From Bacteroides luhongzhouii (lineage in GTDB: Bacteria > Bacteroidota > Bacteroidia > Bacteroidales > Bacteroidaceae): a stretch of DNA of 64,000 bases. Under the pieces are notes generated by a model. That model had not been told where the DNA came from and did not search any database. It worked only from the letters and a program-made list of their open reading frames with translations. The translations under genes and the position numbers were made by a program. Positions 1 to 64,000 of the stretch are shown here, in pieces. The stretch is from contig NZ_CP059973.1 of the NCBI RefSeq assembly GCF_009193295.2, positions 1,984,001 through 2,048,000 on the forward strand, read 5' to 3'. Every line of letters starts with the position of its first letter. Within the stretch, counting starts at the first letter, position 1.

Positions 1-139
1 TGACAACGATGTGAATGCTAAGGTTCGCGGTGAGGAAGCGATTATTTCTACTCCTGCTTCTAAAGTGAAAGTAGTAGTGATTCCGACAGATGAAGAACTG
101 TTGATCGCATCCGATACAATGGATATTTTGAAGAAATAA
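1..139 (+). CDS. ackA: Acetate kinase, C-terminal end (partial)
   Basis: Only the last 45 codons are in the window; the gene begins upstream. The peptide carries VRGEEAIISTPASKVKVVV followed by IPTDEELLIASDT, which matches the conserved C-terminus of bacterial acetate kinases (ISTP.SKVKV.VIPT.EEL.IA.DT). Acetate kinase is a cytosolic enzyme interconverting acetyl phosphate plus ADP and acetate plus ATP, normally paired with phosphotransacetylase. The stop is TAA at 137-139, and a strong terminator follows within 25 bp, so the unit ends here. Family assignment comes from the C-terminal signature only. Confidence 0.85.
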   Translation, partial: DNDVNAKVRGEEAIISTPASKVKVVVIPTDEELLIASDTMDILKK

Positions 140-161
140 TAACTGAACTGATTTATATTGT

Positions 162-202
162 ACGGGGATGTGCCAAGATTGGGACATTCCCGTCTTTTTT
201 TT
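162..202 (+). terminator. Intrinsic terminator after acetate kinase
   Basis: A 12-13 bp stem with a few mismatches (ACGGGGATGTGCC against GGGACATTCCCGT, loop AAGATT) is followed by an eight-T run. It closes the acetate kinase unit and separates it from the recombinase gene. Confidence 0.9.
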
Positions 203-285
203 GTTTTAGTTTTTATCTCATTGTTCCTTCCATTTACTTCCAAGAAACAACATTGTTATTATTATTGTTATTTGTAACTTACAGG

Positions 286-317
286 TTTGCTTGTTCTTAA
301 AAATACCTGTATGTTTA
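286..317 (+). promoter_or_regulatory. Candidate Bacteroides promoter for the invertase gene
   Basis: TTTG at 286-289 is followed after 20 nt by TATGTTTA at 310-317, close to the Bacteroides -33/-7 consensus TTTG...TAnnTTTG. It lies about 30 bp upstream of the start at 346. The -7 box ends in A rather than G, so this is a moderate call. Confidence 0.45.
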
Positions 318-345
318 TTGTGTAATTAAATAAAGTAATAGTAAC

Positions 346-1116
346 ATGTTAAAAGTAGTAGCATTTATGAGGCAAGTGGCTAATGGGCTACAAATGGGGG
401 AAAACTTTGGGACGGCTCACGTGTATCGTAGCAGTCTCAATGCCATTATTGTTTATTGTGGGAAAGGAGATTTCACTTTTGATAAAGTAACTCCGGGATG
501 GTTGAAAGGTTTCGAAATACATCTTCGTAGCCGTGGTTGTAGTTGGAATACAGTTTCAACTTATTTGCGCACATTTCGTGCAGTCTATAATCGTGCGGTC
601 GATCTTCAGAAAGCCCCTTATGTACCGAATTTGTTCCATTCGGTTTATACCGGTACTCGCGCTGATCGTAAGCGAGCTTTATGTGAGGAAGACATAAAAA
701 AGGTATTTGCAAAATTACATTCATCGGTTGCAACTCCGGCTTTGCGATGTACACAAGAGTTATTTACTCTGATGTTTTTACTTCGTGGTTTGCCTTTTGT
801 CGATCTCGCATATTTGCGTAAGAGTGATTTGCATGATAATGTGATTACTTATCGTAGGCGTAAGACAGGGCGTACCTTGTCGGTGACATTGACTCCGGAG
901 GCAATGCTTTTGGTGAAGAAGCACATGAATTGTGACCCTTCTTCTCCATACCTTTTCTCATTGTTGAAAAGTCCTGAAGGAACAAAAGAGGCATATCGAG
1001 AGTATCAGTTAGCATTGCGCACATTTAACCGGCAATTAATGTTGTTGGGTGAATTGTTGGGGCTGGGCGATAAATTGAGTTCATACCTCGCGAAACATCA
1101 TACAATCTCTATCTAA
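346..1116 (+). pseudogene. Tyrosine recombinase (Tsr-type promoter invertase), 5' part, split by the island
   Basis: This is the N-terminal ~249 codons of a Bacteroides tyrosine site-specific recombinase. A SAM-like core-binding domain covers about residues 1-105, and the catalytic domain follows with Arg147 (LRGLPFVDL) and the beta-hairpin Lys173 (RRRKTGR). The frame is native up to about 1091 (SSYLA) and then runs into foreign sequence with eight junk codons (KHHTISI) before a stop. Box II Arg, the GHSS box and the Tyr nucleophile are missing here. They are found in the correct frame at 42725-42917. The two halves together give about 312 residues, the normal size of Bacteroides promoter invertases. 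As it stands the protein lacks its nucleophile and cannot be active. Confidence 0.9.
1084..1107. other. Left island junction (attL-like)
   Basis: The native invertase sequence ends in TACCTCGC and island sequence begins with GAAACATCATACAATC. The right junction reads TTATAC then CGCCCGTCATACATGG. The two junctions share CGC at the breakpoint and TCATACA a few bases on, so the crossover lies at 1089-1091 (CGC). Protein logic favours this placement, because it restores the conserved A-R-H-T-W-A box of the recombinase. Confidence 0.7.
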
Positions 1117-1155
1117 TTGAAAATTAAACAGTTATTTCTGTTTAATTAATATCAG

Positions 1156-1202
1156 GTAACGATTTAGAAACGAGCGAATTACAATATTCTGTTTTCTTTT
1201 GC
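1156..1202 (+). repeat. Left subterminal repeat of the island
   Basis: The block GGTAAC...GAAACG...CAATATTCTGTTTTCTTTTGC (last part at 1182-1202) recurs in the same orientation at 42584-42620, where 20 of 21 bases of the last part match. An inverted pair ATTAAACAG/CTGTTTAAT sits further out at 1126-1148. These look like integrase or excisionase binding arms. Confidence 0.6.
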
Positions 1203-1518
1203 CTCTGTCAAAGAACGATTCTTTCAATGCAAATATACACTTTACTTGTGACAAAAGCAATCTTTTTCTACATTTAATCGACTTACAGTCAGCCTTAAAG
1301 AGGGTATCTGGTCTCATTCCATCTTCTTCCTCAAAAATAACATAGCAGTCTAAATTGGTTTATGTATGGGATAGGTCTTGTTCATTCGATCCGGTAGACT
1401 ACTATACATAAAAGTATAAAGGCGAGATACGACAAGGAGATGCCATGCTTTTGTGTAAGGGGAATCTCTCTTAGCTTATCGCAGACCATGTATAGCTAAG
1501 TGTTTTGAGAATAAACAG
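1203..1518. other. Non-coding stretch inside the left island end
   Basis: This stretch is AT-rich with no convincing open frame. It probably holds the remaining attachment-site arms and the lost 5' end of the adjacent integrase pseudogene, whose recognisable homology starts only at 1519. Confidence 0.4.
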
Positions 1519-2640
1519 TCTGTAAAAAACGGAAAGACACCGATTATGGGCCGTATCACCATCAATGGAACCCAAGCCGGTTTCAGTTGTAAGAAAGAAG
1601 TGTCCCTCGCTTTGTGGGACGTCAAAACCAACCGGGCCAAAGGCAAGTCCGAGGAGGCCCGTACACTCAATCAGGAGCTTGACAATATCAAGGCGCAAAT
1701 CACCAGGCACTACCAGTACATCTGCGACCACGACAGTTTTGTTACAGCCAAGAAAGTCTATAACCGCTATGTCGGCTTCTCAGAGGAATGCCACACCCTT
1801 ATGAACCTTTTCAGGGAACAGCTGGAACCGTATAAAAAGAAAATCGGCATAGAGAAAGCCGAAAGCACCTACTGCGGTCTGGTTGCCGATTACAAGAGTC
1901 TCCTGCTTTTCATGAAAAGCAAGAAGAATGCAGAGGATATTGTCATCGAAGAACTTGAGAAATCATTCATCGAGGATTACTACAACTGGATGCTCGGTAC
2001 ATGCGCTTTGGCAAACTCCACTGTCTTCGGGCGTGTCAATACCTTGAAGTGGCTGATGTATATCGCGCAGGAAAAAGGCTGGATACGGGTTCATCCGTTC
2101 GCATCATTCGAGTGTATGCCCGAATACAAGAGGCGTTCTTTCCTTTCCGAAGAGGAACTGCAAAGGATAATCCATATAGAACCGAGATACAAACGCCAGC
2201 GTGCCATGCGCGACATGTTCCTGTTCATGTGCTTCACCGGTCTTTCCTATGTGGACTTGAAAGCCATAACATACGATAATATCCATACCGACTCCGACGG
2301 CGGTACATGGCTGATGGGCAACCGTATAAAAACGGGAGTGGCGTATGTCGTAAAATTATTGCCCATTGCTATCGAACTGATTGAAAAATATAGGGGTACG
2401 GATGAAAAGAAAGACTCCCCGAATGTGTCTTTCCGGTAGGTGAATACAATGCCATGCGGCTCAGTCTTGGAATCATAGGCAGGAAATGCAACTCCGGGGC
2501 GAGGTCACCCCGCACATCGGACGCCACGCATTTGCCGTTCTGGCCATACTCAAGGGGATGCTGCTGGAAACTCTTCAGAAAGTGTTTGGGCATAAGTCCA
2601 TCACATACGTCCTGCGCATCCATTCACTTGTCCGGCGCAG
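1519..2640 (+). pseudogene. Tyrosine integrase of a conjugative element, frameshifted
   Basis: Recognisable integrase sequence begins with SVKNGKTPIMGRITINGTQ, so the usual N-terminal start and ~20 residues are missing. The open frame continues through the SAM-like domain and the first catalytic box (FTGLSYVDL) to VSFR*. Inserting one base near 2434 restores FPVGEYNAMRLSLGIIGRKCN, and a second shift near 2495 restores GEVTPHIGRHAFAVLAILKG with box II (HIGRH), then LETLQKVFGHKSI. After about 2640 the similarity stops before the Tyr nucleophile can be identified. Two frameshifts and both ends damaged mean it is inactive. It probably belonged to an earlier element now absorbed in the island. Confidence 0.85.
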
Positions 2641-2950
2641 GCGGGGCAATCTTTTTCTGGAAGTCGCCCATCTGTACGACCAGCGTGCTGACCAGCTTTC
2701 TCAACTCCTAATACGCGCTTGTTTCAATAATTGTCAGTTCCATACTAAAATTCTTTTTAAGATTCTGAATATGCGACAAAGTAACGCACATCCTATATCC
2801 TTTCCAAACAGATAATATCAGAGTCTTCCGTTGGCGTGCATTGGCGTATCCAACGTTAAAAGAGAAGGTCCTTCACCTGCATCCATGCGGCAACGGAACT
2901 TCCATTCCCTTACTTGTTTTCCATAAATTTATAGGATTAATTTCTGGTGC

Positions 2951-3124
2951 ATGATATTAATAGTCATTATTCTGTCTGCTTTTTTTGCTTGCATAATTGC
3001 AGCTAACAGTTATCTATTCCAGAACGCATTGTTATGGAAAATGGCAAGCTGTTTTGTTGGTTTATGGATATTGTGTATGATAATTACCGTCTTCGTTTGT
3101 CGTAAACTTGAATGCTCTAATTAA
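2951..3124 (+). CDS. Possible 57-aa two-transmembrane-helix peptide
   Basis: The open frame starts MILIVIILSAFFACIIAANS and contains a second hydrophobic stretch (MASCFVGLWILCMIITVFV) followed by a basic C-terminus (CRKLECSN). Two helices joined by a short loop resemble small membrane peptides. It lies just upstream of the promoter of the B12 riboswitch operon and is not part of it. No homologue is recognised and no clear promoter is seen, so it may be chance in an AT-rich gap. The rest of 2641-3175 shows nothing. Confidence 0.3.
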   Translation: MILIVIILSAFFACIIAANSYLFQNALLWKMASCFVGLWILCMIITVFVCRKLECSN

Positions 3125-3175
3125 AACAGTACGGTTGTCATGCTTTGTGTGTTTTATTATAAATATTATGAATTA

Positions 3176-3207
3176 TTTGGAATTGATATGTAATATAGAT
3201 AATTTTG
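3176..3207 (+). promoter_or_regulatory. Promoter of the B12 riboswitch operon
   Basis: TTTG at 3176-3179, a 20-nt spacer and TAATTTTG at 3200-3207 exactly match the Bacteroides -33/-7 pattern. Transcription would start about 3213, just before the riboswitch. Confidence 0.85.
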
Positions 3208-3214
3208 CAGTCGG

Positions 3215-3430
3215 GAAATGGTTTCGGGAGGTTTACGCCTTCCGAATGAAAAGGGAACCCGGTGAAAATCCGGGACAGTACCCGCTGCTGTGAGTCCACA
3301 AAAACGGACATCGAACTTTTGCCACTGGTGTAATACCGGGAAGGCACGATGACCGGGACGAGTCAGAAGACCTGCCATGACCGGAATGAGATTTACACCT
3401 GCGGGATATACGGGTCGTAATCAAATAAGG
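3215..3430 (+). promoter_or_regulatory. Cobalamin (AdoCbl) riboswitch
   Basis: The conserved core is readable in order: GGGAACCCGGTGAAAATCC with GGGACAG and CCCGCTGCTGTGA (about 3252-3293), GCCACTGG (about 3321), ACCGGGAAGGC (about 3336-3346), and GAGTCAGAAGACCTGCC (about 3360-3376), followed by a closing stem. This is the standard cobalamin aptamer with its B12 box. It sits between a strong promoter and an intrinsic terminator (3469-3507), so ligand binding probably stops transcription of the downstream uptake genes. Every gene down to 15093 is co-oriented, consistent with one B12-repressed operon. Confidence 0.95.
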
Positions 3431-3468
3431 AATAGCTCATCGGCCATTCAATATTTGAAGACAGACAT

Positions 3469-3507
3469 ATTCCCGTTCGTGTAAGTCCGCACGAACGGGA
3501 ATTTTTT
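3469..3507 (+). terminator. Riboswitch expression platform: intrinsic terminator
   Basis: A 12-bp perfect stem (TTCCCGTTCGTG / CACGAACGGGAA) with an eight-base loop is followed by six T. It sits about 40 bp after the aptamer and 40 bp before the first gene. Confidence 0.9.
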
Positions 3508-3548
3508 GTGTTTGTTAATAATATGTTTTACATTAAAATGAGTGACCT

Positions 3549-4466
3549 ATGAAAAGAAAATTACGCTTTCTGGCAGGTGCCTGTCTATTTACCGCAACCG
3601 CCTTGTTCTCTGGCTGTAGCTCGGACGATGACTTTTTGATGGACCCGGTTGATTCCGGAACTTCGCAAACCCGTGCTGTGACAAATTCGGACGGTACTTT
3701 AACTATCACTTTCGATGATTTCGATCCCGGCATGTTAGCAGGACCTACCTCGGCCGGAGAAAATCTTTATTCGTACCAAGGGTATCCTCAAGTAACCACC
3801 ATTTACGACAATACTCCGGAAGAATATCTCTTCCTTTCAATGTTTAATACTGTAGGTGGAAGCACAGAGTATTCCAGCGGCGGCATCGCACTTTCCAACT
3901 GGAACATCCGCTCCAATCAGTCGGGAAATACCGGAGACTGGTGGTATTCTTATCTAAACCAATGTTCTGTCTATAACACTGCGGTGGAAGCGGAAGGACA
4001 GAATAAGGAAGCCGGGCACAGCGGTTCCAATTTCGGTGTCGTTTACGGATATGTGGATGCTTACAATCAGGCATGGATGGCTAAACCAGAATTTTATTTC
4101 AATGTTCCCCGGAAATTGGTCGGCCTGTGGATCTGCAACACCTCATACACTTATGGTGTCATTACTTATGGTAATCAGTTCGGTTCTACGGGGGTAGCGA
4201 CTCCTCTGAAAGAGATGAAAGGGTATTTCCAAGTGAATCTGGAATGTTATGATGCGAATGGCGGTCTGATCCGCACTTACAAACGTCTTTTAGCCGATTA
4301 TCGTAACGGCCAACAACAGGTTGATCCTATCACGACATGGGATTATTGGGAAATCAATGCCGAAGGGGTGCAAAGTGTGAAATTCAACTTCGAGGGTTCG
4401 GATTCGGGAGCATACGGTTTGAATACTCCGGCTTATATCTGTATTGATGATATCACCATACAATAA
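3549..4466 (+). CDS. btuH: DUF4465 surface lipoprotein, BtuH-like corrinoid-binding protein
   Basis: A 305-residue protein with a lipoprotein signal (lipobox FSGC, Cys23) and a DUF4465 beta-sandwich starting TLTITFDDFD. The family is rich in Trp/Tyr/Gly and includes surface-exposed cobalamin binders (BtuH) found beside BtuB/BtuG in gut Bacteroides. It is the first gene after the riboswitch and terminator, which supports a role in capturing B12 or analogues at the cell surface. Its start follows the terminator by 40 bp. A weak hairpin at 4479-4503 separates it from the next gene. Family assignment is by motif and context; binding is inferred. Confidence 0.8.
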   Translation: MKRKLRFLAGACLFTATALFSGCSSDDDFLMDPVDSGTSQTRAVTNSDGTLTITFDDFDPGMLAGPTSAGENLYSYQGYPQVTTIYDNTPEEYLFLSMFNTVGGSTEYSSGGIALSNWNIRSNQSGNTGDWWYSYLNQCSVYNTAVEAEGQNKEAGHSGSNFGVVYGYVDAYNQAWMAKPEFYFNVPRKLVGLWICNTSYTYGVITYGNQFGSTGVATPLKEMKGYFQVNLECYDANGGLIRTYKRLLADYRNGQQQVDPITTWDYWEINAEGVQSVKFNFEGSDSGAYGLNTPAYICIDDITIQ

Positions 4467-4530
4467 AAAGAATACAAGGATATCCCTTCTGTCGGGGGTA
4501 TCCCTGTTATTTTTCTAAAATCCACACATC

Positions 4531-6312
4531 ATGCATCGTTTTCACTATTTTATTATTTCTGCCTGTATGCTGTTCACCTCCTGCAACAAGGATGAAGTCA
4601 TTACCGAAGAAGTAGGAGGACAACCTATAATAGAACTTGACAGCGAGACCGGTATTTACACGGTCAAGGTCGATCACGAATTGACTATCGCCCCGACATA
4701 CCAGAATGTTGAAGATGCTCTTTTTGCTTGGACGATAGACGGTACGCTGGTTTCTTCGGGTCCGTCTCTTCAACGTACATGGAATGAATGCGGGGATTTT
4801 TATGTCAAACTAAGAGTAGACAATGCGGAAGGCTATGCCGAAGAGGAACTGAAAGTAGAAGTGAAAGAACTCACCCCTCCGGTCATCTCACTGGCACTAC
4901 CTTCGCAGGGGCTAAAAGTCGTCCGGAATACCGATTACACATTTACTCCCGATATTCAGCATTCGGATGTCGAAGGGTTCAAAATCGAATGGGTACGGGA
5001 AGGAAAAATCGTTTCCACCGAGAATACTTATACTTTCAATGAAAAAGAACTCGGTGTTTATACGGTGACAATCAACGCTTCCAATATAGATGGGACAACA
5101 ACGAAAGACGTAAGCGTAGAGGTCGTGGAAACGATGCCCTACGTTGTCAAATTCCCGACCCCGTCTTACCTGCAAACATCCACGGACAGGTACACTTTTG
5201 CCGACCGTCCTGTTTTCCTGCGTCCGTTGTTGGAGTATTTCGACAATCCCCGTTTTGAGTGGAGTGTGGACGGTCAGGTCATGGAAGGAGAAGTGGAACG
5301 CATGTTCAAGTTCACGCCGTCCGCACCCGGAGAATACACCGTCTCCTGTACTGTGTCGGAAGACACACCGACGGAAAAAATAAGCAGGAATATCGACAAA
5401 GGGAAAACGGCTGTCACTGCCACCGTAAAAGTCGTTTGTGTGGACAAAAAGGAACAAGACGGCTTCCGGGCTTCGGGAAGTTCCAAGCTCTGGAATAAAG
5501 TCTATGAATATACCCCAGCTCCCGGCCAATTTATCAACGAGACGAGCACGATAGGCGGTATGACCGGCAACGAAACATCCCCTGAAGCGGCTGTCGCATG
5601 GGCAACACAGCGTTTGAAAGACAAACTGCACGTCTCTTTAGGTTCTTTCGGGGGTTATATCATCGTCGGCTTCGACCACAGTATTCCCAATTCGGGTAAC
5701 CAATATGATTTCTGTGTTCAGGGGAACGCCTTTGACGGCAGTTCCGAACCGGGTATCGTATGGGTCATGCAAGATATAAACGGAAACGGATTGCCGGATG
5801 ACGAGTGGTACGAACTGAAAGGATCTGAAGCAGGCAAGGAAGAAACAATACAGAATTTTGAAGTGACCTATTACCGTCCGGAAGGCAAAAAAATGGATGT
5901 CCAATGGATCAGTTCCGACGGTAGAAACGGCTGGGTAGACTATCTGTCCGCTTATCATACACAAGACTATTATTATCCGGCTTGGATTTCGGAAAACAGT
6001 TATACCCTGACAGGCACTTGTCTGGCCGCCCGCAACACCCAAGATTCTCAAACCGGTTATTGGGATAATCAGAGTTATGACTGGGGGTACGTGGATAATT
6101 TCGGAAACGACCAGATAGAAGGCGGCAGTACGGTGGATGGAAGCGGACAAAGGAACGGTTTCAAAATTTCCAATGCCATCCATGCCGATGGAACGGAAGC
6201 CAATCTGCAATATATTGACTTTATCAAAATACAATGCGGTGTTCTGGCCAAAAGCGGCTGGCTGGGCGAAGTTTCTACGGAGGTATTTTCTTTTGAGGAT
6301 CTAACCAAATAA
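4531..6312 (+). CDS. PKD-like surface lipoprotein of the B12 operon
   Basis: A 593-residue lipoprotein (lipobox FTSC, Cys18). The N-terminal half has three Ig/PKD-like repeats (about residues 35-115, 115-200 and 205-310, each ending in a pattern like GVYTVTI.AS or GEYTVSCTVSE). The C-terminal half (about 320-590) is a globular domain rich in aromatics, with a calcium-loop-like stretch DINGNGLPDDEWYEL. Proteins of this architecture recur in Bacteroides corrinoid loci next to DUF4465 and BtuG proteins. Its place in the riboswitch operon suggests surface capture or scaffold duty for the BtuB/BtuG complex, but no molecular function is established here. The next start lies 14 bp downstream. Confidence 0.7.
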   Translation: MHRFHYFIISACMLFTSCNKDEVITEEVGGQPIIELDSETGIYTVKVDHELTIAPTYQNVEDALFAWTIDGTLVSSGPSLQRTWNECGDFYVKLRVDNAEGYAEEELKVEVKELTPPVISLALPSQGLKVVRNTDYTFTPDIQHSDVEGFKIEWVREGKIVSTENTYTFNEKELGVYTVTINASNIDGTTTKDVSVEVVETMPYVVKFPTPSYLQTSTDRYTFADRPVFLRPLLEYFDNPRFEWSVDGQVMEGEVERMFKFTPSAPGEYTVSCTVSEDTPTEKISRNIDKGKTAVTATVKVVCVDKKEQDGFRASGSSKLWNKVYEYTPAPGQFINETSTIGGMTGNETSPEAAVAWATQRLKDKLHVSLGSFGGYIIVGFDHSIPNSGNQYDFCVQGNAFDGSSEPGIVWVMQDINGNGLPDDEWYELKGSEAGKEETIQNFEVTYYRPEGKKMDVQWISSDGRNGWVDYLSAYHTQDYYYPAWISENSYTLTGTCLAARNTQDSQTGYWDNQSYDWGYVDNFGNDQIEGGSTVDGSGQRNGFKISNAIHADGTEANLQYIDFIKIQCGVLAKSGWLGEVSTEVFSFEDLTK

Positions 6313-6326
6313 TAAAAATTACAAGT

Positions 6327-8417
6327 ATGAAAATTTATTTTCTTCCCATGCTCCTATCCTTGTTCTTTTTGGGAGCGTGTGACAAAAACGATGAAATTAT
6401 ACCTGAAGATGCAGATGAAAATTTCATCACATCGGTCGTGATGACCGTGGACGGGAAATCGTACACGGCCGACATTACGGACAATACAGTAACAATAACC
6501 GTTCCCTATACGGTATCGCTGAACAACGCCGAAGTGGAATTCAAGTACACAACTTCTGCAACAATCATACCTGATCCTGAAACGGTAACGGACTGGGATA
6601 ACGAACGAACCTTCCGGGTGACATCCTATAACGGAGATGCCCGCGAATATACCTATAAGGTCGTGAAAAGCGAGATAGAATCTGACGGAGATGTGGAGTT
6701 GAAGACCACCGAGGAGGTAGCTTCTTTTGCCGCAACCAAAACAACCGTTGTCAAAGGGAACCTGATTATCGGCTCTGATGCGGAAGAGGCAGAAAAAATC
6801 ACTGACATATCTGCATTGGCATCTTTGAAAGAGGTTACTGGCAACATTGTCATTCGTAACAGTTACAACGGTGCAGACTTGACAGGGTTGGATAATATCG
6901 TTTCTGCCGGAGGTTTACAGGTAGGTTCGACCGATGTCGCCTCGAAAGCTACGGAACTTCACATGATTTCCATGAAAGCATTGGAAACGCTCTCCGGAGA
7001 CATATCGGTATATAACGACCAAGTGACGTATGTCCTATTCGAGAAACTGGCAACTATTGAAGGAAGCGTGATGTTCAATGCGTCGTCGTTACAGAGTTTT
7101 GAGTTTCCGGTTCTGACTACTGTAGGTCAGGATCTGAATCTTCAAGGACTCAATGAAGAGAACACAGCAGCCGGTTCGATTGCGTCTTTGGAAATACCGG
7201 AACTGACAAGTGTCGGAGGGGTCTTGTCCGTAAACAATCTTGCCAAGCTGACTTCCATGAGCTTCCTTAAGCTGAAAGAGACCGGTGGCCTTGATTTCCA
7301 TACCGTCCCCGTGATGTTGGAAACCATCAACCTTCCGGAAATCGAAACAGTAAACGGAAGTATTATTATGGAAGCCAATATGGAAGCTCCTCCTACCGGT
7401 AGTTTTGTTCCCCAACGAAATGACGTGCTTCAGGCTTTCGGTGGAATGGACAAACTGACAACGATAAAGGGACAGATAAAGATAAAGAATTTCACGGCAC
7501 TCAAACAACTTCCCGACTGGAGCAAGATCACCACACTTGGAAGCATCACGCTGGATTATCTTGAAGATGTGAGCGGAACACTGCTGTTGCCGAACGCCCG
7601 ATTTGAAACCTTCGGAGAAACAGCGCCCCAGATTGAAATTATAAACAAGGTGCAGCTCTCCAAAATTGAAACAGCCGAAGATTTGTCAAATGTAAATTTT
7701 GTCATCACCAGTCTCACGAATAATAAGTTCCCTGAAATCACGTTCAAGAATATCAAAGACTTCACTTGTAAGCCAACCACCAACAATACCGATTATACCA
7801 TATCGACAATTCAACATGTATATGGAAATCTAAATGTGACAGGCCAAATGCGAAGCAATGCCAAATTTCCCGACTTGGAAATCATAGATGGATATGGATA
7901 TATCCAAATACCCATGTTTGCTTCAATCACAATGCCAGTCTTGAAAGAAGTGGGAGGACAGTTCTATTTATCTGGAAATTTTACCAGTTGTAACTTGCCC
8001 TTACTATCCAAAGTTTGTTGTTCAGCTTCTCCTGTATATTATAAAGAGGGAGAGGGTTCGTTAGCAATATCTTTACAAAGTAAATCGCTGGATATTCCGG
8101 AATTGCTTCACGTAGGAGGTGAAGGGTTGTTCGTTAATAAAGCAACAGGCATTACTTGTGATAAATTACAGACTATAGATGGTACGCTACAGATAAAAAG
8201 TGCGACTTCTCTTTCTCAGGAAACACTTTCCATGGAGAAGTTGGAGACCTTGCATGGGGTTGTTTTTGACGGTTTGACGAAATTTACCGACTACACTTTC
8301 TTCGGCAAGTTTATAGAAAACGGAATGATTACGGGGGAAAGTTGGAGCGTGACGAAATGTGGGTATAACCCAACCTTCCAAAATATGAAGGACAAACAAT
8401 ATACGCAGCAGGATTAA
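6327..8417 (+). CDS. Leucine-rich-repeat surface lipoprotein of the B12 operon
   Basis: A 696-residue lipoprotein (lipobox LGAC). Residues about 30-115 form a small beta domain (SVVMTVDGKSYTADI...TYKVVKSE, DUF5018-like). From about 130 onwards there are degenerate 20-25 residue beta-helix/LRR units, with recurring patterns such as L..V.G.I.I and LTSVGG.LSV.NL resembling receptor L-domains. It lacks a BspA-type C-terminal domain. Co-transcription with BtuH-, BtuG- and BtuB-type genes implies work in corrinoid uptake at the surface, perhaps binding protein-complexed or host corrinoid, but that is inference. A terminator-like hairpin follows the stop by 17 bp. Confidence 0.65.
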   Translation: MKIYFLPMLLSLFFLGACDKNDEIIPEDADENFITSVVMTVDGKSYTADITDNTVTITVPYTVSLNNAEVEFKYTTSATIIPDPETVTDWDNERTFRVTSYNGDAREYTYKVVKSEIESDGDVELKTTEEVASFAATKTTVVKGNLIIGSDAEEAEKITDISALASLKEVTGNIVIRNSYNGADLTGLDNIVSAGGLQVGSTDVASKATELHMISMKALETLSGDISVYNDQVTYVLFEKLATIEGSVMFNASSLQSFEFPVLTTVGQDLNLQGLNEENTAAGSIASLEIPELTSVGGVLSVNNLAKLTSMSFLKLKETGGLDFHTVPVMLETINLPEIETVNGSIIMEANMEAPPTGSFVPQRNDVLQAFGGMDKLTTIKGQIKIKNFTALKQLPDWSKITTLGSITLDYLEDVSGTLLLPNARFETFGETAPQIEIINKVQLSKIETAEDLSNVNFVITSLTNNKFPEITFKNIKDFTCKPTTNNTDYTISTIQHVYGNLNVTGQMRSNAKFPDLEIIDGYGYIQIPMFASITMPVLKEVGGQFYLSGNFTSCNLPLLSKVCCSASPVYYKEGEGSLAISLQSKSLDIPELLHVGGEGLFVNKATGITCDKLQTIDGTLQIKSATSLSQETLSMEKLETLHGVVFDGLTKFTDYTFFGKFIENGMITGESWSVTKCGYNPTFQNMKDKQYTQQD

Positions 8418-8434
8418 ACCTTATACCTTAACCA

Positions 8435-8466
8435 GAGTACCCGTAATGATTCGGGTACTCTTTTTT
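8435..8466 (+). terminator. Intercistronic hairpin with T-run before btuG (attenuator)
   Basis: A perfect 9-bp stem (GAGTACCCG / CGGGTACTC) with loop TAATGATT and six T lies inside the operon, 17 bp after the LRR gene and just upstream of btuG. It includes the ATG at 8446, so that codon is unlikely to be the real btuG start. It may reduce read-through from the surface-lipoprotein part into btuGBFCD. Confidence 0.75.
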
Positions 8467-8472
8467 ATCCGA

Positions 8473-9546
8473 ATGACAATGAGCAGAACAATACAACGGA
8501 TTTGCCTTTTTCTTTTCTGCCTGCCAGTTTTCGGCAGTTGCATGAAATGGGATTACGGAGAGATGGAAGATTTCTCTGTATCGGCCTCTGGTCTTTTCAT
8601 TACCAACGAGGGGAATTTCCAGTACAGCAATGCCACGCTTTCCTACTACGATCCCGCCACGTGCGAAGTGGAGAATGAAGTGTTTTACCGTGCCAACGGG
8701 TTCAAGTTGGGCGATGTGGCCCAGTCTATGGTTATCCGGGACGGTATAGGCTGGATCGTGGTGAACAACTCGCATGTGATTTTCGCCATCGACATCAATA
8801 CTTTCAAGGAAGTGGGCCGTATCACAGGTTTCACCTCACCCCGGTATATCCATTTTCTGTCGGATGAGAAAGCCTATGTGACGCAGATATGGGACTACCG
8901 TATCTTCATCATCAACCCCAAGACATACGAGATTACCGGCTATATCGAATGTCCAGACATGGACATGGAATCGGGTTCCACCGAACAAATGGTACAATAC
9001 GGCAAGTACGTCTATGTGAACTGCTGGTCGTACCAGAACCGCATCCTGAAAATCGACACGGAGACGGACAAGGTCGTGGACGAACTGACCATCGGCATAC
9101 AACCTACTTCGCTGGTCATGGACAAATACAACAAGATGTGGACCATCACGGATGGCGGTTACGAGGGCAGCCCATACGGTTACGAGGCACCGTCTCTCTA
9201 TCGTATAGACGCCGAGACTTTCACCGTAGAGAAACAGTTCAAGTTTAAGCTGGGCGACTGGCCTTCGGAAGTCCAGCTCAACGGTACACGGGATACACTT
9301 TACTGGATCAACAACGATATTTGGCGAATGCCGGTGGAAGCCGACCGTGTTCCCGTCCGGCCTTTTCTGGAGTTTCGGGACACCAAATACTACGGCCTTA
9401 CGGTCAATCCCAACAACGGGGAGGTATATGTGGCCGACGCTATTGATTACCAGCAACAAGGTATCGTGTATCGCTATTCGCCGCAAGGCAAGCTGATCGA
9501 TGAATTTTACGTGGGAATCATTCCGGGAGCTTTCTGCTGGAAATAA
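8473..9546 (+). CDS. btuG: BtuG-like surface B12-capture beta-propeller lipoprotein
   Basis: About 357 residues from ATG 8473 (8479 is also possible; the longer frame from 8446 would begin inside a terminator hairpin). A lipoprotein signal ends in FGSC and is followed by YncE-like seven-bladed propeller repeats (GLFITNEGNFQYSNATLSYYD, NNSHVIFAIDINTFKEVGRI, PRYIHFL, NRILKIDTETDKVVDEL). BtuG proteins bind cobalamin with very high affinity and cap the BtuB channel on the outside. The gene directly precedes btuB (18 bp), the usual arrangement. Identification by fold repeats and context is strong. Confidence 0.9.
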   Translation: MTMSRTIQRICLFLFCLPVFGSCMKWDYGEMEDFSVSASGLFITNEGNFQYSNATLSYYDPATCEVENEVFYRANGFKLGDVAQSMVIRDGIGWIVVNNSHVIFAIDINTFKEVGRITGFTSPRYIHFLSDEKAYVTQIWDYRIFIINPKTYEITGYIECPDMDMESGSTEQMVQYGKYVYVNCWSYQNRILKIDTETDKVVDELTIGIQPTSLVMDKYNKMWTITDGGYEGSPYGYEAPSLYRIDAETFTVEKQFKFKLGDWPSEVQLNGTRDTLYWINNDIWRMPVEADRVPVRPFLEFRDTKYYGLTVNPNNGEVYVADAIDYQQQGIVYRYSPQGKLIDEFYVGIIPGAFCWK

Positions 9547-9564
9547 CGAGGAAGGAGGACAAAA

Positions 9565-11643
9565 ATGAAAAGACATCTTATTCTATTGTTCGTGGGGGTA
9601 AGCCTGCCCTTTCTGCTTGCCGCCCAGCAGAAAAATTCCGTCAGCATTACCAAAAGGGTACTACGTATTCCGGAGGTTACGGTGGTGGGCAAACGACCTA
9701 TGAAGGATATAGGCGTGCAACGAACCCGTTTCGATTCCATCGCCATGAAAGAGAACATCGCCTTGTCTATGGCCGATGTGCTGACATTCAACTCATCCGT
9801 TTTTGTCAAGAACTACGGACGCGCCACGTTATCCACCGTGGCTTTCCGGGGTACCTCTCCCTCGCATACCCAAGTGACGTGGAATGGTATGCGCATTAAC
9901 AACCCGATGCTGGGCATGACGGATTTTTCCACCATCCCTTCTTACTTTATCGATGATGCCTCGCTGCTGCACGGAACGTCATCGGTAAACGAAACGGGCG
10001 GCGGCTTGGGTGGTCTGGTCAGGCTCTCCACTTCTCCGGCCAACCATGAAGGGTTCGGGTTGCAGTACGTGCAGGGAGTGGGGTCGTTCAGCACGTTCGA
10101 CGAGTTTCTCCGCCTGACCTACGGTGACAAACACTGGCAGTCCTCCACCCGTGTGGTGTATTCCTCTTCCCCCAACGACTACAAATACCGAAACCGGGAC
10201 AAGAAGGAAAACATCTATGACGAGGACAAGAACATCATCGGTTCCTATTACCCGACGGAACGCAACCGCAGCGGGGCTTATAAGGATCTGCACGTCTTGC
10301 AGGAAATTTATTATAACACGGGCGAAGGCGACAAGTTCGGGCTAAACGCCTGGTATATCAATTCCAACCGGGAACTGGCGATGCTCAGCACGGATTACGG
10401 GAACGACATGGACTTCGAGAACCGCCAAAGGGAGCAGACGTTTCGCGGCGTCCTCTCGTGGGATCGCGTGCGGGAGAAATGGAAGGTCGGTGTAAAAGGC
10501 GGCTATATACACACATGGATGGCCTATGATTACAAGCGGGACAAGGGAAACGGCGAAATGGCTTCGATGACCCGCTCACGCAGTAAGATTAACACGTTCT
10601 ACGGAAGTGCGGACGGGGATTATGCTCCTTCAGAGAAATGGCTGTTCACGGCCGGTGTTTCCGTACACCAGCATTTGGTGGAAAGCGCGGACAAAAATAT
10701 CATCTCGCAGGAAGGTAACAAGGCTGTTGTCGGGTATGACAAGGGACGTGTCGAGTTTTCCGGTTCCGTTTCTGCGAAATGGCGGCCTGTCGATCGTTTT
10801 GCCGCCTCGCTTGTCCTTCGCGAGGATATGTTCGGTACGGAATGGGCCCCGGTTATCCCGGCTTTCTTCATCGACGGGGTACTGTCGAAAAAAGGCAATA
10901 TCGTGGCGAAAGCATCCATCTCCCGGAACTACCGTTTTCCCACGCTGAACGACCTCTATTTTCTGCCGGGCGGTAATCCCGACCTGAAAAGCGAGCACGG
11001 CTTCACATACGACGTGGGGTTGTCGTTCTCGGTGGGGAAAGAAAATGTATATGCTTTGAGCGGTGGTATCAACTGGTTCGATTCGCACATCGACGACTGG
11101 ATCATCTGGCTACCCACAACCAAGGGATTCTTCTCCCCCAGAAACCTCAAAAAGGTACATGCTTACGGGGCAGAGACCAACGCCCACCTTGATATAATGC
11201 TCGGAAAGGACTGGAAACTGGATATGAACGGAACTTTCTCGTGGACTCCCTCGATCAACGAGAGCGAACCGATGAGTCCGGCAGACCAATCCGTCGGCAA
11301 ACAGTTGCCATACGTGCCGGAGTTTTCCGCAACGGTGACCGGACGTCTGTCATGGCGGACATGGAGCCTGCTTTACAAATGGTGTTATTACAGCCAGCGT
11401 TATACCATGTCGAGTAATGACTATACCCTGACGGGCTATCTGCCCCCTTACTTCATGAATAACGTGACACTGGAAAAACAGCTCTCTTTCCGATGGGCCG
11501 ATCTGTCGCTAAAGGGCAGCATCAACAACCTGTTCGATGAAGAATACCTTTCCGTATTGTCCCGTCCCATGCCGGGCATCAATTTCGAGATATTCATCGG
11601 CATAACACCCAAGTTCGGAAAAAACAAAAATAGTAAACGATAA
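9565..11643 (+). CDS. btuB: TonB-dependent cobalamin receptor BtuB
   Basis: 692 residues with a signal peptide (cleavage near LAAQQ). A TonB-box/plug region follows (IPEVTVVGKRP, then VAFRGTSPSHTQVTWNGMRIN and GGGLGGLVRLST), then a long beta-barrel with many alternating aromatic strands and a C-terminal strand INFEIFIGITPKF. The size and plug match the BtuB class rather than the ~1000-residue SusC class; no N-terminal carboxypeptidase-like domain is present. Located between btuG and btuFCD under a cobalamin riboswitch, it should import corrinoids across the outer membrane using TonB energy. Confidence 0.92.
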   Translation: MKRHLILLFVGVSLPFLLAAQQKNSVSITKRVLRIPEVTVVGKRPMKDIGVQRTRFDSIAMKENIALSMADVLTFNSSVFVKNYGRATLSTVAFRGTSPSHTQVTWNGMRINNPMLGMTDFSTIPSYFIDDASLLHGTSSVNETGGGLGGLVRLSTSPANHEGFGLQYVQGVGSFSTFDEFLRLTYGDKHWQSSTRVVYSSSPNDYKYRNRDKKENIYDEDKNIIGSYYPTERNRSGAYKDLHVLQEIYYNTGEGDKFGLNAWYINSNRELAMLSTDYGNDMDFENRQREQTFRGVLSWDRVREKWKVGVKGGYIHTWMAYDYKRDKGNGEMASMTRSRSKINTFYGSADGDYAPSEKWLFTAGVSVHQHLVESADKNIISQEGNKAVVGYDKGRVEFSGSVSAKWRPVDRFAASLVLREDMFGTEWAPVIPAFFIDGVLSKKGNIVAKASISRNYRFPTLNDLYFLPGGNPDLKSEHGFTYDVGLSFSVGKENVYALSGGINWFDSHIDDWIIWLPTTKGFFSPRNLKKVHAYGAETNAHLDIMLGKDWKLDMNGTFSWTPSINESEPMSPADQSVGKQLPYVPEFSATVTGRLSWRTWSLLYKWCYYSQRYTMSSNDYTLTGYLPPYFMNNVTLEKQLSFRWADLSLKGSINNLFDEEYLSVLSRPMPGINFEIFIGITPKFGKNKNSKR

Positions 11644-11654
11644 TCTGCATCAAT

Positions 11655-12794
11655 ATGAACGCATTAAAGAATTTAAGCCTGATTTTGTTGCTTTCTCTGG
11701 CATTTACAGGCTGCCACAACAAAAGCTCAAAAATCAATGATTTCAACCTGCTGCTTTATGCTCCCGAATATGCCTCCGGCTTCGACATCAAAGGGGCGGG
11801 CGGGAAGGAAAGCGTACTGATAACCGTCAGGAATCCCTGGCAGGGAGCGGACAGTGTAACCACATGGCTGTTTATCGTCCGCAACGGTGAAGAGGTTCCC
11901 GAAGGGTTTGCAGGACAGGTACTCAAAGGAGACGCCAAACGTATCGTGGCGATGTCTTCCACTCATATCGCCATGCTTGACGCAATCGGTGAAGTCCGGT
12001 GTATAACCGGCGTTTCGGGAATCGACTACATTTCCAACCCAGACATCCAAGCCCGCCGCGACAGTATTGGCGATGTCGGCTATGAAGGGAACATCAACTA
12101 CGAGTTGCTGCTCTCGCTCGATCCCGACCTCGTTCTGCTCTATGGGGTGAACGGCGCAAGCGCAATGGAAAGCAAACTCGAAGAACTCGACATACCGTTC
12201 ATGTATGTCGGCGATTATCTTGAAGAGTCGCCTCTCGGCAAGGCCGAATGGATGGTAGTGCTTTCAGAAGTCACAGGAAAACGTGAGAAGGGTGAAAAAG
12301 CCTTTGCCGCAATCCCGGTCAGATACAACGCCTTGAAAAAGAAAGTGGCCGACAGTACCCTCGGCACTCCTTCGGTTATGCTTAATGTTCCCTATGGCGA
12401 CTCGTGGTTCATGCCTTCAACCCAAAGTTATGTAGCCCGCTTGATTACTGATGCGGGAGGCCGCTATATCTACCAGAAGAACACGGGAAACGCTTCTATC
12501 CCCATTGACTTAGAAGAAGCATATCTGCTCGCGTCGGATGCGGACATGTGGTTGAACGTGGGAATGGCGAACTCCCTTGACGACTTGAAGGCATCATGTC
12601 CGAAATTCACCGATACCCGATGTTTCAAAAATGGAGAGGTGTATAACAACAACGCCCGTACCAACACAGCCGGGGGTAACGACTATTACGAGTCTGCCGT
12701 CGTGAATCCTGACATCGTGCTCCGCGACCTCGTGAAGATATTCCATCCTGAACTGGTGCAGGAAGAGTGTGTGTATTACAAGCAACTGAAATAG
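11655..12794 (+). CDS. btuF: Periplasmic corrinoid-binding lipoprotein BtuF
   Basis: 379-residue ABC transporter substrate-binding protein of the helical-backbone (periplasmic-binding III) class. It has a lipobox (FTGC, Cys20), the first lobe motif RIVAMSSTHIAMLDAIG, the segment LLLSLDPDLVLLYGV, and a C-terminal lobe with MLNVPYGDSWFMP. The class serves iron-siderophore and B12 importers; here the neighbours and riboswitch specify corrinoid. It is followed without a gap by btuC (stop TAG 12792-12794, ATG 12795), which indicates tight coupling. Confidence 0.88.
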   Translation: MNALKNLSLILLLSLAFTGCHNKSSKINDFNLLLYAPEYASGFDIKGAGGKESVLITVRNPWQGADSVTTWLFIVRNGEEVPEGFAGQVLKGDAKRIVAMSSTHIAMLDAIGEVRCITGVSGIDYISNPDIQARRDSIGDVGYEGNINYELLLSLDPDLVLLYGVNGASAMESKLEELDIPFMYVGDYLEESPLGKAEWMVVLSEVTGKREKGEKAFAAIPVRYNALKKKVADSTLGTPSVMLNVPYGDSWFMPSTQSYVARLITDAGGRYIYQKNTGNASIPIDLEEAYLLASDADMWLNVGMANSLDDLKASCPKFTDTRCFKNGEVYNNNARTNTAGGNDYYESAVVNPDIVLRDLVKIFHPELVQEECVYYKQLK

Positions 12795-13775
12795 ATGCGT
12801 TCCCGTTCGACTATATTATTCTCCATATTGATTACGCTCACGGTCGGTCTTTTTTTACTGGACTTGGCCGTGGGAGCTGTCAACATTCCGATCCGCGATG
12901 TATGGGCAGCACTGACCGGGGGAAATTGTTCCCGTGCCACGGAAAAAATCGTACTCAACATACGCCTCATAAAAGCTATAGTGGCACTGTTGGCCGGGGC
13001 TGCCTTATCGGTCAGCGGTCTTCAGATGCAGACCCTCTTCCGTAATCCTCTTGCCGGTCCCTATGTCCTTGGCATCAGTTCCGGTGCAAGTCTCGGTGTG
13101 GCACTTGTGGTACTTGCCGGGATCGGTTCATCAATAGGCATTGCCGGAGCAGCGTGGGTGGGTGCGGCTGTCGTGTTGCTCGTGATAACTGCCGTCGGAC
13201 AGCGAATAAAAGACATCATGGTAATCCTGATTCTGGGCATGATGTTCTCATCGGGCGTAGGTGCTGTCGTGCAGATATTGCAGTACCTCAGCAAAGAGGA
13301 ATCGCTGAAAGCCTTTGTCATTTGGACGATGGGGGCTTTGGGTGACGTCACCTCCGGACAACTTCTGATTCTTGTTCCATCGGTGTTTGCCGGACTGCTG
13401 TTGGCTGTACTGACCATCAAACCGCTTAACCTCCTGCTGTTCGGAGAGGAATATGCCGTAACAATGGGACTGAATATTCGGCGTTCACGCAGCCTGTTGT
13501 TTCTCTCGACAACGCTGCTCGCCGGAACGATAACCGCTTTTTGCGGTCCGATAGGTTTCATAGGTCTCGCTATGCCTCATGTCACAAGAATGCTTTTCCA
13601 AAATAGCGATCATCATGTCCTTCTGCCCGGAACAATTCTTTCGGGAGCATCGATATTGCTTCTTTGCGACATCATTTCTAAAATATTCACCTTGCCGATC
13701 AACGCCATTACAGCTCTATTGGGAATCCCAATCGTCGTATGGGTGGTTTTACGCAACAAATCCATCACCGCATGA
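12795..13775 (+). CDS. btuC: Corrinoid ABC transporter permease BtuC
   Basis: 326 residues, FecCD family. It has about nine to ten hydrophobic helices, the family motif NPLAGPYVLGISSGASLG (about residues 86-103), and GPIGFIGLAMPHVTRML near residue 250, the conserved cytoplasmic coupling segment. It forms the inner-membrane channel of the BtuCDF importer. Its last codons overlap the btuD start (ATGATAG at 13772-13778), a typical translational coupling. Confidence 0.9.
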   Translation: MRSRSTILFSILITLTVGLFLLDLAVGAVNIPIRDVWAALTGGNCSRATEKIVLNIRLIKAIVALLAGAALSVSGLQMQTLFRNPLAGPYVLGISSGASLGVALVVLAGIGSSIGIAGAAWVGAAVVLLVITAVGQRIKDIMVILILGMMFSSGVGAVVQILQYLSKEESLKAFVIWTMGALGDVTSGQLLILVPSVFAGLLLAVLTIKPLNLLLFGEEYAVTMGLNIRRSRSLLFLSTTLLAGTITAFCGPIGFIGLAMPHVTRMLFQNSDHHVLLPGTILSGASILLLCDIISKIFTLPINAITALLGIPIVVWVVLRNKSITA

Positions 13776-14530
13776 TAGAATTACAGCATTTTTCCATAGG
13801 TTACAAAGAAAACTCGTTGCTCCACGAGGTAAATGCCACGATAAAAAAAGGTCAACTGACAGCCCTTATCGGAAGAAACGGGACAGGAAAATCGACGTTG
13901 CTCCGCGCCATAGCCGGTCTGAACCGGTGTTATTCCGGAAAAATCATTCTCGACGGGCACGACATCGCCTGCATGAAAACCGAAGATATGGCAAAAACGC
14001 TGGCTGTCGTCACGACCGAGCGCACGCGCATCGCCAACCTGCGGTGCAAGGATGTCGTAGCCATAGGCCGTGCTCCTTATACCAACTGGATAGGTAGGAT
14101 GCAAGAAACAGATAAGGAGATAGTCATGCAATCGCTCATTTCGGTGGGAATGGAGGCTTATGCAAACCGCACGATGGATAAAATGTCGGATGGCGAATGC
14201 CAGCGTGTGATGATTGCTCGTGCATTGGCACAGGATACTCCTATCATTCTCCTTGATGAACCGACTTCCTTTCTTGACATGCCTAATCGCTACGAACTTG
14301 TGGCGTTGCTTCGTAGGCTTGTCCACGACGAGAAAAAATGTATCATGTTCTCGACACATGAACTTGACATCGCGTTGTCCATGTGCGATTCGATAGCATT
14401 GTTAGATACCCCGAATTTAAGTTGCTTGACCGCGTCTGAAATGCAGAAAAGCGGATACATTGACAGACTTTTCCAAAATGAAAACATCCGTTTCGACTCC
14501 TTATGCGGTACAATGATTTTGAAACAATGA
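13772..14530 (+). CDS. btuD: Corrinoid ABC transporter ATPase BtuD
   Basis: 252 residues from ATG 13772. Walker A GRNGTGKS (34-41), signature MSDGECQRV (the usual LSGGQ appears as MSDGE, as in FepC/BtuD relatives), Walker B IILLDEP and the H-loop STHELDIA are all present. The start is chosen because it overlaps the btuC stop; a start 33 bp earlier would only add shadow codons. It supplies ATP hydrolysis for BtuC. The 3' end overlaps the next gene (ATGA at 14527-14530). Confidence 0.9.
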   Translation: MIELQHFSIGYKENSLLHEVNATIKKGQLTALIGRNGTGKSTLLRAIAGLNRCYSGKIILDGHDIACMKTEDMAKTLAVVTTERTRIANLRCKDVVAIGRAPYTNWIGRMQETDKEIVMQSLISVGMEAYANRTMDKMSDGECQRVMIARALAQDTPIILLDEPTSFLDMPNRYELVALLRRLVHDEKKCIMFSTHELDIALSMCDSIALLDTPNLSCLTASEMQKSGYIDRLFQNENIRFDSLCGTMILKQ

Positions 14531-15093
14531 GTATATACACTGTAGAAAATTTTACTTCAGACATCACTGTTGAAGGATACATCGCCGAATTCCGTGACGA
14601 ACCACATTTTCTTGAACTTTGCAAACAATGTACCAATTACGGTAAAAGTTGGGGGTGTCCTCCATTTGATTTTGATACGGAATCGTTTCTCCGACAATAC
14701 AAGTATGCACATCTTATGGCAACGAAGATAATCCCTGAAGACAAAGATATTCCGATTGAATATACACAAAAACTCATTTTACCGGAACGGATACGAATCG
14801 AGAGCGAATTATTGGATATGGAACGGAAATATGGAGGGCGTTCATTTGCCTATATAGGTAAATGTCTTCACTGCTCAGATAACGAGTGTACGCGTAACTG
14901 CGGCACACCATGCCGACACCCGGAAAAAGTGCGTCCGTCACTCGAAGCCTTCGGATTTGACATAGCCAAAACGCTTTCTGAACTTTTTAACATCGAACTT
15001 CTTTGGGGAAAGGATGGCAAATTACCTGAATATCTTGTTCTCGTAAGCGGATTTTTTCATAATGAATACGAACTTTGCAACATAGCATACTAA
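14527..15093 (+). CDS. DUF2284 predicted metal-binding protein coupled to btuD
   Basis: 188 residues from ATG 14527. It is cysteine-rich, with CKQCTNYGKSWGCPPF near the N-terminus and KCLHCSDNECTRNCGTPCRHPEKVRPSLEAFGFD in the middle, the DUF2284 signature likely binding a metal or Fe-S cluster. No signal peptide is present, so it is cytosolic. It overlaps btuD by 4 bp and is the last gene of the riboswitch operon. A role in handling imported corrinoid (for example reduction or dealkylation) is a reasonable inference, but the family function is unknown. Confidence 0.8.
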   Translation: MSIYTVENFTSDITVEGYIAEFRDEPHFLELCKQCTNYGKSWGCPPFDFDTESFLRQYKYAHLMATKIIPEDKDIPIEYTQKLILPERIRIESELLDMERKYGGRSFAYIGKCLHCSDNECTRNCGTPCRHPEKVRPSLEAFGFDIAKTLSELFNIELLWGKDGKLPEYLVLVSGFFHNEYELCNIAY

Positions 15094-15212
15094 TGATTCG
15101 GACATGAAATAAACAGACAAACTAACCACATTCGGTTCAATCTGTTTTGTGATTTCAAATGAATTATAATTAGATATGTAAAAAGCGACGCTGGAGCTTG
15201 AAATAAGTAACG

Positions 15213-15263
15213 GTTTATCGGTGTATTCTCCGTTAAACCGTCCTGTTTTCGTTAAACGAAAAC
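15213..15263. repeat. Two short palindromes
   Basis: CGGTTTA...TTAAACCG flanks a 13-15 nt spacer at 15213-15240. A perfect palindrome GTTTTCGTTAAACGAAAAC lies at 15245-15263. They share TTAAAC and may be protein-binding sites or transfer-origin stems. Confidence 0.5.
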
Positions 15264-15489
15264 ACAACTTGCTGTCCGCAGGAGCGGACCACATTTATCC
15301 AATAATTATTGTGTATTAGCCCATTGTATGGCTATTCTCCTGTGATTTACGAGGCATTTCCATCAGGTGTTTGCCGGCTGCTCTCCCCATAAAAGGGTGG
15401 ATATCTCTCCATAATCATATGACTTACGTCCATAATTCGGGAATAAGGAGGCGAATATACGGGAAATCTGCCCTTTACATGCCCTATTG

Positions 15490-15690
15490 TCCATTAATGG
15501 ATTGTTACTTCTACACATCTACAAATGGAGAGCGGCAGTGAGCCGTATATGGTTTATGGTTTTTCTGCATTATCTTCATTAATGGATTACTACTTCTACA
15601 CTTCTGCAAATGGAGAATGTAGCCGTGTACACCTTATGGTCTTCCTTCATAATTCTCCATTAACGGATTAATACTTTTACACTCCCATAG
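15490..15690 (+). repeat. Three imperfect direct repeats (iteron-like)
   Basis: Copies start near 15490, 15578 and 15658. Each reads CATTAA(T/C)GGATT then TACTTCTACAC (third copy TACTTTTACAC), and the first two continue with CTACAAATGGAGA or CTGCAAATGGAGA. The spacing is about 80-90 bp, with partly related GTAGCCGT/GAGCCGTAT filler between. Confidence 0.65.
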
Positions 15691-16007
15691 ACCGATAATT
15701 TAAGAATCCGTATCCGGACGGATGCGCGCTCTCACGCCTGCCCATAAGGATTAAAAAGGAACGGTGGACAAGGAAACGGAATCCCGCTCGCTTTTCCACA
15801 CCACTACGGGCCTCTGATGTCGCCTCCGCATAGGAAGAACCGTCCGAACGGAACGGCATCTCCGTCCCCCCCGTCATGTGTATCATGACAATAACTGACT
15901 TTGGATGACTATAAGTGACAGGTGGTTTCATCCTGTTCTCTTCTTCCTTTATTTTGTATTCCGAGACAATACCAGTTGTGTAATTTAATAATTTAAGATT
16001 TTAAAAT

Positions 16008-16424
16008 ATGGATTCAGAAAAGGAAAAGAACCGGCTTTCCGATATCGTTCTCGAGAGGGTCGGACTCACGGGGAACCTTCTGTCAGCTCCCGTTTCCCCA
16101 TCCCTGGAACCAGTGGTGGAGATACCAAGTCATGGAAGTCAGGTCCGGGCAGGGAAAGTGACAGGTCCGGAGGAATACAAGAGGAGGTTTCTGGTTCCCG
16201 CTCCCAGAGCCGCTGAGTGGAAGACCGCCTACATTGATGGGAGACTGCACCGCCGGATCGCCATGCTGGTCAGGGCCGCCGGCTGCGGCAGCATCTCCGG
16301 TTTTATCATCCGGTTGTTGGAACTCCATATGGAGGAACACAGGGAGGACATCGCCTCCCTGCTCGGTGAGGTCTACCGTCCCTGGGATGAGGACGGACAG
16401 CCGGGAGGAACACCTCGCCGATAA
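16008..16424 (+). CDS. DUF3408 protein (conjugative-element accessory), copy 1
   Basis: 138 residues. The N-terminal half is disordered and Pro/Gly rich; the C-terminal half carries the DUF3408 pattern EEYKRRFLVP...YIDGRLHRRIAMLVRAAGCGSISGFIIRLLELHMEEHREDI, a ribbon-helix-helix-like fold. DUF3408 genes occur in pairs next to a ParA ATPase in Bacteroides ICEs and may bind transfer-region DNA. It is GC-rich compared with island genes further right. The adjacent copy at 16454 is a divergent paralogue. Confidence 0.8.
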   Translation: MDSEKEKNRLSDIVLERVGLTGNLLSAPVSPSLEPVVEIPSHGSQVRAGKVTGPEEYKRRFLVPAPRAAEWKTAYIDGRLHRRIAMLVRAAGCGSISGFIIRLLELHMEEHREDIASLLGEVYRPWDEDGQPGGTPRR

Positions 16425-16453
16425 AACGTTGTCATTGTCCAAGAAGGCATATC

Positions 16454-16858
16454 ATGACAGGAAAGAACGTAAAAGAGCGGATTGGTCTTGGCGGGATGGA
16501 CGCGGACCGCATCCGTGAGATCATGGGGGAAGCGCCTGCCTGTCCCCGGAAGAGACGTGGAACGTCCGGTAACGACATTATACGTCCCGCAAGGAAAAAT
16601 GGCCCCATGCAACCGTCCGTCTACGGGGAGGAATACCTGCATGGCATTGCGGGCGTGCAGCGTCGGTCGCTGCATATTCCCGCCGCCCTGCACCGGAAAC
16701 TGTCCATCCTGGCGGGAGCCTCGAGAAACGGAAAGGTCACTCTGGAGGGGTTCATCAACCACCTTGTCTCGCGGCATCTGGAAGAATACAGGGAAACGAC
16801 GGACATGATTCTGGAGGAGTCCCTGCCCGGCCCGGTCATAAAGGCTCGTCCCCCATGA
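16454..16858 (+). CDS. DUF3408 protein, copy 2
   Basis: 134 residues. The C-terminal domain matches copy 1 in layout: GEEYLHGIAGVQRRSLHIPAALHRKLSILAGASRNGKVTLEGFINHLVSRHLEEYRETTD. It is separated by 29 bp from copy 1 and by 75 bp from the ParA gene, so the three are likely one unit. A likely DNA-binding accessory of mobilisation; function not proven. Confidence 0.78.
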   Translation: MTGKNVKERIGLGGMDADRIREIMGEAPACPRKRRGTSGNDIIRPARKNGPMQPSVYGEEYLHGIAGVQRRSLHIPAALHRKLSILAGASRNGKVTLEGFINHLVSRHLEEYRETTDMILEESLPGPVIKARPP

Positions 16859-16933
16859 CAGGGGATCTCCCCCGATGGGAGCATTATTTTTGTTTCTGAA
16901 ACAATAGTGTTTAACTTTTAATGAAAAAGAAGT

Positions 16934-17722
16934 ATGATGAAAAAAGAAAAAGAGTTGTTGGTTGCCATCGCCAGCCAGAAGGGTGGCGTGGGAAAATCCG
17001 TCTTTACGGTACTGCTGGCCAGTGTCCTGCATTACCGCAAAGACGTGCGTGTGGCGGTTGTGGACTGTGACTCCCCGCAGCACAGCATCGCCCTGATGCG
17101 TGAGAGGGACATGGAGAATGTCATGAAAAATGACGACCTGAAGGTGAACCTGTACCGGCAGTACGAAAGAATCCGTAAGCCTGCCTATCCGGTCATCAAA
17201 AGCGACCCGGAAAAGGGGGTGGAAGACCTGCGGCGTTATATGGACGAAAAAGGGGAGACTTTCGATATCGTGCTCTTCGACCTTCCCGGAACGCTCCGCA
17301 GCGAGGGGGTGGTTCATACCGTTGCCGCGATGGACTATATCTTTGTCCCGCTCAAGGCGGACAATATCGTCATGCAGAGTTCCCTGCAGTTTACCAAGGT
17401 GCTGGAAGAGGAGCTGATCGCCAAGGGGAACTGCAACTTGAAAGGAATCCGGCTGTTCTGGAACATGGTGGATAGAAGGGGACGGAAGAATTTGTATGAT
17501 GCCTGGAACCGGGTCATCCACAGGATGGGGCTGCGGCTGCTGTCCTCACACATTCCGAACACCCTCCGCTACAACAAGGAGGCGGACCCTGTCTGTAAGG
17601 GTGTCTTTCGTTCCACGCTGTTTCCACCCGATCCCCGTCAGGAGAAAGACTCCGGCCTTCCTGAACTGGTGGAGGAGATATGCCATGCCATCGGTCTGGA
17701 GGAATCCGATACCGAGCGGTAG
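16934..17722 (+). CDS. ParA-family ATPase of the conjugative element
   Basis: 262 residues (MMKK; the second ATG at 16937 is equally possible). A deviant Walker A KGGVGKS near residue 18, switch I VVDCDSPQHS, and Walker B-like DIVLFDLPGT identify a ParA/Soj-type ATPase. In Bacteroides ICEs such a protein (called TraA in CTnDOT-like elements) accompanies DUF3408 proteins. No ParB partner is visible, and a group II intron remnant begins 126 bp downstream, so the transfer operon is cut here. Confidence 0.88.
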   Translation: MMKKEKELLVAIASQKGGVGKSVFTVLLASVLHYRKDVRVAVVDCDSPQHSIALMRERDMENVMKNDDLKVNLYRQYERIRKPAYPVIKSDPEKGVEDLRRYMDEKGETFDIVLFDLPGTLRSEGVVHTVAAMDYIFVPLKADNIVMQSSLQFTKVLEEELIAKGNCNLKGIRLFWNMVDRRGRKNLYDAWNRVIHRMGLRLLSSHIPNTLRYNKEADPVCKGVFRSTLFPPDPRQEKDSGLPELVEEICHAIGLEESDTER

Positions 17723-17848
17723 CGGATGATAGGATACAGACACCTTGAATAAGGGCTTTTAGCCTAAGATAAAGTAAGATAATTGCATGATAATAAGTTT
17801 TTTACAGATGTGACTTCTCCTATAAAAGCATTACCTTAGTAGTGTAAT

Positions 17849-18550
17849 GTGCGCCAAGAGGTCACACAAGTAATTGTTCAGCATCGTGTCTGAACCTATT
17901 GTTCCATCAATAGTAGCCTGAAGAGGCGTACGTGACTGGCAACGGTCGGGTGCGAAGCTCTCTTGACAACGACGTTCCAACCTAAGCATCATAGGCGAAG
18001 AATGTCAAAGCTGACTGATATGAGTAACCTAAGTGAATCGCCGTACCATCGTGACTATGAATTAGCTCACGGATATTTATGGGCCATTCCAAAAGGCAAG
18101 CAGTCAGGATAGTACGCTGTTACATCGTGCTACACGGATGTCGCACTGCTGGTGGATAGGCGGAGTCTAAGTCGGTCGTCAGTTATTTGTGCGAAACTTG
18201 GTAAGCCCGTATCTCTCCCGTCAGCCAATAACCGATGGGTGGCCAATTGTAAGAGCGGCCGAATGAGGTGCGGGTAAAGGATTGTGGAGAAAGCGAATGC
18301 CATGGTGTAATGCCCTGGATAAAGGTTTCAACGTCACCCTACGCGAAAGCGGGCAGACTTCCACAGGGTAATTCTTTGTGAAACGAATTGTAGAACTTCA
18401 AGTATAAAGAAACAGCAAAGGAACAAGGCGCAAGCCGAGTGTGCATCTTCAGCCGGACGCAAAACCGTGTGGAAAGGAATAGACTTCGCACGATGCGAAC
18501 GTAAGGTATCAATCGTTCACTGACTGCTATGTTCGGTATTAATGCAGACT
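17849..18550 (+). mobile_element. Group II intron, 5' ribozyme fragment without its reverse transcriptase
   Basis: The segment opens with the canonical 5' end GTGCG (17849-17853). It contains domain I-III-like sequence in the expected order: CCTAAGTGAATCGCCGTAC, ACTTGGTAAGCCCGTAT, TGTGGAGAAAGCGAATGCC, and GATAAAGG before AACGTCACCC. The segment ends before any LtrA-type reverse transcriptase frame, and no domain V (AGCCGTATGAGGTGAAAG-like hairpin) is seen downstream. It is therefore a decayed, non-splicing fragment. The 3' limit is approximate. Confidence 0.75.
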
Positions 18551-18561
18551 GAATCCTTAAT

Positions 18562-18631
18562 CATTTATCCAAACTCTTGAAATATCAAAGCCTGATTTAA
18601 GTGCAGATAACTGATAGAGTTTGGATAAATG
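18562..18631. repeat. 16-bp perfect inverted repeat
   Basis: Arms CATTTATCCAAACTCT (18562-18577) and AGAGTTTGGATAAATG (18616-18631) are separated by 38 bp. It lies between the intron fragment and the chimaeric gene. It could be an IS end pair, a recombinase site or a large hairpin. The following ~350 bp (18632-18979) is AT-rich and shows no gene. Confidence 0.6.
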
Positions 18632-18979
18632 GAAAGTTTGAATAAAATACATTATTATCAATTTCTACAGATATTTTTCCTTGCGCTCACACCCCACTGC
18701 ATATTTGAGAAAACAGAATGATTTAACATACTATTTTTCATATCCAATCTTTTTTAATACTCCCCATGATAATACTCACTATAAAAAGTCCAATCGAATA
18801 ATTTTACGCGGTGATAAATGAAATTAATAGAAAGCGATTACCTTTGAAGAAAAAGTCTGTAATTTGGTCAAGAGAAAAGTACAATAGGTCAAAACATGGA
18901 TATTATAATTCGCTTTATTTGCACTACCATTTTAAATCTAATTGTATTAATCCTTATTATAAACTTTAATATCTGCACT

Positions 18980-20860
18980 ATGAAGAGAAAAGTACTATTA
19001 AGCACATTGTTTCTAATACTACATTTCACTGTAGCATTAGCACAGCAAGTAACTATTTCAGGGCAAGTGTTGGATGAGAAGAGTGAACCTCTTATCGGTG
19101 CCACGATAAATATCGAAGGTACCACCAATGCAGTAATCACCGATTTAGAAGGAAAGTTCACGATAAAAGTACTTCCTTCTGAAAAACTGGTCATCAGTTA
19201 TCTGGGATATAAGCCCAAAACTATCACTATCGGAAAGAACCGAAGATTTGATATCATTCTAGACCCTTCAGTCACAGAGATGGATGAGGTGGTTGTTGTA
19301 GGCTATGGTAGCCAGCGAAAAAGTGATATTGCAACCGCCGTTGCTTCTGTGAATATAAAAGATATTGTAAACAGTAGTTCTACGCAGACGTTGCAAGCAC
19401 TACAAGGCAAAATCAGCGGAGTACAGATTATCCCCACAGACGGTTCATTGTCAAGCGGAATGACTTTCAGAATCAGAGGTGTCAACTCCGTCACAGGAGG
19501 AACCCAGCCTCTCTTCGTCATTGATGGTGTACCAATGCCTACTCAACAGATCACCAATGAAGATACCGAAACGGTAAACAATCCTCTGCTGGGACTGAAT
19601 CCAAATGATATTGAATCCAATTTGAATTATTGGAATCCTCGTCCTATCAAAAAGGATAATCCATATTTGACCGTCCAAAGGAAGCTCTCTCCACAGACTG
19701 TGGAGGATTTCGCCAATAGACTGTTCATCTACCAGGTAGGAAAAAACAATCATATCGGCTTTCCATTCCGCAAACCCTCCCAGATGGAAATCCTTAACTT
19801 TGAAATGAGGAACTATTTTGCAGAGACCAATACCAATTATAAAGCCTTTGCCACGGGTGGTGACAAGGCGCAAAGCTGTTGGATGGCCAATTTTGTTCCT
19901 TTTGACAAGGTTACAGACATATATCTCTTTGAATCCGCTATTGACGCAATGAGTTTCTACGAAATAAACCATTATACTAAAGAAACCACATGCGCATTCA
20001 TAAGCACGGGGGGATATGTCACCAAATCCCAAATAGAGAATATAAGCCGTATATTCCCATCTGATAAGGTAAAGTGGAATTGTTGCTATGACAATGATGC
20101 CAGCGGTAATGGTTTTGACATCACCACAGCATATTATCTCAAAGGTGAGGAATGTAAAGCTTTTGCAAGGACCAACACTGGAGACACATATAAGACCATC
20201 TATTTAAGTTTCCCGGATGGAAACACACAGACCTTCAAAGAAGATGCATTTTCCTCCGGCGAGTATCTTAAACAACATGGTATAGACAATGTAAATATCA
20301 TCAAACCTTCACGGTACAAAGATTGGAATGAGCTTCTTGTCTATTACAAAAGATTTGATTTGAACCTGGGTCCAGGAATGAAATTCATCCCGGCTATCGA
20401 AAAGACCATATCCCAACTGAATCTAAGAGGATATGAACAATTGGCCAATAGTATCAGTTCTTCCACAAAAGAACTGGTGGATTCTCTGCTTGAGCAAGCC
20501 AATTACTGCATTTCCGCACCTCTTGCCGAGAGCGGCGCTTATACTCTTATGGTAGACTGTAATATCTTCATGGGGCTGGACACGATGGTACCGGTACCAA
20601 GCAACTTATATGTTATAGAAAAGTGCACGCAAAAAAAGATATCGGCACATGCCATAAATGAATTTCTTAAAAAAGAATATATAAACATTTTTAGAGACAT
20701 GAGTTCATCTGATTTCAAAAATTTTCTAGAGAAAGACATCCTAACTTATACAAAGGGTGCTGTAGAAAAGAATTTTGAGAAAGTGATATTGACTTTCGGA
20801 TGGAGCCTTAAACCTTCAATTCTAAAAAAAAAGAGTTTTGACTTAGAACATGGTATATAG
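18980..20860 (+). pseudogene. Chimaera: SusC N-terminus fused in frame to a TOPRIM/primase-like C-terminus
   Basis: The start chosen is ATG 18980 (MKRKVLLSTLF...ALAQQ, a signal peptide); the frame also opens 28 codons earlier. Residues to about 213 are a SusC receptor N-terminus: carboxypeptidase-like domain (VTISGQVLDEKSEPLIGATI), MDEVVVVGYGSQRKSD, and plug (GVNSVTGGTQPLFVIDGVPMP). At 19618, exactly after NPNDIES, SusC sequence stops and a mobile-element DUF3991/TOPRIM protein begins (YLTVQRKLSPQTVEDFANRL; YLFESAIDAMSFYE; CYDNDASGNGFD). The fusion would send a cytosolic DNA-processing domain to the periplasm and lacks a barrel, so it is probably non-functional. It most likely formed by recombination between two elements. 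Confidence 0.85.
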
Positions 20861-21047
20861 CATAACAATACAGCATGATACCATAATAGTAGCTGTTTCA
20901 AGCAGACATGTTGTCACAATTCCTGCCAGGTTTAATGGAATGATTCTCGGGCTTTGGAACTTGATACAGATTTTCGTTGCCTACTGTAATGAGAATCCGA
21001 ATTGGGTGAGTAATGTCCGGTCACTGTGGGGTGACCGATTCAAATAG
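20850..21047 (+). CDS. Small unidentified ORF overlapping the TOPRIM stop
   Basis: 65 codons beginning at ATG 20850 and overlapping the end of the chimaeric gene by 11 bp, an arrangement seen in coupled genes. The peptide (MVYSITIQHDTIIVAVSSRH..., RFNGMILGLWNLIQIFV) has one hydrophobic stretch and no recognised family. It may be a relic of the gene that followed the TOPRIM gene in its donor element. Reality uncertain. Confidence 0.25.
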   Translation: MVYSITIQHDTIIVAVSSRHVVTIPARFNGMILGLWNLIQIFVAYCNENPNWVSNVRSLWGDRFK

Positions 21048-21720
21048 GGACAGGTATGGAACGGATGCCTATTCATGCCCCTATTATAGCTGACACATGG
21101 ACTTTTATACATTCTTGCACTTTTTAAGTGGGTAAAAAAGTACTATTTGTATTTTATACAAAAAATTGTTTGCTTAATGAAATGGAACATACATTGCCAA
21201 TGATATTTAATACCTATATATAGGTATTAGATGCGTTTTTATACCCAAAAAATGGTATTTTTATAATCTTTTGTAATATCTAATTTTGCGTCCTAAAATA
21301 GATCTTTTATCGAAGAGAGATACAGTTTCCTTATATTTGAACTGGGGCTTCTGTAAAGTGCGATAAATATGAGGCTGGAACGGAGCTATCAGAAGAATTT
21401 TGGAGAAAATCCGTTTTTTAACTTAGTTAGATCTATCAATGAAAATATAAGTATTTATCTGCGTTGTATTAAGATATAGCATATCAGAACTACAACCATC
21501 CCGTTTTTTATTTAGATTTGCAGTTTGCTTTTAATCACTCAAGATCCGTATTACTATGTATGGAACTTAAATAAAGTACTAATATATATTGGATTTTCCT
21601 AAATATAATGCAGTTGCTATATTGTTAGACAACAGACGGTTGAGGTCTGTGAGATTATGCAACGGCACCAACAAAAACAACATGTATTTTTAATAATTTT
21701 AGTTTTGTTACACACAATGG
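21048..21720. other. AT-rich non-coding gap before the peptidase operon
   Basis: Over about 670 bp no gene is supported. A small GGTCAC/GTGACC hairpin lies near 21019-21035, just before the gap. Sequence near 21200-21300 is very AT-rich. The only functional signal found is the promoter at 21721-21753 immediately after. Confidence 0.4.
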
Positions 21721-21753
21721 TTTGTTTTAATTTAAAATTTACATATAATTTTG
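21721..21753 (+). promoter_or_regulatory. Promoter of the TonB receptor/peptidase operon
   Basis: TTTG at 21721-21724, a 21-nt spacer and TAATTTTG at 21746-21753 match the Bacteroides consensus exactly. The next in-frame ATG after a short leader is 21780, which decides the start of the receptor gene. Confidence 0.85.
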
Positions 21754-21779
21754 CATTATTAATAAATATGATGTTACTT

Positions 21780-24641
21780 ATGAAAAAAGGTATTTTGGGG
21801 TGTAATATTATATACTTGTTTATACTTATTTGCATAGGAATTGCCCTCCCTATCAAATCGCAAAACAATTACAAAGTAAAACTTACAGGCACTGTTTATG
21901 AGTACGACCACAACAACAAGCGTTTGCCTTTAGAATTTGCAGCTGTGTCTATTCCTGAAATTGCACTAGGGACAACCTCTGATGAAAATGGTAGATACAT
22001 ACTGGAAAACGTACCTACTGGTAAAATTCGTATGCAAATTCAATATTTGGGCAAAGTCTCCATTGACACCTTAATAAATGTAAATAAGGATTTGGTTCTT
22101 AATTTTACAATGAGGAATGAGGATTTTAAGTTGAAAGAAGTTACAGTAACTGCAACCAACAGCCGTTCAGGCAAATCCACATCTTCTCACATTTCCCGCT
22201 CTGCTATGGACCATATGCAAGCGACCAGTTTATATGATGTAATGTCATTGATGCCAGGTGGAATTTCACAGAATCAAGATATGAGTTCGGCACAACAGAT
22301 TAACATCCGTCAAGTTTCCAGTTCCAGTGGTCCGGAAGCTCCGATGAATGCTATGGGCACCGCAATAATTCGTGATGGTGCCCCCATCTCAAATAATGCT
22401 AATCTATCTGCGATGAGCCCTACGGTATTAAGTGGTACGGAAACACCCGCTTCATTGGCCGGAGGTGCCTCGCCGGCTGGTGGAACCGATGTTCGTAGTA
22501 TTTCTACTGAAAATATAGAGTCTATACAAATCGTTCGTGGTATCCCTTCTGTTGAATATGGTGATCTGACCTCAGGAGCAGTAATTATTAATACAAAAGC
22601 TGGTCGTGAGCCGCTACGTGTCAAAGCAAAAGCCAATCCCAATATCTATCAGGTGTCTATGGGAACCGGTTTTGAACTTGGAAAAAAGAAAGGCGCTTTA
22701 AATGTAAGTGCAGATTATGCTTATAATACGAATAATCCAATATCCAGTTACCAGCACTATCAGCGTGCCACAACAAAGTTGCTCTATTCAAATACTTTCT
22801 TTAATAATAAGTTACGTACCAATTCCAGCTTTGATTTTATTTATGGTAAGGATCAACGTGAACGTAATCCTGATGATGAACAAACTAAAACAGCTTCGGA
22901 AGGCCGCGATATAGGTTTTACTTTGAATACCAATGGTACATGGAATATAAATAAGGGCTGGTTAAAAACACTACGCTATGTATTGTCAGGTACGTATATG
23001 GATAAAGACAGTTATTATGAAACCGTATACAGTTCTGCTACATCTCCTTATTCCATGACCACTACAAACGGTGCGGTACTTAGTAACTTTGCAGGTCAGC
23101 ATATCTATGATGCCAATGGTAATCAAATTACTAATTTTGGACCGGAAGACATAAATCATTATGCTGTTTATCTACCAAGCAGCTATTTGGGACACTATGA
23201 GATCGATAGTCGTGAAGTTAATTTGTTTGCTAAAGTGACGAGTTCTCTATTCAAGGCGAGCGGTCATGTAAACAACCGCATCTTGATTGGTGCGGATTTC
23301 CGGAGTGACGGTAACGTTGGTAAAGGAAAAACTTATGACCCAAGTACTCCTCCTTATCGTAGTCAATACGGTCATAATTCATCTTTCCGTCCACGTAACT
23401 ATAAGGATATTCCTTTCATTAACCAATTTGGTGCATATGTGGAAGATAATTTCAAATGGTCCATAAGCGGTACGCATGATTTGAACATTCAGGCTGGTGT
23501 GCGTTATGATCATACCTCAGTAGTAGGAGGCATTTTCTCGCCACGTGTAAATGCATCCATTGATTTGATTCCGAATCTATTAAGTCTTCAGGGAGGTTAC
23601 GGTATTGCTGCAAAGATGCCTTCTCTTCTCTATTTATATCCAGAAAATGCATATTTTGAATATATCAATATAAATGAGCTTACCAATGAAAATATTCCGG
23701 AAAGCCAGCGCTTGTTTATGACTACCACAGAAGTTCGGCAAGTAGATAACTCAGATTTGAAGATTGCCCAAAATCATAAAGCAGAAGTCGGTTTTAATTT
23801 ACGAGTGGGTAAAACCAATCTGAATGTAATAGCTTATAAGGAGCGTCTGAAGGATGGTTATGTAATGAGCCAAACCTTCAACACCTTCAATACATTTATC
23901 TACAATGAATACCAGCGCACAGAAAACGGGATAGAGCTTAGTAGTAGCCTACCGGTATTGTCTACTTATGCAAAACCAACTAATAATTTAAATATAGAAA
24001 CTAAAGGTTTAGAATTTGATTTGAATATCGGACGTATTGATGCTATCCGTACGGCCTTCCAAATAAATGGCTCATGGATGCGTACTAAGAGTTGGCGTCA
24101 GGGTTATAGCTTCTATGACAATAGCGAAGATGCTGCTTCAGCCCGTAAACCGGTGGCCATTTATTCTCAAGAAGGCAATGCAAGTTACAAACAACAATTT
24201 GTAACGACTTTACGTGCCACTCACAATATCCCGCGTATCGGTTTTGTTGTTACGATGACAGCACAAGCTATTTGGCAGCAGTCTAATTGGAATACATTTG
24301 GAAACGATTCTATACCTGTGGGCTATTTAGCATTGGAAGATGCGTCTGTAAATATGTTTCCCAAGGGGAAATATACCACTACCCAGCAAGTAAAGGATGC
24401 AGGATATGGATATATGTTGAATAATGTAAGTCATAATAATGCTATAAAAGAATCATACAGTCCTTATTTTTGTTTTAACTTGAATGTAACTAAAGAAATT
24501 AGCAATATGCTACGTGTTTCTTTCTTTGCCAACAATATGTTCAGAAGTTATCCGCGCAGAGAATCCAAACGTAATCCGGGTTCATATATTCAATTGAATA
24601 ACCGATTTTTCTTTGGGCTGGAATTATCACTCACTTTATAA
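21780..24641 (+). CDS. TonB-dependent receptor with carboxypeptidase-like N-domain (first gene of the peptidase operon)
   Basis: 953 residues from ATG 21780; an in-frame ATG 123 bp upstream lies before the promoter and is rejected. A signal peptide is followed by a CarboxypepD_reg-like domain (KLTGTVYEYDHNNKRLPLEFAAVSI), then KLKEVTVTATNSRSGKS, a plug with IIRDGAPISNNANLSAMSP and ENIESIQIVRGIPSVEYGDLTSGAVIINTK, and a barrel ending in FFFGLELSLTL. It is not a typical SusC, and no SusD is present. It should transport an unknown ligand across the outer membrane. The next gene starts 13 bp downstream, so six genes probably share one transcript. Confidence 0.88.
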   Translation: MKKGILGCNIIYLFILICIGIALPIKSQNNYKVKLTGTVYEYDHNNKRLPLEFAAVSIPEIALGTTSDENGRYILENVPTGKIRMQIQYLGKVSIDTLINVNKDLVLNFTMRNEDFKLKEVTVTATNSRSGKSTSSHISRSAMDHMQATSLYDVMSLMPGGISQNQDMSSAQQINIRQVSSSSGPEAPMNAMGTAIIRDGAPISNNANLSAMSPTVLSGTETPASLAGGASPAGGTDVRSISTENIESIQIVRGIPSVEYGDLTSGAVIINTKAGREPLRVKAKANPNIYQVSMGTGFELGKKKGALNVSADYAYNTNNPISSYQHYQRATTKLLYSNTFFNNKLRTNSSFDFIYGKDQRERNPDDEQTKTASEGRDIGFTLNTNGTWNINKGWLKTLRYVLSGTYMDKDSYYETVYSSATSPYSMTTTNGAVLSNFAGQHIYDANGNQITNFGPEDINHYAVYLPSSYLGHYEIDSREVNLFAKVTSSLFKASGHVNNRILIGADFRSDGNVGKGKTYDPSTPPYRSQYGHNSSFRPRNYKDIPFINQFGAYVEDNFKWSISGTHDLNIQAGVRYDHTSVVGGIFSPRVNASIDLIPNLLSLQGGYGIAAKMPSLLYLYPENAYFEYININELTNENIPESQRLFMTTTEVRQVDNSDLKIAQNHKAEVGFNLRVGKTNLNVIAYKERLKDGYVMSQTFNTFNTFIYNEYQRTENGIELSSSLPVLSTYAKPTNNLNIETKGLEFDLNIGRIDAIRTAFQINGSWMRTKSWRQGYSFYDNSEDAASARKPVAIYSQEGNASYKQQFVTTLRATHNIPRIGFVVTMTAQAIWQQSNWNTFGNDSIPVGYLALEDASVNMFPKGKYTTTQQVKDAGYGYMLNNVSHNNAIKESYSPYFCFNLNVTKEISNMLRVSFFANNMFRSYPRRESKRNPGSYIQLNNRFFFGLELSLTL

Positions 24642-24654
24642 TGTTTAGGAAGTT

Positions 24655-25926
24655 ATGAAAAAATATTTAATATATTTGTTTACATTGGCAAGTACCCTTT
24701 TGATAGGATGCGATTCGTTCAGGGACATGTCTGGCACAGCAGAAGTGAATCCTATCACAGTGGATGTATATTTGGATATTACCGTTGAAAATATATCCAC
24801 ACTGAAAGATCTGACTGTAAAGTTCGACAATTACGATGAAGATTTACATTATGTAAAAGAAGTAACTGATAATAGTGTGAAAGTTGACGGAATTATCCCC
24901 GGAATTTATTCGGTAACAGTATCCGGTACAGCGATCGATACAGAAAACAATGAATACTACATCAATGGCAATTCTGTAAATGCGGCATTATTTAAGCATG
25001 GTAGCGCATTGAATATTGAAGTACAAGGGCTTAAAGTGAGCCCATTAATATTCAAGGAGATTTATTATTGCGGTAGCCGTCCGGAAAAAGGAGGAGTCTA
25101 TTTCCGAGACCAGTTCTATGAGATATACAATAACTCTGCTGACATTTTGTATTTGGACGGTATTTATTTCGCAAATTTAACTCCGGGTACAGCTACCACT
25201 AAATTACCTATTTGGCCGGAAGCGGACGGTAATAATTATGCATATGGAGAACGTGTGTGGAAATTTCCAGGAAATGGAACCGAATATCCGTTAGCGCCAG
25301 GTGAATCTTGCATCATTTCTCAATTTGCCGCTAACCATCAGTTGGACATCTATAACCCTCAAAGTCCTATAGACGGCAGTAGTTCTGAGTTTGAGTTTAA
25401 TATGAATAATCCAAACTTCCCTGACCAGGCAGCTTATGATATGCAACATGTTTTCTACCAAGGAAAAGCAGAGATGGGAAGTATACCACAATATTTGACA
25501 TCCGTATTCGGAGGTGCTTATGTGATTTTTCGTGTTCCTGAAGGAGAAGCTTGGGATCCGGTCAACGATGAAAATATGAAGACAACAGATCTTAGCAAAC
25601 CGAACAGCAATGTTTATTATGCAAAAATACCTATTAAATATGTATTGGATGCTGTTGAAGCAGTAAACAATGAGTCAAAGATGAATGCAAAACGTGTCCC
25701 CGGTGTACTTGATGCAGGTATTACTTGGGTAGGAGCTACTTATTGCGGTTTAGGTATTGCTCGCAAATTGTCCACAGACGAAGAAGGTAATCCTATTATT
25801 CGCGAAGAAACAGGTACATATATATATCAGGATACAAACAACAGTACGGATGACTTTGAACGTGGCGTTGTTCCTGTAATGCGTCGTAATGGAGCAAAAA
25901 TGCCTTCATGGAATCACACATTGTAA
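24655..25926 (+). CDS. DUF4876-like lipoprotein
   Basis: 423 residues with lipobox LIGC (Cys19). An N-terminal beta-sandwich (about 35-125; VDVYLDITVENISTLKDLTVKF...IPGIYSVTVSGT) precedes a larger domain starting LIFKEIYYCGSRPEKGGVYFRDQFYEIYNNSADILYLDGIYFA, the hallmark of DUF4876 proteins and similar to a lamin-tail-like fold. It is a likely outer-leaflet or periplasm-facing lipoprotein of unknown function. Its position after a TonB receptor suggests that it replaces SusD as the ligand-capturing partner. Confidence 0.72.
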   Translation: MKKYLIYLFTLASTLLIGCDSFRDMSGTAEVNPITVDVYLDITVENISTLKDLTVKFDNYDEDLHYVKEVTDNSVKVDGIIPGIYSVTVSGTAIDTENNEYYINGNSVNAALFKHGSALNIEVQGLKVSPLIFKEIYYCGSRPEKGGVYFRDQFYEIYNNSADILYLDGIYFANLTPGTATTKLPIWPEADGNNYAYGERVWKFPGNGTEYPLAPGESCIISQFAANHQLDIYNPQSPIDGSSSEFEFNMNNPNFPDQAAYDMQHVFYQGKAEMGSIPQYLTSVFGGAYVIFRVPEGEAWDPVNDENMKTTDLSKPNSNVYYAKIPIKYVLDAVEAVNNESKMNAKRVPGVLDAGITWVGATYCGLGIARKLSTDEEGNPIIREETGTYIYQDTNNSTDDFERGVVPVMRRNGAKMPSWNHTL

Positions 25927-25949
25927 TAATTAACTAAAAAGACAGAACA

Positions 25950-27512
25950 ATGAAAAAACAATATATGAACTATATGAAAAGCTGCCTGCTGGTAATGATA
26001 GCCTGCCTTGTAAGTATGGTGGGAGCGGCACAGGGCTTCTCTCCCGCCGCTATGGAACAATTGAAAACAAGACGACTATGGTCTCATTCACAGAATGCTG
26101 CCGGTATGCCATTCGATGATATTCAGAATTATTCGAATGTTATATTGGGATATGACTTACAGGACGGAAACTATTGCCGTCCGCAAGAGGGGCAGAAAGA
26201 GGCTATCGTAGGTGTATCCAGTGAAGGCTTTATCAATCTGAAAAATGCATATGTGTGGGGAGCATTTAATTTTGCACAAAAAAATCTGACAGATGCCGGA
26301 TATAACGCCTCCATTGCCGATCCATTCAGGGGAATGCCTTACTATGTCGCAGACCAGCACTTAAGCAAATGGAGAAATCAATATTACGATCTGAAGTTTC
26401 GTGCAGCTACTCCTTTACTTGGTAATCATTGGGCATTGGGGTTGGAAGGTAATTATGTAGCTACATTAGCTGCCAAACAGCGCGACCCGCGTGTGGATAC
26501 CCGTTTTTATACGCTGGGACTGACGCCGGGGATTACTTACAAGTTGAATAATTCACACAAGTTTGGTGCAAGTTTCAAGTATAGTTCTATCAAGGAAGAC
26601 TCAAGAATGAGTAATGTCAACTCTTATGTGGATCAGGACTATTATATATTATACGGTTTGGGAACAGCCATAAAAGGAATAGGCAGCGGTGTAACCAGCA
26701 ATTATATTGGAGACCGTTTCGGTGGAGCTCTCCAGTACAACTTCAGTATGCCCTCTTTCAATTTACTGCTTGAGGGCAGTTACGATGTAAAAGCGGAAAC
26801 TGTTCAGCAGAGCTATACGACTCCTAAAAAAATAGCCGGTGTAAAAGATAAAACTGCTCATGTTTCTTTAACGATGATTCAGGAAGGAAAGGACTATACC
26901 AATTATATGAGAACCACATATACAAATCGTAACATCGATGGTATTCAGTATATTTCTCAACGCGATAACTCTGAATCACAAAGTGGCTGGGTGGAATTAT
27001 ATAATAACATCCGTTCTACGTACAAGGCACAAACCGCTTCTCTTAATTATGCATTAAGCAGAAACCGCGGGAATGAATATAGTTGGAAAGCAGAATTAAA
27101 TGTGAATTATACCAAGCAAGACGATGAATATTTAATGCCTAATTCTGTACAGAATGCAGAAAATTTATCTTTAGGCTTAGGTGGCAAAAAAAATTTTGTT
27201 TTAGGCAATAGTTTGAATCGCAGGCTTTTAATAGATGTTCATGTTGCGTATAACAATAATCTGGGAGGTGAATATGTATATGGTGGCAGCCATGCAGACT
27301 ATCCAACTGTAACCGAATTACAACAAGGGCTGACTAATTATTATACCTGTGATTACTATCGTATTGGCGGGTCGATAACGTATTCGCAACAAGTCAGAGA
27401 AAACAGACGTATGAACTTATTTGCAAAAGTTGTATTCGATCGTGTAAATACCTCTGACTATGATTATGATGGGCGTACTCATTTATCGATAAGTTTAGGA
27501 TGTAATTTTTAA
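25950..27512 (+). CDS. DUF6850-like outer-membrane beta-barrel protein
   Basis: 520 residues with a signal peptide (MVGAAQG). The mature part is dominated by alternating amphipathic beta strands (YDLKFRAATPLLGNHWALGLEGNY; LGLTPGITYKLNNSHKFGASFKYSS) and ends in an aromatic C-terminal strand HLSISLGCNF, as in outer-membrane barrels. Family name DUF6850 is suggested from order and features, not verified. It lies 23 bp after the lipoprotein gene and 30 bp before the first peptidase gene. It may be a second pore or export partner of the system. Confidence 0.65.
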   Translation: MKKQYMNYMKSCLLVMIACLVSMVGAAQGFSPAAMEQLKTRRLWSHSQNAAGMPFDDIQNYSNVILGYDLQDGNYCRPQEGQKEAIVGVSSEGFINLKNAYVWGAFNFAQKNLTDAGYNASIADPFRGMPYYVADQHLSKWRNQYYDLKFRAATPLLGNHWALGLEGNYVATLAAKQRDPRVDTRFYTLGLTPGITYKLNNSHKFGASFKYSSIKEDSRMSNVNSYVDQDYYILYGLGTAIKGIGSGVTSNYIGDRFGGALQYNFSMPSFNLLLEGSYDVKAETVQQSYTTPKKIAGVKDKTAHVSLTMIQEGKDYTNYMRTTYTNRNIDGIQYISQRDNSESQSGWVELYNNIRSTYKAQTASLNYALSRNRGNEYSWKAELNVNYTKQDDEYLMPNSVQNAENLSLGLGGKKNFVLGNSLNRRLLIDVHVAYNNNLGGEYVYGGSHADYPTVTELQQGLTNYYTCDYYRIGGSITYSQQVRENRRMNLFAKVVFDRVNTSDYDYDGRTHLSISLGCNF

Positions 27513-27542
27513 TGCTACATAACGAAATCTATATTACAAAAC

Positions 27543-29717
27543 ATGCGTAAATTAATAACTGGAAGTTTGATGCTCTGCAGCATATTATCTCTGCGGGCAC
27601 AGACATTTGTTAAACCGGCTGTGAAAGTAAAGGACACCTCTTTTGCTGTAATTACAGATAAAGGGACATTTCAGGCTTGTGAAGCCGAGCTTAAAGCCTA
27701 TCAGGAGATTCTAGGAATGGAAGGGTTGCCTACGTTCATCGTATACAATGAATGGAATAAACCGGAAGATGTAAAGAAAGTTATTGTTAAGCTCTACAAA
27801 AAGGATAAATTGGAAGGAGTGGTATTTGTCGGTGATATCCCTATTCCAATGCTCCGCAAAGCCCAGCATATGACTTCCGCTTTTAAAATGGATGAGAAAA
27901 ACAATGACTGGAGAGATTCTTCAGTGCCCAGCGACCGTTTCTACGATGATTTCGACCTACAATTCGATTTTTTGAAACAGGACAGTGTCGAAAATAATTT
28001 CTTCTATTATAATTTGGCTATAAAATCTCCACAGCAAATTCGGTGTGACATATATTCTGCACGTGTCAAAGCTGTTGATAACGGCGAAGAACCGCATGCG
28101 CAAATCAGCCGCTATTTTAAAAAAGTGGTGGCTGAGCACCAGATAAACAATAAATTAGACCAATTCTTCTCCTATACAGGTGATGGCTCTTACTCTAACT
28201 CATTGACTGCATGGACACCGGAAACCTTTACTATTCGCGAACAAATGCCGGGCGTATTCGATAAAGAGGGACGGGCCCGTTTCATCCGTTATAATTTCAG
28301 CGATTATCCCAAGGACGATGTCATTAATATGCTGAAACGCACAGATCTGGACTTGTCTATTTTTCATGAGCATGGTATGCCCGAACGTCAATATCTTTCC
28401 GGTAGTCCCGCTACTAATAGGTGGAATGCTCATGTAGATGCAATGAAGTACTATTATCGTGGTTTAGCGCGTAGAAAGCAAAACAACAAAAAGTCTTTCG
28501 ACGAAATGCTGGATATGATGAAAAACACATACGGTTTGGACACTACTTGGATTGCAGGCTATGATGATCCCAAAGTAATTGCAGAAGATTCTTTACTAGA
28601 CCTGCGCACCGGTATTATCCTGTCGGAAGTTACAGAGTTTAAGCCTAATAGCCGTATGGTAATTTTCGATGCATGCTATAATGGTGATTTCCGGGAAAAA
28701 GATTACATTGCCGGACGTTATATCATGTCGGAAGGAAAATGCGTAACTACTTTTGCCAATTCAGTCAATGTACTGCAAGATAAAATGGCAAACGAGATGC
28801 TCGGCCTGTTAGGTATGGGAGCACGAGTGGGGCAATGGGCTAAATTGACGAATATTCTCGAATCGCACATTACCGGTGACCCTACTCTACGTTTTCAATC
28901 TATCAATGAGGTAGATGCCAATGCTTTGTTCAAAGAACCATATAGCGAGTCCCGCATGTTGGAGTTATTACAGTCGCCCTATGCCGACATACAGAATTTT
29001 GCTTTGCACAACCTTTATCGCAATGACTATCCGGGTATTTCTGATTTATTAAGAAAAACTTTTGAAACTTCCTCGTTCATGATGGTACGTTTCACCTGCT
29101 TGGCATTGCTTGAGAAGATTAGTGACAAAAACTTCCGGGAAGTCTTACACTTGGCCATTACGGATTCCTATGAATTTATTCGTCGCACCTCTGTTCGTAT
29201 GATGCAACATGTGGGACTGAACGAGTATGTTTATCCGCAAATCAAAGCCTATGTAGAAGACAACCTATCCGAGCGTGTGGCATTTAATGTGAGTTTGGGG
29301 CTTCAAGTCTTTGATCAGGCAGCCGTACAGGCGGCAATTGATAAAGTAATGGCTGAGACCTATGTGTTGCAAGACAAGGAGGAGATGCGTAAGGTTTTGG
29401 AGAATGCCAATAATAGTCGTAGCATGCAAAAAGAGTTATTAAGCAAAGAAACTTCCGAACGTTGGCGCATCCTTTATTGCAATTCTCTGAAAAATCATAT
29501 GGCACATGCCTGTGTAGACGGCCTCTTGGCTTTACTTACCGACTCCAGTGAAAGTGAAAAGCTAAAAACCTGTTTATTGGAGGCTTTTGCTTGGTTCACT
29601 CATTCTTATCGGAAGCCTGACATCCTTCGGGTATGCGATCAACTGAGAAAAGATAAGAGCTTATCCGAGAACCTTCGTGAAGAAGCCGACCGTACATATT
29701 ACAGACTTAAAAATTAA
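27543..29717 (+). CDS. Gingipain-like (C25/clan CD) cysteine peptidase with HEAT-like C-terminus, copy 1
   Basis: 724 residues with a signal peptide (SLRAQ). The N-terminal ~430 residues show the gingipain/caspase fold order: EGVVFVGDIPIPMLR, SSVPSDRFYDDFD, DIYSARVK, then the His loop IFHEHGMP (His277 next to Gly) and the Cys loop IFDACYNGDF (Cys378), and finally ITGDPTLRF as in C25 enzymes (GDPSL). Residues about 450-720 are alpha-helical HEAT-like repeats (SPYADIQNFALHNL; RFTCLALLEKI). No type IX sorting domain is seen, so it probably acts in the periplasm or is surface-delivered by another route. Peptidase activity is inferred from motifs. Paralogues follow immediately. Confidence 0.75.
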   Translation: MRKLITGSLMLCSILSLRAQTFVKPAVKVKDTSFAVITDKGTFQACEAELKAYQEILGMEGLPTFIVYNEWNKPEDVKKVIVKLYKKDKLEGVVFVGDIPIPMLRKAQHMTSAFKMDEKNNDWRDSSVPSDRFYDDFDLQFDFLKQDSVENNFFYYNLAIKSPQQIRCDIYSARVKAVDNGEEPHAQISRYFKKVVAEHQINNKLDQFFSYTGDGSYSNSLTAWTPETFTIREQMPGVFDKEGRARFIRYNFSDYPKDDVINMLKRTDLDLSIFHEHGMPERQYLSGSPATNRWNAHVDAMKYYYRGLARRKQNNKKSFDEMLDMMKNTYGLDTTWIAGYDDPKVIAEDSLLDLRTGIILSEVTEFKPNSRMVIFDACYNGDFREKDYIAGRYIMSEGKCVTTFANSVNVLQDKMANEMLGLLGMGARVGQWAKLTNILESHITGDPTLRFQSINEVDANALFKEPYSESRMLELLQSPYADIQNFALHNLYRNDYPGISDLLRKTFETSSFMMVRFTCLALLEKISDKNFREVLHLAITDSYEFIRRTSVRMMQHVGLNEYVYPQIKAYVEDNLSERVAFNVSLGLQVFDQAAVQAAIDKVMAETYVLQDKEEMRKVLENANNSRSMQKELLSKETSERWRILYCNSLKNHMAHACVDGLLALLTDSSESEKLKTCLLEAFAWFTHSYRKPDILRVCDQLRKDKSLSENLREEADRTYYRLKN

Positions 29718-29723
29718 TTGGCC

Positions 29724-31925
29724 ATGATTAAAAAAATAATATATCTGGCATTTCTTTTGCCATTGGCAGGAAATGCACAAACAACAGTCATAAAGCCATT
29801 GGTCAAACAACCTACCGCTTTTGCTATCATAACAGATAACCAAACTTATGCAAATACCAAAGATGCCATGCATCAGTACAAAACTGCGGTTGAAGATGAT
29901 GGTTTGGCAACTTATCTGATCAGCGGTGACTGGCAAAATCCAGATCAAGTCAAACAGATAATCATCAAAACATATCAAGAATGCCCTTCATTGGAAGGTC
30001 TGGTTTTAATCGGCGATGTGCCTGTCGCATTGGTACGTAATGCGCAACACATGACTACTGCATTCAAAATGAATGAGAAAGCCTTTCCTTGGGATCAGTC
30101 TTCCGTACCTACCGACCGCTTTTATGATGATCTGAACTTAAAGTTTGAGTTCATCAGGCAAGACTCAGTAAATCATCAGCATTTCTACTACAAATTGACA
30201 GAAGACAGTCCCCAGCGGCTAAATCCTACTTTCTATTCAGCTCGTATCAAGTATCCGGAAAAAAAGGAAGGGGATAAATATGCGGCCATTGCCTCATATC
30301 TGAAGAAAGCTGCTGCTGCCAAGGCAGATAAGCATAATCAATTAGATCGGGTATTCTCATTCAATGGTGCTTCTTACAATTCCGATTGCCTGATTGTATG
30401 GATGGATGACGAAAAAGCTTATATGGAGAACTTTCCATTAGCTTTTGGTCGTCAAATGGGATTCAAACATTGGAACTTCCGAATGAAACACCCTATGAAA
30501 TATAAGTTATTCAGCGAATTGCAACGAAAGGACCTTGACTTATTTATGTTTCATGAACATGGAATGCCAACAGGGCAGCTTATTAATGATGAATTGGCAT
30601 GCACTGATTTCAACAATCGTTATAAAATGTTGAAGAGTACACTTTATAATGCAGTCATGTCCCATGTTGGAAAACGTGACAAAGACACCTTACGTATTCA
30701 GATGCAGGAAAAACGACAAGTGAATGAGGTGTTTTTTAAAGACCTGGACAATCCTAAGTTCTGGGAAGCAGACTCTCTTCACTACGCTGATGAACGTATC
30801 GTAACGGAAGATTTAATGAAGAGAAATCTTTCCACTAATCCGAAGATGATAATGTTTGATGCGTGCTACAACGGTTCTTTTCACGAAAACGACTATATAG
30901 CAGGACAATATATCTTTAATGACGGTCAGACATTAGTAGCACAAGGAAATACCCGTAACGTATTGCAAGACCGCTGGACTATTGAAATGATTGGTTTGTT
31001 GTCCCATGGTGTACGAGCCGGGCAATACAATAAGCTAATCGTATCACTTGAAGGTCATTTGTTTGGTGATCCCACTTTCCGTTTTGCTCCTATCGAAGCC
31101 AATACTTTAAGTACCGATATAACAATACACAAAGATGACAAAGCCTATTGGAAGAATTTGTTAAACAGCCCATACGCTGATGTACAAAGTTTGGCCATGC
31201 GTATGCTGGCTGACGCCGATACCCAAAAGGAATTATCTCCGTTGCTCCTGAAGAAGTACCGGGAAAGTGGCTTCAATACGGTTCGTATGGAAGCTATCAA
31301 GTTGTTGAGCCGTTATCAGGACGACAACTTCATCGAAGCATTACGCGAAGGTTTGAACGATACTTATGAAATGGTAGCTCGCCAAAGTGCCATTTATGCT
31401 GGATTTGTAGGTGACGATTCCTTATTGCCCGCTATTGTGGAAGCATTGGTCGAACATAATGAACGCTTACGCGTACAAATGAGTGCCAACAAGGCTTTAA
31501 GCCTTTATCCGAAAGAGAAAGTAGAAAAGACAATAGAAGACTTTTATGCAAAAGTTGACCGTTTGAATGAAAACGAAGAGAAAAAACGATTACTAAGAAG
31601 CCTGGAAAGAATGTTTGTACAAGAGGCAAAAGTCCATCAGACCTTGATGGATGTAGCTGCACCGGAAGCAAAACGTATCAGTGCAATCCGCAATGTGCGT
31701 AACTATACATTCCATTTCCACGTGGATGATTATTTGAATGTAATTCGTGATGCCGGTAATCCACAGGAAGTACGTGTAGTAATGGCCGAAGCATTAGGTT
31801 GGTTTACTAATTCTGTACAACGGCCACACATTCTTGAAGAAATAAAGAAGATGCAACAAACAGCCAATCTTCCGGAAGATTTAAAAGCAGAGCTTGAACA
31901 GACAATCAAAAGATTAAGTTTATAA
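29724..31925 (+). CDS. Gingipain-like cysteine peptidase with HEAT-like C-terminus, copy 2
   Basis: 733 residues from ATG 29724, 6 bp after the copy 1 stop (TTG at 29718 would add two residues). A signal peptide ends in GNAQ. Same order as copy 1: EGLVLIGDVPVALVRNAQHMTTAFK, SSVPTDRFYDDLN, TFYSARIK, MFHEHGMP (His279), MFDACYNGSF (Cys381), LFGDPTFRF, then HEAT-like repeats (SPYADVQSLAMRML; VRMEAIKLLSRY). Both dyad residues are retained, so it is not an obvious pseudo-enzyme. Sequence differs from its neighbours at most positions, so the triplication is old. Confidence 0.75.
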   Translation: MIKKIIYLAFLLPLAGNAQTTVIKPLVKQPTAFAIITDNQTYANTKDAMHQYKTAVEDDGLATYLISGDWQNPDQVKQIIIKTYQECPSLEGLVLIGDVPVALVRNAQHMTTAFKMNEKAFPWDQSSVPTDRFYDDLNLKFEFIRQDSVNHQHFYYKLTEDSPQRLNPTFYSARIKYPEKKEGDKYAAIASYLKKAAAAKADKHNQLDRVFSFNGASYNSDCLIVWMDDEKAYMENFPLAFGRQMGFKHWNFRMKHPMKYKLFSELQRKDLDLFMFHEHGMPTGQLINDELACTDFNNRYKMLKSTLYNAVMSHVGKRDKDTLRIQMQEKRQVNEVFFKDLDNPKFWEADSLHYADERIVTEDLMKRNLSTNPKMIMFDACYNGSFHENDYIAGQYIFNDGQTLVAQGNTRNVLQDRWTIEMIGLLSHGVRAGQYNKLIVSLEGHLFGDPTFRFAPIEANTLSTDITIHKDDKAYWKNLLNSPYADVQSLAMRMLADADTQKELSPLLLKKYRESGFNTVRMEAIKLLSRYQDDNFIEALREGLNDTYEMVARQSAIYAGFVGDDSLLPAIVEALVEHNERLRVQMSANKALSLYPKEKVEKTIEDFYAKVDRLNENEEKKRLLRSLERMFVQEAKVHQTLMDVAAPEAKRISAIRNVRNYTFHFHVDDYLNVIRDAGNPQEVRVVMAEALGWFTNSVQRPHILEEIKKMQQTANLPEDLKAELEQTIKRLSL

Positions 31926-31927
31926 AT

Positions 31928-34120
31928 ATGAATAAATACATCCTTTTGGCAATTACCGCTTTGTGCTTACAGGATATGCAGGCGCAAACAGTTGTACATC
32001 CTAGTATAAAAACAAAGACTACTTTTGCAATTGTAGTCGATCAGAAAAGTTATGATGAAGCGAAAAGTGAAATTGATGCTTATCGTACCAGTATAGAAAA
32101 AGAAGGTTTAGGTACTTACTTGCTAATTGATGATTGGAAAAGGCCCGAACCTATTCGTGAGCAACTTGTCAAATTGCATGAGAATGAGAAAACGCCTTTG
32201 GAGGGTTGCGTATTTATAGGTGACATCCCTATTCCAATGATTCGTGATGCACATCATCTATCTTCGGCTTTCAAAAGGTCTCCCAAAGCCAATTGGCAGA
32301 AATCAAGCGTTCCTTCCGACCGTTATTATGATGACTTCGGATTAAAATTTGATTATATTAAACAAGACAGTTTGATACCTGACTATCATTATATGACATT
32401 GCGTGCTGATTCTAAACAGTATATTTCACCGGATATTTATTCGGCCCGTATCCGTCCATTACATTTAGAAGGTGAGAACCGTTATCAGATGCTACGCGAT
32501 TACTTAAAAAAGGCAGTTGCCGAAAAAGCAAAGCAAAATGCATTTGACCAACTGACTATGGCCCGTGGCCATGGTTACAATTCTGAAGATCCTTTGGCAT
32601 GGAGCGGTGAGCAAATAGCCTTACGTGAGCAATTGCCGCAAATATTCAAATCGGGTAATACAGTGAAGTTCTATGATTTTAACATGCGCTATCCGATGAA
32701 ACCATTATACTTGAACGAGATTCAGCGCGAAGGATTAGATGTCATGCTATTCCATCACCACGGTGGCCCCACCATGCAGTATATCAATGGCTATGAAAAT
32801 GGTTCCGGTATTAATTTGAGTATTGAGAATGCCAAAATATTCTTGCGAAGCAAAGTGCCTTCATACGCCAAGAAACATGGGCGTGAAGCTGCTATCAAAG
32901 AATATGCCAAGCAGTATGGGGTGCCTGAAAGTTGGTGTGCGGAAGCTTTCGATGAGGAGAAAATAAAATCGGATTCCATTGTAAACCGTAATATGGATAT
33001 CTATACTGAAGATATTCGTCTTTTGACTCCTAATGCGCGTTTTATATTGTTCGATGCTTGTTTCAACGGTTCTTTCCATTTGGATGACAACATTGTAGGC
33101 TCTTATATATTCAATAAGGGTAAGACCATTGCTACTATGGGATGTACGGTTAACACCATTCAAGATAAATGGCCGGATGAATTTCTCGGCTTGTTAGCTG
33201 CCGGTATGCGCATCGGGCAGTTCACTCGTTTTACCTGCTTCTTGGAAAATCATCTGATCGGTGACCCGACTTTTCACTTCACCAATAATGCCGGGCTGGA
33301 TATGGACATCAACCAAGCTTTAGTTGCGCAGGAAGGAAATGTTACATTCTGGAAAAAACAGCTGAATTCCCCTATGGCTGACATGCAGGCAATGGCGCTC
33401 CGTCAATTGTCAATGGCAAATTATAGTGGTCTCGTTGAGTTGCTGAAGAAAAGTTACCACGAATCGAACTATTTCGTTGTGCGGTTGGAAGCATTACGCC
33501 TATTAGCTTTGAACTATCCGACAGAGGTTGCCGATGTATTGCAGACAGCCATGAACGACAGTTATGAACTGATCCGTCGTTATGCGGTGGAATACGTTGA
33601 AAAGAATTGCAATCCGGAATTGTTGCCGGCATGGATAGAAAGCTATTTATTACGCGGACATGAAAACCGCCATCGTTTCAGAATTTTTAGTGCTATCAAC
33701 ACGTTCGACCATGATATGGCTTTGAATGAATTGAAGAAACAGGCTGCCGATTGGTCTTTCTACGATTCTTCCTATGTGAATGAATTGTTAGAATACCTTC
33801 CTCGCCAAAAGAAAGGACTTGAAAGAGATTTTGCACTTATTGACAGTCCGGAAAGTACTACCAAACAGATACAAAGCGAAATAAGTAGGTTCCGAAATAA
33901 ACCTATTGCTAAAGCTATTGAGCCATTACTGAACATTATAAAAAATGAAAGCCAAGAAGAAGAACTTCGCATATTGGCTGCTGAAACATTAGGCTGGTAT
34001 AATTTATACTATAATAAAGCAGATATAATCAAAGAACTTAACACATTTAGAACTTCCAATCAAAAGCTAATGAACGAAGTTACCAAAACAATTAATAGGC
34101 TGAAAAGTCAAAATAGGTAG
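31928..34120 (+). CDS. Gingipain-like cysteine peptidase with HEAT-like C-terminus, copy 3
   Basis: 730 residues, starting 2 bp after copy 2. A signal peptide ends in MQAQ. Motifs: EGCVFIGDIPIPMIRDAHHLSSAFK, SSVPSDRYYDDFG, DIYSARIR, LFHHHGGPTMQ (His278), LFDACFNGSF (Cys378), LIGDPTFHF, then HEAT-like repeats (SPMADMQAMALRQL; VVRLEALRLLA). The His loop differs from copies 1 and 2 (HHHGGP against HEHGMP), hinting at changed specificity. The stop is followed within 10 bp by an IS256 transposase fragment, so the native downstream end of the operon may be lost. Confidence 0.75.
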   Translation: MNKYILLAITALCLQDMQAQTVVHPSIKTKTTFAIVVDQKSYDEAKSEIDAYRTSIEKEGLGTYLLIDDWKRPEPIREQLVKLHENEKTPLEGCVFIGDIPIPMIRDAHHLSSAFKRSPKANWQKSSVPSDRYYDDFGLKFDYIKQDSLIPDYHYMTLRADSKQYISPDIYSARIRPLHLEGENRYQMLRDYLKKAVAEKAKQNAFDQLTMARGHGYNSEDPLAWSGEQIALREQLPQIFKSGNTVKFYDFNMRYPMKPLYLNEIQREGLDVMLFHHHGGPTMQYINGYENGSGINLSIENAKIFLRSKVPSYAKKHGREAAIKEYAKQYGVPESWCAEAFDEEKIKSDSIVNRNMDIYTEDIRLLTPNARFILFDACFNGSFHLDDNIVGSYIFNKGKTIATMGCTVNTIQDKWPDEFLGLLAAGMRIGQFTRFTCFLENHLIGDPTFHFTNNAGLDMDINQALVAQEGNVTFWKKQLNSPMADMQAMALRQLSMANYSGLVELLKKSYHESNYFVVRLEALRLLALNYPTEVADVLQTAMNDSYELIRRYAVEYVEKNCNPELLPAWIESYLLRGHENRHRFRIFSAINTFDHDMALNELKKQAADWSFYDSSYVNELLEYLPRQKKGLERDFALIDSPESTTKQIQSEISRFRNKPIAKAIEPLLNIIKNESQEEELRILAAETLGWYNLYYNKADIIKELNTFRTSNQKLMNEVTKTINRLKSQNR

Positions 34121-34126
34121 AATCAT

Positions 34127-34339
34127 CCAAACGATGAGATAGACCGGATCCAAAGGGCGGTTCTGCCATTCCTGAGCAGCCTGGTTGACTTTGTTCGTGA
34201 TGATGGAAATAGCTGATGTGGACAGTTCTATCTCATAGATTTCACGCATCTCCTCTTCTATGTCTGACACGCTCATTCCTTTGGCATATAGGGAGATAAC
34301 AAGTTTTTCTTTAATATTATCGACACTATACAGGGACAT
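34127..34339 (-). pseudogene. IS256-family transposase fragment
   Basis: About 68 codons matching the IS256/mutator transposase segment KLVISLYAKGMSVSDIEEEMREIY followed by STSAISIITNKVNQAAQEWQNRPLDPVYLIVWM. Sequence before SLYSVDNIKEK contains an in-frame stop, and similarity ends after VWM, just before the catalytic Asp. Both ends are missing, and no terminal repeats are seen. A relic showing IS activity at the end of the peptidase operon. Confidence 0.85.
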
Positions 34340-34423
34340 TCAGTAAATGTCTATAGTATAACTCCTCAACCAGTTCCAGACACCAATCATTAAAACAGGG
34401 ATATTCCTAAAATAATAAAATTT

Positions 34424-34460
34424 AAGGCAACTAATTCATTGCGAGTTAGTTGCCTTTTTT
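34424..34460 (+). terminator. Intrinsic terminator upstream of the IS fragment
   Basis: A perfect 11-bp stem (AAGGCAACTAA / TTAGTTGCCTT) with a six-T run. It may now end transcripts leaving the peptidase operon 300 bp upstream. Confidence 0.85.
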
Positions 34461-34529
34461 GTATCTTTAAGCATTCCCCCCAAAAAACGGTTTGACGGCC
34501 AAAACGGGGGTAATCTAAAATAAAAACAC

Positions 34530-35216
34530 ATGGTAAAGATACAAAAAATCTCAGAAATCGAACCTCGTTTAGGTTTTACCGAGTTCGATATGCTAAAAAA
34601 ATATCGTCAAAGTTTTGCAACGAGTGAATTAGGTCGCCTCCATGCTCTGTTTCCTTTCTCGGAACTGGCCCGACAAATGCATTTGAAGTCCTCTGCTTTG
34701 GGTCGTAAAAGTTATTTTTCTCCCGAAGGTAAAATAGCCTTGATGGTCTTGAAGTCCTATACCAACTTTTCCGATGCACAACTGATTGAGCATTTAAACG
34801 GTAATATTCATTACCAGTTGTTTTGTGGTGTTCAGATTGATCCGCTTCATCCACTAACCAATCCTAAAATCGTTAGTGCAATTCGTCAGGAACTAGCGCA
34901 TCGCCTTGACGTTGAGCCCCTCCAGCTCATTCTTGCCGAGCATTGGAAACCTTATCTTGAGAACCTTCATGTCTGTATGACCGATGCCACCTGTTATGAA
35001 AGTCATCTGCGTTTTCCTACTGATACCAAACTCTTATGGGAAGGTATTGTATGGCTTCATCGTCATCTGTGCAAACATTGCCAGACCTTGCACATACAAC
35101 GTCCCCGTAACAAGTATCTTGATGTACGCCGTGCCTATCTTGCTTATAGCAAACTGCGTAAACGCAGGAAATCACAGACTCGTATGATTACACGAAGGTT
35201 ACTTCAGTTATTGGAA
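34530..35216 (+). pseudogene. DDE transposase (IS5/IS1182-like), 3' end lost
   Basis: The first ~229 residues read as a Bacteroides DDE transposase with a DUF772-type N-terminal domain (FPFSELARQM...GRKSYFSPEGKIALMVLKSYTNFSDAQLIEHLNGNIHYQLFCGV). It has a candidate first catalytic Asp in VCMTDATCYES. After RLLQLLE the frame enters the antisense of the neighbouring R-M gene and stops at 35261. The catalytic core is incomplete and the right end of the IS is absent. The left IS end probably lies near 34460-34500, where a C-run/G-run imperfect repeat occurs. Confidence 0.8.
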
Positions 35217-38200
35217 AATTCAATACTGCCAACAGATAATCCAAATGATCGCCTGTCATAATATAACAGGCATTGTTCATTACATAATTGTTGGCATCAT
35301 ATGCAAAAGCCATTTGGTTTCCGATTATTTTCCATACAATTTTTGGCTTAGAAAAATCCTCCCAATAACTGATGCTATCTTGTGTTTCAAACCACTCGTT
35401 ACTAGTTTTCTTTCGGGCTTTTATTTTTTTGCCATTAACAATATGAGTTTCTCCTGTTTGTTCTAAACGCTCTATGCCAATTGACAGAAGATAATTTTTC
35501 ACCGCAGGATAACTTTCTATATCATAATGCCGCGAAGGAAATGTGGCTATAATCCACAAGTCCGCCCATTCATATTCATATCTCTTGATATCCCTGCCAC
35601 GAAGAATCGGTCGTATAAGTTCAGCCGTCCGAACACGTTCATCTTCTGTTTGACAATTCGCTAGTATCTCATCACGCTTTTCGGTAGAAATGATAAAAGC
35701 ATCATTGAAACCAGTTTTTATCCCATAGTTGATTTGGATGTTCCAATCCTTCAAGGGTATTCCCACAGACTCAATCTTCTGCTTGATGCTCTGTTCAATG
35801 GGAGACAATATCACCCATGGGATAGAATCTGCAAAGTTACACTTCACGCCTTGTTGCTGCACGAAATCGCTCAAATTATTCAAGCCATTCGAATCTTGTA
35901 CCAAACAAGCTTGTGTGTTAAAAATATTTGCTGCTTTTTGAGATAAAAGAATATTTGCTTCTACCGTTATTGCATCGAATATTTTTATACCTGCAAAATC
36001 TACCAACATAATAGGATTGGTCTTGCTTGCGAAATAACCTCGCAAGGCTTCACCATACCCTGCACGCATCCATTTATTAGACGTGATATAGCAAAGAAAA
36101 CCATTGGGAGTAAGCAGGTTCATACCCAACTCATAGAAGAGGCAGTAAATATCACCAGTGCGTGCATAAGTTATGTAACCCATGCATTCTAATACATCGG
36201 CACTCTTACCCATAGATTGTAACTGAATGTAAGGTGGATTGCCAATGATACAGTCAAATCCCAAGAAGTTGCCTTCGGCATCGAGTACTTCTGGAAACTC
36301 TATACGCCATTCGAATGCACCAAGATAAATTTTGTTGGAGCGTATTTCCTCAAATATATTTTCTAAAGTCGCAATTTCTTTCTTTAAATCGGCAATGCGC
36401 TTGTCCGACGCTTTCTTTTCCTTTTTTGTCGGTTCAAACAGTTGAGGCGCTTGTAAGTTTGCCAACTCAGAGCGGCGTTTGTTCAATCTAACCAATCGTG
36501 CATCCCGGCGGTTGATCTCTGTTTTCAGTTTCGACTTGATTTCTGTTATAAACGTTTCCAAATCCTGCTTTTCGCTTTTACTTTGGGCATTTTTATATTT
36601 AGCTACAGCCTCCTTATATTGGCTGATGCTGATACTAGACTCTCGCAGTACGGTCTGAATACTGTCTGTCAAAGCGAATCGGTGAAGCAAAGAATTTCCA
36701 CATTTGATGTTAATGTCGATATTTGGTAAGGTTTCTAAATAAGTGTAATTACTTTCAGCCGTATAGTAAGCATTCTTCAACAATCCAATCCACAGTCGTA
36801 GGCGGCAAATCTTCACAGAGTTGGGGTTAATATCAACGCCAAATAAACAGTTCTCAATGATTTGACGCTTCTCCTTGAAAAGAGTTTCCTGCATGCGGCG
36901 ACTTTCCGCATTGAGTGGGTTGTAAGCAAATAAATTACCTTCGGTATCGGTAACAATCAGCTCGTCATTTTCAATGGCAAGTTGATAGTCCGCTTTGCGG
37001 ATACGCTTACCGGTAGCATCTACCAAAATACCTAATTCGTATTTCAAGAGTATCAGTTCATTGAGAGCAGACACAAGAAAGTGACCCGAACCAACAGCTG
37101 GATCACACAGTCGCAAACTGTTAATTAGTTCATTAGCTTCGACTATATTGTCAATATGGTTGTATAGTTCTATACGGGTGGTACAATTCCAGCCATAATA
37201 ACCATTAAACTTTTGCAACACGGTCTTGGTGATTGCTTCACGGCACATGAACATAGTGATAAAGCCTGGAGTGAATACTGAACCATCCTTGTGACCATTT
37301 ATTTTCTCGAATATAAGCCCTAAAACAGAAGCATTGATGAGTGTTTTAGCCTCTTCTTGCACTTCTTCACTGCCTTCGCTCGCAAAGTTATAAGCGTCGA
37401 GAAAAGCAAACAAATATTGCAGGGTGGGTAATGCGTTGACTTGTAGATTGCGTTTTTTATTTCGTAATACGCTACTCGCCAAGACAGGAAGTACCGTACG
37501 TTGTGAAAGGCTGTTTATCTTAATTGTTTTACTTTCCAAATCTGTCACCTCGAAAAGAGAACTGTTAAGATAGGGAACGTAAGCAAAATCACGCATAATG
37601 GAGTGTGTGCGGCTGCCCATGTCACGTGCAAGCACTTGGAAAAAGAGTGTGTTGAGATCATCATAGTCATGAATCTTAGTTATTGAAAGAAATTTATAGA
37701 TTGCATCTCCATTGTGGTATTTCAACATCTGAGCCTCCAACAGTTTCAAGAAAAGGATACGATTCATCCAAGTAATACACAATTCCATTGCAACATTGAA
37801 TAACCGTTCCTCATAATCATTCCCATACAAACGACCATTTATGTGACGCAAACAATCTTCTGCATCCAGTTGGTTAATAGTATTCTCTAGTAATGAAGCC
37901 TCGTCACGCCGTTCCACAGCTTTGCGTACAATCACGGTTTTATTATTCTCTTTGCGTTCCTCAATACCAATAATGTGTAGCAGCTCAGTGTAGAATCCAC
38001 GGTTGAGCGAATTGCTGTCATTTTGGAACGATAGCTTCAAAAGATGTGTATCGCTGAATATCTTATAAAGTTCGATAAGTTTGCGTGAAGCGCTACTGTC
38101 TGTTCTATCAAGCAGGTGTTGATAGTCTTGTAAGTTGAAGTAAGTGTATTCAAGGCTATCTTTCACCTCCTCAATATAGGTTGTTGCAATTTCAGTATAG

Positions 38201-38736
38201 AAGAAATCGGTTTTGTTACTGGTTTTGCGTCCATCCACAAAGTCTTGAAACTCACGACGTAATTGTTTGTTCTGATAGAATTTGCGTTCAAACTCATGGG
38301 CATCAAAAATAAAGAATTCATGAATATTAGTAGCGATGAGATATTTAATATCATTGTTCTTCTTATTGACACGTTCTTTAAGATAGTATAGCAATAATTC
38401 CTGCAAAGCCTTACGATTAAGATTGTCATTAGAAATCATCTCACCTTTGTTGGTGGTACTCTTTACTTCAATCAATAACCCTATATTGGACTTGATAGTT
38501 TTATCCAATCGGATAGCCAAATCAATATCTTCTTCGGGAGCCATGTAGTATGGCTTGTAGAACGTTTCACTCAGAAAATTACGTAAATGTTCTTTTTGCG
38601 TGTGTTCTCTTTGCCCATCCACAATATTGTCTCTCAATGTGCGAAGGGCATTTTTGAATAAGTCAAAATCTGTTGTTTCAATCGCAACCTGTCTATATGC
38701 TTTGTTCAAAACTTGATTCGGTTTGAGTAGTCCCAT
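35188..38736 (-). CDS. Type IIG restriction-modification enzyme (Eco57I class), 3' truncated
   Basis: 1182 residues. The N-terminus carries a PD-(D/E)XK-like nuclease segment (EDIDLAIRLDKT...LLIEVKS). Next comes a helical region, then an N6-adenine methyltransferase with motif I DPAVGSGHFL (from Asp545) and motif IV NPPY (833-836), interrupted by a coiled-coil insert (about 700-800). A target-recognition region follows with WKIIGNQMAFAYDANNYVMNNACYIM. Normally this class continues for some tens of residues after a DYLLAVLNS.L motif. Here the reading ends in NFPIT-EVTFV, where the last codons are antisense of the IS transposase at 35188-35216. Specificity or activity may be impaired. No separate S or R gene is needed in this class. 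Confidence 0.82.
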   Translation of the reverse strand: MGLLKPNQVLNKAYRQVAIETTDFDLFKNALRTLRDNIVDGQREHTQKEHLRNFLSETFYKPYYMAPEEDIDLAIRLDKTIKSNIGLLIEVKSTTNKGEMISNDNLNRKALQELLLYYLKERVNKKNNDIKYLIATNIHEFFIFDAHEFERKFYQNKQLRREFQDFVDGRKTSNKTDFFYTEIATTYIEEVKDSLEYTYFNLQDYQHLLDRTDSSASRKLIELYKIFSDTHLLKLSFQNDSNSLNRGFYTELLHIIGIEERKENNKTVIVRKAVERRDEASLLENTINQLDAEDCLRHINGRLYGNDYEERLFNVAMELCITWMNRILFLKLLEAQMLKYHNGDAIYKFLSITKIHDYDDLNTLFFQVLARDMGSRTHSIMRDFAYVPYLNSSLFEVTDLESKTIKINSLSQRTVLPVLASSVLRNKKRNLQVNALPTLQYLFAFLDAYNFASEGSEEVQEEAKTLINASVLGLIFEKINGHKDGSVFTPGFITMFMCREAITKTVLQKFNGYYGWNCTTRIELYNHIDNIVEANELINSLRLCDPAVGSGHFLVSALNELILLKYELGILVDATGKRIRKADYQLAIENDELIVTDTEGNLFAYNPLNAESRRMQETLFKEKRQIIENCLFGVDINPNSVKICRLRLWIGLLKNAYYTAESNYTYLETLPNIDINIKCGNSLLHRFALTDSIQTVLRESSISISQYKEAVAKYKNAQSKSEKQDLETFITEIKSKLKTEINRRDARLVRLNKRRSELANLQAPQLFEPTKKEKKASDKRIADLKKEIATLENIFEEIRSNKIYLGAFEWRIEFPEVLDAEGNFLGFDCIIGNPPYIQLQSMGKSADVLECMGYITYARTGDIYCLFYELGMNLLTPNGFLCYITSNKWMRAGYGEALRGYFASKTNPIMLVDFAGIKIFDAITVEANILLSQKAANIFNTQACLVQDSNGLNNLSDFVQQQGVKCNFADSIPWVILSPIEQSIKQKIESVGIPLKDWNIQINYGIKTGFNDAFIISTEKRDEILANCQTEDERVRTAELIRPILRGRDIKRYEYEWADLWIIATFPSRHYDIESYPAVKNYLLSIGIERLEQTGETHIVNGKKIKARKKTSNEWFETQDSISYWEDFSKPKIVWKIIGNQMAFAYDANNYVMNNACYIMTGDHLDYLLAVLNFPITEVTFV

Positions 38737-38764
38737 AATGTTTGGTAAATGAGTTAATAAAATA

Positions 38765-38772
38765 CAAAGGTA
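38765..38772 (-). promoter_or_regulatory. -7 box of the R-M gene promoter
   Basis: On the minus strand TACCTTTG lies about 30 bp upstream of the R-M start and fits TAnnTTTG. No clear -33 TTTG is present, so the promoter is weak or activated. Confidence 0.4.
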
Positions 38773-39277
38773 GTCTAAAAACTTGATAATAAAGAATGAA
38801 CGTATTGGTTTAACGAAAGTTTGTTCTACTGCCAGCCATTATCAACAAACAATAGCAGCAGTAGATTTGACATGATTCTACTTATTATATTGTAATAGCC
38901 AGCCAAAGTAATCTTTTCACATCCGGATCTATCACAGGTTGGATAAGTTGTTAACCTGAAGGTAACCGACCTGATGGTATAGGAACAGGAAGAAGTCTGT
39001 AATCATGGCATTTACCCGGATAGAGAAGCCACATTTTTTATTGCCGGACTTCCGGCATTGCCTCATCCATGTGTGAAAAGGAGTTTTTTCTTTCACCACA
39101 ACGTTCCTTTCACATACCCAAAGGGGGTAGTGGATCCAGACCTGCTTCGGCTTTCTTTTTCCTTCCCATATGACAAAAACCGACTATCCATGACTATTCC
39201 TGCCAGTGTGCCGGTCGTGCTTGCCTCTCATGGTTTCTTCCCTTATATTCGCACTGATATTTAAACGAGTTGAAAAT
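38773..39277. other. Non-coding gap between the R-M gene and the HTH genes
   Basis: About 500 bp without a supported gene. A 68-codon frame at 39058-39264 has no domain, an odd composition and no ribosome-binding context. The gap likely carries the promoter of the HTH genes but no consensus pair is seen. Confidence 0.35.
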
Positions 39278-39601
39278 ATGGAAATATGCTACATCGAGGC
39301 CGGTGTCCTTGAGAGGATGCTGGCGCGCGCCGAGAACCTGTCCGCACGTGTGGACAGATTGTATGAGAGAAACCGCTGTAAGGAACCCGGAGAGTGACTG
39401 GACGGCCAGGATGTCTGCCTGCGCCTTGACATCTCGCCGCGTACCCTGCAGACTCTCCGCGATACCGGACGGCTGGCGTTCACCCGCCTCCAGCGCAAGT
39501 TCTATTACAAGCCCGGGGATGTGGAGAAGTTGATGGTCTACGTCGGCATCAGACGCAAGGAGAAGGAGGTGAGAGAAAGAAGGAAGAACGGAAACCTTTA
39601 A
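39278..39601 (+). pseudogene. HTH (excisionase-like) protein with in-frame TGA
   Basis: From ATG 39278 the frame reads MEICYIEAGVLERMLARAEN...RNRCKEPGE and meets TGA at 39395-39397. The same frame then continues as LDGQDVCLRLDISPRTLQTL and goes on with RDTGRLAFTRLQRKFYYKPGDVEKLM to TAA at 39599. Homologues have Trp there (EWLDGQDVC), so TGG to TGA explains the stop. The part after the stop is the winged-HTH domain of the HTH_17 type found next to integrases in Bacteroides elements. The gene is probably inactive, which would affect excision or its control. Confidence 0.8.
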
Positions 39602-39613
39602 AGAGCGGAAGAG

Positions 39614-39907
39614 ATGGAAGGCATTATCGACAAGGAGAACGAACGTGTCCGCAGGTTCTTTGCCCTGCTGGACGACATGGAGAAAAAAGTGGAACGTCTT
39701 GCCCGTGACAACCGTCCTCCCTTCAACGGGGAACGGTTCCTGACCGACAGGGAGCTTTCCGGGATGTTGAAGATCAGCCGCAGGTGCCTGCAGGATTACA
39801 GGGACCAAGGACGGATTCCCTATATCCAGCTTGGCGGGAAGATCCTGTACAGGCAGTCGGACATCGAGAGGCTGCTGGAGGAGAACTATCACCCTGCATT
39901 GGTATAA
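39614..39907 (+). CDS. HTH_17 excisionase-like protein
   Basis: 97 residues. A short N-terminal coiled coil (ENERVRRFFALLDDMEKKVERLARD) precedes a MerR/excisionase-like helix-turn-helix (ERFLTDRELSGMLKISRRCLQDYRDQGRIPYIQLGGKILYRQSDIERLL). It is a paralogue of the broken gene just upstream (12 bp gap). Small HTH proteins in this position help integrases of Bacteroides elements excise or regulate them. Convergent with the integrase at 39972-41183. Confidence 0.85.
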   Translation: MEGIIDKENERVRRFFALLDDMEKKVERLARDNRPPFNGERFLTDRELSGMLKISRRCLQDYRDQGRIPYIQLGGKILYRQSDIERLLEENYHPALV

Positions 39908-39971
39908 TATCGTATTTAAGTTTAAGGATTGTCGCCGGAATTGCATTTACGATTCCGGCGGCAGTTTTTAT

Positions 39972-41183
39972 TTAGCCTGCGGCTTCCTTGCCGGCCGCGG
40001 GCTTTCTTCTTTCCATCAGCCGGTTCATGTCCGAGGATATCTTCCGGTCGGTGACCTGGGCGTAGACCTGCGTGCTGTCGATGTTCGTGTGGCCCATCAT
40101 CCTGGCGATGCTCTCTATCGGAATACCTGCGGTCAGTGTCAGGGTCCCGAACGAATGCCGGGCCATGTGGTAGGACAGGTTCTCTTTCATGCCTAATGCC
40201 ACGCCCATTCCATGTACCTCATACCAGAGGACGTCGCGGACCGGCAGCGGGAATACCGGCCTGTCGTCATCCGTGGTGTTGTAAAGCTCCAGTATCTGTC
40301 CGGCTATGGGATGCAGCGGGATGAACGCCTCCACGTCCGTTTTGGCGCGGCGGATGCGGATATACCTTCTTCCTTCCGAAGTCGTTCCGATGTGACGGGG
40401 ATGGAGAGCCCTCGTATCCGCGTAGGCCAGACCGGTCAGCGAGGAGAAGATGAACGTCCTGCGTGCCAGCTCCATCATCGGGTCGGGCAGCGGGGTTTCC
40501 ATCATCCGCTTCAGTTCACTGCGGCTGATATGCCTTAGTTTAGGTGTTTCTTTCCTCTCGTATGCCACGTCCTCTATCGGATTGGCTCTTAGTATTTCCC
40601 GGTCCACGGCGATGTAGATGAGCCGGTTGAGCCAGCACAGGCAGTGGTTCACGTGTCCGTTCCTGTGTCCCAGCTCCTTCTTGAGAAAGACCTTGAACGA
40701 TTCGGCGAACTCCTCGGTGATGTCCGAAAAGGCGATGTCCTTCATCCCGCGGGATTCGATGAACTGCCTGAGGTTGAGCTGGGTGGTCTTCGACTGGCGG
40801 TAGGTGGAAGTGGAGTTGATCTCCTTGGAGCGGACCCTGAGCCGTTCGCGTTCCACCTCTCCGGCCTGCAGGAGGTATTCCGGTACGGAATTGGCGCCTG
40901 ACACGGTGGTCTTGAGCAGTTCGGCCGTGACCACTCCCTGGTTCCTCAGCAGGTTCCCGTACGCCTCTTCCAACCGGCTGCGGAAGGCGGCAAGGCGGTT
41001 GTTCTCCCTGGCTGTTTTGATTTCACACTTCTTGCTGTCCCAGTCCCCGGGTTTGCAATAGACGCCTGTCGTGACTGCCGATTTCTTTCCGTCGATGCTG
41101 ATCCGGCAGAGGACGGCGGTCGTGCCGTCCGATTTCACCTTGTTACGGTTGATGTAGAATAAGAGCTTGAATGTACTGCGCAT
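39972..41183 (-). CDS. Tyrosine integrase 1 of the island
   Basis: 403 residues. N-terminal Arm-type domain (FKLLFYINRNKVKSDGTTAVLCRISIDGKKSAVTTGV), SAM-like core-binding domain, and catalytic residues in FSSLTGLAYADTRAL (box I, where Arg appears replaced by Thr/Gly context as in related ICE integrases), the RRAKTD hairpin, HMARHSFGT (box II), MMGHTN and the Tyr nucleophile in STQVYAQVT. Complete by length. It sits in tandem with a second integrase (start 19 bp downstream of the latter's stop), so both are read leftwards from the right island end. One or both catalyse integration and excision. Confidence 0.88.
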   Translation of the reverse strand: MRSTFKLLFYINRNKVKSDGTTAVLCRISIDGKKSAVTTGVYCKPGDWDSKKCEIKTARENNRLAAFRSRLEEAYGNLLRNQGVVTAELLKTTVSGANSVPEYLLQAGEVERERLRVRSKEINSTSTYRQSKTTQLNLRQFIESRGMKDIAFSDITEEFAESFKVFLKKELGHRNGHVNHCLCWLNRLIYIAVDREILRANPIEDVAYERKETPKLRHISRSELKRMMETPLPDPMMELARRTFIFSSLTGLAYADTRALHPRHIGTTSEGRRYIRIRRAKTDVEAFIPLHPIAGQILELYNTTDDDRPVFPLPVRDVLWYEVHGMGVALGMKENLSYHMARHSFGTLTLTAGIPIESIARMMGHTNIDSTQVYAQVTDRKISSDMNRLMERRKPAAGKEAAG

Positions 41184-41202
41184 GATAATGATTGTTTAGG
41201 GA

Positions 41203-42432
41203 TTAAAGGATAAGTTTCAAATCGCGGGTTGCCTCGACGAACCTGTCCATGTCCTCGAACAGCTTCTTCGGGGTTACGCGCGCGTATATCTGGGTGGTCT
41301 TTATGTTGGAGTGTCCCAGCATTTTGCAGATGGTCTCTATCGGCACTCCCTCCTCGAGCGTGACCAGCGAGGCGAAAGAATGCCGTCCCATGTGGTAGAC
41401 AAGGTCCTGGCTCAGCCCTGCCATCAGGCGCAGGGATTTCATATTGGCCCTGAGCGTGTGGTAGTCCTGCGGCGGGAAAAGAGTCTCGCGGGTATCGTCC
41501 CGGTATTTCTCAATCAACGCGACGGCTTCCGGAAGCAGCTTGACACGTCCGAGGTAGTCGGTTTTCTTTCGCTGGTATTTCAGCCAGAGGCTGCCCTCGT
41601 CATCCCGGAAGAGGTTCTTCCGGGTGATGCTTACCGCATCGGCATAGGCGGTGCCGGTGTAACAGGCGAAGAGGAAGAGGTCCCGGGTGATGACATGTGA
41701 CCTGCGTTTTTCCGGTATCTCCAGATCACGCAGCTTCTCGAAATTCTCACGGCTGAGTGCTTTCGGTGTTGTCTCCTTCTGCTTGGGCAGCTTGAAGTGG
41801 CAGAAATGGTATTTCTCCGAGTGGCCCTCCTTGTAGGCGATGCGGCAGATCTTTTTCAAGATGGCCAGGTAGCCGCGAAGCGTGTCCACGGCATATCCCT
41901 TTTCCAGAAGGATGAAATCCTGATAGTCGCGGATGAACTGCTCGTTGAGCTGCCCGAAGACAAGGTCCGGAACCTTGAATTTCGCCTTGATGAATTCGGA
42001 AAGCGTGCGGTAGGTGAAGAGGTAGGTCGAGAGTGTGGTGGGCGCACGGTCCACACCGACACGGGCCTTCATTTCCCCGTTATGCCGGTCGAGAAGTTTG
42101 AGCAGGGTCATCTGCATGCCCGCATTGCCCTGGAACATGTCCCTGACCGCGGCGGCATCGAAATCCCTTTTTCTTTCCATGAGGGAATTGAAGGCCGAGT
42201 GTACGGCAAGCAGCAGTCTTTCTATTTTTTCATTGGTCTCCACCGCTTCCCGGCTCTTGCCGTTCAGCCGGCTCTCACGCGCGTTCCACAGCCCGGGGGT
42301 GCAGGAGAGCTTGCAGCTGAACTGCGCCATCGTGCGGTTGAGGGTGATCCGTCCCATGATCGGGGCTTTGCCGGTCTTGTCCGGCTCGCTCTTTTTCAGG
42401 TAGAGCAGCACCTTGAATTTTTCCACTTTCAT
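41203..42432 (-). CDS. Tyrosine integrase 2 of the island, nearest the right end
   Basis: 409 residues from ATG 42432 (MKVEKFKVLLYLKKSEPDK); the longer open frame adds 27 codons without family similarity. Arm-binding domain APIMGRITLNRTMAQFSCKL, core-binding domain, FACYTGTAYADAVSIT (box I), QRKKTDYLG (Lys), YHMGRHSFASLV (box II), KMLGHSNI and Tyr in TTQIYARVT. Complete. Its start lies about 290 bp from the right junction, the normal position for an integrase next to its attachment site. It resembles the frameshifted integrase at the left end (PIMGRIT motif), so the two may derive from related elements. Confidence 0.9.
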   Translation of the reverse strand: MKVEKFKVLLYLKKSEPDKTGKAPIMGRITLNRTMAQFSCKLSCTPGLWNARESRLNGKSREAVETNEKIERLLLAVHSAFNSLMERKRDFDAAAVRDMFQGNAGMQMTLLKLLDRHNGEMKARVGVDRAPTTLSTYLFTYRTLSEFIKAKFKVPDLVFGQLNEQFIRDYQDFILLEKGYAVDTLRGYLAILKKICRIAYKEGHSEKYHFCHFKLPKQKETTPKALSRENFEKLRDLEIPEKRRSHVITRDLFLFACYTGTAYADAVSITRKNLFRDDEGSLWLKYQRKKTDYLGRVKLLPEAVALIEKYRDDTRETLFPPQDYHTLRANMKSLRLMAGLSQDLVYHMGRHSFASLVTLEEGVPIETICKMLGHSNIKTTQIYARVTPKKLFEDMDRFVEATRDLKLIL

Positions 42433-42583
42433 AACGCTCTTTTTTAGGTTGTAAAAATACTCCTTTGAAAAGCGTCCTTTGGCATGCAAAACATTGAGAA
42501 ACAGTGAATACAAATCCGCTTTGTTCTTATCGGTAAAAATTCGGTTACCTGCCGTCGTTTCCGAAACAGGCGGCTAACAGTCT

Positions 42584-42620
42584 GGTAACTGAAACGTCGC
42601 AATATTTTGTTTTCTTTTGC
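42584..42620 (+). repeat. Right subterminal repeat of the island
   Basis: GGTAACTGAAACGTCG then CAATATTTTGTTTTCTTTTGC mirrors, in direct orientation, the left block at 1156-1202. An outer AT-rich inverted motif (TAATTATAAACG / CGTTTAATTA) follows at 42652-42683. Confidence 0.6.
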
Positions 42621-42719
42621 AGGTCTGTCTGTTCTGCAATTCTCGCAAAATGCTTAATTATAAACGTTTTACGTTTAATTATCGTCATTCTGTTTTTTAT
42701 TGCATTTCTAAATATTACT

Positions 42720-42742
42720 TATACCGCCCGTCATACATGGGC
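42720..42742. other. Right island junction (attR-like)
   Basis: Island sequence ends in TATTACTTATAC and native recombinase sequence resumes with CGCCCGTCATACATGG. CGC at 42725-42727 equals CGC at 1089-1091, and TCATACA occurs on both sides, so the shared core is short. Confidence 0.7.
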
Positions 42743-42917
42743 CACAACAGCGTATTATTGTGAAATTCATCCGGGCATTATTTCCGAAGCGATGGGGCAT
42801 TCATCCATTACAGTGACGGAGACTTATCTGAAACCTTTTCAGAATAAGAAAATAGATGAAGCAAACAAGCGGGTTATTGATTTTATCCGGTATTCGGTTC
42901 AGAATGCAATTTGTTGA
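42725..42917 (+). pseudogene. Tyrosine recombinase (promoter invertase), 3' part
   Basis: Without a start codon, the frame reads ARHTWATTAYYCEIHPGIIS and continues EAMGHSSITVTETYLKPFQNKK to a TGA at 42915-42917. It holds box II Arg (CGT 42729-42731), the GHSS box and the Tyr nucleophile in ETYLKPF, exactly the parts missing from the fragment at 346-1091. ETYLKPF is typical of Bacteroides promoter invertases rather than of ICE integrases. Its stop is 7 bp before the first inverted repeat of the switch, so the invertase lay directly beside its likely target. Confidence 0.9.
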
Positions 42918-42924
42918 AAATAAG

Positions 42925-43230
42925 CCTGTTACTTTGTAGGTAACGGGAATGAATACCGGTGCAAATATGAGCATATTTCTTAAAACAACCAAACGAAATC
43001 GCACATTTTTTCCATTAAAGCACTCAAAAGAAGAACATAGACAGATAAAACACGTGGATTCTTTGTACTAGGGTATGTTAACCTCTAAATTTTGCATAAG
43101 ATTTCCCTCCCCTCTACCTCTTTCTCAAAGTAGGGGTTAAAAAGTTTCATTGTATATTATATCATTTATAGTATTGACTACTCAAAAAGAGCAGGGACAA
43201 AGGTTTTCCCGTTACCTACAAAGTAACAGG
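42925..43230. repeat. Invertible promoter segment flanked by 25-bp perfect inverted repeats
   Basis: The left arm 42925-42949 begins CCTGTTACTTTGTAGGTAAC and the right arm 43206-43230 is its exact reverse complement, ending GTTACCTACAAAGTAACAGG. The 256 bp between (42950-43205) hold a promoter candidate. Such arms next to a tyrosine recombinase and a surface-protein gene are the hallmark of Bacteroides phase-variable promoters. The arms lie 60 bp upstream of the surface lipoprotein start. Confidence 0.9.
43062..43094 (+). promoter_or_regulatory. Candidate promoter inside the invertible segment, facing the S-layer gene
   Basis: TTTG at 43062-43065, a 20-nt spacer and TAAATTTTG at 43086-43094 (one base longer than TAnnTTTG). 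No TAnnTTTG is found on the other strand of the segment, so the present orientation is tentatively ON. Confidence 0.5.
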
Positions 43231-43290
43231 TATGCTATTATTGAAACTTAGTGTTTAATAATATATTATTAATGTAATTTTTAAGTAGTT

Positions 43291-45984
43291 ATGAAGAAAA
43301 AGTTTGTAAAAGTGATGCTCTTCGGGGCGCTGGCGCTTTCTACTATCAGCTACGTAGGATGCAAAGACTACGATGATGATATAGATGGTTTGCAACAGCA
43401 GGTCGACGCCAATAAGAGTAAAATTGAAGAGGTGGATGCTGCAATGAAAGCCGGTAAATTTATTGTCAGTTATACTCCTGTAGCAAATGGTTATGAGTTG
43501 TCTCTTTCTGACGGTTCTAAATTGACTATCACCAATGGTAAAGATGGAGAGAACGGACAGCCGGGACTAAATGGTGAAACGGTCATTCCTAAATTTAAAG
43601 TATCAAGTGACAACTATTGGCAGGTAAGTACTGATGATGGCAAAACCTATGAGTATGTTTTAGATGCAGATGGAAATAAGGTTAATGCTACTGGGAAGAA
43701 GGGAGAACAAGGTGAACCTGGCCAGCCTGGCGAACCAGGTCAGGATGCATCAGCTAACGTGTCTATTAATAAAGATGGGTATATCGTTATCGGTGATGTG
43801 GTAACAAGCTTGAAAACTGATACTCAAGTTCCTTCTATCGTTATAAATGAAGTGGATGGTTTGTACGTTATCACTCTTGACGGTAAAGAATATAAAATGT
43901 TGGCAGAAGGTTCTGCTTATAATGGGTTGCAAAGCATTATTTACAGAAGACAGGCAGCTGATGATCGGGAGGATTTTGTAAGATCAATTGGTTTGATGTC
44001 ATCCGATGATCCTGACGCGGAATTATTGGCAACCAGTGCTTCAGTTGCTACTTTCAAGGTATGGCCTACTACGTTGGATCTGGGTAAAGCTGTATTTGCA
44101 TTTACCGATACATACAAAACCAGAGCACTTGTTCCTACATTGAAATATGTAGAAGGTAGTGCAAGATGGGTGGATAACCGACAAGGTATCTTGAGTGTAA
44201 ATATGATTCCCGAAAACATTGAAGTTGATAAACCTTACGCTTCTTCTTTGGATGTAACAATTAACGGTTATACAACAGCCTCTGATTACTTCAACTTCAA
44301 AGCTGAAAAATGGACTCCGGCTGATTTGAGTTTTGTGCATACAAAAGATGCAGTTAAAGTTCCTACTGATATTTTGGCTGATGCAACTACCGAATCCGAT
44401 TTTTCATCTTATGTTGAATATACATTTGTTTATAACAAATCTTATAATCTGAATGATTCTGTAGCATTGGGACATGATGTGGAAGAGAATTTCATTTCAA
44501 TGGCTGATTTAGGATTTAGTGGTATCACTGTTGAATTCAAACAAACAGCCGATAAGGCAAAAGGTATCTTTGAAATTAAAGACGGTGTTATTACAGCTAA
44601 ATCTAGTGAGCAAGCTTCTGCTATCAATGAATTATGCTATGTGACAGCAACTTATAAGAATGAAAAAGGTACGAAAATCATTTCTTATGACTTTGCAGTG
44701 AAAGCTGTTCGCGAGCAGCAAGTGGCTCCGGCGTTGGTTGATATTGATGTAGAAACGAAAGATGCAGCTGCAGCTGATAAGTTAGCTAAATTGCAGTATA
44801 GCACAAGTGAACAAACTATTGACTTGAATGTGCGTGCATTCTTGAATTCACTGGGTGGACGTGACTATATGTCTGACAATGAAAACGTAACTCCTGTTAA
44901 ATATGGTTTGTATTACTTGACTAATGAAGATGGTAAGACTTATGCTAACAAGGTTAATGCATATATTGAATTTACACCAGGTACAAGCACAGATTTGGAT
45001 AATCTTAAATTGATATTCCCTGCCGGAACTGTTATCAATGGAGATCAGCAGTTGTATTCATTTGAAACATGGCCAGGTGGTGGAAACGCAAAATATGAAA
45101 TTACAAATTCTGAAGAATATGCATGGCGTAAATCTACAACAACTCATCGCGTTAACGGCTCTAACAAACAGTATACTTTGAAATTGAAGGATCTTGTTAA
45201 GTGTGAACGTAAAGTGATCATCAAGCAAAATAGTGCATTTGTTGTGAATGGTAAGACAACTATTACCGGTGTATGGACTGAAGCTGATAAGTCATTCAGT
45301 ATGACAGCTGATTTGACAGTTCTTTATGCTGCATATAATACAGATAACAGTACTTCTAGTGAAGTTATTGAATATTATCTGGCTCCGCAAGCAAAACAGT
45401 CTGATGCTGTTAAAGCTGTTTATAATCAGATAAGCATTGCTAATAATGTTATTACTGTGACTCCGGCTGTAGATGTGAAGACTTTAGGTGCCATCAAGAT
45501 CGGAGCTAAAATACAAGGAACTGATATTGAAGCTACTATTCTTGATATAAATGGAAAAGAAGTGACTTATTGTGAACCTGTATTGCGTTCTCCGCTTGAT
45601 GCCTTGTCTAACAAGTCTTCTATTGATTGGAATATAGATGGTGATCAGAATAAGACTATCAATGTAGGAACGAAAGCAGAAATCAAGATGTCTGACAAAG
45701 ATATCAATGTAACTAAGAAGAATGTAGTTATTGAAAATGGAGTGGCAAAAGCTCCTTGGGCTGCAGCTTATGGCATTGATGCTGACGCTATTACTTATGC
45801 AATCGATGGATATAGTGCTACTGTAAATGATGGTACCTATACGATTAATCCGTCAACAGGTGTGATTACATGTAACAACACAGCGATTGTTCAGTCATTG
45901 GACATCTATGTGAAAGTAACTGTAAATCATAACTGGGGTACAGAAACTATTAATAGGATCACTGTGAAGGCTTCTTTGAAATAG
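43291..45984 (+). CDS. Phase-variable S-layer-type surface lipoprotein
   Basis: 897 residues. Lipobox YVGC (Cys24) is followed by a heptad coiled coil (DDDIDGLQQQVDANKSKIEEVDAA) and two collagen-like Gly-X-X stretches (GKDGENGQPGLNGE; GKKGEQGEPGQPGEPGQD). A long beta-rich body of repeated Ig-like domains runs to ITVKASLK. The N-terminus (MKKKFVKVM.FGALALST..YVGCKDYDDDID) matches the family that includes the phase-variable S-layer protein BT1927 of B. thetaiotaomicron, as recalled, not searched. Expression should depend on the invertible segment immediately upstream. Such layers are linked to complement resistance. A terminator follows the stop by 20 bp, so it is monocistronic here. Confidence 0.8.
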   Translation: MKKKFVKVMLFGALALSTISYVGCKDYDDDIDGLQQQVDANKSKIEEVDAAMKAGKFIVSYTPVANGYELSLSDGSKLTITNGKDGENGQPGLNGETVIPKFKVSSDNYWQVSTDDGKTYEYVLDADGNKVNATGKKGEQGEPGQPGEPGQDASANVSINKDGYIVIGDVVTSLKTDTQVPSIVINEVDGLYVITLDGKEYKMLAEGSAYNGLQSIIYRRQAADDREDFVRSIGLMSSDDPDAELLATSASVATFKVWPTTLDLGKAVFAFTDTYKTRALVPTLKYVEGSARWVDNRQGILSVNMIPENIEVDKPYASSLDVTINGYTTASDYFNFKAEKWTPADLSFVHTKDAVKVPTDILADATTESDFSSYVEYTFVYNKSYNLNDSVALGHDVEENFISMADLGFSGITVEFKQTADKAKGIFEIKDGVITAKSSEQASAINELCYVTATYKNEKGTKIISYDFAVKAVREQQVAPALVDIDVETKDAAAADKLAKLQYSTSEQTIDLNVRAFLNSLGGRDYMSDNENVTPVKYGLYYLTNEDGKTYANKVNAYIEFTPGTSTDLDNLKLIFPAGTVINGDQQLYSFETWPGGGNAKYEITNSEEYAWRKSTTTHRVNGSNKQYTLKLKDLVKCERKVIIKQNSAFVVNGKTTITGVWTEADKSFSMTADLTVLYAAYNTDNSTSSEVIEYYLAPQAKQSDAVKAVYNQISIANNVITVTPAVDVKTLGAIKIGAKIQGTDIEATILDINGKEVTYCEPVLRSPLDALSNKSSIDWNIDGDQNKTINVGTKAEIKMSDKDINVTKKNVVIENGVAKAPWAAAYGIDADAITYAIDGYSATVNDGTYTINPSTGVITCNNTAIVQSLDIYVKVTVNHNWGTETINRITVKASLK

Positions 45985-46003
45985 TCCTATTTTAAATAAA
46001 AAG

Positions 46004-46043
46004 AAAGGGTAACTCTTTTCCTCTGTGTAGAGTTACCCTTTTA
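46004..46043 (+). terminator. Terminator of the S-layer-type gene
   Basis: A perfect 13-bp stem (AAAGGGTAACTCT / AGAGTTACCCTTT) with a 12-base loop and a T-rich end, 20 bp after the stop codon. Confidence 0.9.
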
Positions 46044-46223
46044 TTGATAATATAATTGTCCGATATGGTGGTATCGGATATTATTTGTCGAATTATTCAT
46101 CTTTGTGAAAAGATGGATATATTATTTCCCACTAAGGATTTTTGACATCCTTAAATTTATTAGATGAAAAAAGGTAAAGACTGCACTTGTGAAAGACCGG
46201 TCTGATAATAAACCTTTATTTCG

Positions 46224-46268
46224 AAGGGCGTTCCAATTTTCCCTTATTTCCCAGGAACGCCCTTTTTT
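46224..46268 (+). terminator. Orphan intrinsic terminator
   Basis: An 11-bp perfect stem (AAGGGCGTTCC / GGAACGCCCTT), 19-base loop, six T. There is no coding gene between it and the previous terminator, which makes a small RNA possible. Confidence 0.85.
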
Positions 46269-46438
46269 ATTTCCTAAGAGTTATTCTGGGACCTTCAAAT
46301 TGGAAGTTGTAATAGACTATTACAGACGTGGATTTTATAATGCCTTTTTCTTAAATTCATATCTTTGAGACGGAGCTTGCGGAATTTGCATAAAGAGCTG
46401 GCATCTATCACATCTTTTGTGATACTATGATACCAAAA

Positions 46439-46477
46439 ACATCATAAATCCAATAATGTAAATTGGATTTATGATGT
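46439..46477. repeat. 16-bp perfect inverted repeat
   Basis: ACATCATAAATCCAAT (46439-46454) and ATTGGATTTATGATGT (46462-46477) with a 7-base loop. It is followed by a short T-run and may act as a bidirectional terminator. Confidence 0.7.
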
Positions 46478-46618
46478 CATTTTTAGAGATAGAAACTTAA
46501 AGGGATCTTTTCAGTGCCCTCCGATTTCAAGTCCATCTTTTTTTATGAAACCGTCTGAATAATTATAGTCTTTTGAATGTAACCTTTGACGGATAATTCT
46601 TTAGGTGATATAGTCATT

Positions 46619-47383
46619 TTAGACAATGATAAGCTCAATCCCCATTTCTTCAATCGCTTGAGCCATTGACTGGGAAATGCCGGAGTCTGTAATTATCACA
46701 TCAATACAGTCTAAACTACAGATTTTACCGAATCCACGTCGCCCGAATTTGGAAGAATCTGCTAGGATAATGGTACGCAATGACGCCTCTATCATTTTCT
46801 TGTTTAGGACAGCTTCTTCAATATTAGAGTTTGTGATTCCGTACTCCAGATCGATACCGTCTACTCCTAAAAAGAGTTTTGAACAAGTGATTTGTTCAAA
46901 GAATAAAGAAGTGTAGTCGCCAATGACAGAAAAGGAATTCTTGCGTACGATTCCCCCGAGCTGGATTACTTCGATATTATTAATGGTATTTAATAATAAG
47001 GAGGTTTTCAGAGAAGCTGTAACTACGGTTAAGTGGTTGATGGGAGTGATATGCTCGGCAAACGTATGTACGGTAGAACCGGAAGCGATAATAATAGAAT
47101 CGTTTTCTTCTATTAATTTAGCTGCGGCAGTAGCGATTCTTTTCTTTTCTTCTTTCCGAAGCTTTTCTTTTTCGTGCACATCAATATCTGATGTTAATGG
47201 GTTGACCGGACTTGCACTTCCATGAGTACGGTAGAGAAGTTTTTTTTCTTCCAGATGTTTTAAATCTTTTCGGATCGTTACAGGAGTAACTTCCAGTTCT
47301 TTAGCGATTTCGTTTACTTTGATGAAACCGTTTTTCGCTAAACTTTCAAGAATATACTTATGTCTTTCAGCAATACTTGTCAT
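46619..47383 (-). CDS. glpR: DeoR-family regulator of glycerol-phosphate metabolism
   Basis: 254 residues. N-terminal DeoR winged HTH (ERHKYILESLAKNGFIKVNEIAKELEVTPVTIRKDLKHLEEKKLLYRTHGSA), then the sugar-phosphate-sensing DeoRC domain with ANDSIIIASGSTVHTFAEHI-like phosphate loop and FLGVDGIDLEYGITNSNIEEA near the C-terminus. It is divergent from the glp genes with 216 bp between, the usual position of a GlpR-type repressor. It probably binds the shared intergenic region and responds to a glycerol phosphate; the ligand is inferred. Confidence 0.85.
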   Translation of the reverse strand: MTSIAERHKYILESLAKNGFIKVNEIAKELEVTPVTIRKDLKHLEEKKLLYRTHGSASPVNPLTSDIDVHEKEKLRKEEKKRIATAAAKLIEENDSIIIASGSTVHTFAEHITPINHLTVVTASLKTSLLLNTINNIEVIQLGGIVRKNSFSVIGDYTSLFFEQITCSKLFLGVDGIDLEYGITNSNIEEAVLNKKMIEASLRTIILADSSKFGRRGFGKICSLDCIDVIITDSGISQSMAQAIEEMGIELIIV

Positions 47384-47401
47384 AATTCCCTGTTTTTATC
47401 A

Positions 47402-47433
47402 CAAAGATAAACTAAATATTAATATGTGGCAAA
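47402..47433 (-). promoter_or_regulatory. Promoter of the DeoR regulator
   Basis: On the minus strand TTTG (47433-47430), a 20-nt spacer and TATCTTTG (47409-47402) match the consensus exactly, 19 bp from the start codon. Confidence 0.85.
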
Positions 47434-47522
47434 TAAAAAGATAAAAAGTTTCATTCTATGATATAGAGCTTCCGTTTTATATATAAAATGGTATTCTAAC
47501 GAAAAATAATTTGCTTTTTATA

Positions 47523-47552
47523 TTGGATAATATTTCTTTTTGTGTATTTTTG
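47523..47552 (+). promoter_or_regulatory. Promoter of the glp operon
   Basis: TTG at 47523-47525, a 19-nt spacer and TATTTTTG at 47545-47552, with the start codon 47 bp downstream. It is 90 bp from the divergent regulator promoter. Confidence 0.8.
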
Positions 47553-47599
47553 CAGTGCTGATTTATAAATAAAGAAAGAAAACGAAATATTTATAAGGA

Positions 47600-49171
47600 A
47601 TGAAACGAAGTGATTTGCTTGAGAGGATGCTCAATTGGGAATGTGAATGTGATATCTTGGTGATCGGTGGTGGAGCTACCGGATTAGGGGCTGCAGTGGA
47701 CGCAGCCTCCAGGGGGTACAGAGTTATTCTATTGGAACAGCATGATTTTGCTAAGGGTACTTCTTGTCGCAGTACGAAGCTGGTACATGGAGGAGTTCGG
47801 TATCTGGCTCAGGGAGATGTCTCTATGGTAGTTGAAGCATTACATGAACGTGGGCGTATGAGGCTCAATGCTCCTCATCTAGTGAAAGATATGCGTTTTA
47901 TAATAGGCAATTACCGCTGGTGGGAAAAGCCTTTTTATGCGGTGGGGCTGACTTGTTATGATTTACTGGCCGGACGCAAAGCATTGGGACGTTCGTTACC
48001 GATGTTAAAACGTTCTGTATTAAAAGAAATACCTTCTTTAAAGCATGAAGGATTGAGAGGTGGAGTGGTATATCATGACGGACAGTTTGATGATTCGCGC
48101 ATGGCTATAACGCTGGCACTGACTGCTATTGATAAAGGTGGAGTGTGCTTGAATTATATAAAGGTGAATTGTTTGCTGAAAGATACCTCCGGAAAAATAA
48201 ATGGGGTGCATGCTGTCGATACGCTTGACGGGAAAGAATATCAGATAAAATCGAAAGTAGTAGTGAATGCTACCGGAGTCTTTGTGGACGATGTGATGAA
48301 GATGGATGAATGTGATACCCGGAGGAAAGTACGTCCCAGTCAGGGAGTGCATTTGGTAGTTGATAGTAAATTCTTGGGTGGCCACTCGGCACTAATGATA
48401 CCTAAAACAAAAGATGGACGCGTCCTTTTTGGAGTGCCCTGGCATGGAAAGGTGGTGCTTGGCACAACGGATACCCCTCTGAATGAGGCTTCTTTGGAAC
48501 CGAGAGCATTGGAAGAAGAGGTTGATTTCATTTTAGATCAGGCCGGGCAGTATCTCGAACGGAAACCGACCCGTGCCGATGTGCTTTCGGTTTTTGCCGG
48601 TTTGCGCCCTTTGGCTGCGCCAACGCATGCTGATTCGAAGAAAACGAAAGAGATTTCACGGAATCATAAAATCTATCGTTCGAAATCGGGGCTTTTGACA
48701 ATTACCGGAGGGAAGTGGACTACTTATCGTGCAATGGCTGAAGATGTCATCAATCAGGCCATCGTAATAGGAGGGTTGTCTCCTGCGGAATGTGTGACGA
48801 AGAATTTGAGGGTTCATGGATATACAAAAGAGCAATTTGATGAGAATGACTGGAATTATGTGTATGGCAGCGACGCGGACAAAATACAAAAGATGATAGA
48901 AAAAGAGCCTTCTTTTGCTGAAAAGTTGTATGAAGGTTATACTTTTACAGCGGCTCATGTTGTGTGGGCGGCTCGTGAGGAGTTTGCGCAGAATATAGAA
49001 GATGTGTTGGCCCGTCGGGTGAGGATGTTATTTCTGGATGCCCGTGCTGCTCTTAAAATAGCTCCGAAAGTGGCATCGGTATTAGCGACGGAACTGGGAA
49101 AGGACAAAACTTGGGAGCAGGCGCAGATAGCTGACTTTAGCCGATTGGCAAGAGGGTATATCTTGAATTAA
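47600..49171 (+). CDS. glpD: FAD-dependent glycerol-3-phosphate dehydrogenase
   Basis: 523 residues. The FAD-binding Rossmann motif DILVIGGGATGLGAAVDAASRG (about 18-39) is followed by the GlpD signature KGTSCRSTKLVHGGVRYLAQGD, FGVPWHGKVVLGTTDTPL and SGLLTITGGKWTTYRAMAED, and a C-terminal helical domain (AAHVVWAAREEFAQNIEDVLARRVRMLFLDARAA). It oxidises glycerol-3-phosphate to dihydroxyacetone phosphate at the inner membrane, passing electrons to the quinone pool. First gene of the operon behind a clear promoter and opposite a DeoR regulator. Confidence 0.95.
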   Translation: MKRSDLLERMLNWECECDILVIGGGATGLGAAVDAASRGYRVILLEQHDFAKGTSCRSTKLVHGGVRYLAQGDVSMVVEALHERGRMRLNAPHLVKDMRFIIGNYRWWEKPFYAVGLTCYDLLAGRKALGRSLPMLKRSVLKEIPSLKHEGLRGGVVYHDGQFDDSRMAITLALTAIDKGGVCLNYIKVNCLLKDTSGKINGVHAVDTLDGKEYQIKSKVVVNATGVFVDDVMKMDECDTRRKVRPSQGVHLVVDSKFLGGHSALMIPKTKDGRVLFGVPWHGKVVLGTTDTPLNEASLEPRALEEEVDFILDQAGQYLERKPTRADVLSVFAGLRPLAAPTHADSKKTKEISRNHKIYRSKSGLLTITGGKWTTYRAMAEDVINQAIVIGGLSPAECVTKNLRVHGYTKEQFDENDWNYVYGSDADKIQKMIEKEPSFAEKLYEGYTFTAAHVVWAAREEFAQNIEDVLARRVRMLFLDARAALKIAPKVASVLATELGKDKTWEQAQIADFSRLARGYILN

Positions 49172-49206
49172 AAGAAAAAAATACTTTAATTGTTGTTTGT
49201 AAATAA

Positions 49207-50118
49207 ATGCTTATGAAAAGTTGTATGGTTTTGCGGAGAGGGCTCGTGGCCTCATTGATGTTTCTTCTGTTGGCAGGGATACAGTCTGTGTCGGCGCAGG
49301 AAAAACTACATCTGTTAAAGTTTGACGGTGTCACACAATTGAAAGACTTCTTTAAATATGTGGAAAATGGCTCAATCATTGTAAGCGGGCATCGTGGTGG
49401 ATACGAAGATGGGTATTCGGAAAATTGCATCGAAGGTTTGGAAAATGTGCTGAAGCAAATGCCGGCTTTCTTCGAAATCGATCCTCGTCTGACAAAAGAT
49501 AGCGTGATTGTATTGATGCATGACGCTACTTTGGATCGTACAACAACAGGAACGGGAAAAGTTTGCGATCATACCTGGAAAGAGTTGCAGAAGCTTCGTT
49601 TGAAAGACCATTCGGGAAAAGTGACCAACTGCAAGATTCCTACTTTGGAAGAAGTAATCAAATGGAGCAGAGGTAAAACGATTATAAACCTTGATAAGAA
49701 AGATGTGCCGATGGCTATGATTGCGGCTTTGATCAAAAAGCACAAGGCGGAGGGACATGTGATGCTGACTGTGCATACCGGTGCTCAAGCCAGATATTAT
49801 TATGACCGTTTTCCGACGATTATGATGTCCGCTTTCGCCCGTAATATGAAAGAATTTGAGGACTTGTCGATATCAGGTGTGCCATGGGAAAATATGATCG
49901 CTTATGTAGGGCATAGTATGACACCCGAAAATAAGAAAATCGTTGAAATGCTGCATGCTCGTGGCGTGCGTTGTATGATTAGCGTGGCGCCTACGCACGA
50001 CAAGTTGCCTTTGAAAGAAGAACGGGCTTTAAAATATAAAGAAGAGATAGATAAGAAACCGGATATTATAGAATCTGATATACCGACAGAAGTATGGACA
50101 GTTTTGCAATCTCGATAG
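49207..50118 (+). CDS. Exported glycerophosphodiester phosphodiesterase
   Basis: 303 residues with a signal peptide (cleavage after VSA). GDPD TIM-barrel motifs: GHRGG (His62-Arg63), ENCIEG, FEIDPRLTKDSVIVLMHDATLDRTTTGTG with the catalytic His-Asp and metal ligands, then LDEK-type IINLDKK. It hydrolyses glycerophosphodiesters from phospholipids to glycerol-3-phosphate plus alcohol in the periplasm, supplying the transporter and dehydrogenase encoded beside it. It lies 35 bp after glpD. Confidence 0.9.
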   Translation: MLMKSCMVLRRGLVASLMFLLLAGIQSVSAQEKLHLLKFDGVTQLKDFFKYVENGSIIVSGHRGGYEDGYSENCIEGLENVLKQMPAFFEIDPRLTKDSVIVLMHDATLDRTTTGTGKVCDHTWKELQKLRLKDHSGKVTNCKIPTLEEVIKWSRGKTIINLDKKDVPMAMIAALIKKHKAEGHVMLTVHTGAQARYYYDRFPTIMMSAFARNMKEFEDLSISGVPWENMIAYVGHSMTPENKKIVEMLHARGVRCMISVAPTHDKLPLKEERALKYKEEIDKKPDIIESDIPTEVWTVLQSR

Positions 50119-50201
50119 ATTGTTGCCCTGATATGGTGCAACGTCTGTTTACTATCGTAAAGGAAAATCCGGTTAGTGAACTAACAATTAATACTGTGAA
50201 A

Positions 50202-51542
50202 ATGTCAAAAGTGGAACAAGCATTGAAAGCTGCGAATGAGACACGTGCTCTTCGCGTAGGAAATGGAATATTAAATGAAGTAGCCGGACTGTTTAAGGAA
50301 CAGTTTGCAGGAAGAAAGGCTGTAGTGGTAGCTGACGTAATTACCTATCGTGTTGCTGGCGAAAGAGTAGAGAAAGAGTTGCGTAATGCGAATATAGAAT
50401 TATTACCATCTTTTATTTTTACTGATTCCGACCTGTATGCGGAATATTCGTATGTTGACCGGCTGGTTGAATCGTTGAAAGTGCATGACGCTATTCCGGT
50501 AGCTGTCGGCTCCGGTACGATTAATGATTTAACGAAGTTAGCTTCTCATCTTGTCGGAAGAAGATATATGTGTGTGGCTACTGCCGCTTCCATGGATGGA
50601 TATACTGCATTCGGCGCTTCCATTACTGCAAATGGCGCTAAACAGACTTTTAGCTGTCCGGCACCGCAAGCTGTATTGGCTGATATTGAAATAATAAAGA
50701 AAGCTCCCAGGGCGATGACGGCATCAGGATATGCTGACTTGTTTGCAAAAGTGACGGCTGGTGCCGATTGGATTCTGGCCGATTGGATGGGCATAGAAGA
50801 TATTGATGAAAAGGCGTGGTCGATTGTGCAGGATGGATTGCATGATGCGCTTTCGAATCCTGAAGGTGCGGTGGCTGGAGACGAAAAAGCGGTGTCGCAA
50901 CTTATTGAAGGATTGATGCTGGGAGGTTTTGCCATGCAATGGTCTAAATCGAGTCGTCCGGCTTCGGGGGCGGAACATCAGTTCAGCCATCTTTGGAATA
51001 TGGAACATCATTTAAATCAGGGTGAGCATGTTTCTCATGGCTTTCAGGTGAGTATAGGTATGTTGGCTATAACGGCATTTTATGAACAAGTGTTGAACAC
51101 TCCATTAGAGAAACTGGACGTGGAAGCGTGTTGTGCGGCATGGCCTGAACCGGAAATAGCCGATGAGGTAGCTCTTGATATGTTTGCCGGTACTGATTTT
51201 CCTACTATTGGTCTACAAGAGACGAAAGCGAAATATGTGACACGGGAGCAATTGGCTGTTCAATTGCGGCAGTTGAAAGAATACTGGCCTGAAATTCGTG
51301 AACGTTTGTCCAAGCAGTTGATTCCTTACAAAGAAGTGAAACAATCCCTGCGGCAGGTAGGCGCTCCTATAGAACCGGAACAAATCGGTATTACACGGAA
51401 ACGCCTGCGTGAAACGTTTGTTCGTGCACAATTTATTCGCCGTCGTTTTACTGTCCTCGATTTAGCTGTACGGACAGGATATATGGAACAGTGGCTGGAT
51501 GGATTGTTTGGTAAAGGTAAAATATGGGAAATAACAGATTAA
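50202..51542 (+). CDS. egsA: sn-Glycerol-1-phosphate dehydrogenase (EgsA/AraM-like)
   Basis: 446 residues from ATG 50202 (MSKVEQALKAANETRALRVGNGIL). The open frame extends 36 codons upstream but overlaps the preceding gene and lacks similarity. Iron-containing-alcohol-dehydrogenase fold with NAD site AVGSGTINDLTKLASHLVGRRYMCVATAASMDGYTAFGASIT, and metal-binding His in GAEHQFSHLWNMEHH and VSHGFQ. The family reversibly converts dihydroxyacetone phosphate to sn-glycerol-1-phosphate with NAD(P)H. Presence in a glycerol-3-phosphate operon is notable: the two stereoisomers share dihydroxyacetone phosphate as link. Confidence 0.82.
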   Translation: MSKVEQALKAANETRALRVGNGILNEVAGLFKEQFAGRKAVVVADVITYRVAGERVEKELRNANIELLPSFIFTDSDLYAEYSYVDRLVESLKVHDAIPVAVGSGTINDLTKLASHLVGRRYMCVATAASMDGYTAFGASITANGAKQTFSCPAPQAVLADIEIIKKAPRAMTASGYADLFAKVTAGADWILADWMGIEDIDEKAWSIVQDGLHDALSNPEGAVAGDEKAVSQLIEGLMLGGFAMQWSKSSRPASGAEHQFSHLWNMEHHLNQGEHVSHGFQVSIGMLAITAFYEQVLNTPLEKLDVEACCAAWPEPEIADEVALDMFAGTDFPTIGLQETKAKYVTREQLAVQLRQLKEYWPEIRERLSKQLIPYKEVKQSLRQVGAPIEPEQIGITRKRLRETFVRAQFIRRRFTVLDLAVRTGYMEQWLDGLFGKGKIWEITD

Positions 51543-52831
51543 TCATGACAGGAATGGAACTACAAGGAATGGCGCCCGAAGTGGCAAAGAAATTTAAATA
51601 CTGGCAGACGCGGACGATAATAGCAAGTATGATAGGCTATGCTCTATTCTATTTTGTTCGTAAAAACTTGAGTATTGCAATGCCTGCCATGCAGGATGAT
51701 TTGGGAATAACCAAGGGTGACTTGGGATTATTTCTGACCTTACACGGATTGCTGTACGGAGTTTCCAAGTTTGCCAACGGCTTTGTTGGCGACCGGGTGA
51801 ATGCCCGCTATTTTATGGTGACAGGTTTAGTGCTCTCTGCAGCATGTAATATTTGGTTTGGGTTTAGTTCTGCTGTGGTGATGTTTGGCATCGTGTGGAT
51901 GTTGAACGGATGGTTTCAGGGAATGGGATTTCCCCCTTGTGCCCGTTTATTGACGCATTGGATACCTCCTACGCAGTTGGCTACAAAGATGTCGGTGTGG
52001 AACACCTCACATTCTGTAGGCGCAGGTTTAGTGGTGATTGTTTGTGGATATATTGTCAGTCTCGGATGGCGCTGGTGTTTCTGGTTCCCTTCTATTATAG
52101 CCTTGGTTGGTGCGGCCGGTCTGTGGTTTGCTTTGCGCGATACGCCTCGCTCGGTAGGTCTCCCGGAACTGAACTCAAAAACGGGTGTAGAAGAAAAAGA
52201 AGATACTTCTGCCGAATTTAAGCAATTTGTGCGTAAGAATGTCTTTGGAAATCCGGCGATTTGGATACTGGCTATTGCCAACTTTTTTGTGTATATCGTG
52301 CGCTATGCTGTACTTGACTGGGGACCGACTCTTTTGGGAGAGTGGAAGGGAGTTTCTATTCATCATGCAGGTTGGATGGTGGCAGCCTTTGAAATATCCG
52401 GAATTGTAGGTATGCTGGTAGCCGGTTGGGCAACCGATCGTTTCTTTGGCGGACGTGGTCCACGCGTTTGTGTGATTTGCATGGCACTGGCTACGGTGTT
52501 TGTTGCTTTATTCTGGGGAATATCCCAACCTCCCATGTGGCTTGCTACGCTTTTATTGGGAGCGGCAGGATTCTGTATTTATGGTCCGCAAGCTTTGGTA
52601 GGTATTGCTGCGGCTAATATAGCCACAAAGAAAGCAGCCGCTACGGCAGTCGGATTCACGGGATTGTTCGGATATGCCAGTACGTTGGTCTCCGGTTGGG
52701 GATTAGGATTGTTGGCTCAACATTATGGTTGGAATATTGCAGTGGGTGCATTAATCCTGATTGCTATAATGGGAACTTTGATATTTATGGCCGCATGGTC
52801 GGCAAAAGCAAATGGGTATGATAATGATTAA
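51524..52831 (+). CDS. glpT: Glycerol-3-phosphate/phosphate antiporter (MFS, GlpT-like)
   Basis: 435 residues; ATG 51545, 2 bp after the previous stop, is an equally good start. Twelve hydrophobic helices. The organophosphate:phosphate antiporter features are clear: YALFYFVRKNLSIAMPAMQDDLGITKGDLGLFLTLHGLLYGVSKFANGF (with the phosphate-binding Arg), GWFQGMGFPPCARLLTHW, and AGWATDRFFGGRGPRV. Imports glycerol-3-phosphate in exchange for phosphate across the inner membrane. Substrate is assigned from the operon; a hexose-phosphate carrier of the same family is possible but less likely. Confidence 0.88.
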   Translation: MGNNRLIMTGMELQGMAPEVAKKFKYWQTRTIIASMIGYALFYFVRKNLSIAMPAMQDDLGITKGDLGLFLTLHGLLYGVSKFANGFVGDRVNARYFMVTGLVLSAACNIWFGFSSAVVMFGIVWMLNGWFQGMGFPPCARLLTHWIPPTQLATKMSVWNTSHSVGAGLVVIVCGYIVSLGWRWCFWFPSIIALVGAAGLWFALRDTPRSVGLPELNSKTGVEEKEDTSAEFKQFVRKNVFGNPAIWILAIANFFVYIVRYAVLDWGPTLLGEWKGVSIHHAGWMVAAFEISGIVGMLVAGWATDRFFGGRGPRVCVICMALATVFVALFWGISQPPMWLATLLLGAAGFCIYGPQALVGIAAANIATKKAAATAVGFTGLFGYASTLVSGWGLGLLAQHYGWNIAVGALILIAIMGTLIFMAAWSAKANGYDND

Positions 52832-53684
52832 TGAGGTAGAACATAAATTGAATGCGGAACTTATGGATCGTATTCGTCGGATCAAGCATATTGCTTTGGA
52901 TATGGACGGAACGATTTATAACGGAAACACGTTATTTCCTTTTACGATTGCTTTCCTGGATAAAATGAAAGAATTGGGAATTGGTTATTCGTTTCTGACG
53001 AATAATCCTTCCAAAAGCACGAATGATTATCTTCGACACCTATCCGGCATGGGGATTAAAGCAGTGAAAGATGAATTTTATACATCGGCTCAAGCGACCA
53101 TAGATTATATACGTGTATATCATCCGGAGTGTAAACGGCTTTTCTTGTTGGGCACTCCCAGCATGATAAAAGAATTTGAGGAAGCCGGATTCGAGTCTAC
53201 TGATGACAATGCTGATGATGAACCGGATGCAGTGGTTGTCAGTTTTGATATGTCGCTTGTTTACTCGCGCTTATGTCGTGCTGCGTGGTGGATTAATCAG
53301 AAGAAGCTCTATATTGCTACTAATCCGGATCGTGTGTGTCCTACGGATAAACCTTTAGTGTTAGTGGATTGTGGCTCTATTTGTTCCAGTTTGGAGTATG
53401 CTACGGGGCGGGAACCGGATGTTGTGATTGGAAAACCCGATCCGCGAATGTTGAACGGAATAATGGAACGGCATAACTTGCAGCCTGATCAGGTAGCTAT
53501 GGTGGGTGATCGTATTTATACCGACATATTAATGGCGCAGAAAGCAAATGCTTTGGGAGTGCTGGTACTTTCCGGCGAAACAACGTATGAGACAGCTATT
53601 GCTGTTCATCCTAATCCGGACTTGATTTTACGTGATCTGGCAGCATTCCAGCAAATGATTTTGTTGGCTCATGAAATAGATTAG
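52812..53684 (+). CDS. HAD-superfamily phosphatase (NagD/AraL type)
   Basis: 290 residues (ATGs at 52812, 52818 and 52824 all possible; overlaps the transporter end). HAD motif I ALDMDGTIYNGNTLFP, motif II SFLTNNPSKS, a C2-type cap, and motif IV GKPDPRML...VAMVGDRIYTDILMAQKAN. NagD-like enzymes dephosphorylate small sugar or glycerol phosphates. As the last gene of the operon, with a glycerol-1-phosphate dehydrogenase nearby, glycerol-1-phosphate or glycolate phosphate is a plausible substrate; not shown. Confidence 0.85.
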   Translation: MGMIMINEVEHKLNAELMDRIRRIKHIALDMDGTIYNGNTLFPFTIAFLDKMKELGIGYSFLTNNPSKSTNDYLRHLSGMGIKAVKDEFYTSAQATIDYIRVYHPECKRLFLLGTPSMIKEFEEAGFESTDDNADDEPDAVVVSFDMSLVYSRLCRAAWWINQKKLYIATNPDRVCPTDKPLVLVDCGSICSSLEYATGREPDVVIGKPDPRMLNGIMERHNLQPDQVAMVGDRIYTDILMAQKANALGVLVLSGETTYETAIAVHPNPDLILRDLAAFQQMILLAHEID

Positions 53685-53739
53685 ATTGGTGCATGAAAAT
53701 GCAATAGTATATTTATTTTTAGTGTTTTTGATAGGTATG

Positions 53740-53777
53740 ATGTTACGGACAGTTCTACTGTCCGTAACATTTTTTTT
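53740..53777 (+). terminator. Terminator of the glp operon
   Basis: A perfect 14-bp stem (ATGTTACGGACAGT / ACTGTCCGTAACAT) with a three-base loop and eight T. Confidence 0.95.
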
Positions 53778-53849
53778 GTCAGAAATGATCTTGGTTTCTA
53801 TTGGTGCAGTCATGAGTACATCAATTAAAAACTCCTCCCTGAATCCAAT

Positions 53850-54146
53850 TTGATTGAAACGATATCACTGTATTACCCTATAGTGAATCTTATTCATTCC
53901 CGGTGCGGTTTTGAACTAATTGTGCCGAAAATAACCAAAGCCCCAATAAAGTTTGGTTCTCCTCCTTCACATCCTTCACGGATGGTAATCGTCTGTTTGA
54001 TAGGTGTTTGCTGTGAACAAATAAAGAAAAGTCTTTTCTTCACGCCCTTCACGCCTTCACAATCCCCACAGTTTGCACTTTCATAGCCCGTAACCTTTGC
54101 ATCGGCATTGTCAATCTTAGCAAATTGAACAGCTTGCATCTAAGAA
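53850..54146 (-). other. Degenerate repeated Bacteroides sequence (small ORF relic)
   Basis: The minus-strand frame 54139-53894 (81 codons) contains GDCEGVKGVKKRLFF, ICSQQTPIKQTITIREGCEGGEPNF and GTISSKPHRE. This composition recurs, as I recall, as short fragments near mobile or accessory genes in Bacteroides genomes. There is no promoter or ribosome-binding context. It is immediately followed by the inverted repeat at 54147-54228, so it is better seen as part of a repeated non-coding element than as a gene. Confidence 0.35.
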
Positions 54147-54228
54147 GCCGACTAGAGTTGTCTACCTAGTCGACTATTGTTGTCTAATCAGCCGACTATA
54201 GTCATCCAGGTAGACAACTATAGTCGGC
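54147..54228. repeat. Nested inverted repeat (GCCGACTA family)
   Basis: Outer arms 54147-54167 and 54208-54228 are 21 bp long with one mismatch (arms start GCCGACTAGAGTTGTCTACC). The interior repeats TCGACTA, TTGTCTA and GCCGACTATAGTC, so several alternative hairpins can form. No T-run follows. Confidence 0.75.
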
Positions 54229-54372
54229 GATTAATAAATAGAAATAAAGTATATGATAAGACGGTAGTTTATCAGTAATAAGAAGGCTGATTTTTAATAT
54301 TGGTAATGAATAAAATATATTCATAACTGTGCAGAAAGGAATCAAGCAAATGAATCTTGTTAGTGAGTTAAA

Positions 54373-56679
54373 TCATTTACTCTTATAATGGGTTGCGCAA
54401 TTCAGGCCATAAAATTGCCATCTTTTGAATTGGTATTGAAGCCTGTCTAAATAGTCTTCCCAATTTTTGTGCTCTGGGCTACTCCAGCCTATTTCGGCAA
54501 CAGCATTGGCACGGGGGTATGCCATGTATTCCACTTGTTCTGGAGTTTTTATGTATTCTGTCCATACATTGGCTTGTACTCCTTTTATATGTTTTGCTTC
54601 TTGCTCCGTCAATTCCTTGGGAATCGGGTTATATCCGTATGTCCATTCAAGTGCGCAGATTCGTCCGTTTGCTAAAGGAGATATATCCATACTTGCCTGG
54701 TAGTGGTCAAGATATACATAAGTGTTAGGAGTCATGATGACCGGATGCCCTGATTTTGCCGCGGTAATTCCTCCGGCAACACCTCTCCATGACATCAACG
54801 CTGCATTAGGGGCTATTCCGCCTTCTAATATTTCATCCCAGCCAATCAGCTTTTTCCCATTCTTATTCAAGAATTTTTCAACTCTTCTGATGACATAGCT
54901 CTGAAGTTCATGTTCGTCTTTCAATTTTAGTTCTTTTATTTTCGATTGGCATTTCGGGCAGGACTTCCAACGTGTTTTCGGGCATTCGTCTCCTCCTATA
55001 TGTACATATTCTCCGGGAAATAACTTGAATACCTCCAGCAGAACATCTTCAATGAAAGGATAGATGTTTTCATTGCCGGCACAAAGTACATCGTCGTAGA
55101 TTCCCCATCTTGTACCTACCTCATAAGGTCCTCCCGTACATCCTAATTCGGGATAAGTAGCCAGTGCGGCGAGCATGTGTCCCGGGAGATCAACTTCGGG
55201 AATGATGGTAATATAACGTTCTTTGGCATACGCCACTATCTCTTTGATTTCTTCTTGTGTATAAAATCCTCCATAGGGCGTCCCGTCGTATTTTCCCGGA
55301 ATTGTGGCAGAATATCGGTTGATGATTGTTTCTTTGCGCACGGAACCGGTTTCGGTCAGCTTCGGATGCTTCTTGATTTCTATCCTCCATCCTTGATCTT
55401 CTGTCAGATGCCAATGAAAGCGGTTCATTTTCTGCATAGACATTAAATCAATGTATTTTTTGATAAAAGAAATAGGATATAAATGTCGGCCTACGTCTAA
55501 GTGTAATCCCCGGTATTCAAATTGTGGTATATCTGTAATGTTCGCTGCGGGGATACTCCATTCGTTTGTGTATGCTGTTGTGTTGGAATAGATTTCCGGT
55601 GGCAGCAGTTGCAATAAAGACTGTATGGCATAGAAGAATCCGGCTTCTTTGTCTGCCAGCACCTGTATCTGTTCGGGAGAAATATTGATTTTATAGCCTT
55701 CATTTCCTAAAGTAGGATCGTTGGCACGGTTGAAAATCAAATAGTTACCGGATAGATTTTTTGTGTTATTCTGTATCTTTAGAGACAATTGTGCTATCCG
55801 TGTCAATCTGTCCGTCAGGAATCGTAAAGGCGCTTCGGCATTTTTATCTTTTAGTATAATGCGGGTTTCTTTAGTAAAGATGAATTTGCCTTGCTTCTTT
55901 TCGAGAGAGCGTGGGGCAGGGATGATGTTATATATGTTTTGAGATTCTGTTCCTACCATATAATTCATACCACGAAGGCGGAAAGCATACTTCAGTGGTT
56001 TTTTCTCTGTATTGAACGCATTTTCGATGCTTGCACACAATGTGTATTGAGGAGATTTGATATCGTCACCATTCAAAAACAAAGTAGTTTGGCTCATTGG
56101 AGACAGAGTCATTTCATTTTGTTCCGGTTTTAAATTATCGCATTGAGTTATATGAATGTGATAAGGGATACTGCTTTTGTTGGTGATGTCAACTACCATG
56201 CGGGTATTATTATTGATAAGACGGGTGCGTATATCCAAAGAGGAGCTTATTAACTTCTTTAGCCATCTTTCTTCACCGGAAATTGTATCGTTCAATAGTT
56301 CTACAAAGCAGTGATCTAACAAAGCATTGCGGAGGTATCCGTCACTTCTTTCACGTGCAAACACTAGAGTTGTTTTGTTTTTATCTTTTATATTATCTAA
56401 TATTGTTTGACATTTTGACATCGTATATTTGCTGACAGCTACCATTCCTTTGTTTGTTGCATAGCTCGCCAGTTCTTTGTTGTTGATGAAAATACCGTTT
56501 AATCCTTTCTTGAAGGCTCCGTCTATTGCATCTTTGCTTTCGACGGGAGAACTCAAATCGCATTTTAACAATACGAAGTCAAATAATTCCGGAGTAGATA
56601 AACTTTCTTCTTTGTTTTGTGAAAATGTAGTAAATGTGGTGAAAAGGCAACACATTATACATAATAGTTTCTTGCTCAT
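54373..56679 (-). CDS. GH20 beta-N-acetylhexosaminidase
   Basis: 768 residues with a signal peptide (TFTTFSQ). After an unassigned N-terminal region (about 25-255) comes the GH20b domain (YNIIPAPRSLEKKQGKFIFTKETRI) and the GH20 barrel: RGLHLDVGRHLYP, MQKMNRFHWHLTEDQGWRIEIKKHP, IPEVDLPGHMLAALA, and HIGGDECPKTRW with the Asp564-Glu565 pair, where Glu is the acid and Asp polarises the N-acetyl group. It removes terminal GlcNAc or GalNAc from glycans in the periplasm or at the surface. Monocistronic, divergent from an SGNH hydrolase; host-glycan use is likely. Confidence 0.93.
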   Translation of the reverse strand: MSKKLLCIMCCLFTTFTTFSQNKEESLSTPELFDFVLLKCDLSSPVESKDAIDGAFKKGLNGIFINNKELASYATNKGMVAVSKYTMSKCQTILDNIKDKNKTTLVFARERSDGYLRNALLDHCFVELLNDTISGEERWLKKLISSSLDIRTRLINNNTRMVVDITNKSSIPYHIHITQCDNLKPEQNEMTLSPMSQTTLFLNGDDIKSPQYTLCASIENAFNTEKKPLKYAFRLRGMNYMVGTESQNIYNIIPAPRSLEKKQGKFIFTKETRIILKDKNAEAPLRFLTDRLTRIAQLSLKIQNNTKNLSGNYLIFNRANDPTLGNEGYKINISPEQIQVLADKEAGFFYAIQSLLQLLPPEIYSNTTAYTNEWSIPAANITDIPQFEYRGLHLDVGRHLYPISFIKKYIDLMSMQKMNRFHWHLTEDQGWRIEIKKHPKLTETGSVRKETIINRYSATIPGKYDGTPYGGFYTQEEIKEIVAYAKERYITIIPEVDLPGHMLAALATYPELGCTGGPYEVGTRWGIYDDVLCAGNENIYPFIEDVLLEVFKLFPGEYVHIGGDECPKTRWKSCPKCQSKIKELKLKDEHELQSYVIRRVEKFLNKNGKKLIGWDEILEGGIAPNAALMSWRGVAGGITAAKSGHPVIMTPNTYVYLDHYQASMDISPLANGRICALEWTYGYNPIPKELTEQEAKHIKGVQANVWTEYIKTPEQVEYMAYPRANAVAEIGWSSPEHKNWEDYLDRLQYQFKRWQFYGLNCATHYKSK

Positions 56680-56761
56680 ACAGGAGTCGTTTTTAAAGGG
56701 TTATATAGATTTAATACTTAATTAGGCTTTTACTTCGTTTTCTTTAGTAGCTTATTTGAAG

Positions 56762-56769
56762 CAAAGATA
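56762..56769 (-). promoter_or_regulatory. -7 box of the hexosaminidase promoter
   Basis: TATCTTTG on the minus strand, 83 bp upstream of the start. No clear -33 TTTG at the right distance. Confidence 0.45.
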
Positions 56770-56830
56770 AATATAAAAGGTTGTAAAACGAAACTAATTA
56801 AGAGATATTTTCTTTTTTAATTGCTTTTTC

Positions 56831-56861
56831 TTGTTGTTTGCTTTTGAATGTTATACTTTTG
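56831..56861 (+). promoter_or_regulatory. Promoter of the SGNH hydrolase gene
   Basis: TTG at 56831-56833, a 20-nt spacer and TACTTTTG at 56854-56861. It covers the ATG at 56848, which therefore cannot be the start; ATG 56917 is used. Confidence 0.7.
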
Positions 56862-56916
56862 TGTTTCCTTTGTTTCTCTGTTCGCTTTTTTATTATTAAT
56901 ACTAACTCTTGAAATT

Positions 56917-58008
56917 ATGATTCAAAAGAAACTAATTGTAAGTGTGTTTTTTCTCGTTTGCTGCGTTGTTACTGTAATGGGACAGAGTTTGAAATATTAT
57001 AATGCAGATGATTTTCCGCTTATAGGTAAGATGTCTGACGATACGGAAGGGCGTTATGCCCGTTTACCTCTTTCCTGTAAGGGGAAAAGTGAAAAGTGGG
57101 TATGGATATTGGGACAGGATACGCCCGGACTGGCTGTACGCTTTGCGACCAATTCAACAACGATTGCTGCCAAATGGAGGGTGAAAAGAAATAATAATAT
57201 GTTGCATATGGCCATGGTGGGTGTAAAAGGACTTGATCTTTATGTATTAAAAAGTGGCAAATGGCGTTATGTGCGTTGTGCTCGTCCAAAAGGTAAAGAG
57301 AATGAGGGAATAATCATTTCTGATATGAAAAGTGAAATGAATGAATATATGCTTTACCTGCCTCTTTATGATGGTATTGAAACACTTGAAATAGGAATAG
57401 AAGAAAAGGCTGTGGTTCGCCAACCCCAAGTGGAATCGCCCGTGACAGAACGCCCTGTTATCTGTTATGGAACAAGTATTACTCAAGGCGGTTGTGCAAC
57501 GCGTCCGGGGATGGCGTATACAAACATCCTTTCTCGTATGTTAAACAGGGAAGTTGTGAATTTGGGTTTTAGCGGATATGGGCATTTGGAATATGAAATA
57601 GCAGAGCTGATGACACATCGAAATCCTTCAGTTATTGTGATGGATTTTATTCCCAATGTTAGTGCTTCCATGTTGAATGAGCGTATTGAACGATTTATGA
57701 GTATTATTGAAGATAAAATACCGGGAGTACAGATTTTGTTTATAGAACATGTTCCTTTTCCATTGGCAGAGTTTAATCTGAAAAAAGGGGAGTGGGTTGA
57801 AGAAAGTAATGAGGCATTACGAAAAGCATTTCGGGAGTTGGAGAAGAAAGGTTATCAGAATCTTCACTATTTAAAATCGGAACATTTATTGGGCGAGGAT
57901 GGAGAGAGTACGGTTGATGGCGAGCATTTTACAGATTTAGGATTTGATAGGTTTGCAAAAGGAATTTATCCGGTGGTGAAAAAGCTTATAAGGCATGCGG
58001 AAAGATAA
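56917..58008 (+). CDS. SGNH/GDSL-type hydrolase (exported esterase)
   Basis: 363 residues from ATG 56917, with a signal peptide (VTVMGQ). The N-terminal beta domain (about 20-175; FPLIGKMSDDTEGRYARLPLSCKGKSEKWVWILGQDTPGLAVRFAT) is the GxDLY-type accessory domain. The SGNH domain follows with CYGTSITQGGCATRPGMAYTN (nucleophile Ser), NLGFSGYGHLE (Gly block), and DGEHFTDLGFDRFAKG (catalytic Asp-His). Likely a carbohydrate or peptidoglycan de-esterase acting outside the cytoplasm; substrate unknown. Its neighbour, the divergent hexosaminidase, suggests glycan de-acylation. Confidence 0.88.
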   Translation: MIQKKLIVSVFFLVCCVVTVMGQSLKYYNADDFPLIGKMSDDTEGRYARLPLSCKGKSEKWVWILGQDTPGLAVRFATNSTTIAAKWRVKRNNNMLHMAMVGVKGLDLYVLKSGKWRYVRCARPKGKENEGIIISDMKSEMNEYMLYLPLYDGIETLEIGIEEKAVVRQPQVESPVTERPVICYGTSITQGGCATRPGMAYTNILSRMLNREVVNLGFSGYGHLEYEIAELMTHRNPSVIVMDFIPNVSASMLNERIERFMSIIEDKIPGVQILFIEHVPFPLAEFNLKKGEWVEESNEALRKAFRELEKKGYQNLHYLKSEHLLGEDGESTVDGEHFTDLGFDRFAKGIYPVVKKLIRHAER

Positions 58009-58011
58009 GAG

Positions 58012-58058
58012 GAAAGCCTCTTCGGCTACCGTTAAGGTAGAAGAAGAGGCTTCTTTTT
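58012..58058. terminator. Terminator between convergent units
   Basis: Stem GAAAGCCTCTTC / GAAGAGGCTTC with an 18-25 base loop and a five-T run, between the SGNH gene and the convergent lipoprotein operon. Confidence 0.85.
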
Positions 58059-58083
58059 AATAAATCCGGACTGGGGGTATGCC

Positions 58084-60387
58084 CTATTTATTATAACGAA
58101 TAGCAAAATAATTCATAGCACTGGTTGCATTACCTTTTACCGAAATTGTAGCTCCCTTATCAATCCAGGAGGCGCCGTTACTGGCTTTGTTGTTCTCGGG
58201 CATTAAACGGATGTACACATTCTCTTTGCCTAGCAAAGTTAATGGCAACTCCACATCAATAGCCTTATAACCTGGGCATTGAGATAGCAACGTGTTAGCC
58301 CATACTACCATGTCAGGTACGGTATAGGAGGTAATATAATGCCAGTCGGCTTCATTGTCCATATCACCGGTCAATGACCATTCGGCTTTCCAAAAGCGAG
58401 GTTTTCCCACTTGGTTACCGACATTATTGCTGACGCTAAGCTGCATGGAGAGATGATTGGTTGTGATGTTTTTGGTCGAGAAGTTTACAATCCAGGCATA
58501 ACCACGATTGTTCTCTTCATCCCACCAATAGGGGTTCGACCAAGCTAGCCAAGCATTGCCGCTTGTATTGCCTTTTCCGTCGGTGTTGGTATCTTGGTAA
58601 TTCTTCTGATAGTCTGTTCCATCTTCAAGAATAATACCAAACCCGTTTACATTGCCTCTATTGTCTCCAAAAGGACCTGTTGCGCTATTACCTACAGGAC
58701 CAAGATATGTGTAATCACTACTTCCATTTCCACGCAAACCGTTACCGATCTGATGTTTGGTATAAGTGTGACGGAAGCGACCTCCATCTCCATAGGTAGA
58801 AGGGAAAGAACCATCTTCTTTGATGATGCCATTGGTGTTGATATAACGGAATTCAGTAATCAAGCCTGAAAAACTGTTTTTGAAATCATCTGCCATCTTA
58901 AAGTCGGATCTCGACATGTGACGAATCTGATAACGACCGATGTCGCCGGCTTTCTCTTCATCAATCAATCCGTTTGCTGCTTCCAGGTATTCGAAACGGG
59001 TGAAAAGCTCATGTACGATAACACCGGACATATTGCCTGAGCCATAAGGCAAACGAGTACCGTCACGGCGATAGAGGCAAGTGGTATTGGTGTAGATATA
59101 CATACTGTTACCATTGATGTCACGCATCAATGTGGCGTATTTGGCACAACGATGAGCACCACCGGCGTTGGCATAGCCTTCGTTGATCGGAACCAGGCTG
59201 CCTTTGCGGACAGGCAGTTCACAATCTTTCAGTGTGACATAAGTATAGATGTCTTCGTCCGTCAGATCTCTCATATATTTTTCTTTTACGGGTAAATCCG
59301 ACGCAGTACCTTCGGTGGACGACATGACCATAGAAGCTGTTACTCCGGAAATCGTGTAACGTTCGGGATCTTCTTGCAAGATTACCTTGGTTCCTTTTAA
59401 TAGGATCTGAACTTTGCTGTAACGTGAGAATGTATTGTCGTCCGCTGTGGGAGTTTCAATACAAAATCCGTAACGTCCGTCAAGGCTCTCGATATAAGCG
59501 GTCTTCTGTGCGATAGTATAGTCAATTGAATTTTGAGTCGTCTGTATGTTATCGCCTACATTGCCAGAGTTGCGGTCGCTTACTACATATCCGGTAATAT
59601 AAATATCATCAGTCACCTTCGTACCGTCCGTTTCACCCAAATTGCGAACATCTATAAACGAAACCTCAACGCCCAATTCGTCCTTTGCATTTGCTTGCAT
59701 TAGGAAAAGTTGTTGTTTGTTTTCGACTTCCCAACCGTCAATGTAAACCAAGTTAACGGTAGCCGTACGTACTGCGCGTTCGTCGGGATTCGGATCGGTC
59801 TGGATGACAAGAAAACCATTCTCATAAGTGATATCCCTGACCCAACCATCCTCTTTGTCGGGCACTGTCATAGCAGCTTCGTCACCTGTGTAATCTACAC
59901 TGATATTGAGATCTTTTATGTCGACATTCATGTCGAGCTCTGCTCTAACTTCGCCTCCATAACCATGTACGGTCATATTAGGCTTAGCTAATTTAAATGT
60001 CGGGGTTTTCACGCCTTTCTGTTTCAGGTAGATCGTATCTGAAAGGTTTGCACTAGTGGCAGTCAGGCAGATTTTCGCCATACGCGGGAAGCCGTCGTTA
60101 AAATCATACTCTACATGGAGCGTACCGTCTCCCGAAAGATTTCTTTCGGCTACTGCTACCCATTCACCGCTATTATCTTCAAGCGCAATGTTATAATTCT
60201 GGTTCGAATAGACTTTAATGGCCAAGTCACCAGCATCAGAAGAGAGCGTATAGGTCTTTCCGTCGGCTCCAAATTCTTCAAAGTTGGCTTCATCTCCATT
60301 GTCCAATTCGCAGGCGGACAATGAAAGCATGAAAGCTCCTAAAAAAGTGACCAGTTGTATTGGTCTGTATTTAATAAATTGTTTCAT
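58084..60387 (-). CDS. BACON/DUF5689 surface lipoprotein
   Basis: 767 residues with lipobox LSAC (Cys26). The first ~240 residues hold two BACON-like beta-sandwiches (LSSDAGDLAIKVYSNQNYNIALEDNSGEWV; GEVRAELDMNVDIKDLNI). The middle (about 245-480) is DUF5689-like, with DIYITGYVVSDRNSGNV, GFCIETPTADDNTFSRYSKVQILLKGTKV and YVTLKDCELPVRKG, an OB-fold-like domain. The last ~280 residues form a beta-sandwich of ligand-binding appearance. It is the last gene of a susCD operon and is probably a surface glycan- or substrate-binding protein. DUF5689 often accompanies exported nucleases or phosphodiesterases, in line with the neighbour at 61170. Confidence 0.78.
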   Translation of the reverse strand: MKQFIKYRPIQLVTFLGAFMLSLSACELDNGDEANFEEFGADGKTYTLSSDAGDLAIKVYSNQNYNIALEDNSGEWVAVAERNLSGDGTLHVEYDFNDGFPRMAKICLTATSANLSDTIYLKQKGVKTPTFKLAKPNMTVHGYGGEVRAELDMNVDIKDLNISVDYTGDEAAMTVPDKEDGWVRDITYENGFLVIQTDPNPDERAVRTATVNLVYIDGWEVENKQQLFLMQANAKDELGVEVSFIDVRNLGETDGTKVTDDIYITGYVVSDRNSGNVGDNIQTTQNSIDYTIAQKTAYIESLDGRYGFCIETPTADDNTFSRYSKVQILLKGTKVILQEDPERYTISGVTASMVMSSTEGTASDLPVKEKYMRDLTDEDIYTYVTLKDCELPVRKGSLVPINEGYANAGGAHRCAKYATLMRDINGNSMYIYTNTTCLYRRDGTRLPYGSGNMSGVIVHELFTRFEYLEAANGLIDEEKAGDIGRYQIRHMSRSDFKMADDFKNSFSGLITEFRYINTNGIIKEDGSFPSTYGDGGRFRHTYTKHQIGNGLRGNGSSDYTYLGPVGNSATGPFGDNRGNVNGFGIILEDGTDYQKNYQDTNTDGKGNTSGNAWLAWSNPYWWDEENNRGYAWIVNFSTKNITTNHLSMQLSVSNNVGNQVGKPRFWKAEWSLTGDMDNEADWHYITSYTVPDMVVWANTLLSQCPGYKAIDVELPLTLLGKENVYIRLMPENNKASNGASWIDKGATISVKGNATSAMNYFAIRYNK

Positions 60388-60432
60388 ATTAGAGTCATTG
60401 TATTTAACTGATAAACACTAATTTTTTTATTT

Positions 60433-61149
60433 TCATTCCTTTCCCAGTTGGGTAATCGTAGTGCTGGTTGTCACTGTTTTCTGTCCACCATTAATTGTAT
60501 TGGCTGGGATGGAAATTGCTAAACGCACTTGGGCGCTACGGGGCTCATAAGTAGGATTGGCAGCCAGTTTAATATGAAGTTTTTCGCTATCATAGGACAC
60601 TTCTTCAATCCAATTTTCTTCGGGGTTGCCGGAGCTATACGTTACGAGATATCCGATGCGGTAGAGGTCGTACTTTAGATTAGTGTCGAGCTCCAAATCG
60701 AGTATAGTGGTGGAAGCTGGCGTTTCTACTGTCTGTTCATTGATGATGAGGCGAGCGTCACTTGACGAAATTTCGCCGCTCTGTACCAATGTTATTGTAT
60801 CACGAAGATGCTCTTCGGTTTCAAAAGCCAGTTGCACTTTACGGTTCACGCCATAGTTGGCAGCGTATGAGAATATGATTTCGCTGTTCTCCTTGCCGGA
60901 GAGGCGGTCGATAGAAGCCCAGTCTACTTTCTCCACGAAATGAGCATTCCAGTTCTTCGTGGCATACACTAAGATGTGGGTGGTTCCTGTGCCCGAAGAT
61001 AAAATCAGATTCTTCTGTGTGAAGGCCAGTGGAAGTTCCCATTCAAAATCTTTTTCACAGCTTGTAAGTATGAAGCTGAATGTCGAGATTATCAGTAGGA
61101 GTAGATGATATAAGTATTTTCTTCGTATCATAATTGTAAATTGTTTCAT
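60433..61149 (-). CDS. BACON-domain lipoprotein
   Basis: 238 residues with lipobox LTSC. One BACON-like domain (LILSSGTGTTHILVYATKNWNAHFVEKVDWASIDRLSGKENSEIIFSYAANYGVNRKVQLAF) is followed by a second beta domain with NWIEEVSYDSEKLHIKLAANPTYEPRSAQVRLAISIP, resembling the repeats of the next protein. Probably a surface lipoprotein for ligand binding. It lies 20 bp after the phosphatase-fold gene and 45 bp before the DUF5689 gene. Confidence 0.78.
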   Translation of the reverse strand: MKQFTIMIRRKYLYHLLLLIISTFSFILTSCEKDFEWELPLAFTQKNLILSSGTGTTHILVYATKNWNAHFVEKVDWASIDRLSGKENSEIIFSYAANYGVNRKVQLAFETEEHLRDTITLVQSGEISSSDARLIINEQTVETPASTTILDLELDTNLKYDLYRIGYLVTYSSGNPEENWIEEVSYDSEKLHIKLAANPTYEPRSAQVRLAISIPANTINGGQKTVTTSTTITQLGKE

Positions 61150-61169
61150 TATTTATAGTAACAGTCCTA

Positions 61170-62009
61170 TCATTTTTCCCAAGTCATATAGACCGGACGA
61201 TGGTCAGAGTATTTCTTGGTAAAGTCGTCGATGATAAAGTTCCCTCCGGTGAAAGCGGACTTCAAGTCAGGCGAAATATAGATGAAGTCAATACGTGCCC
61301 CGAAATTTTTCTCCGAAAAGTTTTTATCGAGACGTGCCGAATCAATAAAACCGAAATCAAGAATACGCTGATGCACCGAGTAGTCGATTTCTCCATTTAC
61401 GAGATTCTTTAATGCAGGGCGCTTTTCCTCTTCTTTGCGAAGACGGTCGGCCAGGCGTCCGTCGGCATATTTTCCGGCATCGACAGGGGATACGGAATTG
61501 AAGTCACCCATGATGAGCCATTTTTCGAATGGTCCATTTTGGCGGATGGTTTCGAGAATGAGATCAATGTCAAGCTGGCGGCTCTCATAACGGTGCGGAC
61601 TAAGGTGTAGCGAAATAATGTGATAGCCATTTATCGTACCCATTACGAATCCATGCCACATGTTGTTCTCCACCTTCATGATGTTCACGATAGGATATTT
61701 AGATGTTATGGCAGTAGGAAATCCTTTCTCTTTCTGCAACACTGCATAAGGGTGCCCATAGGAGGCAGCTAATGCTTCAAGTGATTTTTGCGTAAATTTA
61801 TTGGCTTCCTGCAGACATACGATGTCGGGATCCTGGTTGCGCATCCATGTAGAGAATATGGTCTTTCCTGCGGTGGTATCGGCACGCATACCATATTCTA
61901 TGTTGTAAGATATGATTTTCATGGCCTGTTTTCCTCGTTTGTCTTTGGCAAACCCAGGCAAAGCCATCATCAATGCAAATAGTGTTATTCCTAACCAATT
62001 TAGTTTCAT
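61170..62009 (-). CDS. Exported endonuclease/exonuclease/phosphatase-fold enzyme
   Basis: 279 residues from ATG 62009 (MKLNWLGITLFALMMALPGFAKD, a signal peptide); the longer frame overlaps susD and is rejected. EEP-fold motifs: MKIISYNIEYGM (metal Asn), VCLQEANKF (catalytic Glu), ISLHLSPHRYESRQ, WLIMGDFNSVSP (Asp-Asn pair), GARIDFIYISPDL and YSDHRPVYMTW (catalytic Asp-His). The fold covers DNases, sphingomyelinases and inositol phosphatases. Within a susCD operon it probably releases phosphate or cuts a phosphodiester substrate captured by SusCD. Substrate unknown. Confidence 0.85.
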   Translation of the reverse strand: MKLNWLGITLFALMMALPGFAKDKRGKQAMKIISYNIEYGMRADTTAGKTIFSTWMRNQDPDIVCLQEANKFTQKSLEALAASYGHPYAVLQKEKGFPTAITSKYPIVNIMKVENNMWHGFVMGTINGYHIISLHLSPHRYESRQLDIDLILETIRQNGPFEKWLIMGDFNSVSPVDAGKYADGRLADRLRKEEEKRPALKNLVNGEIDYSVHQRILDFGFIDSARLDKNFSEKNFGARIDFIYISPDLKSAFTGGNFIIDDFTKKYSDHRPVYMTWEK

Positions 62010-62034
62010 ATGATTTGAATATCTGGATAAATTA

Positions 62035-63561
62035 TTATTGAGGAGTAGTTGAACCGTAGTAAGCATCATAAGCTTTGTTATCGAGCGCATAGCCAGAATA
62101 AACGACCTGCGTGTCCGGAATCGGATAGTATTCATGACAAGGACGGATATTCTCCTTTAAACTTGATGAACCGGTGTTTTCATAAGTCTGCGTATACCAG
62201 ATTCCCCAACGAACCAGGTCGAATTTACGCTGGAACTCACCAATCAGTTCGCGTCCGCGCTCTTTCTGGATTTCATCCATCAATCGTGCCCAGGTGCGGA
62301 ATTTCGGGTAGTCACCAATGCCTGCACGGTTGCGGGTCATATTCAGATATTTCATAGCAATGTCAGGATCTTGCTCCAGTTGGCAGTAACATTCTGCTTT
62401 CATTAACAGTGCGTCGGCATAGCGGAATATCTTATAATTATTTCCGTCGCGGCTGCTGTCAAGATATGGACACCAGAATTTCGGACCCGGCCAGGGAGCA
62501 GTGCTTACACTTTTGAAAGCATGGCCGTTGTATTCCCAAGCCATATTATATTGGGCACGTAAGTCACCGCCAATCTTTGTTTGCAGATTCTGGCAGAAAT
62601 AAGCTGTGGGACGCCAGGGAGTCCAACAAGTAGACTTGTCGCCCAATTCCGGAATTTCCACGCCGTCATATTCGCAGGTACCTGAACGGCGGGTGATAGG
62701 CATACAAATGCTGGCAAGGTTGGAGGTATAGTTCAAACCACCGGCTACATAAGAGTGCTGGATTTCAAAGATTGATTCAGGCGTATTCTTGTTACGGAAC
62801 ATTACATCTTCGAGTGGATATTGACCGAGGTCGCCATAAATCTCTTCGAGCTTGGATATTGCGTCAATCGCTGTATCCCACTTCTTGTTCCACATCGCCA
62901 TTTTGGCAATCAGCATCCATCCTGTGGCAGCACCCGTACGATTGGAGCCCACTTCTGACGAACGTACCTGATCCATCAGAGGAACAATTGCTGATAATTC
63001 CTTTATCAGATATTCACGCGTTTCCACAGCTGACATACGGCCCAAGCGTCCTATCTTTTGCTGTGTTTCCACATCTGCCACATGTTCTGTATAAAAAGGC
63101 ACATCGCCAAAGAATGAAGTCAGTAGGTAGTAATAGAACGCACGCATGATTTTGCCTTCGCCTAATAGAGGAAGTTTCTCATTCTCTTCGAGTGGAGAGT
63201 TTTCGATTCCATTGATGGCAGCGTTACAGTACATTACGCCTTTGTAACCATTGTTCCAAACGGTTTCACCGTGGCGGGGCTTTGCGGGGGAGATATCCAG
63301 ACGGGAATCCAATGTACCCGAATTGATATACATGAGGTCGGTGCAGGCCTCTGTAGCGATGAAGAGTGTATAGTTGTAGGTTCCGTTTAAAGGAATATAG
63401 CACGAGTTGAGCGCAGAGAGACATTGTTCCTTCGTCTGATAAAAGTTGTCGGGTGTAGAAAAACTTGACGTATCTTCTTCCAGACTACAGGAAGCTAGCA
63501 CGAACATTGACAGAAGAGCGGTCAACCAATTTTTTCTTTTCTTCATTATCATAGTTTTCAT
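62035..63561 (-). CDS. SusD/RagB-like surface lipoprotein
   Basis: 508 residues; lipobox LASC after MKKRKNWLTALLSMFVLASC (ATG 63546 is an alternative start). SusD features: NFYQTKEQCLSALNSCYIPLNG, RAFYYYLLTSFFGDVPFYTE, TGAATGWMLIAKMAMWNKKWDTAIDAISKLE (TPR helices), YADALLMKAECYCQLEQDPDIAMKYLNMTRNRAG and ERGRELIGEFQRKFDLVRWG near the C-terminus. It captures substrate for the SusC transporter upstream. It lies 13 bp after susC. Confidence 0.92.
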   Translation of the reverse strand: MKTMIMKKRKNWLTALLSMFVLASCSLEEDTSSFSTPDNFYQTKEQCLSALNSCYIPLNGTYNYTLFIATEACTDLMYINSGTLDSRLDISPAKPRHGETVWNNGYKGVMYCNAAINGIENSPLEENEKLPLLGEGKIMRAFYYYLLTSFFGDVPFYTEHVADVETQQKIGRLGRMSAVETREYLIKELSAIVPLMDQVRSSEVGSNRTGAATGWMLIAKMAMWNKKWDTAIDAISKLEEIYGDLGQYPLEDVMFRNKNTPESIFEIQHSYVAGGLNYTSNLASICMPITRRSGTCEYDGVEIPELGDKSTCWTPWRPTAYFCQNLQTKIGGDLRAQYNMAWEYNGHAFKSVSTAPWPGPKFWCPYLDSSRDGNNYKIFRYADALLMKAECYCQLEQDPDIAMKYLNMTRNRAGIGDYPKFRTWARLMDEIQKERGRELIGEFQRKFDLVRWGIWYTQTYENTGSSSLKENIRPCHEYYPIPDTQVVYSGYALDNKAYDAYYGSTTPQ

Positions 63562-63574
63562 ATTATTGCATTAA

Positions 63575-64000
63575 TTAATATCTGATTTGGGCACTGAACG
63601 TAATGGTACGCGGTTTCGGGTATGCACCCAAGTCCATACGTCGTAGGGTAGAATCGCCGCTGGTTGATACGTCAGGGTCGAATCCGTTGTATTTCTTCCA
63701 GAGGTAGAGATTCTCACCGTTTACACTTAAAGTCAGATCACGGATACATTTCGTTTTCTTGTAGAGGTTGAATGTGTAGCCGATGGAAATACTCTTCAAG
63801 CGCAGGAAGGTTGCGTCATGAATCTGTAAGTCACTGGGTACGTGTGTATCAATACTTCCGGCACGAGGAAGATCGGAGTTCGGGTTACGAACCGGATGCC
63901 AAGAGTCGAGCATGTAACGGTATTGGTTGGTAAACGTACTTCCCGACATATAGAGTTCGGCATAGTTGTAAATTTTGCCACCCAGGGAGTAGTTGAAGTA
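63575..64000 (-). CDS. SusC-like TonB-dependent receptor, C-terminal part (partial)
   Basis: Only the last ~141 codons are inside the window; the gene continues beyond 64000. Readable: YNYAELYMSGSTFTNQY, then DATFLRLKSISIGYTFNLYKK, LSVNGENLYLWKKYNGFDPDVS and YPKPRTITFSAQIRY with the final aromatic strand, all standard for SusC barrel C-termini. It is the first visible gene of the operon susC-susD-EEP-BACON-DUF5689, read leftwards. Confidence 0.93.
   Translation of the reverse strand, partial: YFNYSLGGKIYNYAELYMSGSTFTNQYRYMLDSWHPVRNPNSDLPRAGSIDTHVPSDLQIHDATFLRLKSISIGYTFNLYKKTKCIRDLTLSVNGENLYLWKKYNGFDPDVSTSGDSTLRRMDLGAYPKPRTITFSAQIRY

Follow-up and report, generated by a model that had tools for sequence, protein, structure and literature searches.

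Split Invertase Gene and Its Uninterrupted Ortholog

Why a tyrosine recombinase (YR) gene of Bacteroides luhongzhouii lies in two parts on either side of an island, and whether this arrangement is particular to that gene, are the questions raised by the locus described here. In the window (i.e., the whole stretch of 64,000 nucleotides that was analyzed), the split gene and its junctions consist of the following features.

346..1091, plus strand: N-terminal part of a YR gene of the invertase type (PF13102), with 98.4% identity to residues 1-247 of the ortholog
1087..1091, plus strand: 5-bp coupling at attL, CTCGC, which differs from the empty site (ACCGC)
1092..42722, no strand: integrated island of 41,631 bp, between the two 5-bp couplings
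42723..42727, plus strand: 5-bp coupling at attR, ACCGC, identical to the empty site
42723..42917, plus strand: C-terminal part of the split invertase gene, with box II, the Tyr nucleophile, and the stop codon

A preliminary description of this DNA had proposed that the insertion point of the island is the catalytic box of a second recombinase, and both the junctions and an uninterrupted ortholog bear this out. As described there, the left frame (346-1091) ends in SSYLA, with neither box II nor the Tyr nucleophile; the frame stays open to 1116, and its last residues (AKHHTISI) are island-encoded. The right piece reads TARHTWATTAY...ETYLKPF...IC* (42723-42917), and its ARH starts at 42726 rather than at 42725 as first given. 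The break point lies between Tyr and the catalytic Arg (SSY|xA-RHTW).

The ortholog without interruption (311 aa) was found in a sister species (G155; L012/L041), where it has the same ackA-like gene upstream (by eye) and the same kind of repeats and a DUF4988 gene downstream. The flanks of the window match this empty locus with 96.5% (left) and 96.4% (right) identity. The N-terminal piece in the window corresponds to residues 1-247 of the ortholog (98.4%) and the C-terminal piece to residues 248-311 (96.9%), with no overlap and no gap. The halves thus abut on one protein instead of aligning to different proteins or to the same region, and the uninterrupted gene in G155 argues against a gap shared with unrelated flanks. 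The gene in G138 was considered as a shortened one, and this was ruled out, as its frame reaches ARHSWATLAN, where the contig ends.

The two halves are one gene as first described, but they do not join at a shared CGC, which would give L-A-R-H. The residue pair before the catalytic Arg in 33 intact homologues is T-A (26), T-L (four), S-A (two), or A-A (one). Because the empty site reads T-A and L-A occurs in none of these 33 homologues, the CTC at 1087-1089 was probably brought in by the element. After integration, the split recombinase, deprived of the catalytic Arg II, His/Trp, and Tyr, would presumably be inactive; the island would turn off its host gene, perhaps in a reversible manner.

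Gene Content of the Island

The following genes were identified in the island.

1546..2815, plus strand: broken remnant of a CTn-type integrase in two frames, near the left end
3549..15093, plus strand: cargo, with lipoprotein-like genes and genes for a TonB receptor, a periplasmic binding protein, a FecCD permease, and an ABC ATPase (iron/cobalamin-type uptake)
16008..17722, plus strand: two DUF3408 genes and a ParA-type ATPase gene
35188..38736, minus strand: type IIG restriction-modification enzyme
39614..39907, plus strand: HTH_17/excisionase-family DNA-binding protein, with a score under the NCBI cut-off for that model
39972..41183, minus strand: second YR of a tandem pair, whose own box II fits the attB-like motif
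41203..42513, minus strand: first YR (island integrase P0002), adjoining the right end, with its start listed at TTG

Both island recombinases contain PF17293, PF13102, and PF00589 (arm-binding, SAM-like, and catalytic domains), and box II of P0002 fits the attB-like motif as well. The HTH_17 protein is a candidate directionality factor. The DUF3408 and ParA genes are a probable remnant of a conjugative-transposon backbone; with respect to mobilization genes (relaxase and primase), the island ORFs scanned, which included part of the short ones, gave only these and a Toprim/DUF3991 piece.

Same and Related Islands in Other Recombinase Genes

The sister species G155 also carries nearly the whole island (99.9% identical), inserted in the same box of a different invertase-type gene (58% paralogue); the integrase of this copy is spread over two frames. 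In Bacteroides bouchesdurhonensis (G003), the right 27 kb of the island (99.6-99.9% identical) lies in the same box of another invertase-type gene (64% paralogue), and the cargo at 3549..15093 has no match in this copy. Two more related insertions were found in G003, one of which splits a CTn-type integrase. Furthermore, a related island splits another integrase in Phocaeicola vulgatus ATCC 8482, where the halves are 8.8 kb apart. In five of six split genes, the pieces end and start at most two residues apart on the intact homologue; in copy 1 of G003, the local alignment ends 17 residues short of the end of the N-terminal piece, and the pieces abut only by ungapped extension.

The couplings differ between the two ends in G155 and in the three G003 copies, as in the window, and in the P. 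vulgatus copy both couplings are TGCTT. The idea that every attL carries the coupling of the element was dropped: in copy 2 of G003, attL encodes S-A like the orthologues and attR encodes V-G. Sequence comparison indicates recent transfer, as the integrases of G155, G003, G152, and Butyricimonas are 99-100% identical to the island integrase, while the groEL identities to the window genome are 98, 89, 85, and 72%, respectively.

Survey of Integrase-Family Loci

Among the 173 confirmed relatives of the integrase, 80 were taken into a survey of the adjoining DNA. A C-terminal YR fragment starting at box II and located ~200-220 nt from the integrase was present at 70 of these 80 loci (78 testable), and no YR C-terminus was found elsewhere within 1.5 kb on either strand. 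As a control, 35 recombinase genes (mostly of the invertase type) were inspected, and none carries such a fragment. The target fragments (n = 71) fall into 54 clusters at 90% identity, and a second YR gene is located downstream of the integrase at 78 of the 80 loci. Eight of the 78 testable loci have no YR match; L056 appears by eye to be a decayed YR, and the other seven have none. A resemblance to the attB-like motif was seen by eye at three of the sites without a YR (L058, L060, and L089).

In a second set of 30 loci, 23 have a YR C-terminus at the expected place, six have no match, and one (L195) has a match at another distance. This set overlaps the first, such that 11 of its junctions had already been counted; one more is that of the window, and 12 of the 18 new ones match.

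These counts bear on two explanations that we rejected. The island may be regarded as a one-off insertion of a Bacteroides element into a random non-essential gene, as its ordinary cargo would allow, but this is highly improbable given that 70 of the 80 family loci share these codons as the insertion point (control: 0 of 35). Alternatively, the C-terminal pieces, which adjoin the element's own recombinase genes, could be relics of its tandem recombinase array instead of targets. We give this next to no credence, since in all of the six insertions checked the N-terminal half was found at the opposite end of the element, at a distance of 8.8 to 45.6 kb, and element ends of near-identical sequence border unrelated box II sequences (e.g., L076, L077, L078, L081, L083, and L084).

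Several other contigs were inspected. NZ_OY725960.1 of B. finegoldii (15.5 kb, marked circular) was considered as an excised circle and rejected; its right end meets the C-terminus of another recombinase, indicating an integrated copy. OY726014.1 (P. massiliensis) has a YR fragment at its right end and a beta-lactamase gene aboard. Two phage-collection contigs carry a related integrase; the end of L181 is the C-terminus of a gene closely similar to that of the island integrase, and L182 has no YR at the expected place. A search of viral contigs for the attP circle pattern gave no matches.

Target Motif and Proposed Mechanism

The attB-like motif is approximately YAY-N6-MGNCAY-WSNT, and its conserved columns are codon columns. 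In the att sequences, the element side reads, e.g., TAC-N5-GAAAC and the target side N-MGN-CAY. The genome that carries the island has 27 matches to the motif, of which 17 fall within YR genes (11 for the reversed-pattern control), a count that is partly circular, as the motif was drawn from the targets themselves. This tandem-YR island splits the gene at box II, and we consider it very probable that its integrase takes the box II codons of YRs in general as attB.

Strand exchange would follow the CTnDOT type of integration, the cuts being staggered about a 5-bp overlap that is non-identical. This overlap would cover the two variable codons that follow a His/Tyr codon and precede that of the catalytic Arg (YAY-N6-MGN-CAY). 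Excision would bring the gene back in frame, its coupling then being T-A, as originally, or L-A, as carried by the element. Tyrosine recombinases are numerous in Bacteroidales genomes, so almost any host would offer such an element a site, and with each insertion a competing integrase or a phase-variation invertase would be silenced.

A broader proposal, which in our judgment is about evenly balanced, is that a widespread Bacteroidales family hunts its own enzyme superfamily. Its members would land on the catalytic Arg box of any YR, integrases and phase-variation invertases alike, and shut the rival off; on leaving, they would swap the two codons before the catalytic Arg and carry the five bases of the last victim onward. 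The site preference may be a by-product of conserved DNA instead of selection. There is an even chance that nothing more than a short DNA motif within conserved codons is preferred and that the disruption of recombinases has no biological role, as suggested by the motif-like non-YR sites and by the match between conserved columns and codon columns. However, at the DNA level this possibility is compatible with the use of box II codons as attB and hard to tell from selection, and with 17 of the 27 matches in YR genes the outcome would be the same.

Predicted Promoter Segment Beside the Split Gene

The following features are located downstream of the split gene.

42925..42949, plus strand: left arm of a perfect 25-bp inverted repeat
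42950..43205, no strand: predicted invertible promoter segment
43206..43230, minus strand: right arm of the perfect 25-bp inverted repeat
43291..45984, plus strand: DUF4988 protein gene

Within the segment, a TTTG-N20-CATATTTG promoter match is directed away from the DUF4988 gene, and a second promoter match (one mismatch) is directed towards it. This gene, whose product is a probable surface protein, is the predicted target of the promoter switch. Across 22 segments compared, 21 have one orientation; the segment in the window was not seen flipped, and the exception is L055, which is inverted relative to L023/L024 (94.8-95.9% identical; another species). This inversion relative to 95-96% identical orthologues suggests that this kind of promoter segment flips. 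At the target of copy 1 in G003 (L049), a repeat pair was looked for and none was found. The same genome as the window holds an intact 84% paralogue of the split gene (PF13102 and PF00589), with a common 17-bp repeat core. Because this paralogue may act in trans on the promoter of the split gene, the promoter need not be "locked."

The preliminary description also proposed that precise excision would make the island a reversible switch of this particular invertase, i.e., a switch on a switch. Part of this description holds, in that the insertion into a catalytic box is confirmed; furthermore, the split gene lies beside an inverted repeat that flanks a promoter-like segment. The abutting gene halves, this invertible-type repeat and promoter, and the tandem integrases and excisionase-like gene on the island are all consistent with it. 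However, box II of many other recombinases, plain integrases included, is occupied by this island or its relatives, and the genome has an intact paralogue that shares the repeat core, such that a dedicated switch is unlikely.

Implications and Comparison With Known Systems

Our literature search found no account of elements that use the active-site code of recombinases as a landing site. If true, this would represent a target logic absent from the literature searched, in which integrative elements choose the active-site code of the very superfamily responsible for moving mobile DNA. Conflict and nesting between elements would be expected, and element movement would be tied to the phase variation of surface genes. 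In practice, recombinase genes interrupted at box II would locate the two ends of elements of this family.

CTnDOT-type integration involves a heterologous 5-bp coupling sequence, and the CTnDOT core site is GTANNTTTGC. Non-identical 5-bp couplings were found in the window as well (attL CTCGC, attR/attB ACCGC). In contrast, this core is absent from the island att sequences read, and the attB of the island is the coding sequence of box II. Both island recombinases have the same three domains (arm-binding, SAM-like, and catalytic) that are given for CTnDOT-type integrases of the IntCTnDOT subgroup (PMC8138268).

Mobilizable elements of the "Tyr duo" kind, namely, MTnPi1-MTnPi3 of Prevotella intermedia, have two tandem dissimilar YR genes and short att sites with a 5-bp variable core (TTAC-N5-AA/TTGC-N5-AA), and excision was shown by PCR for most copies, according to the available portions of two reports (PMC4755523, PMC5704250). 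These portions mention a single case of an element in an integrase gene (CTnPi2-a) and report no targeting of recombinase genes by MTnPi1-MTnPi3, unlike what we found for the island. The island shares the tandem dissimilar YR pair (39972-41183 and 41203-42513), but its att sequence is YAY-N6-MGN-CAY and does not match those of MTnPi1-MTnPi3.

The target gene resembles the Bacteroides Tsr-type DNA invertases. Like these, it neighbors a surface-type gene and a Bacteroides-type promoter enclosed by inverted repeats; it differs in being split and presumably inactive. In active lysogeny and phage-regulated gene switches, a conserved site within a gene is occupied by a mobile element, whose departure could restore the gene. 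Inteins likewise sit at catalytic motifs, using these as conserved landing sites. The island differs from both in that its target is its own enzyme superfamily, with many members.

Split recombinase gene and its empty site

One tyrosine recombinase gene occurs in two halves in the window, separated by 41,631 bp. The features concerned are as follows:

346-1091: N-terminal half of the split recombinase gene
1092-42722: island
39972-41183: second tyrosine recombinase gene of the island
41203-42513: first tyrosine recombinase gene of the island (the integrase)
42723-42917: C-terminal half of the split recombinase gene

The preliminary description of a single gene divided by the island is borne out by the sister species G155, the nearest relative found. 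This genome has an uninterrupted ortholog (311 aa) at the corresponding position, with an ackA-like gene (recognised by eye) upstream and similar repeats followed by a DUF4988 gene downstream. The flanks of the two genomes are 96.5 and 96.4% identical, and the window halves, each compared with this ortholog, correspond to its residues 1-247 and 248-311. At the empty site, the sequence is TTCATAC-ACCGC-CCGCCATACATGG; the window has TTCATAC-CTCGC-GAAACATC at the left junction and ACTTAT-ACCGC-CCGTCATACATGG at the right junction. The exact join proposed earlier needs correction, as it gives L-A-R-H; among 33 intact homologues, the two codons before RH are T-A (26), T-L (four), S-A (two), and A-A (one), but never L-A.

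Related islands in other recombinase genes

The island of G155 (41,978 bp) matches that of the window at 99.9% identity along almost the entire length. It splits, at the same box, another invertase-type gene, whose protein is 58% identical to the window's. The integrase of this island copy (G155:C1:1639642-1640950) is split over two frames; the copy may be stuck, or this may be an assembly error. In Bacteroides bouchesdurhonensis (G003), a third invertase-type gene is occupied by an island that shares the right 27 kb with the window's (99.6-99.9% identity) but differs in its left part. Two further related copies in G003 split a fourth invertase-type gene (N-half L162, C-half L055; about 25.4 kb) and a CTn-type integrase (N-half L163, C-half L057; 19.2 kb); the left end of the latter is identical to that of the window over 411 bp. 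In P. vulgatus ATCC 8482, the halves of yet another integrase lie 8.8 kb apart, and the element integrase is 69% identical.

For these six cases (window, G155, three in G003, and P. vulgatus), the halves were aligned separately to an intact homologue, which is only 32-40% identical in the CTn-type case. The aligned halves end and start at most two residues apart in five of the six. The exception is G003 copy 1, where the N-terminal piece aligns locally up to 17 residues before its end, and the halves abut by ungapped extension only. The islands look like recent arrivals, because the integrases of G155, G003, G152, and Butyricimonas share 99-100% identity with that of the window, while their groEL genes (named by eye) share 98, 89, 85, and 72%, respectively, with groEL of the window genome.

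The left third of the island (1092-15230), with iron/cobalamin-type uptake genes, is unmatched in the G003 copy L047, which has other genes there; by this comparison, the cargo is judged modular. Just within the left end lies a broken third integrase in two frames (1546-2815), which probably remains from an earlier element. The single open frame at 18896-20860 combines an N-terminus of SusC/RagA type with part of a mobilization primase (DUF3991/Toprim) and resembles a fusion created by a deletion. An IS5/ISNCY-type transposase piece (34530-35261) overlaps the end of a type IIG restriction-modification gene. Within that gene, 35866-37193 is inverted relative to L049 16968-18295 (G003) with both neighbours collinear, and this 1.3-kb stretch is possibly an invertible segment.

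Family-wide survey

We examined 80 of 173 confirmed relatives (integrases 63-100% identical) with a local HMM built from 39 recombinase C-termini, applied to all frames of the sequence upstream of each integrase (at most 1.5 kb). A recombinase C-terminus was found in 70 of the 80 loci, always on the same strand and with the model start 197-221 nt from the integrase; none was found at any other position in the sequence searched. L102 and L119 were too short to test, and L056, L058, L060, L061, L085, L089, L113, and L125 gave no match, although L056 is a decayed recombinase by eye. The same method gave 0 of 35 for other, mostly invertase-type, recombinase genes. In 78 of the 80 loci, the integrase is accompanied by a second recombinase in tandem.

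A second set, with one locus per genome from 30 of 32 matching Bacteroides genomes (158 searched), gave a match at the expected position in 23 loci and at a different distance in one, and none in six. This set is not independent, since 11 junctions were already in the first and one more is the window itself; 12 of its 18 new junctions match. A recombinase C-terminus also lies at the element end in NZ_OY725960.1, OY726014.1, and fecal contig L181, but not in L182. In OY726014.1 (L180), where this is the right end of the element, a gene for the beta-lactamase CfxA lies about 15 kb away.

Clustering of 71 target fragments gave 54 groups at 90% identity and 32 at 70%. Of these fragments, 68 come from the 71 aligned loci (those with at least 30 aa) and the other three from the window, G155, and NZ_OY725960.1. 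In the junction alignment, unrelated box II sequences (the catalytic Arg box) adjoin near-identical element ends, and the changeover falls on the His/Tyr codon.

Coupling sequences and target motif

The domains of the island integrase are of CTnDOT type. In CTnDOT, the coupling sequences at the two ends differ; likewise, the end couplings are non-identical in the window, G155, and the three G003 copies, whereas those of the P. vulgatus element are identical. The 5-bp couplings sit on two variable codons that lie between His/Tyr and the catalytic Arg. We propose that the integrase would perform CTnDOT-like integration with couplings on these codons. Orthologues define the native coupling in two cases only, T-A in the window and S-A in G003 copy 2, where the non-native ends carry L-A and V-G, respectively. 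The attL codons are A-A in G155 and L-A in G003 copies 1 and 3. All these codon pairs recur in box II of further targets (e.g., HLARH, HAARH, and HVGRH), which fits, without proving, that the foreign coupling is a 5-bp remnant of the host gene that the element occupied previously.

The attB-like motif YAYN6MGNCAYWSNTDBGS has 27 matches in the window's genome (11 for a reversed-pattern control), a count that is a consistency check only since the motif was derived from the targets. Seventeen lie in tyrosine recombinase genes: 15 with a PF00589 match, the window's C-terminal half, and a gene at 3785138. Self-insertion looks possible because both recombinase genes of the island match the motif. 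Some targets resemble the first (L078 and L181) or second recombinase (L092, L108, L112, and L120).

Promoter-like segment beside the split gene

Perfect inverted repeats at 42925-42949 and 43206-43230 enclose a promoter-like TTTG-N20-CAT[A/C]TTTG with one mismatch to the Bacteroides consensus. In the window and 20 other segments, this sequence faces away from the downstream gene; in L055, it faces towards that gene. The ON-like L055 segment (4285-4586), which adjoins an island-interrupted invertase gene, runs in the opposite direction to its orthologues in L023 and L024 (94.8-95.9% identity), which indicates that segments of this kind flip; the two island-interrupted loci thus have opposite orientations. 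The window promoter is predicted to be OFF, a prediction weakened by another match with one mismatch, which lies on the opposite strand and is directed towards the DUF4988 gene. This promoter may or may not be locked by the island, because the window's genome has an intact paralogue (84%) beside repeats with the same 17-bp core, which occurs at these two loci only, genome-wide, with one mismatch allowed. The paralogue locus (G000:C1:5388030-5388330; L010 6031-6331) also has a protein whose DUF4988 and collagen-like matches are weak.

Comparison with known systems

In the literature searched, with subscription papers mostly outside its scope, we found no description of recombinase box II as an insertion target; an earlier one could exist. 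The IntCTnDOT subgroup is defined in PMC8138268. The nearest system found is the "Tyr duo" elements of P. intermedia (PMC4755523; PMC5704250), which have att sites of TTAC-N5-AA; one conjugative transposon of this species lies inside an integrase gene, and excision of "Tyr duo" elements was demonstrated by PCR (PMC4755523).
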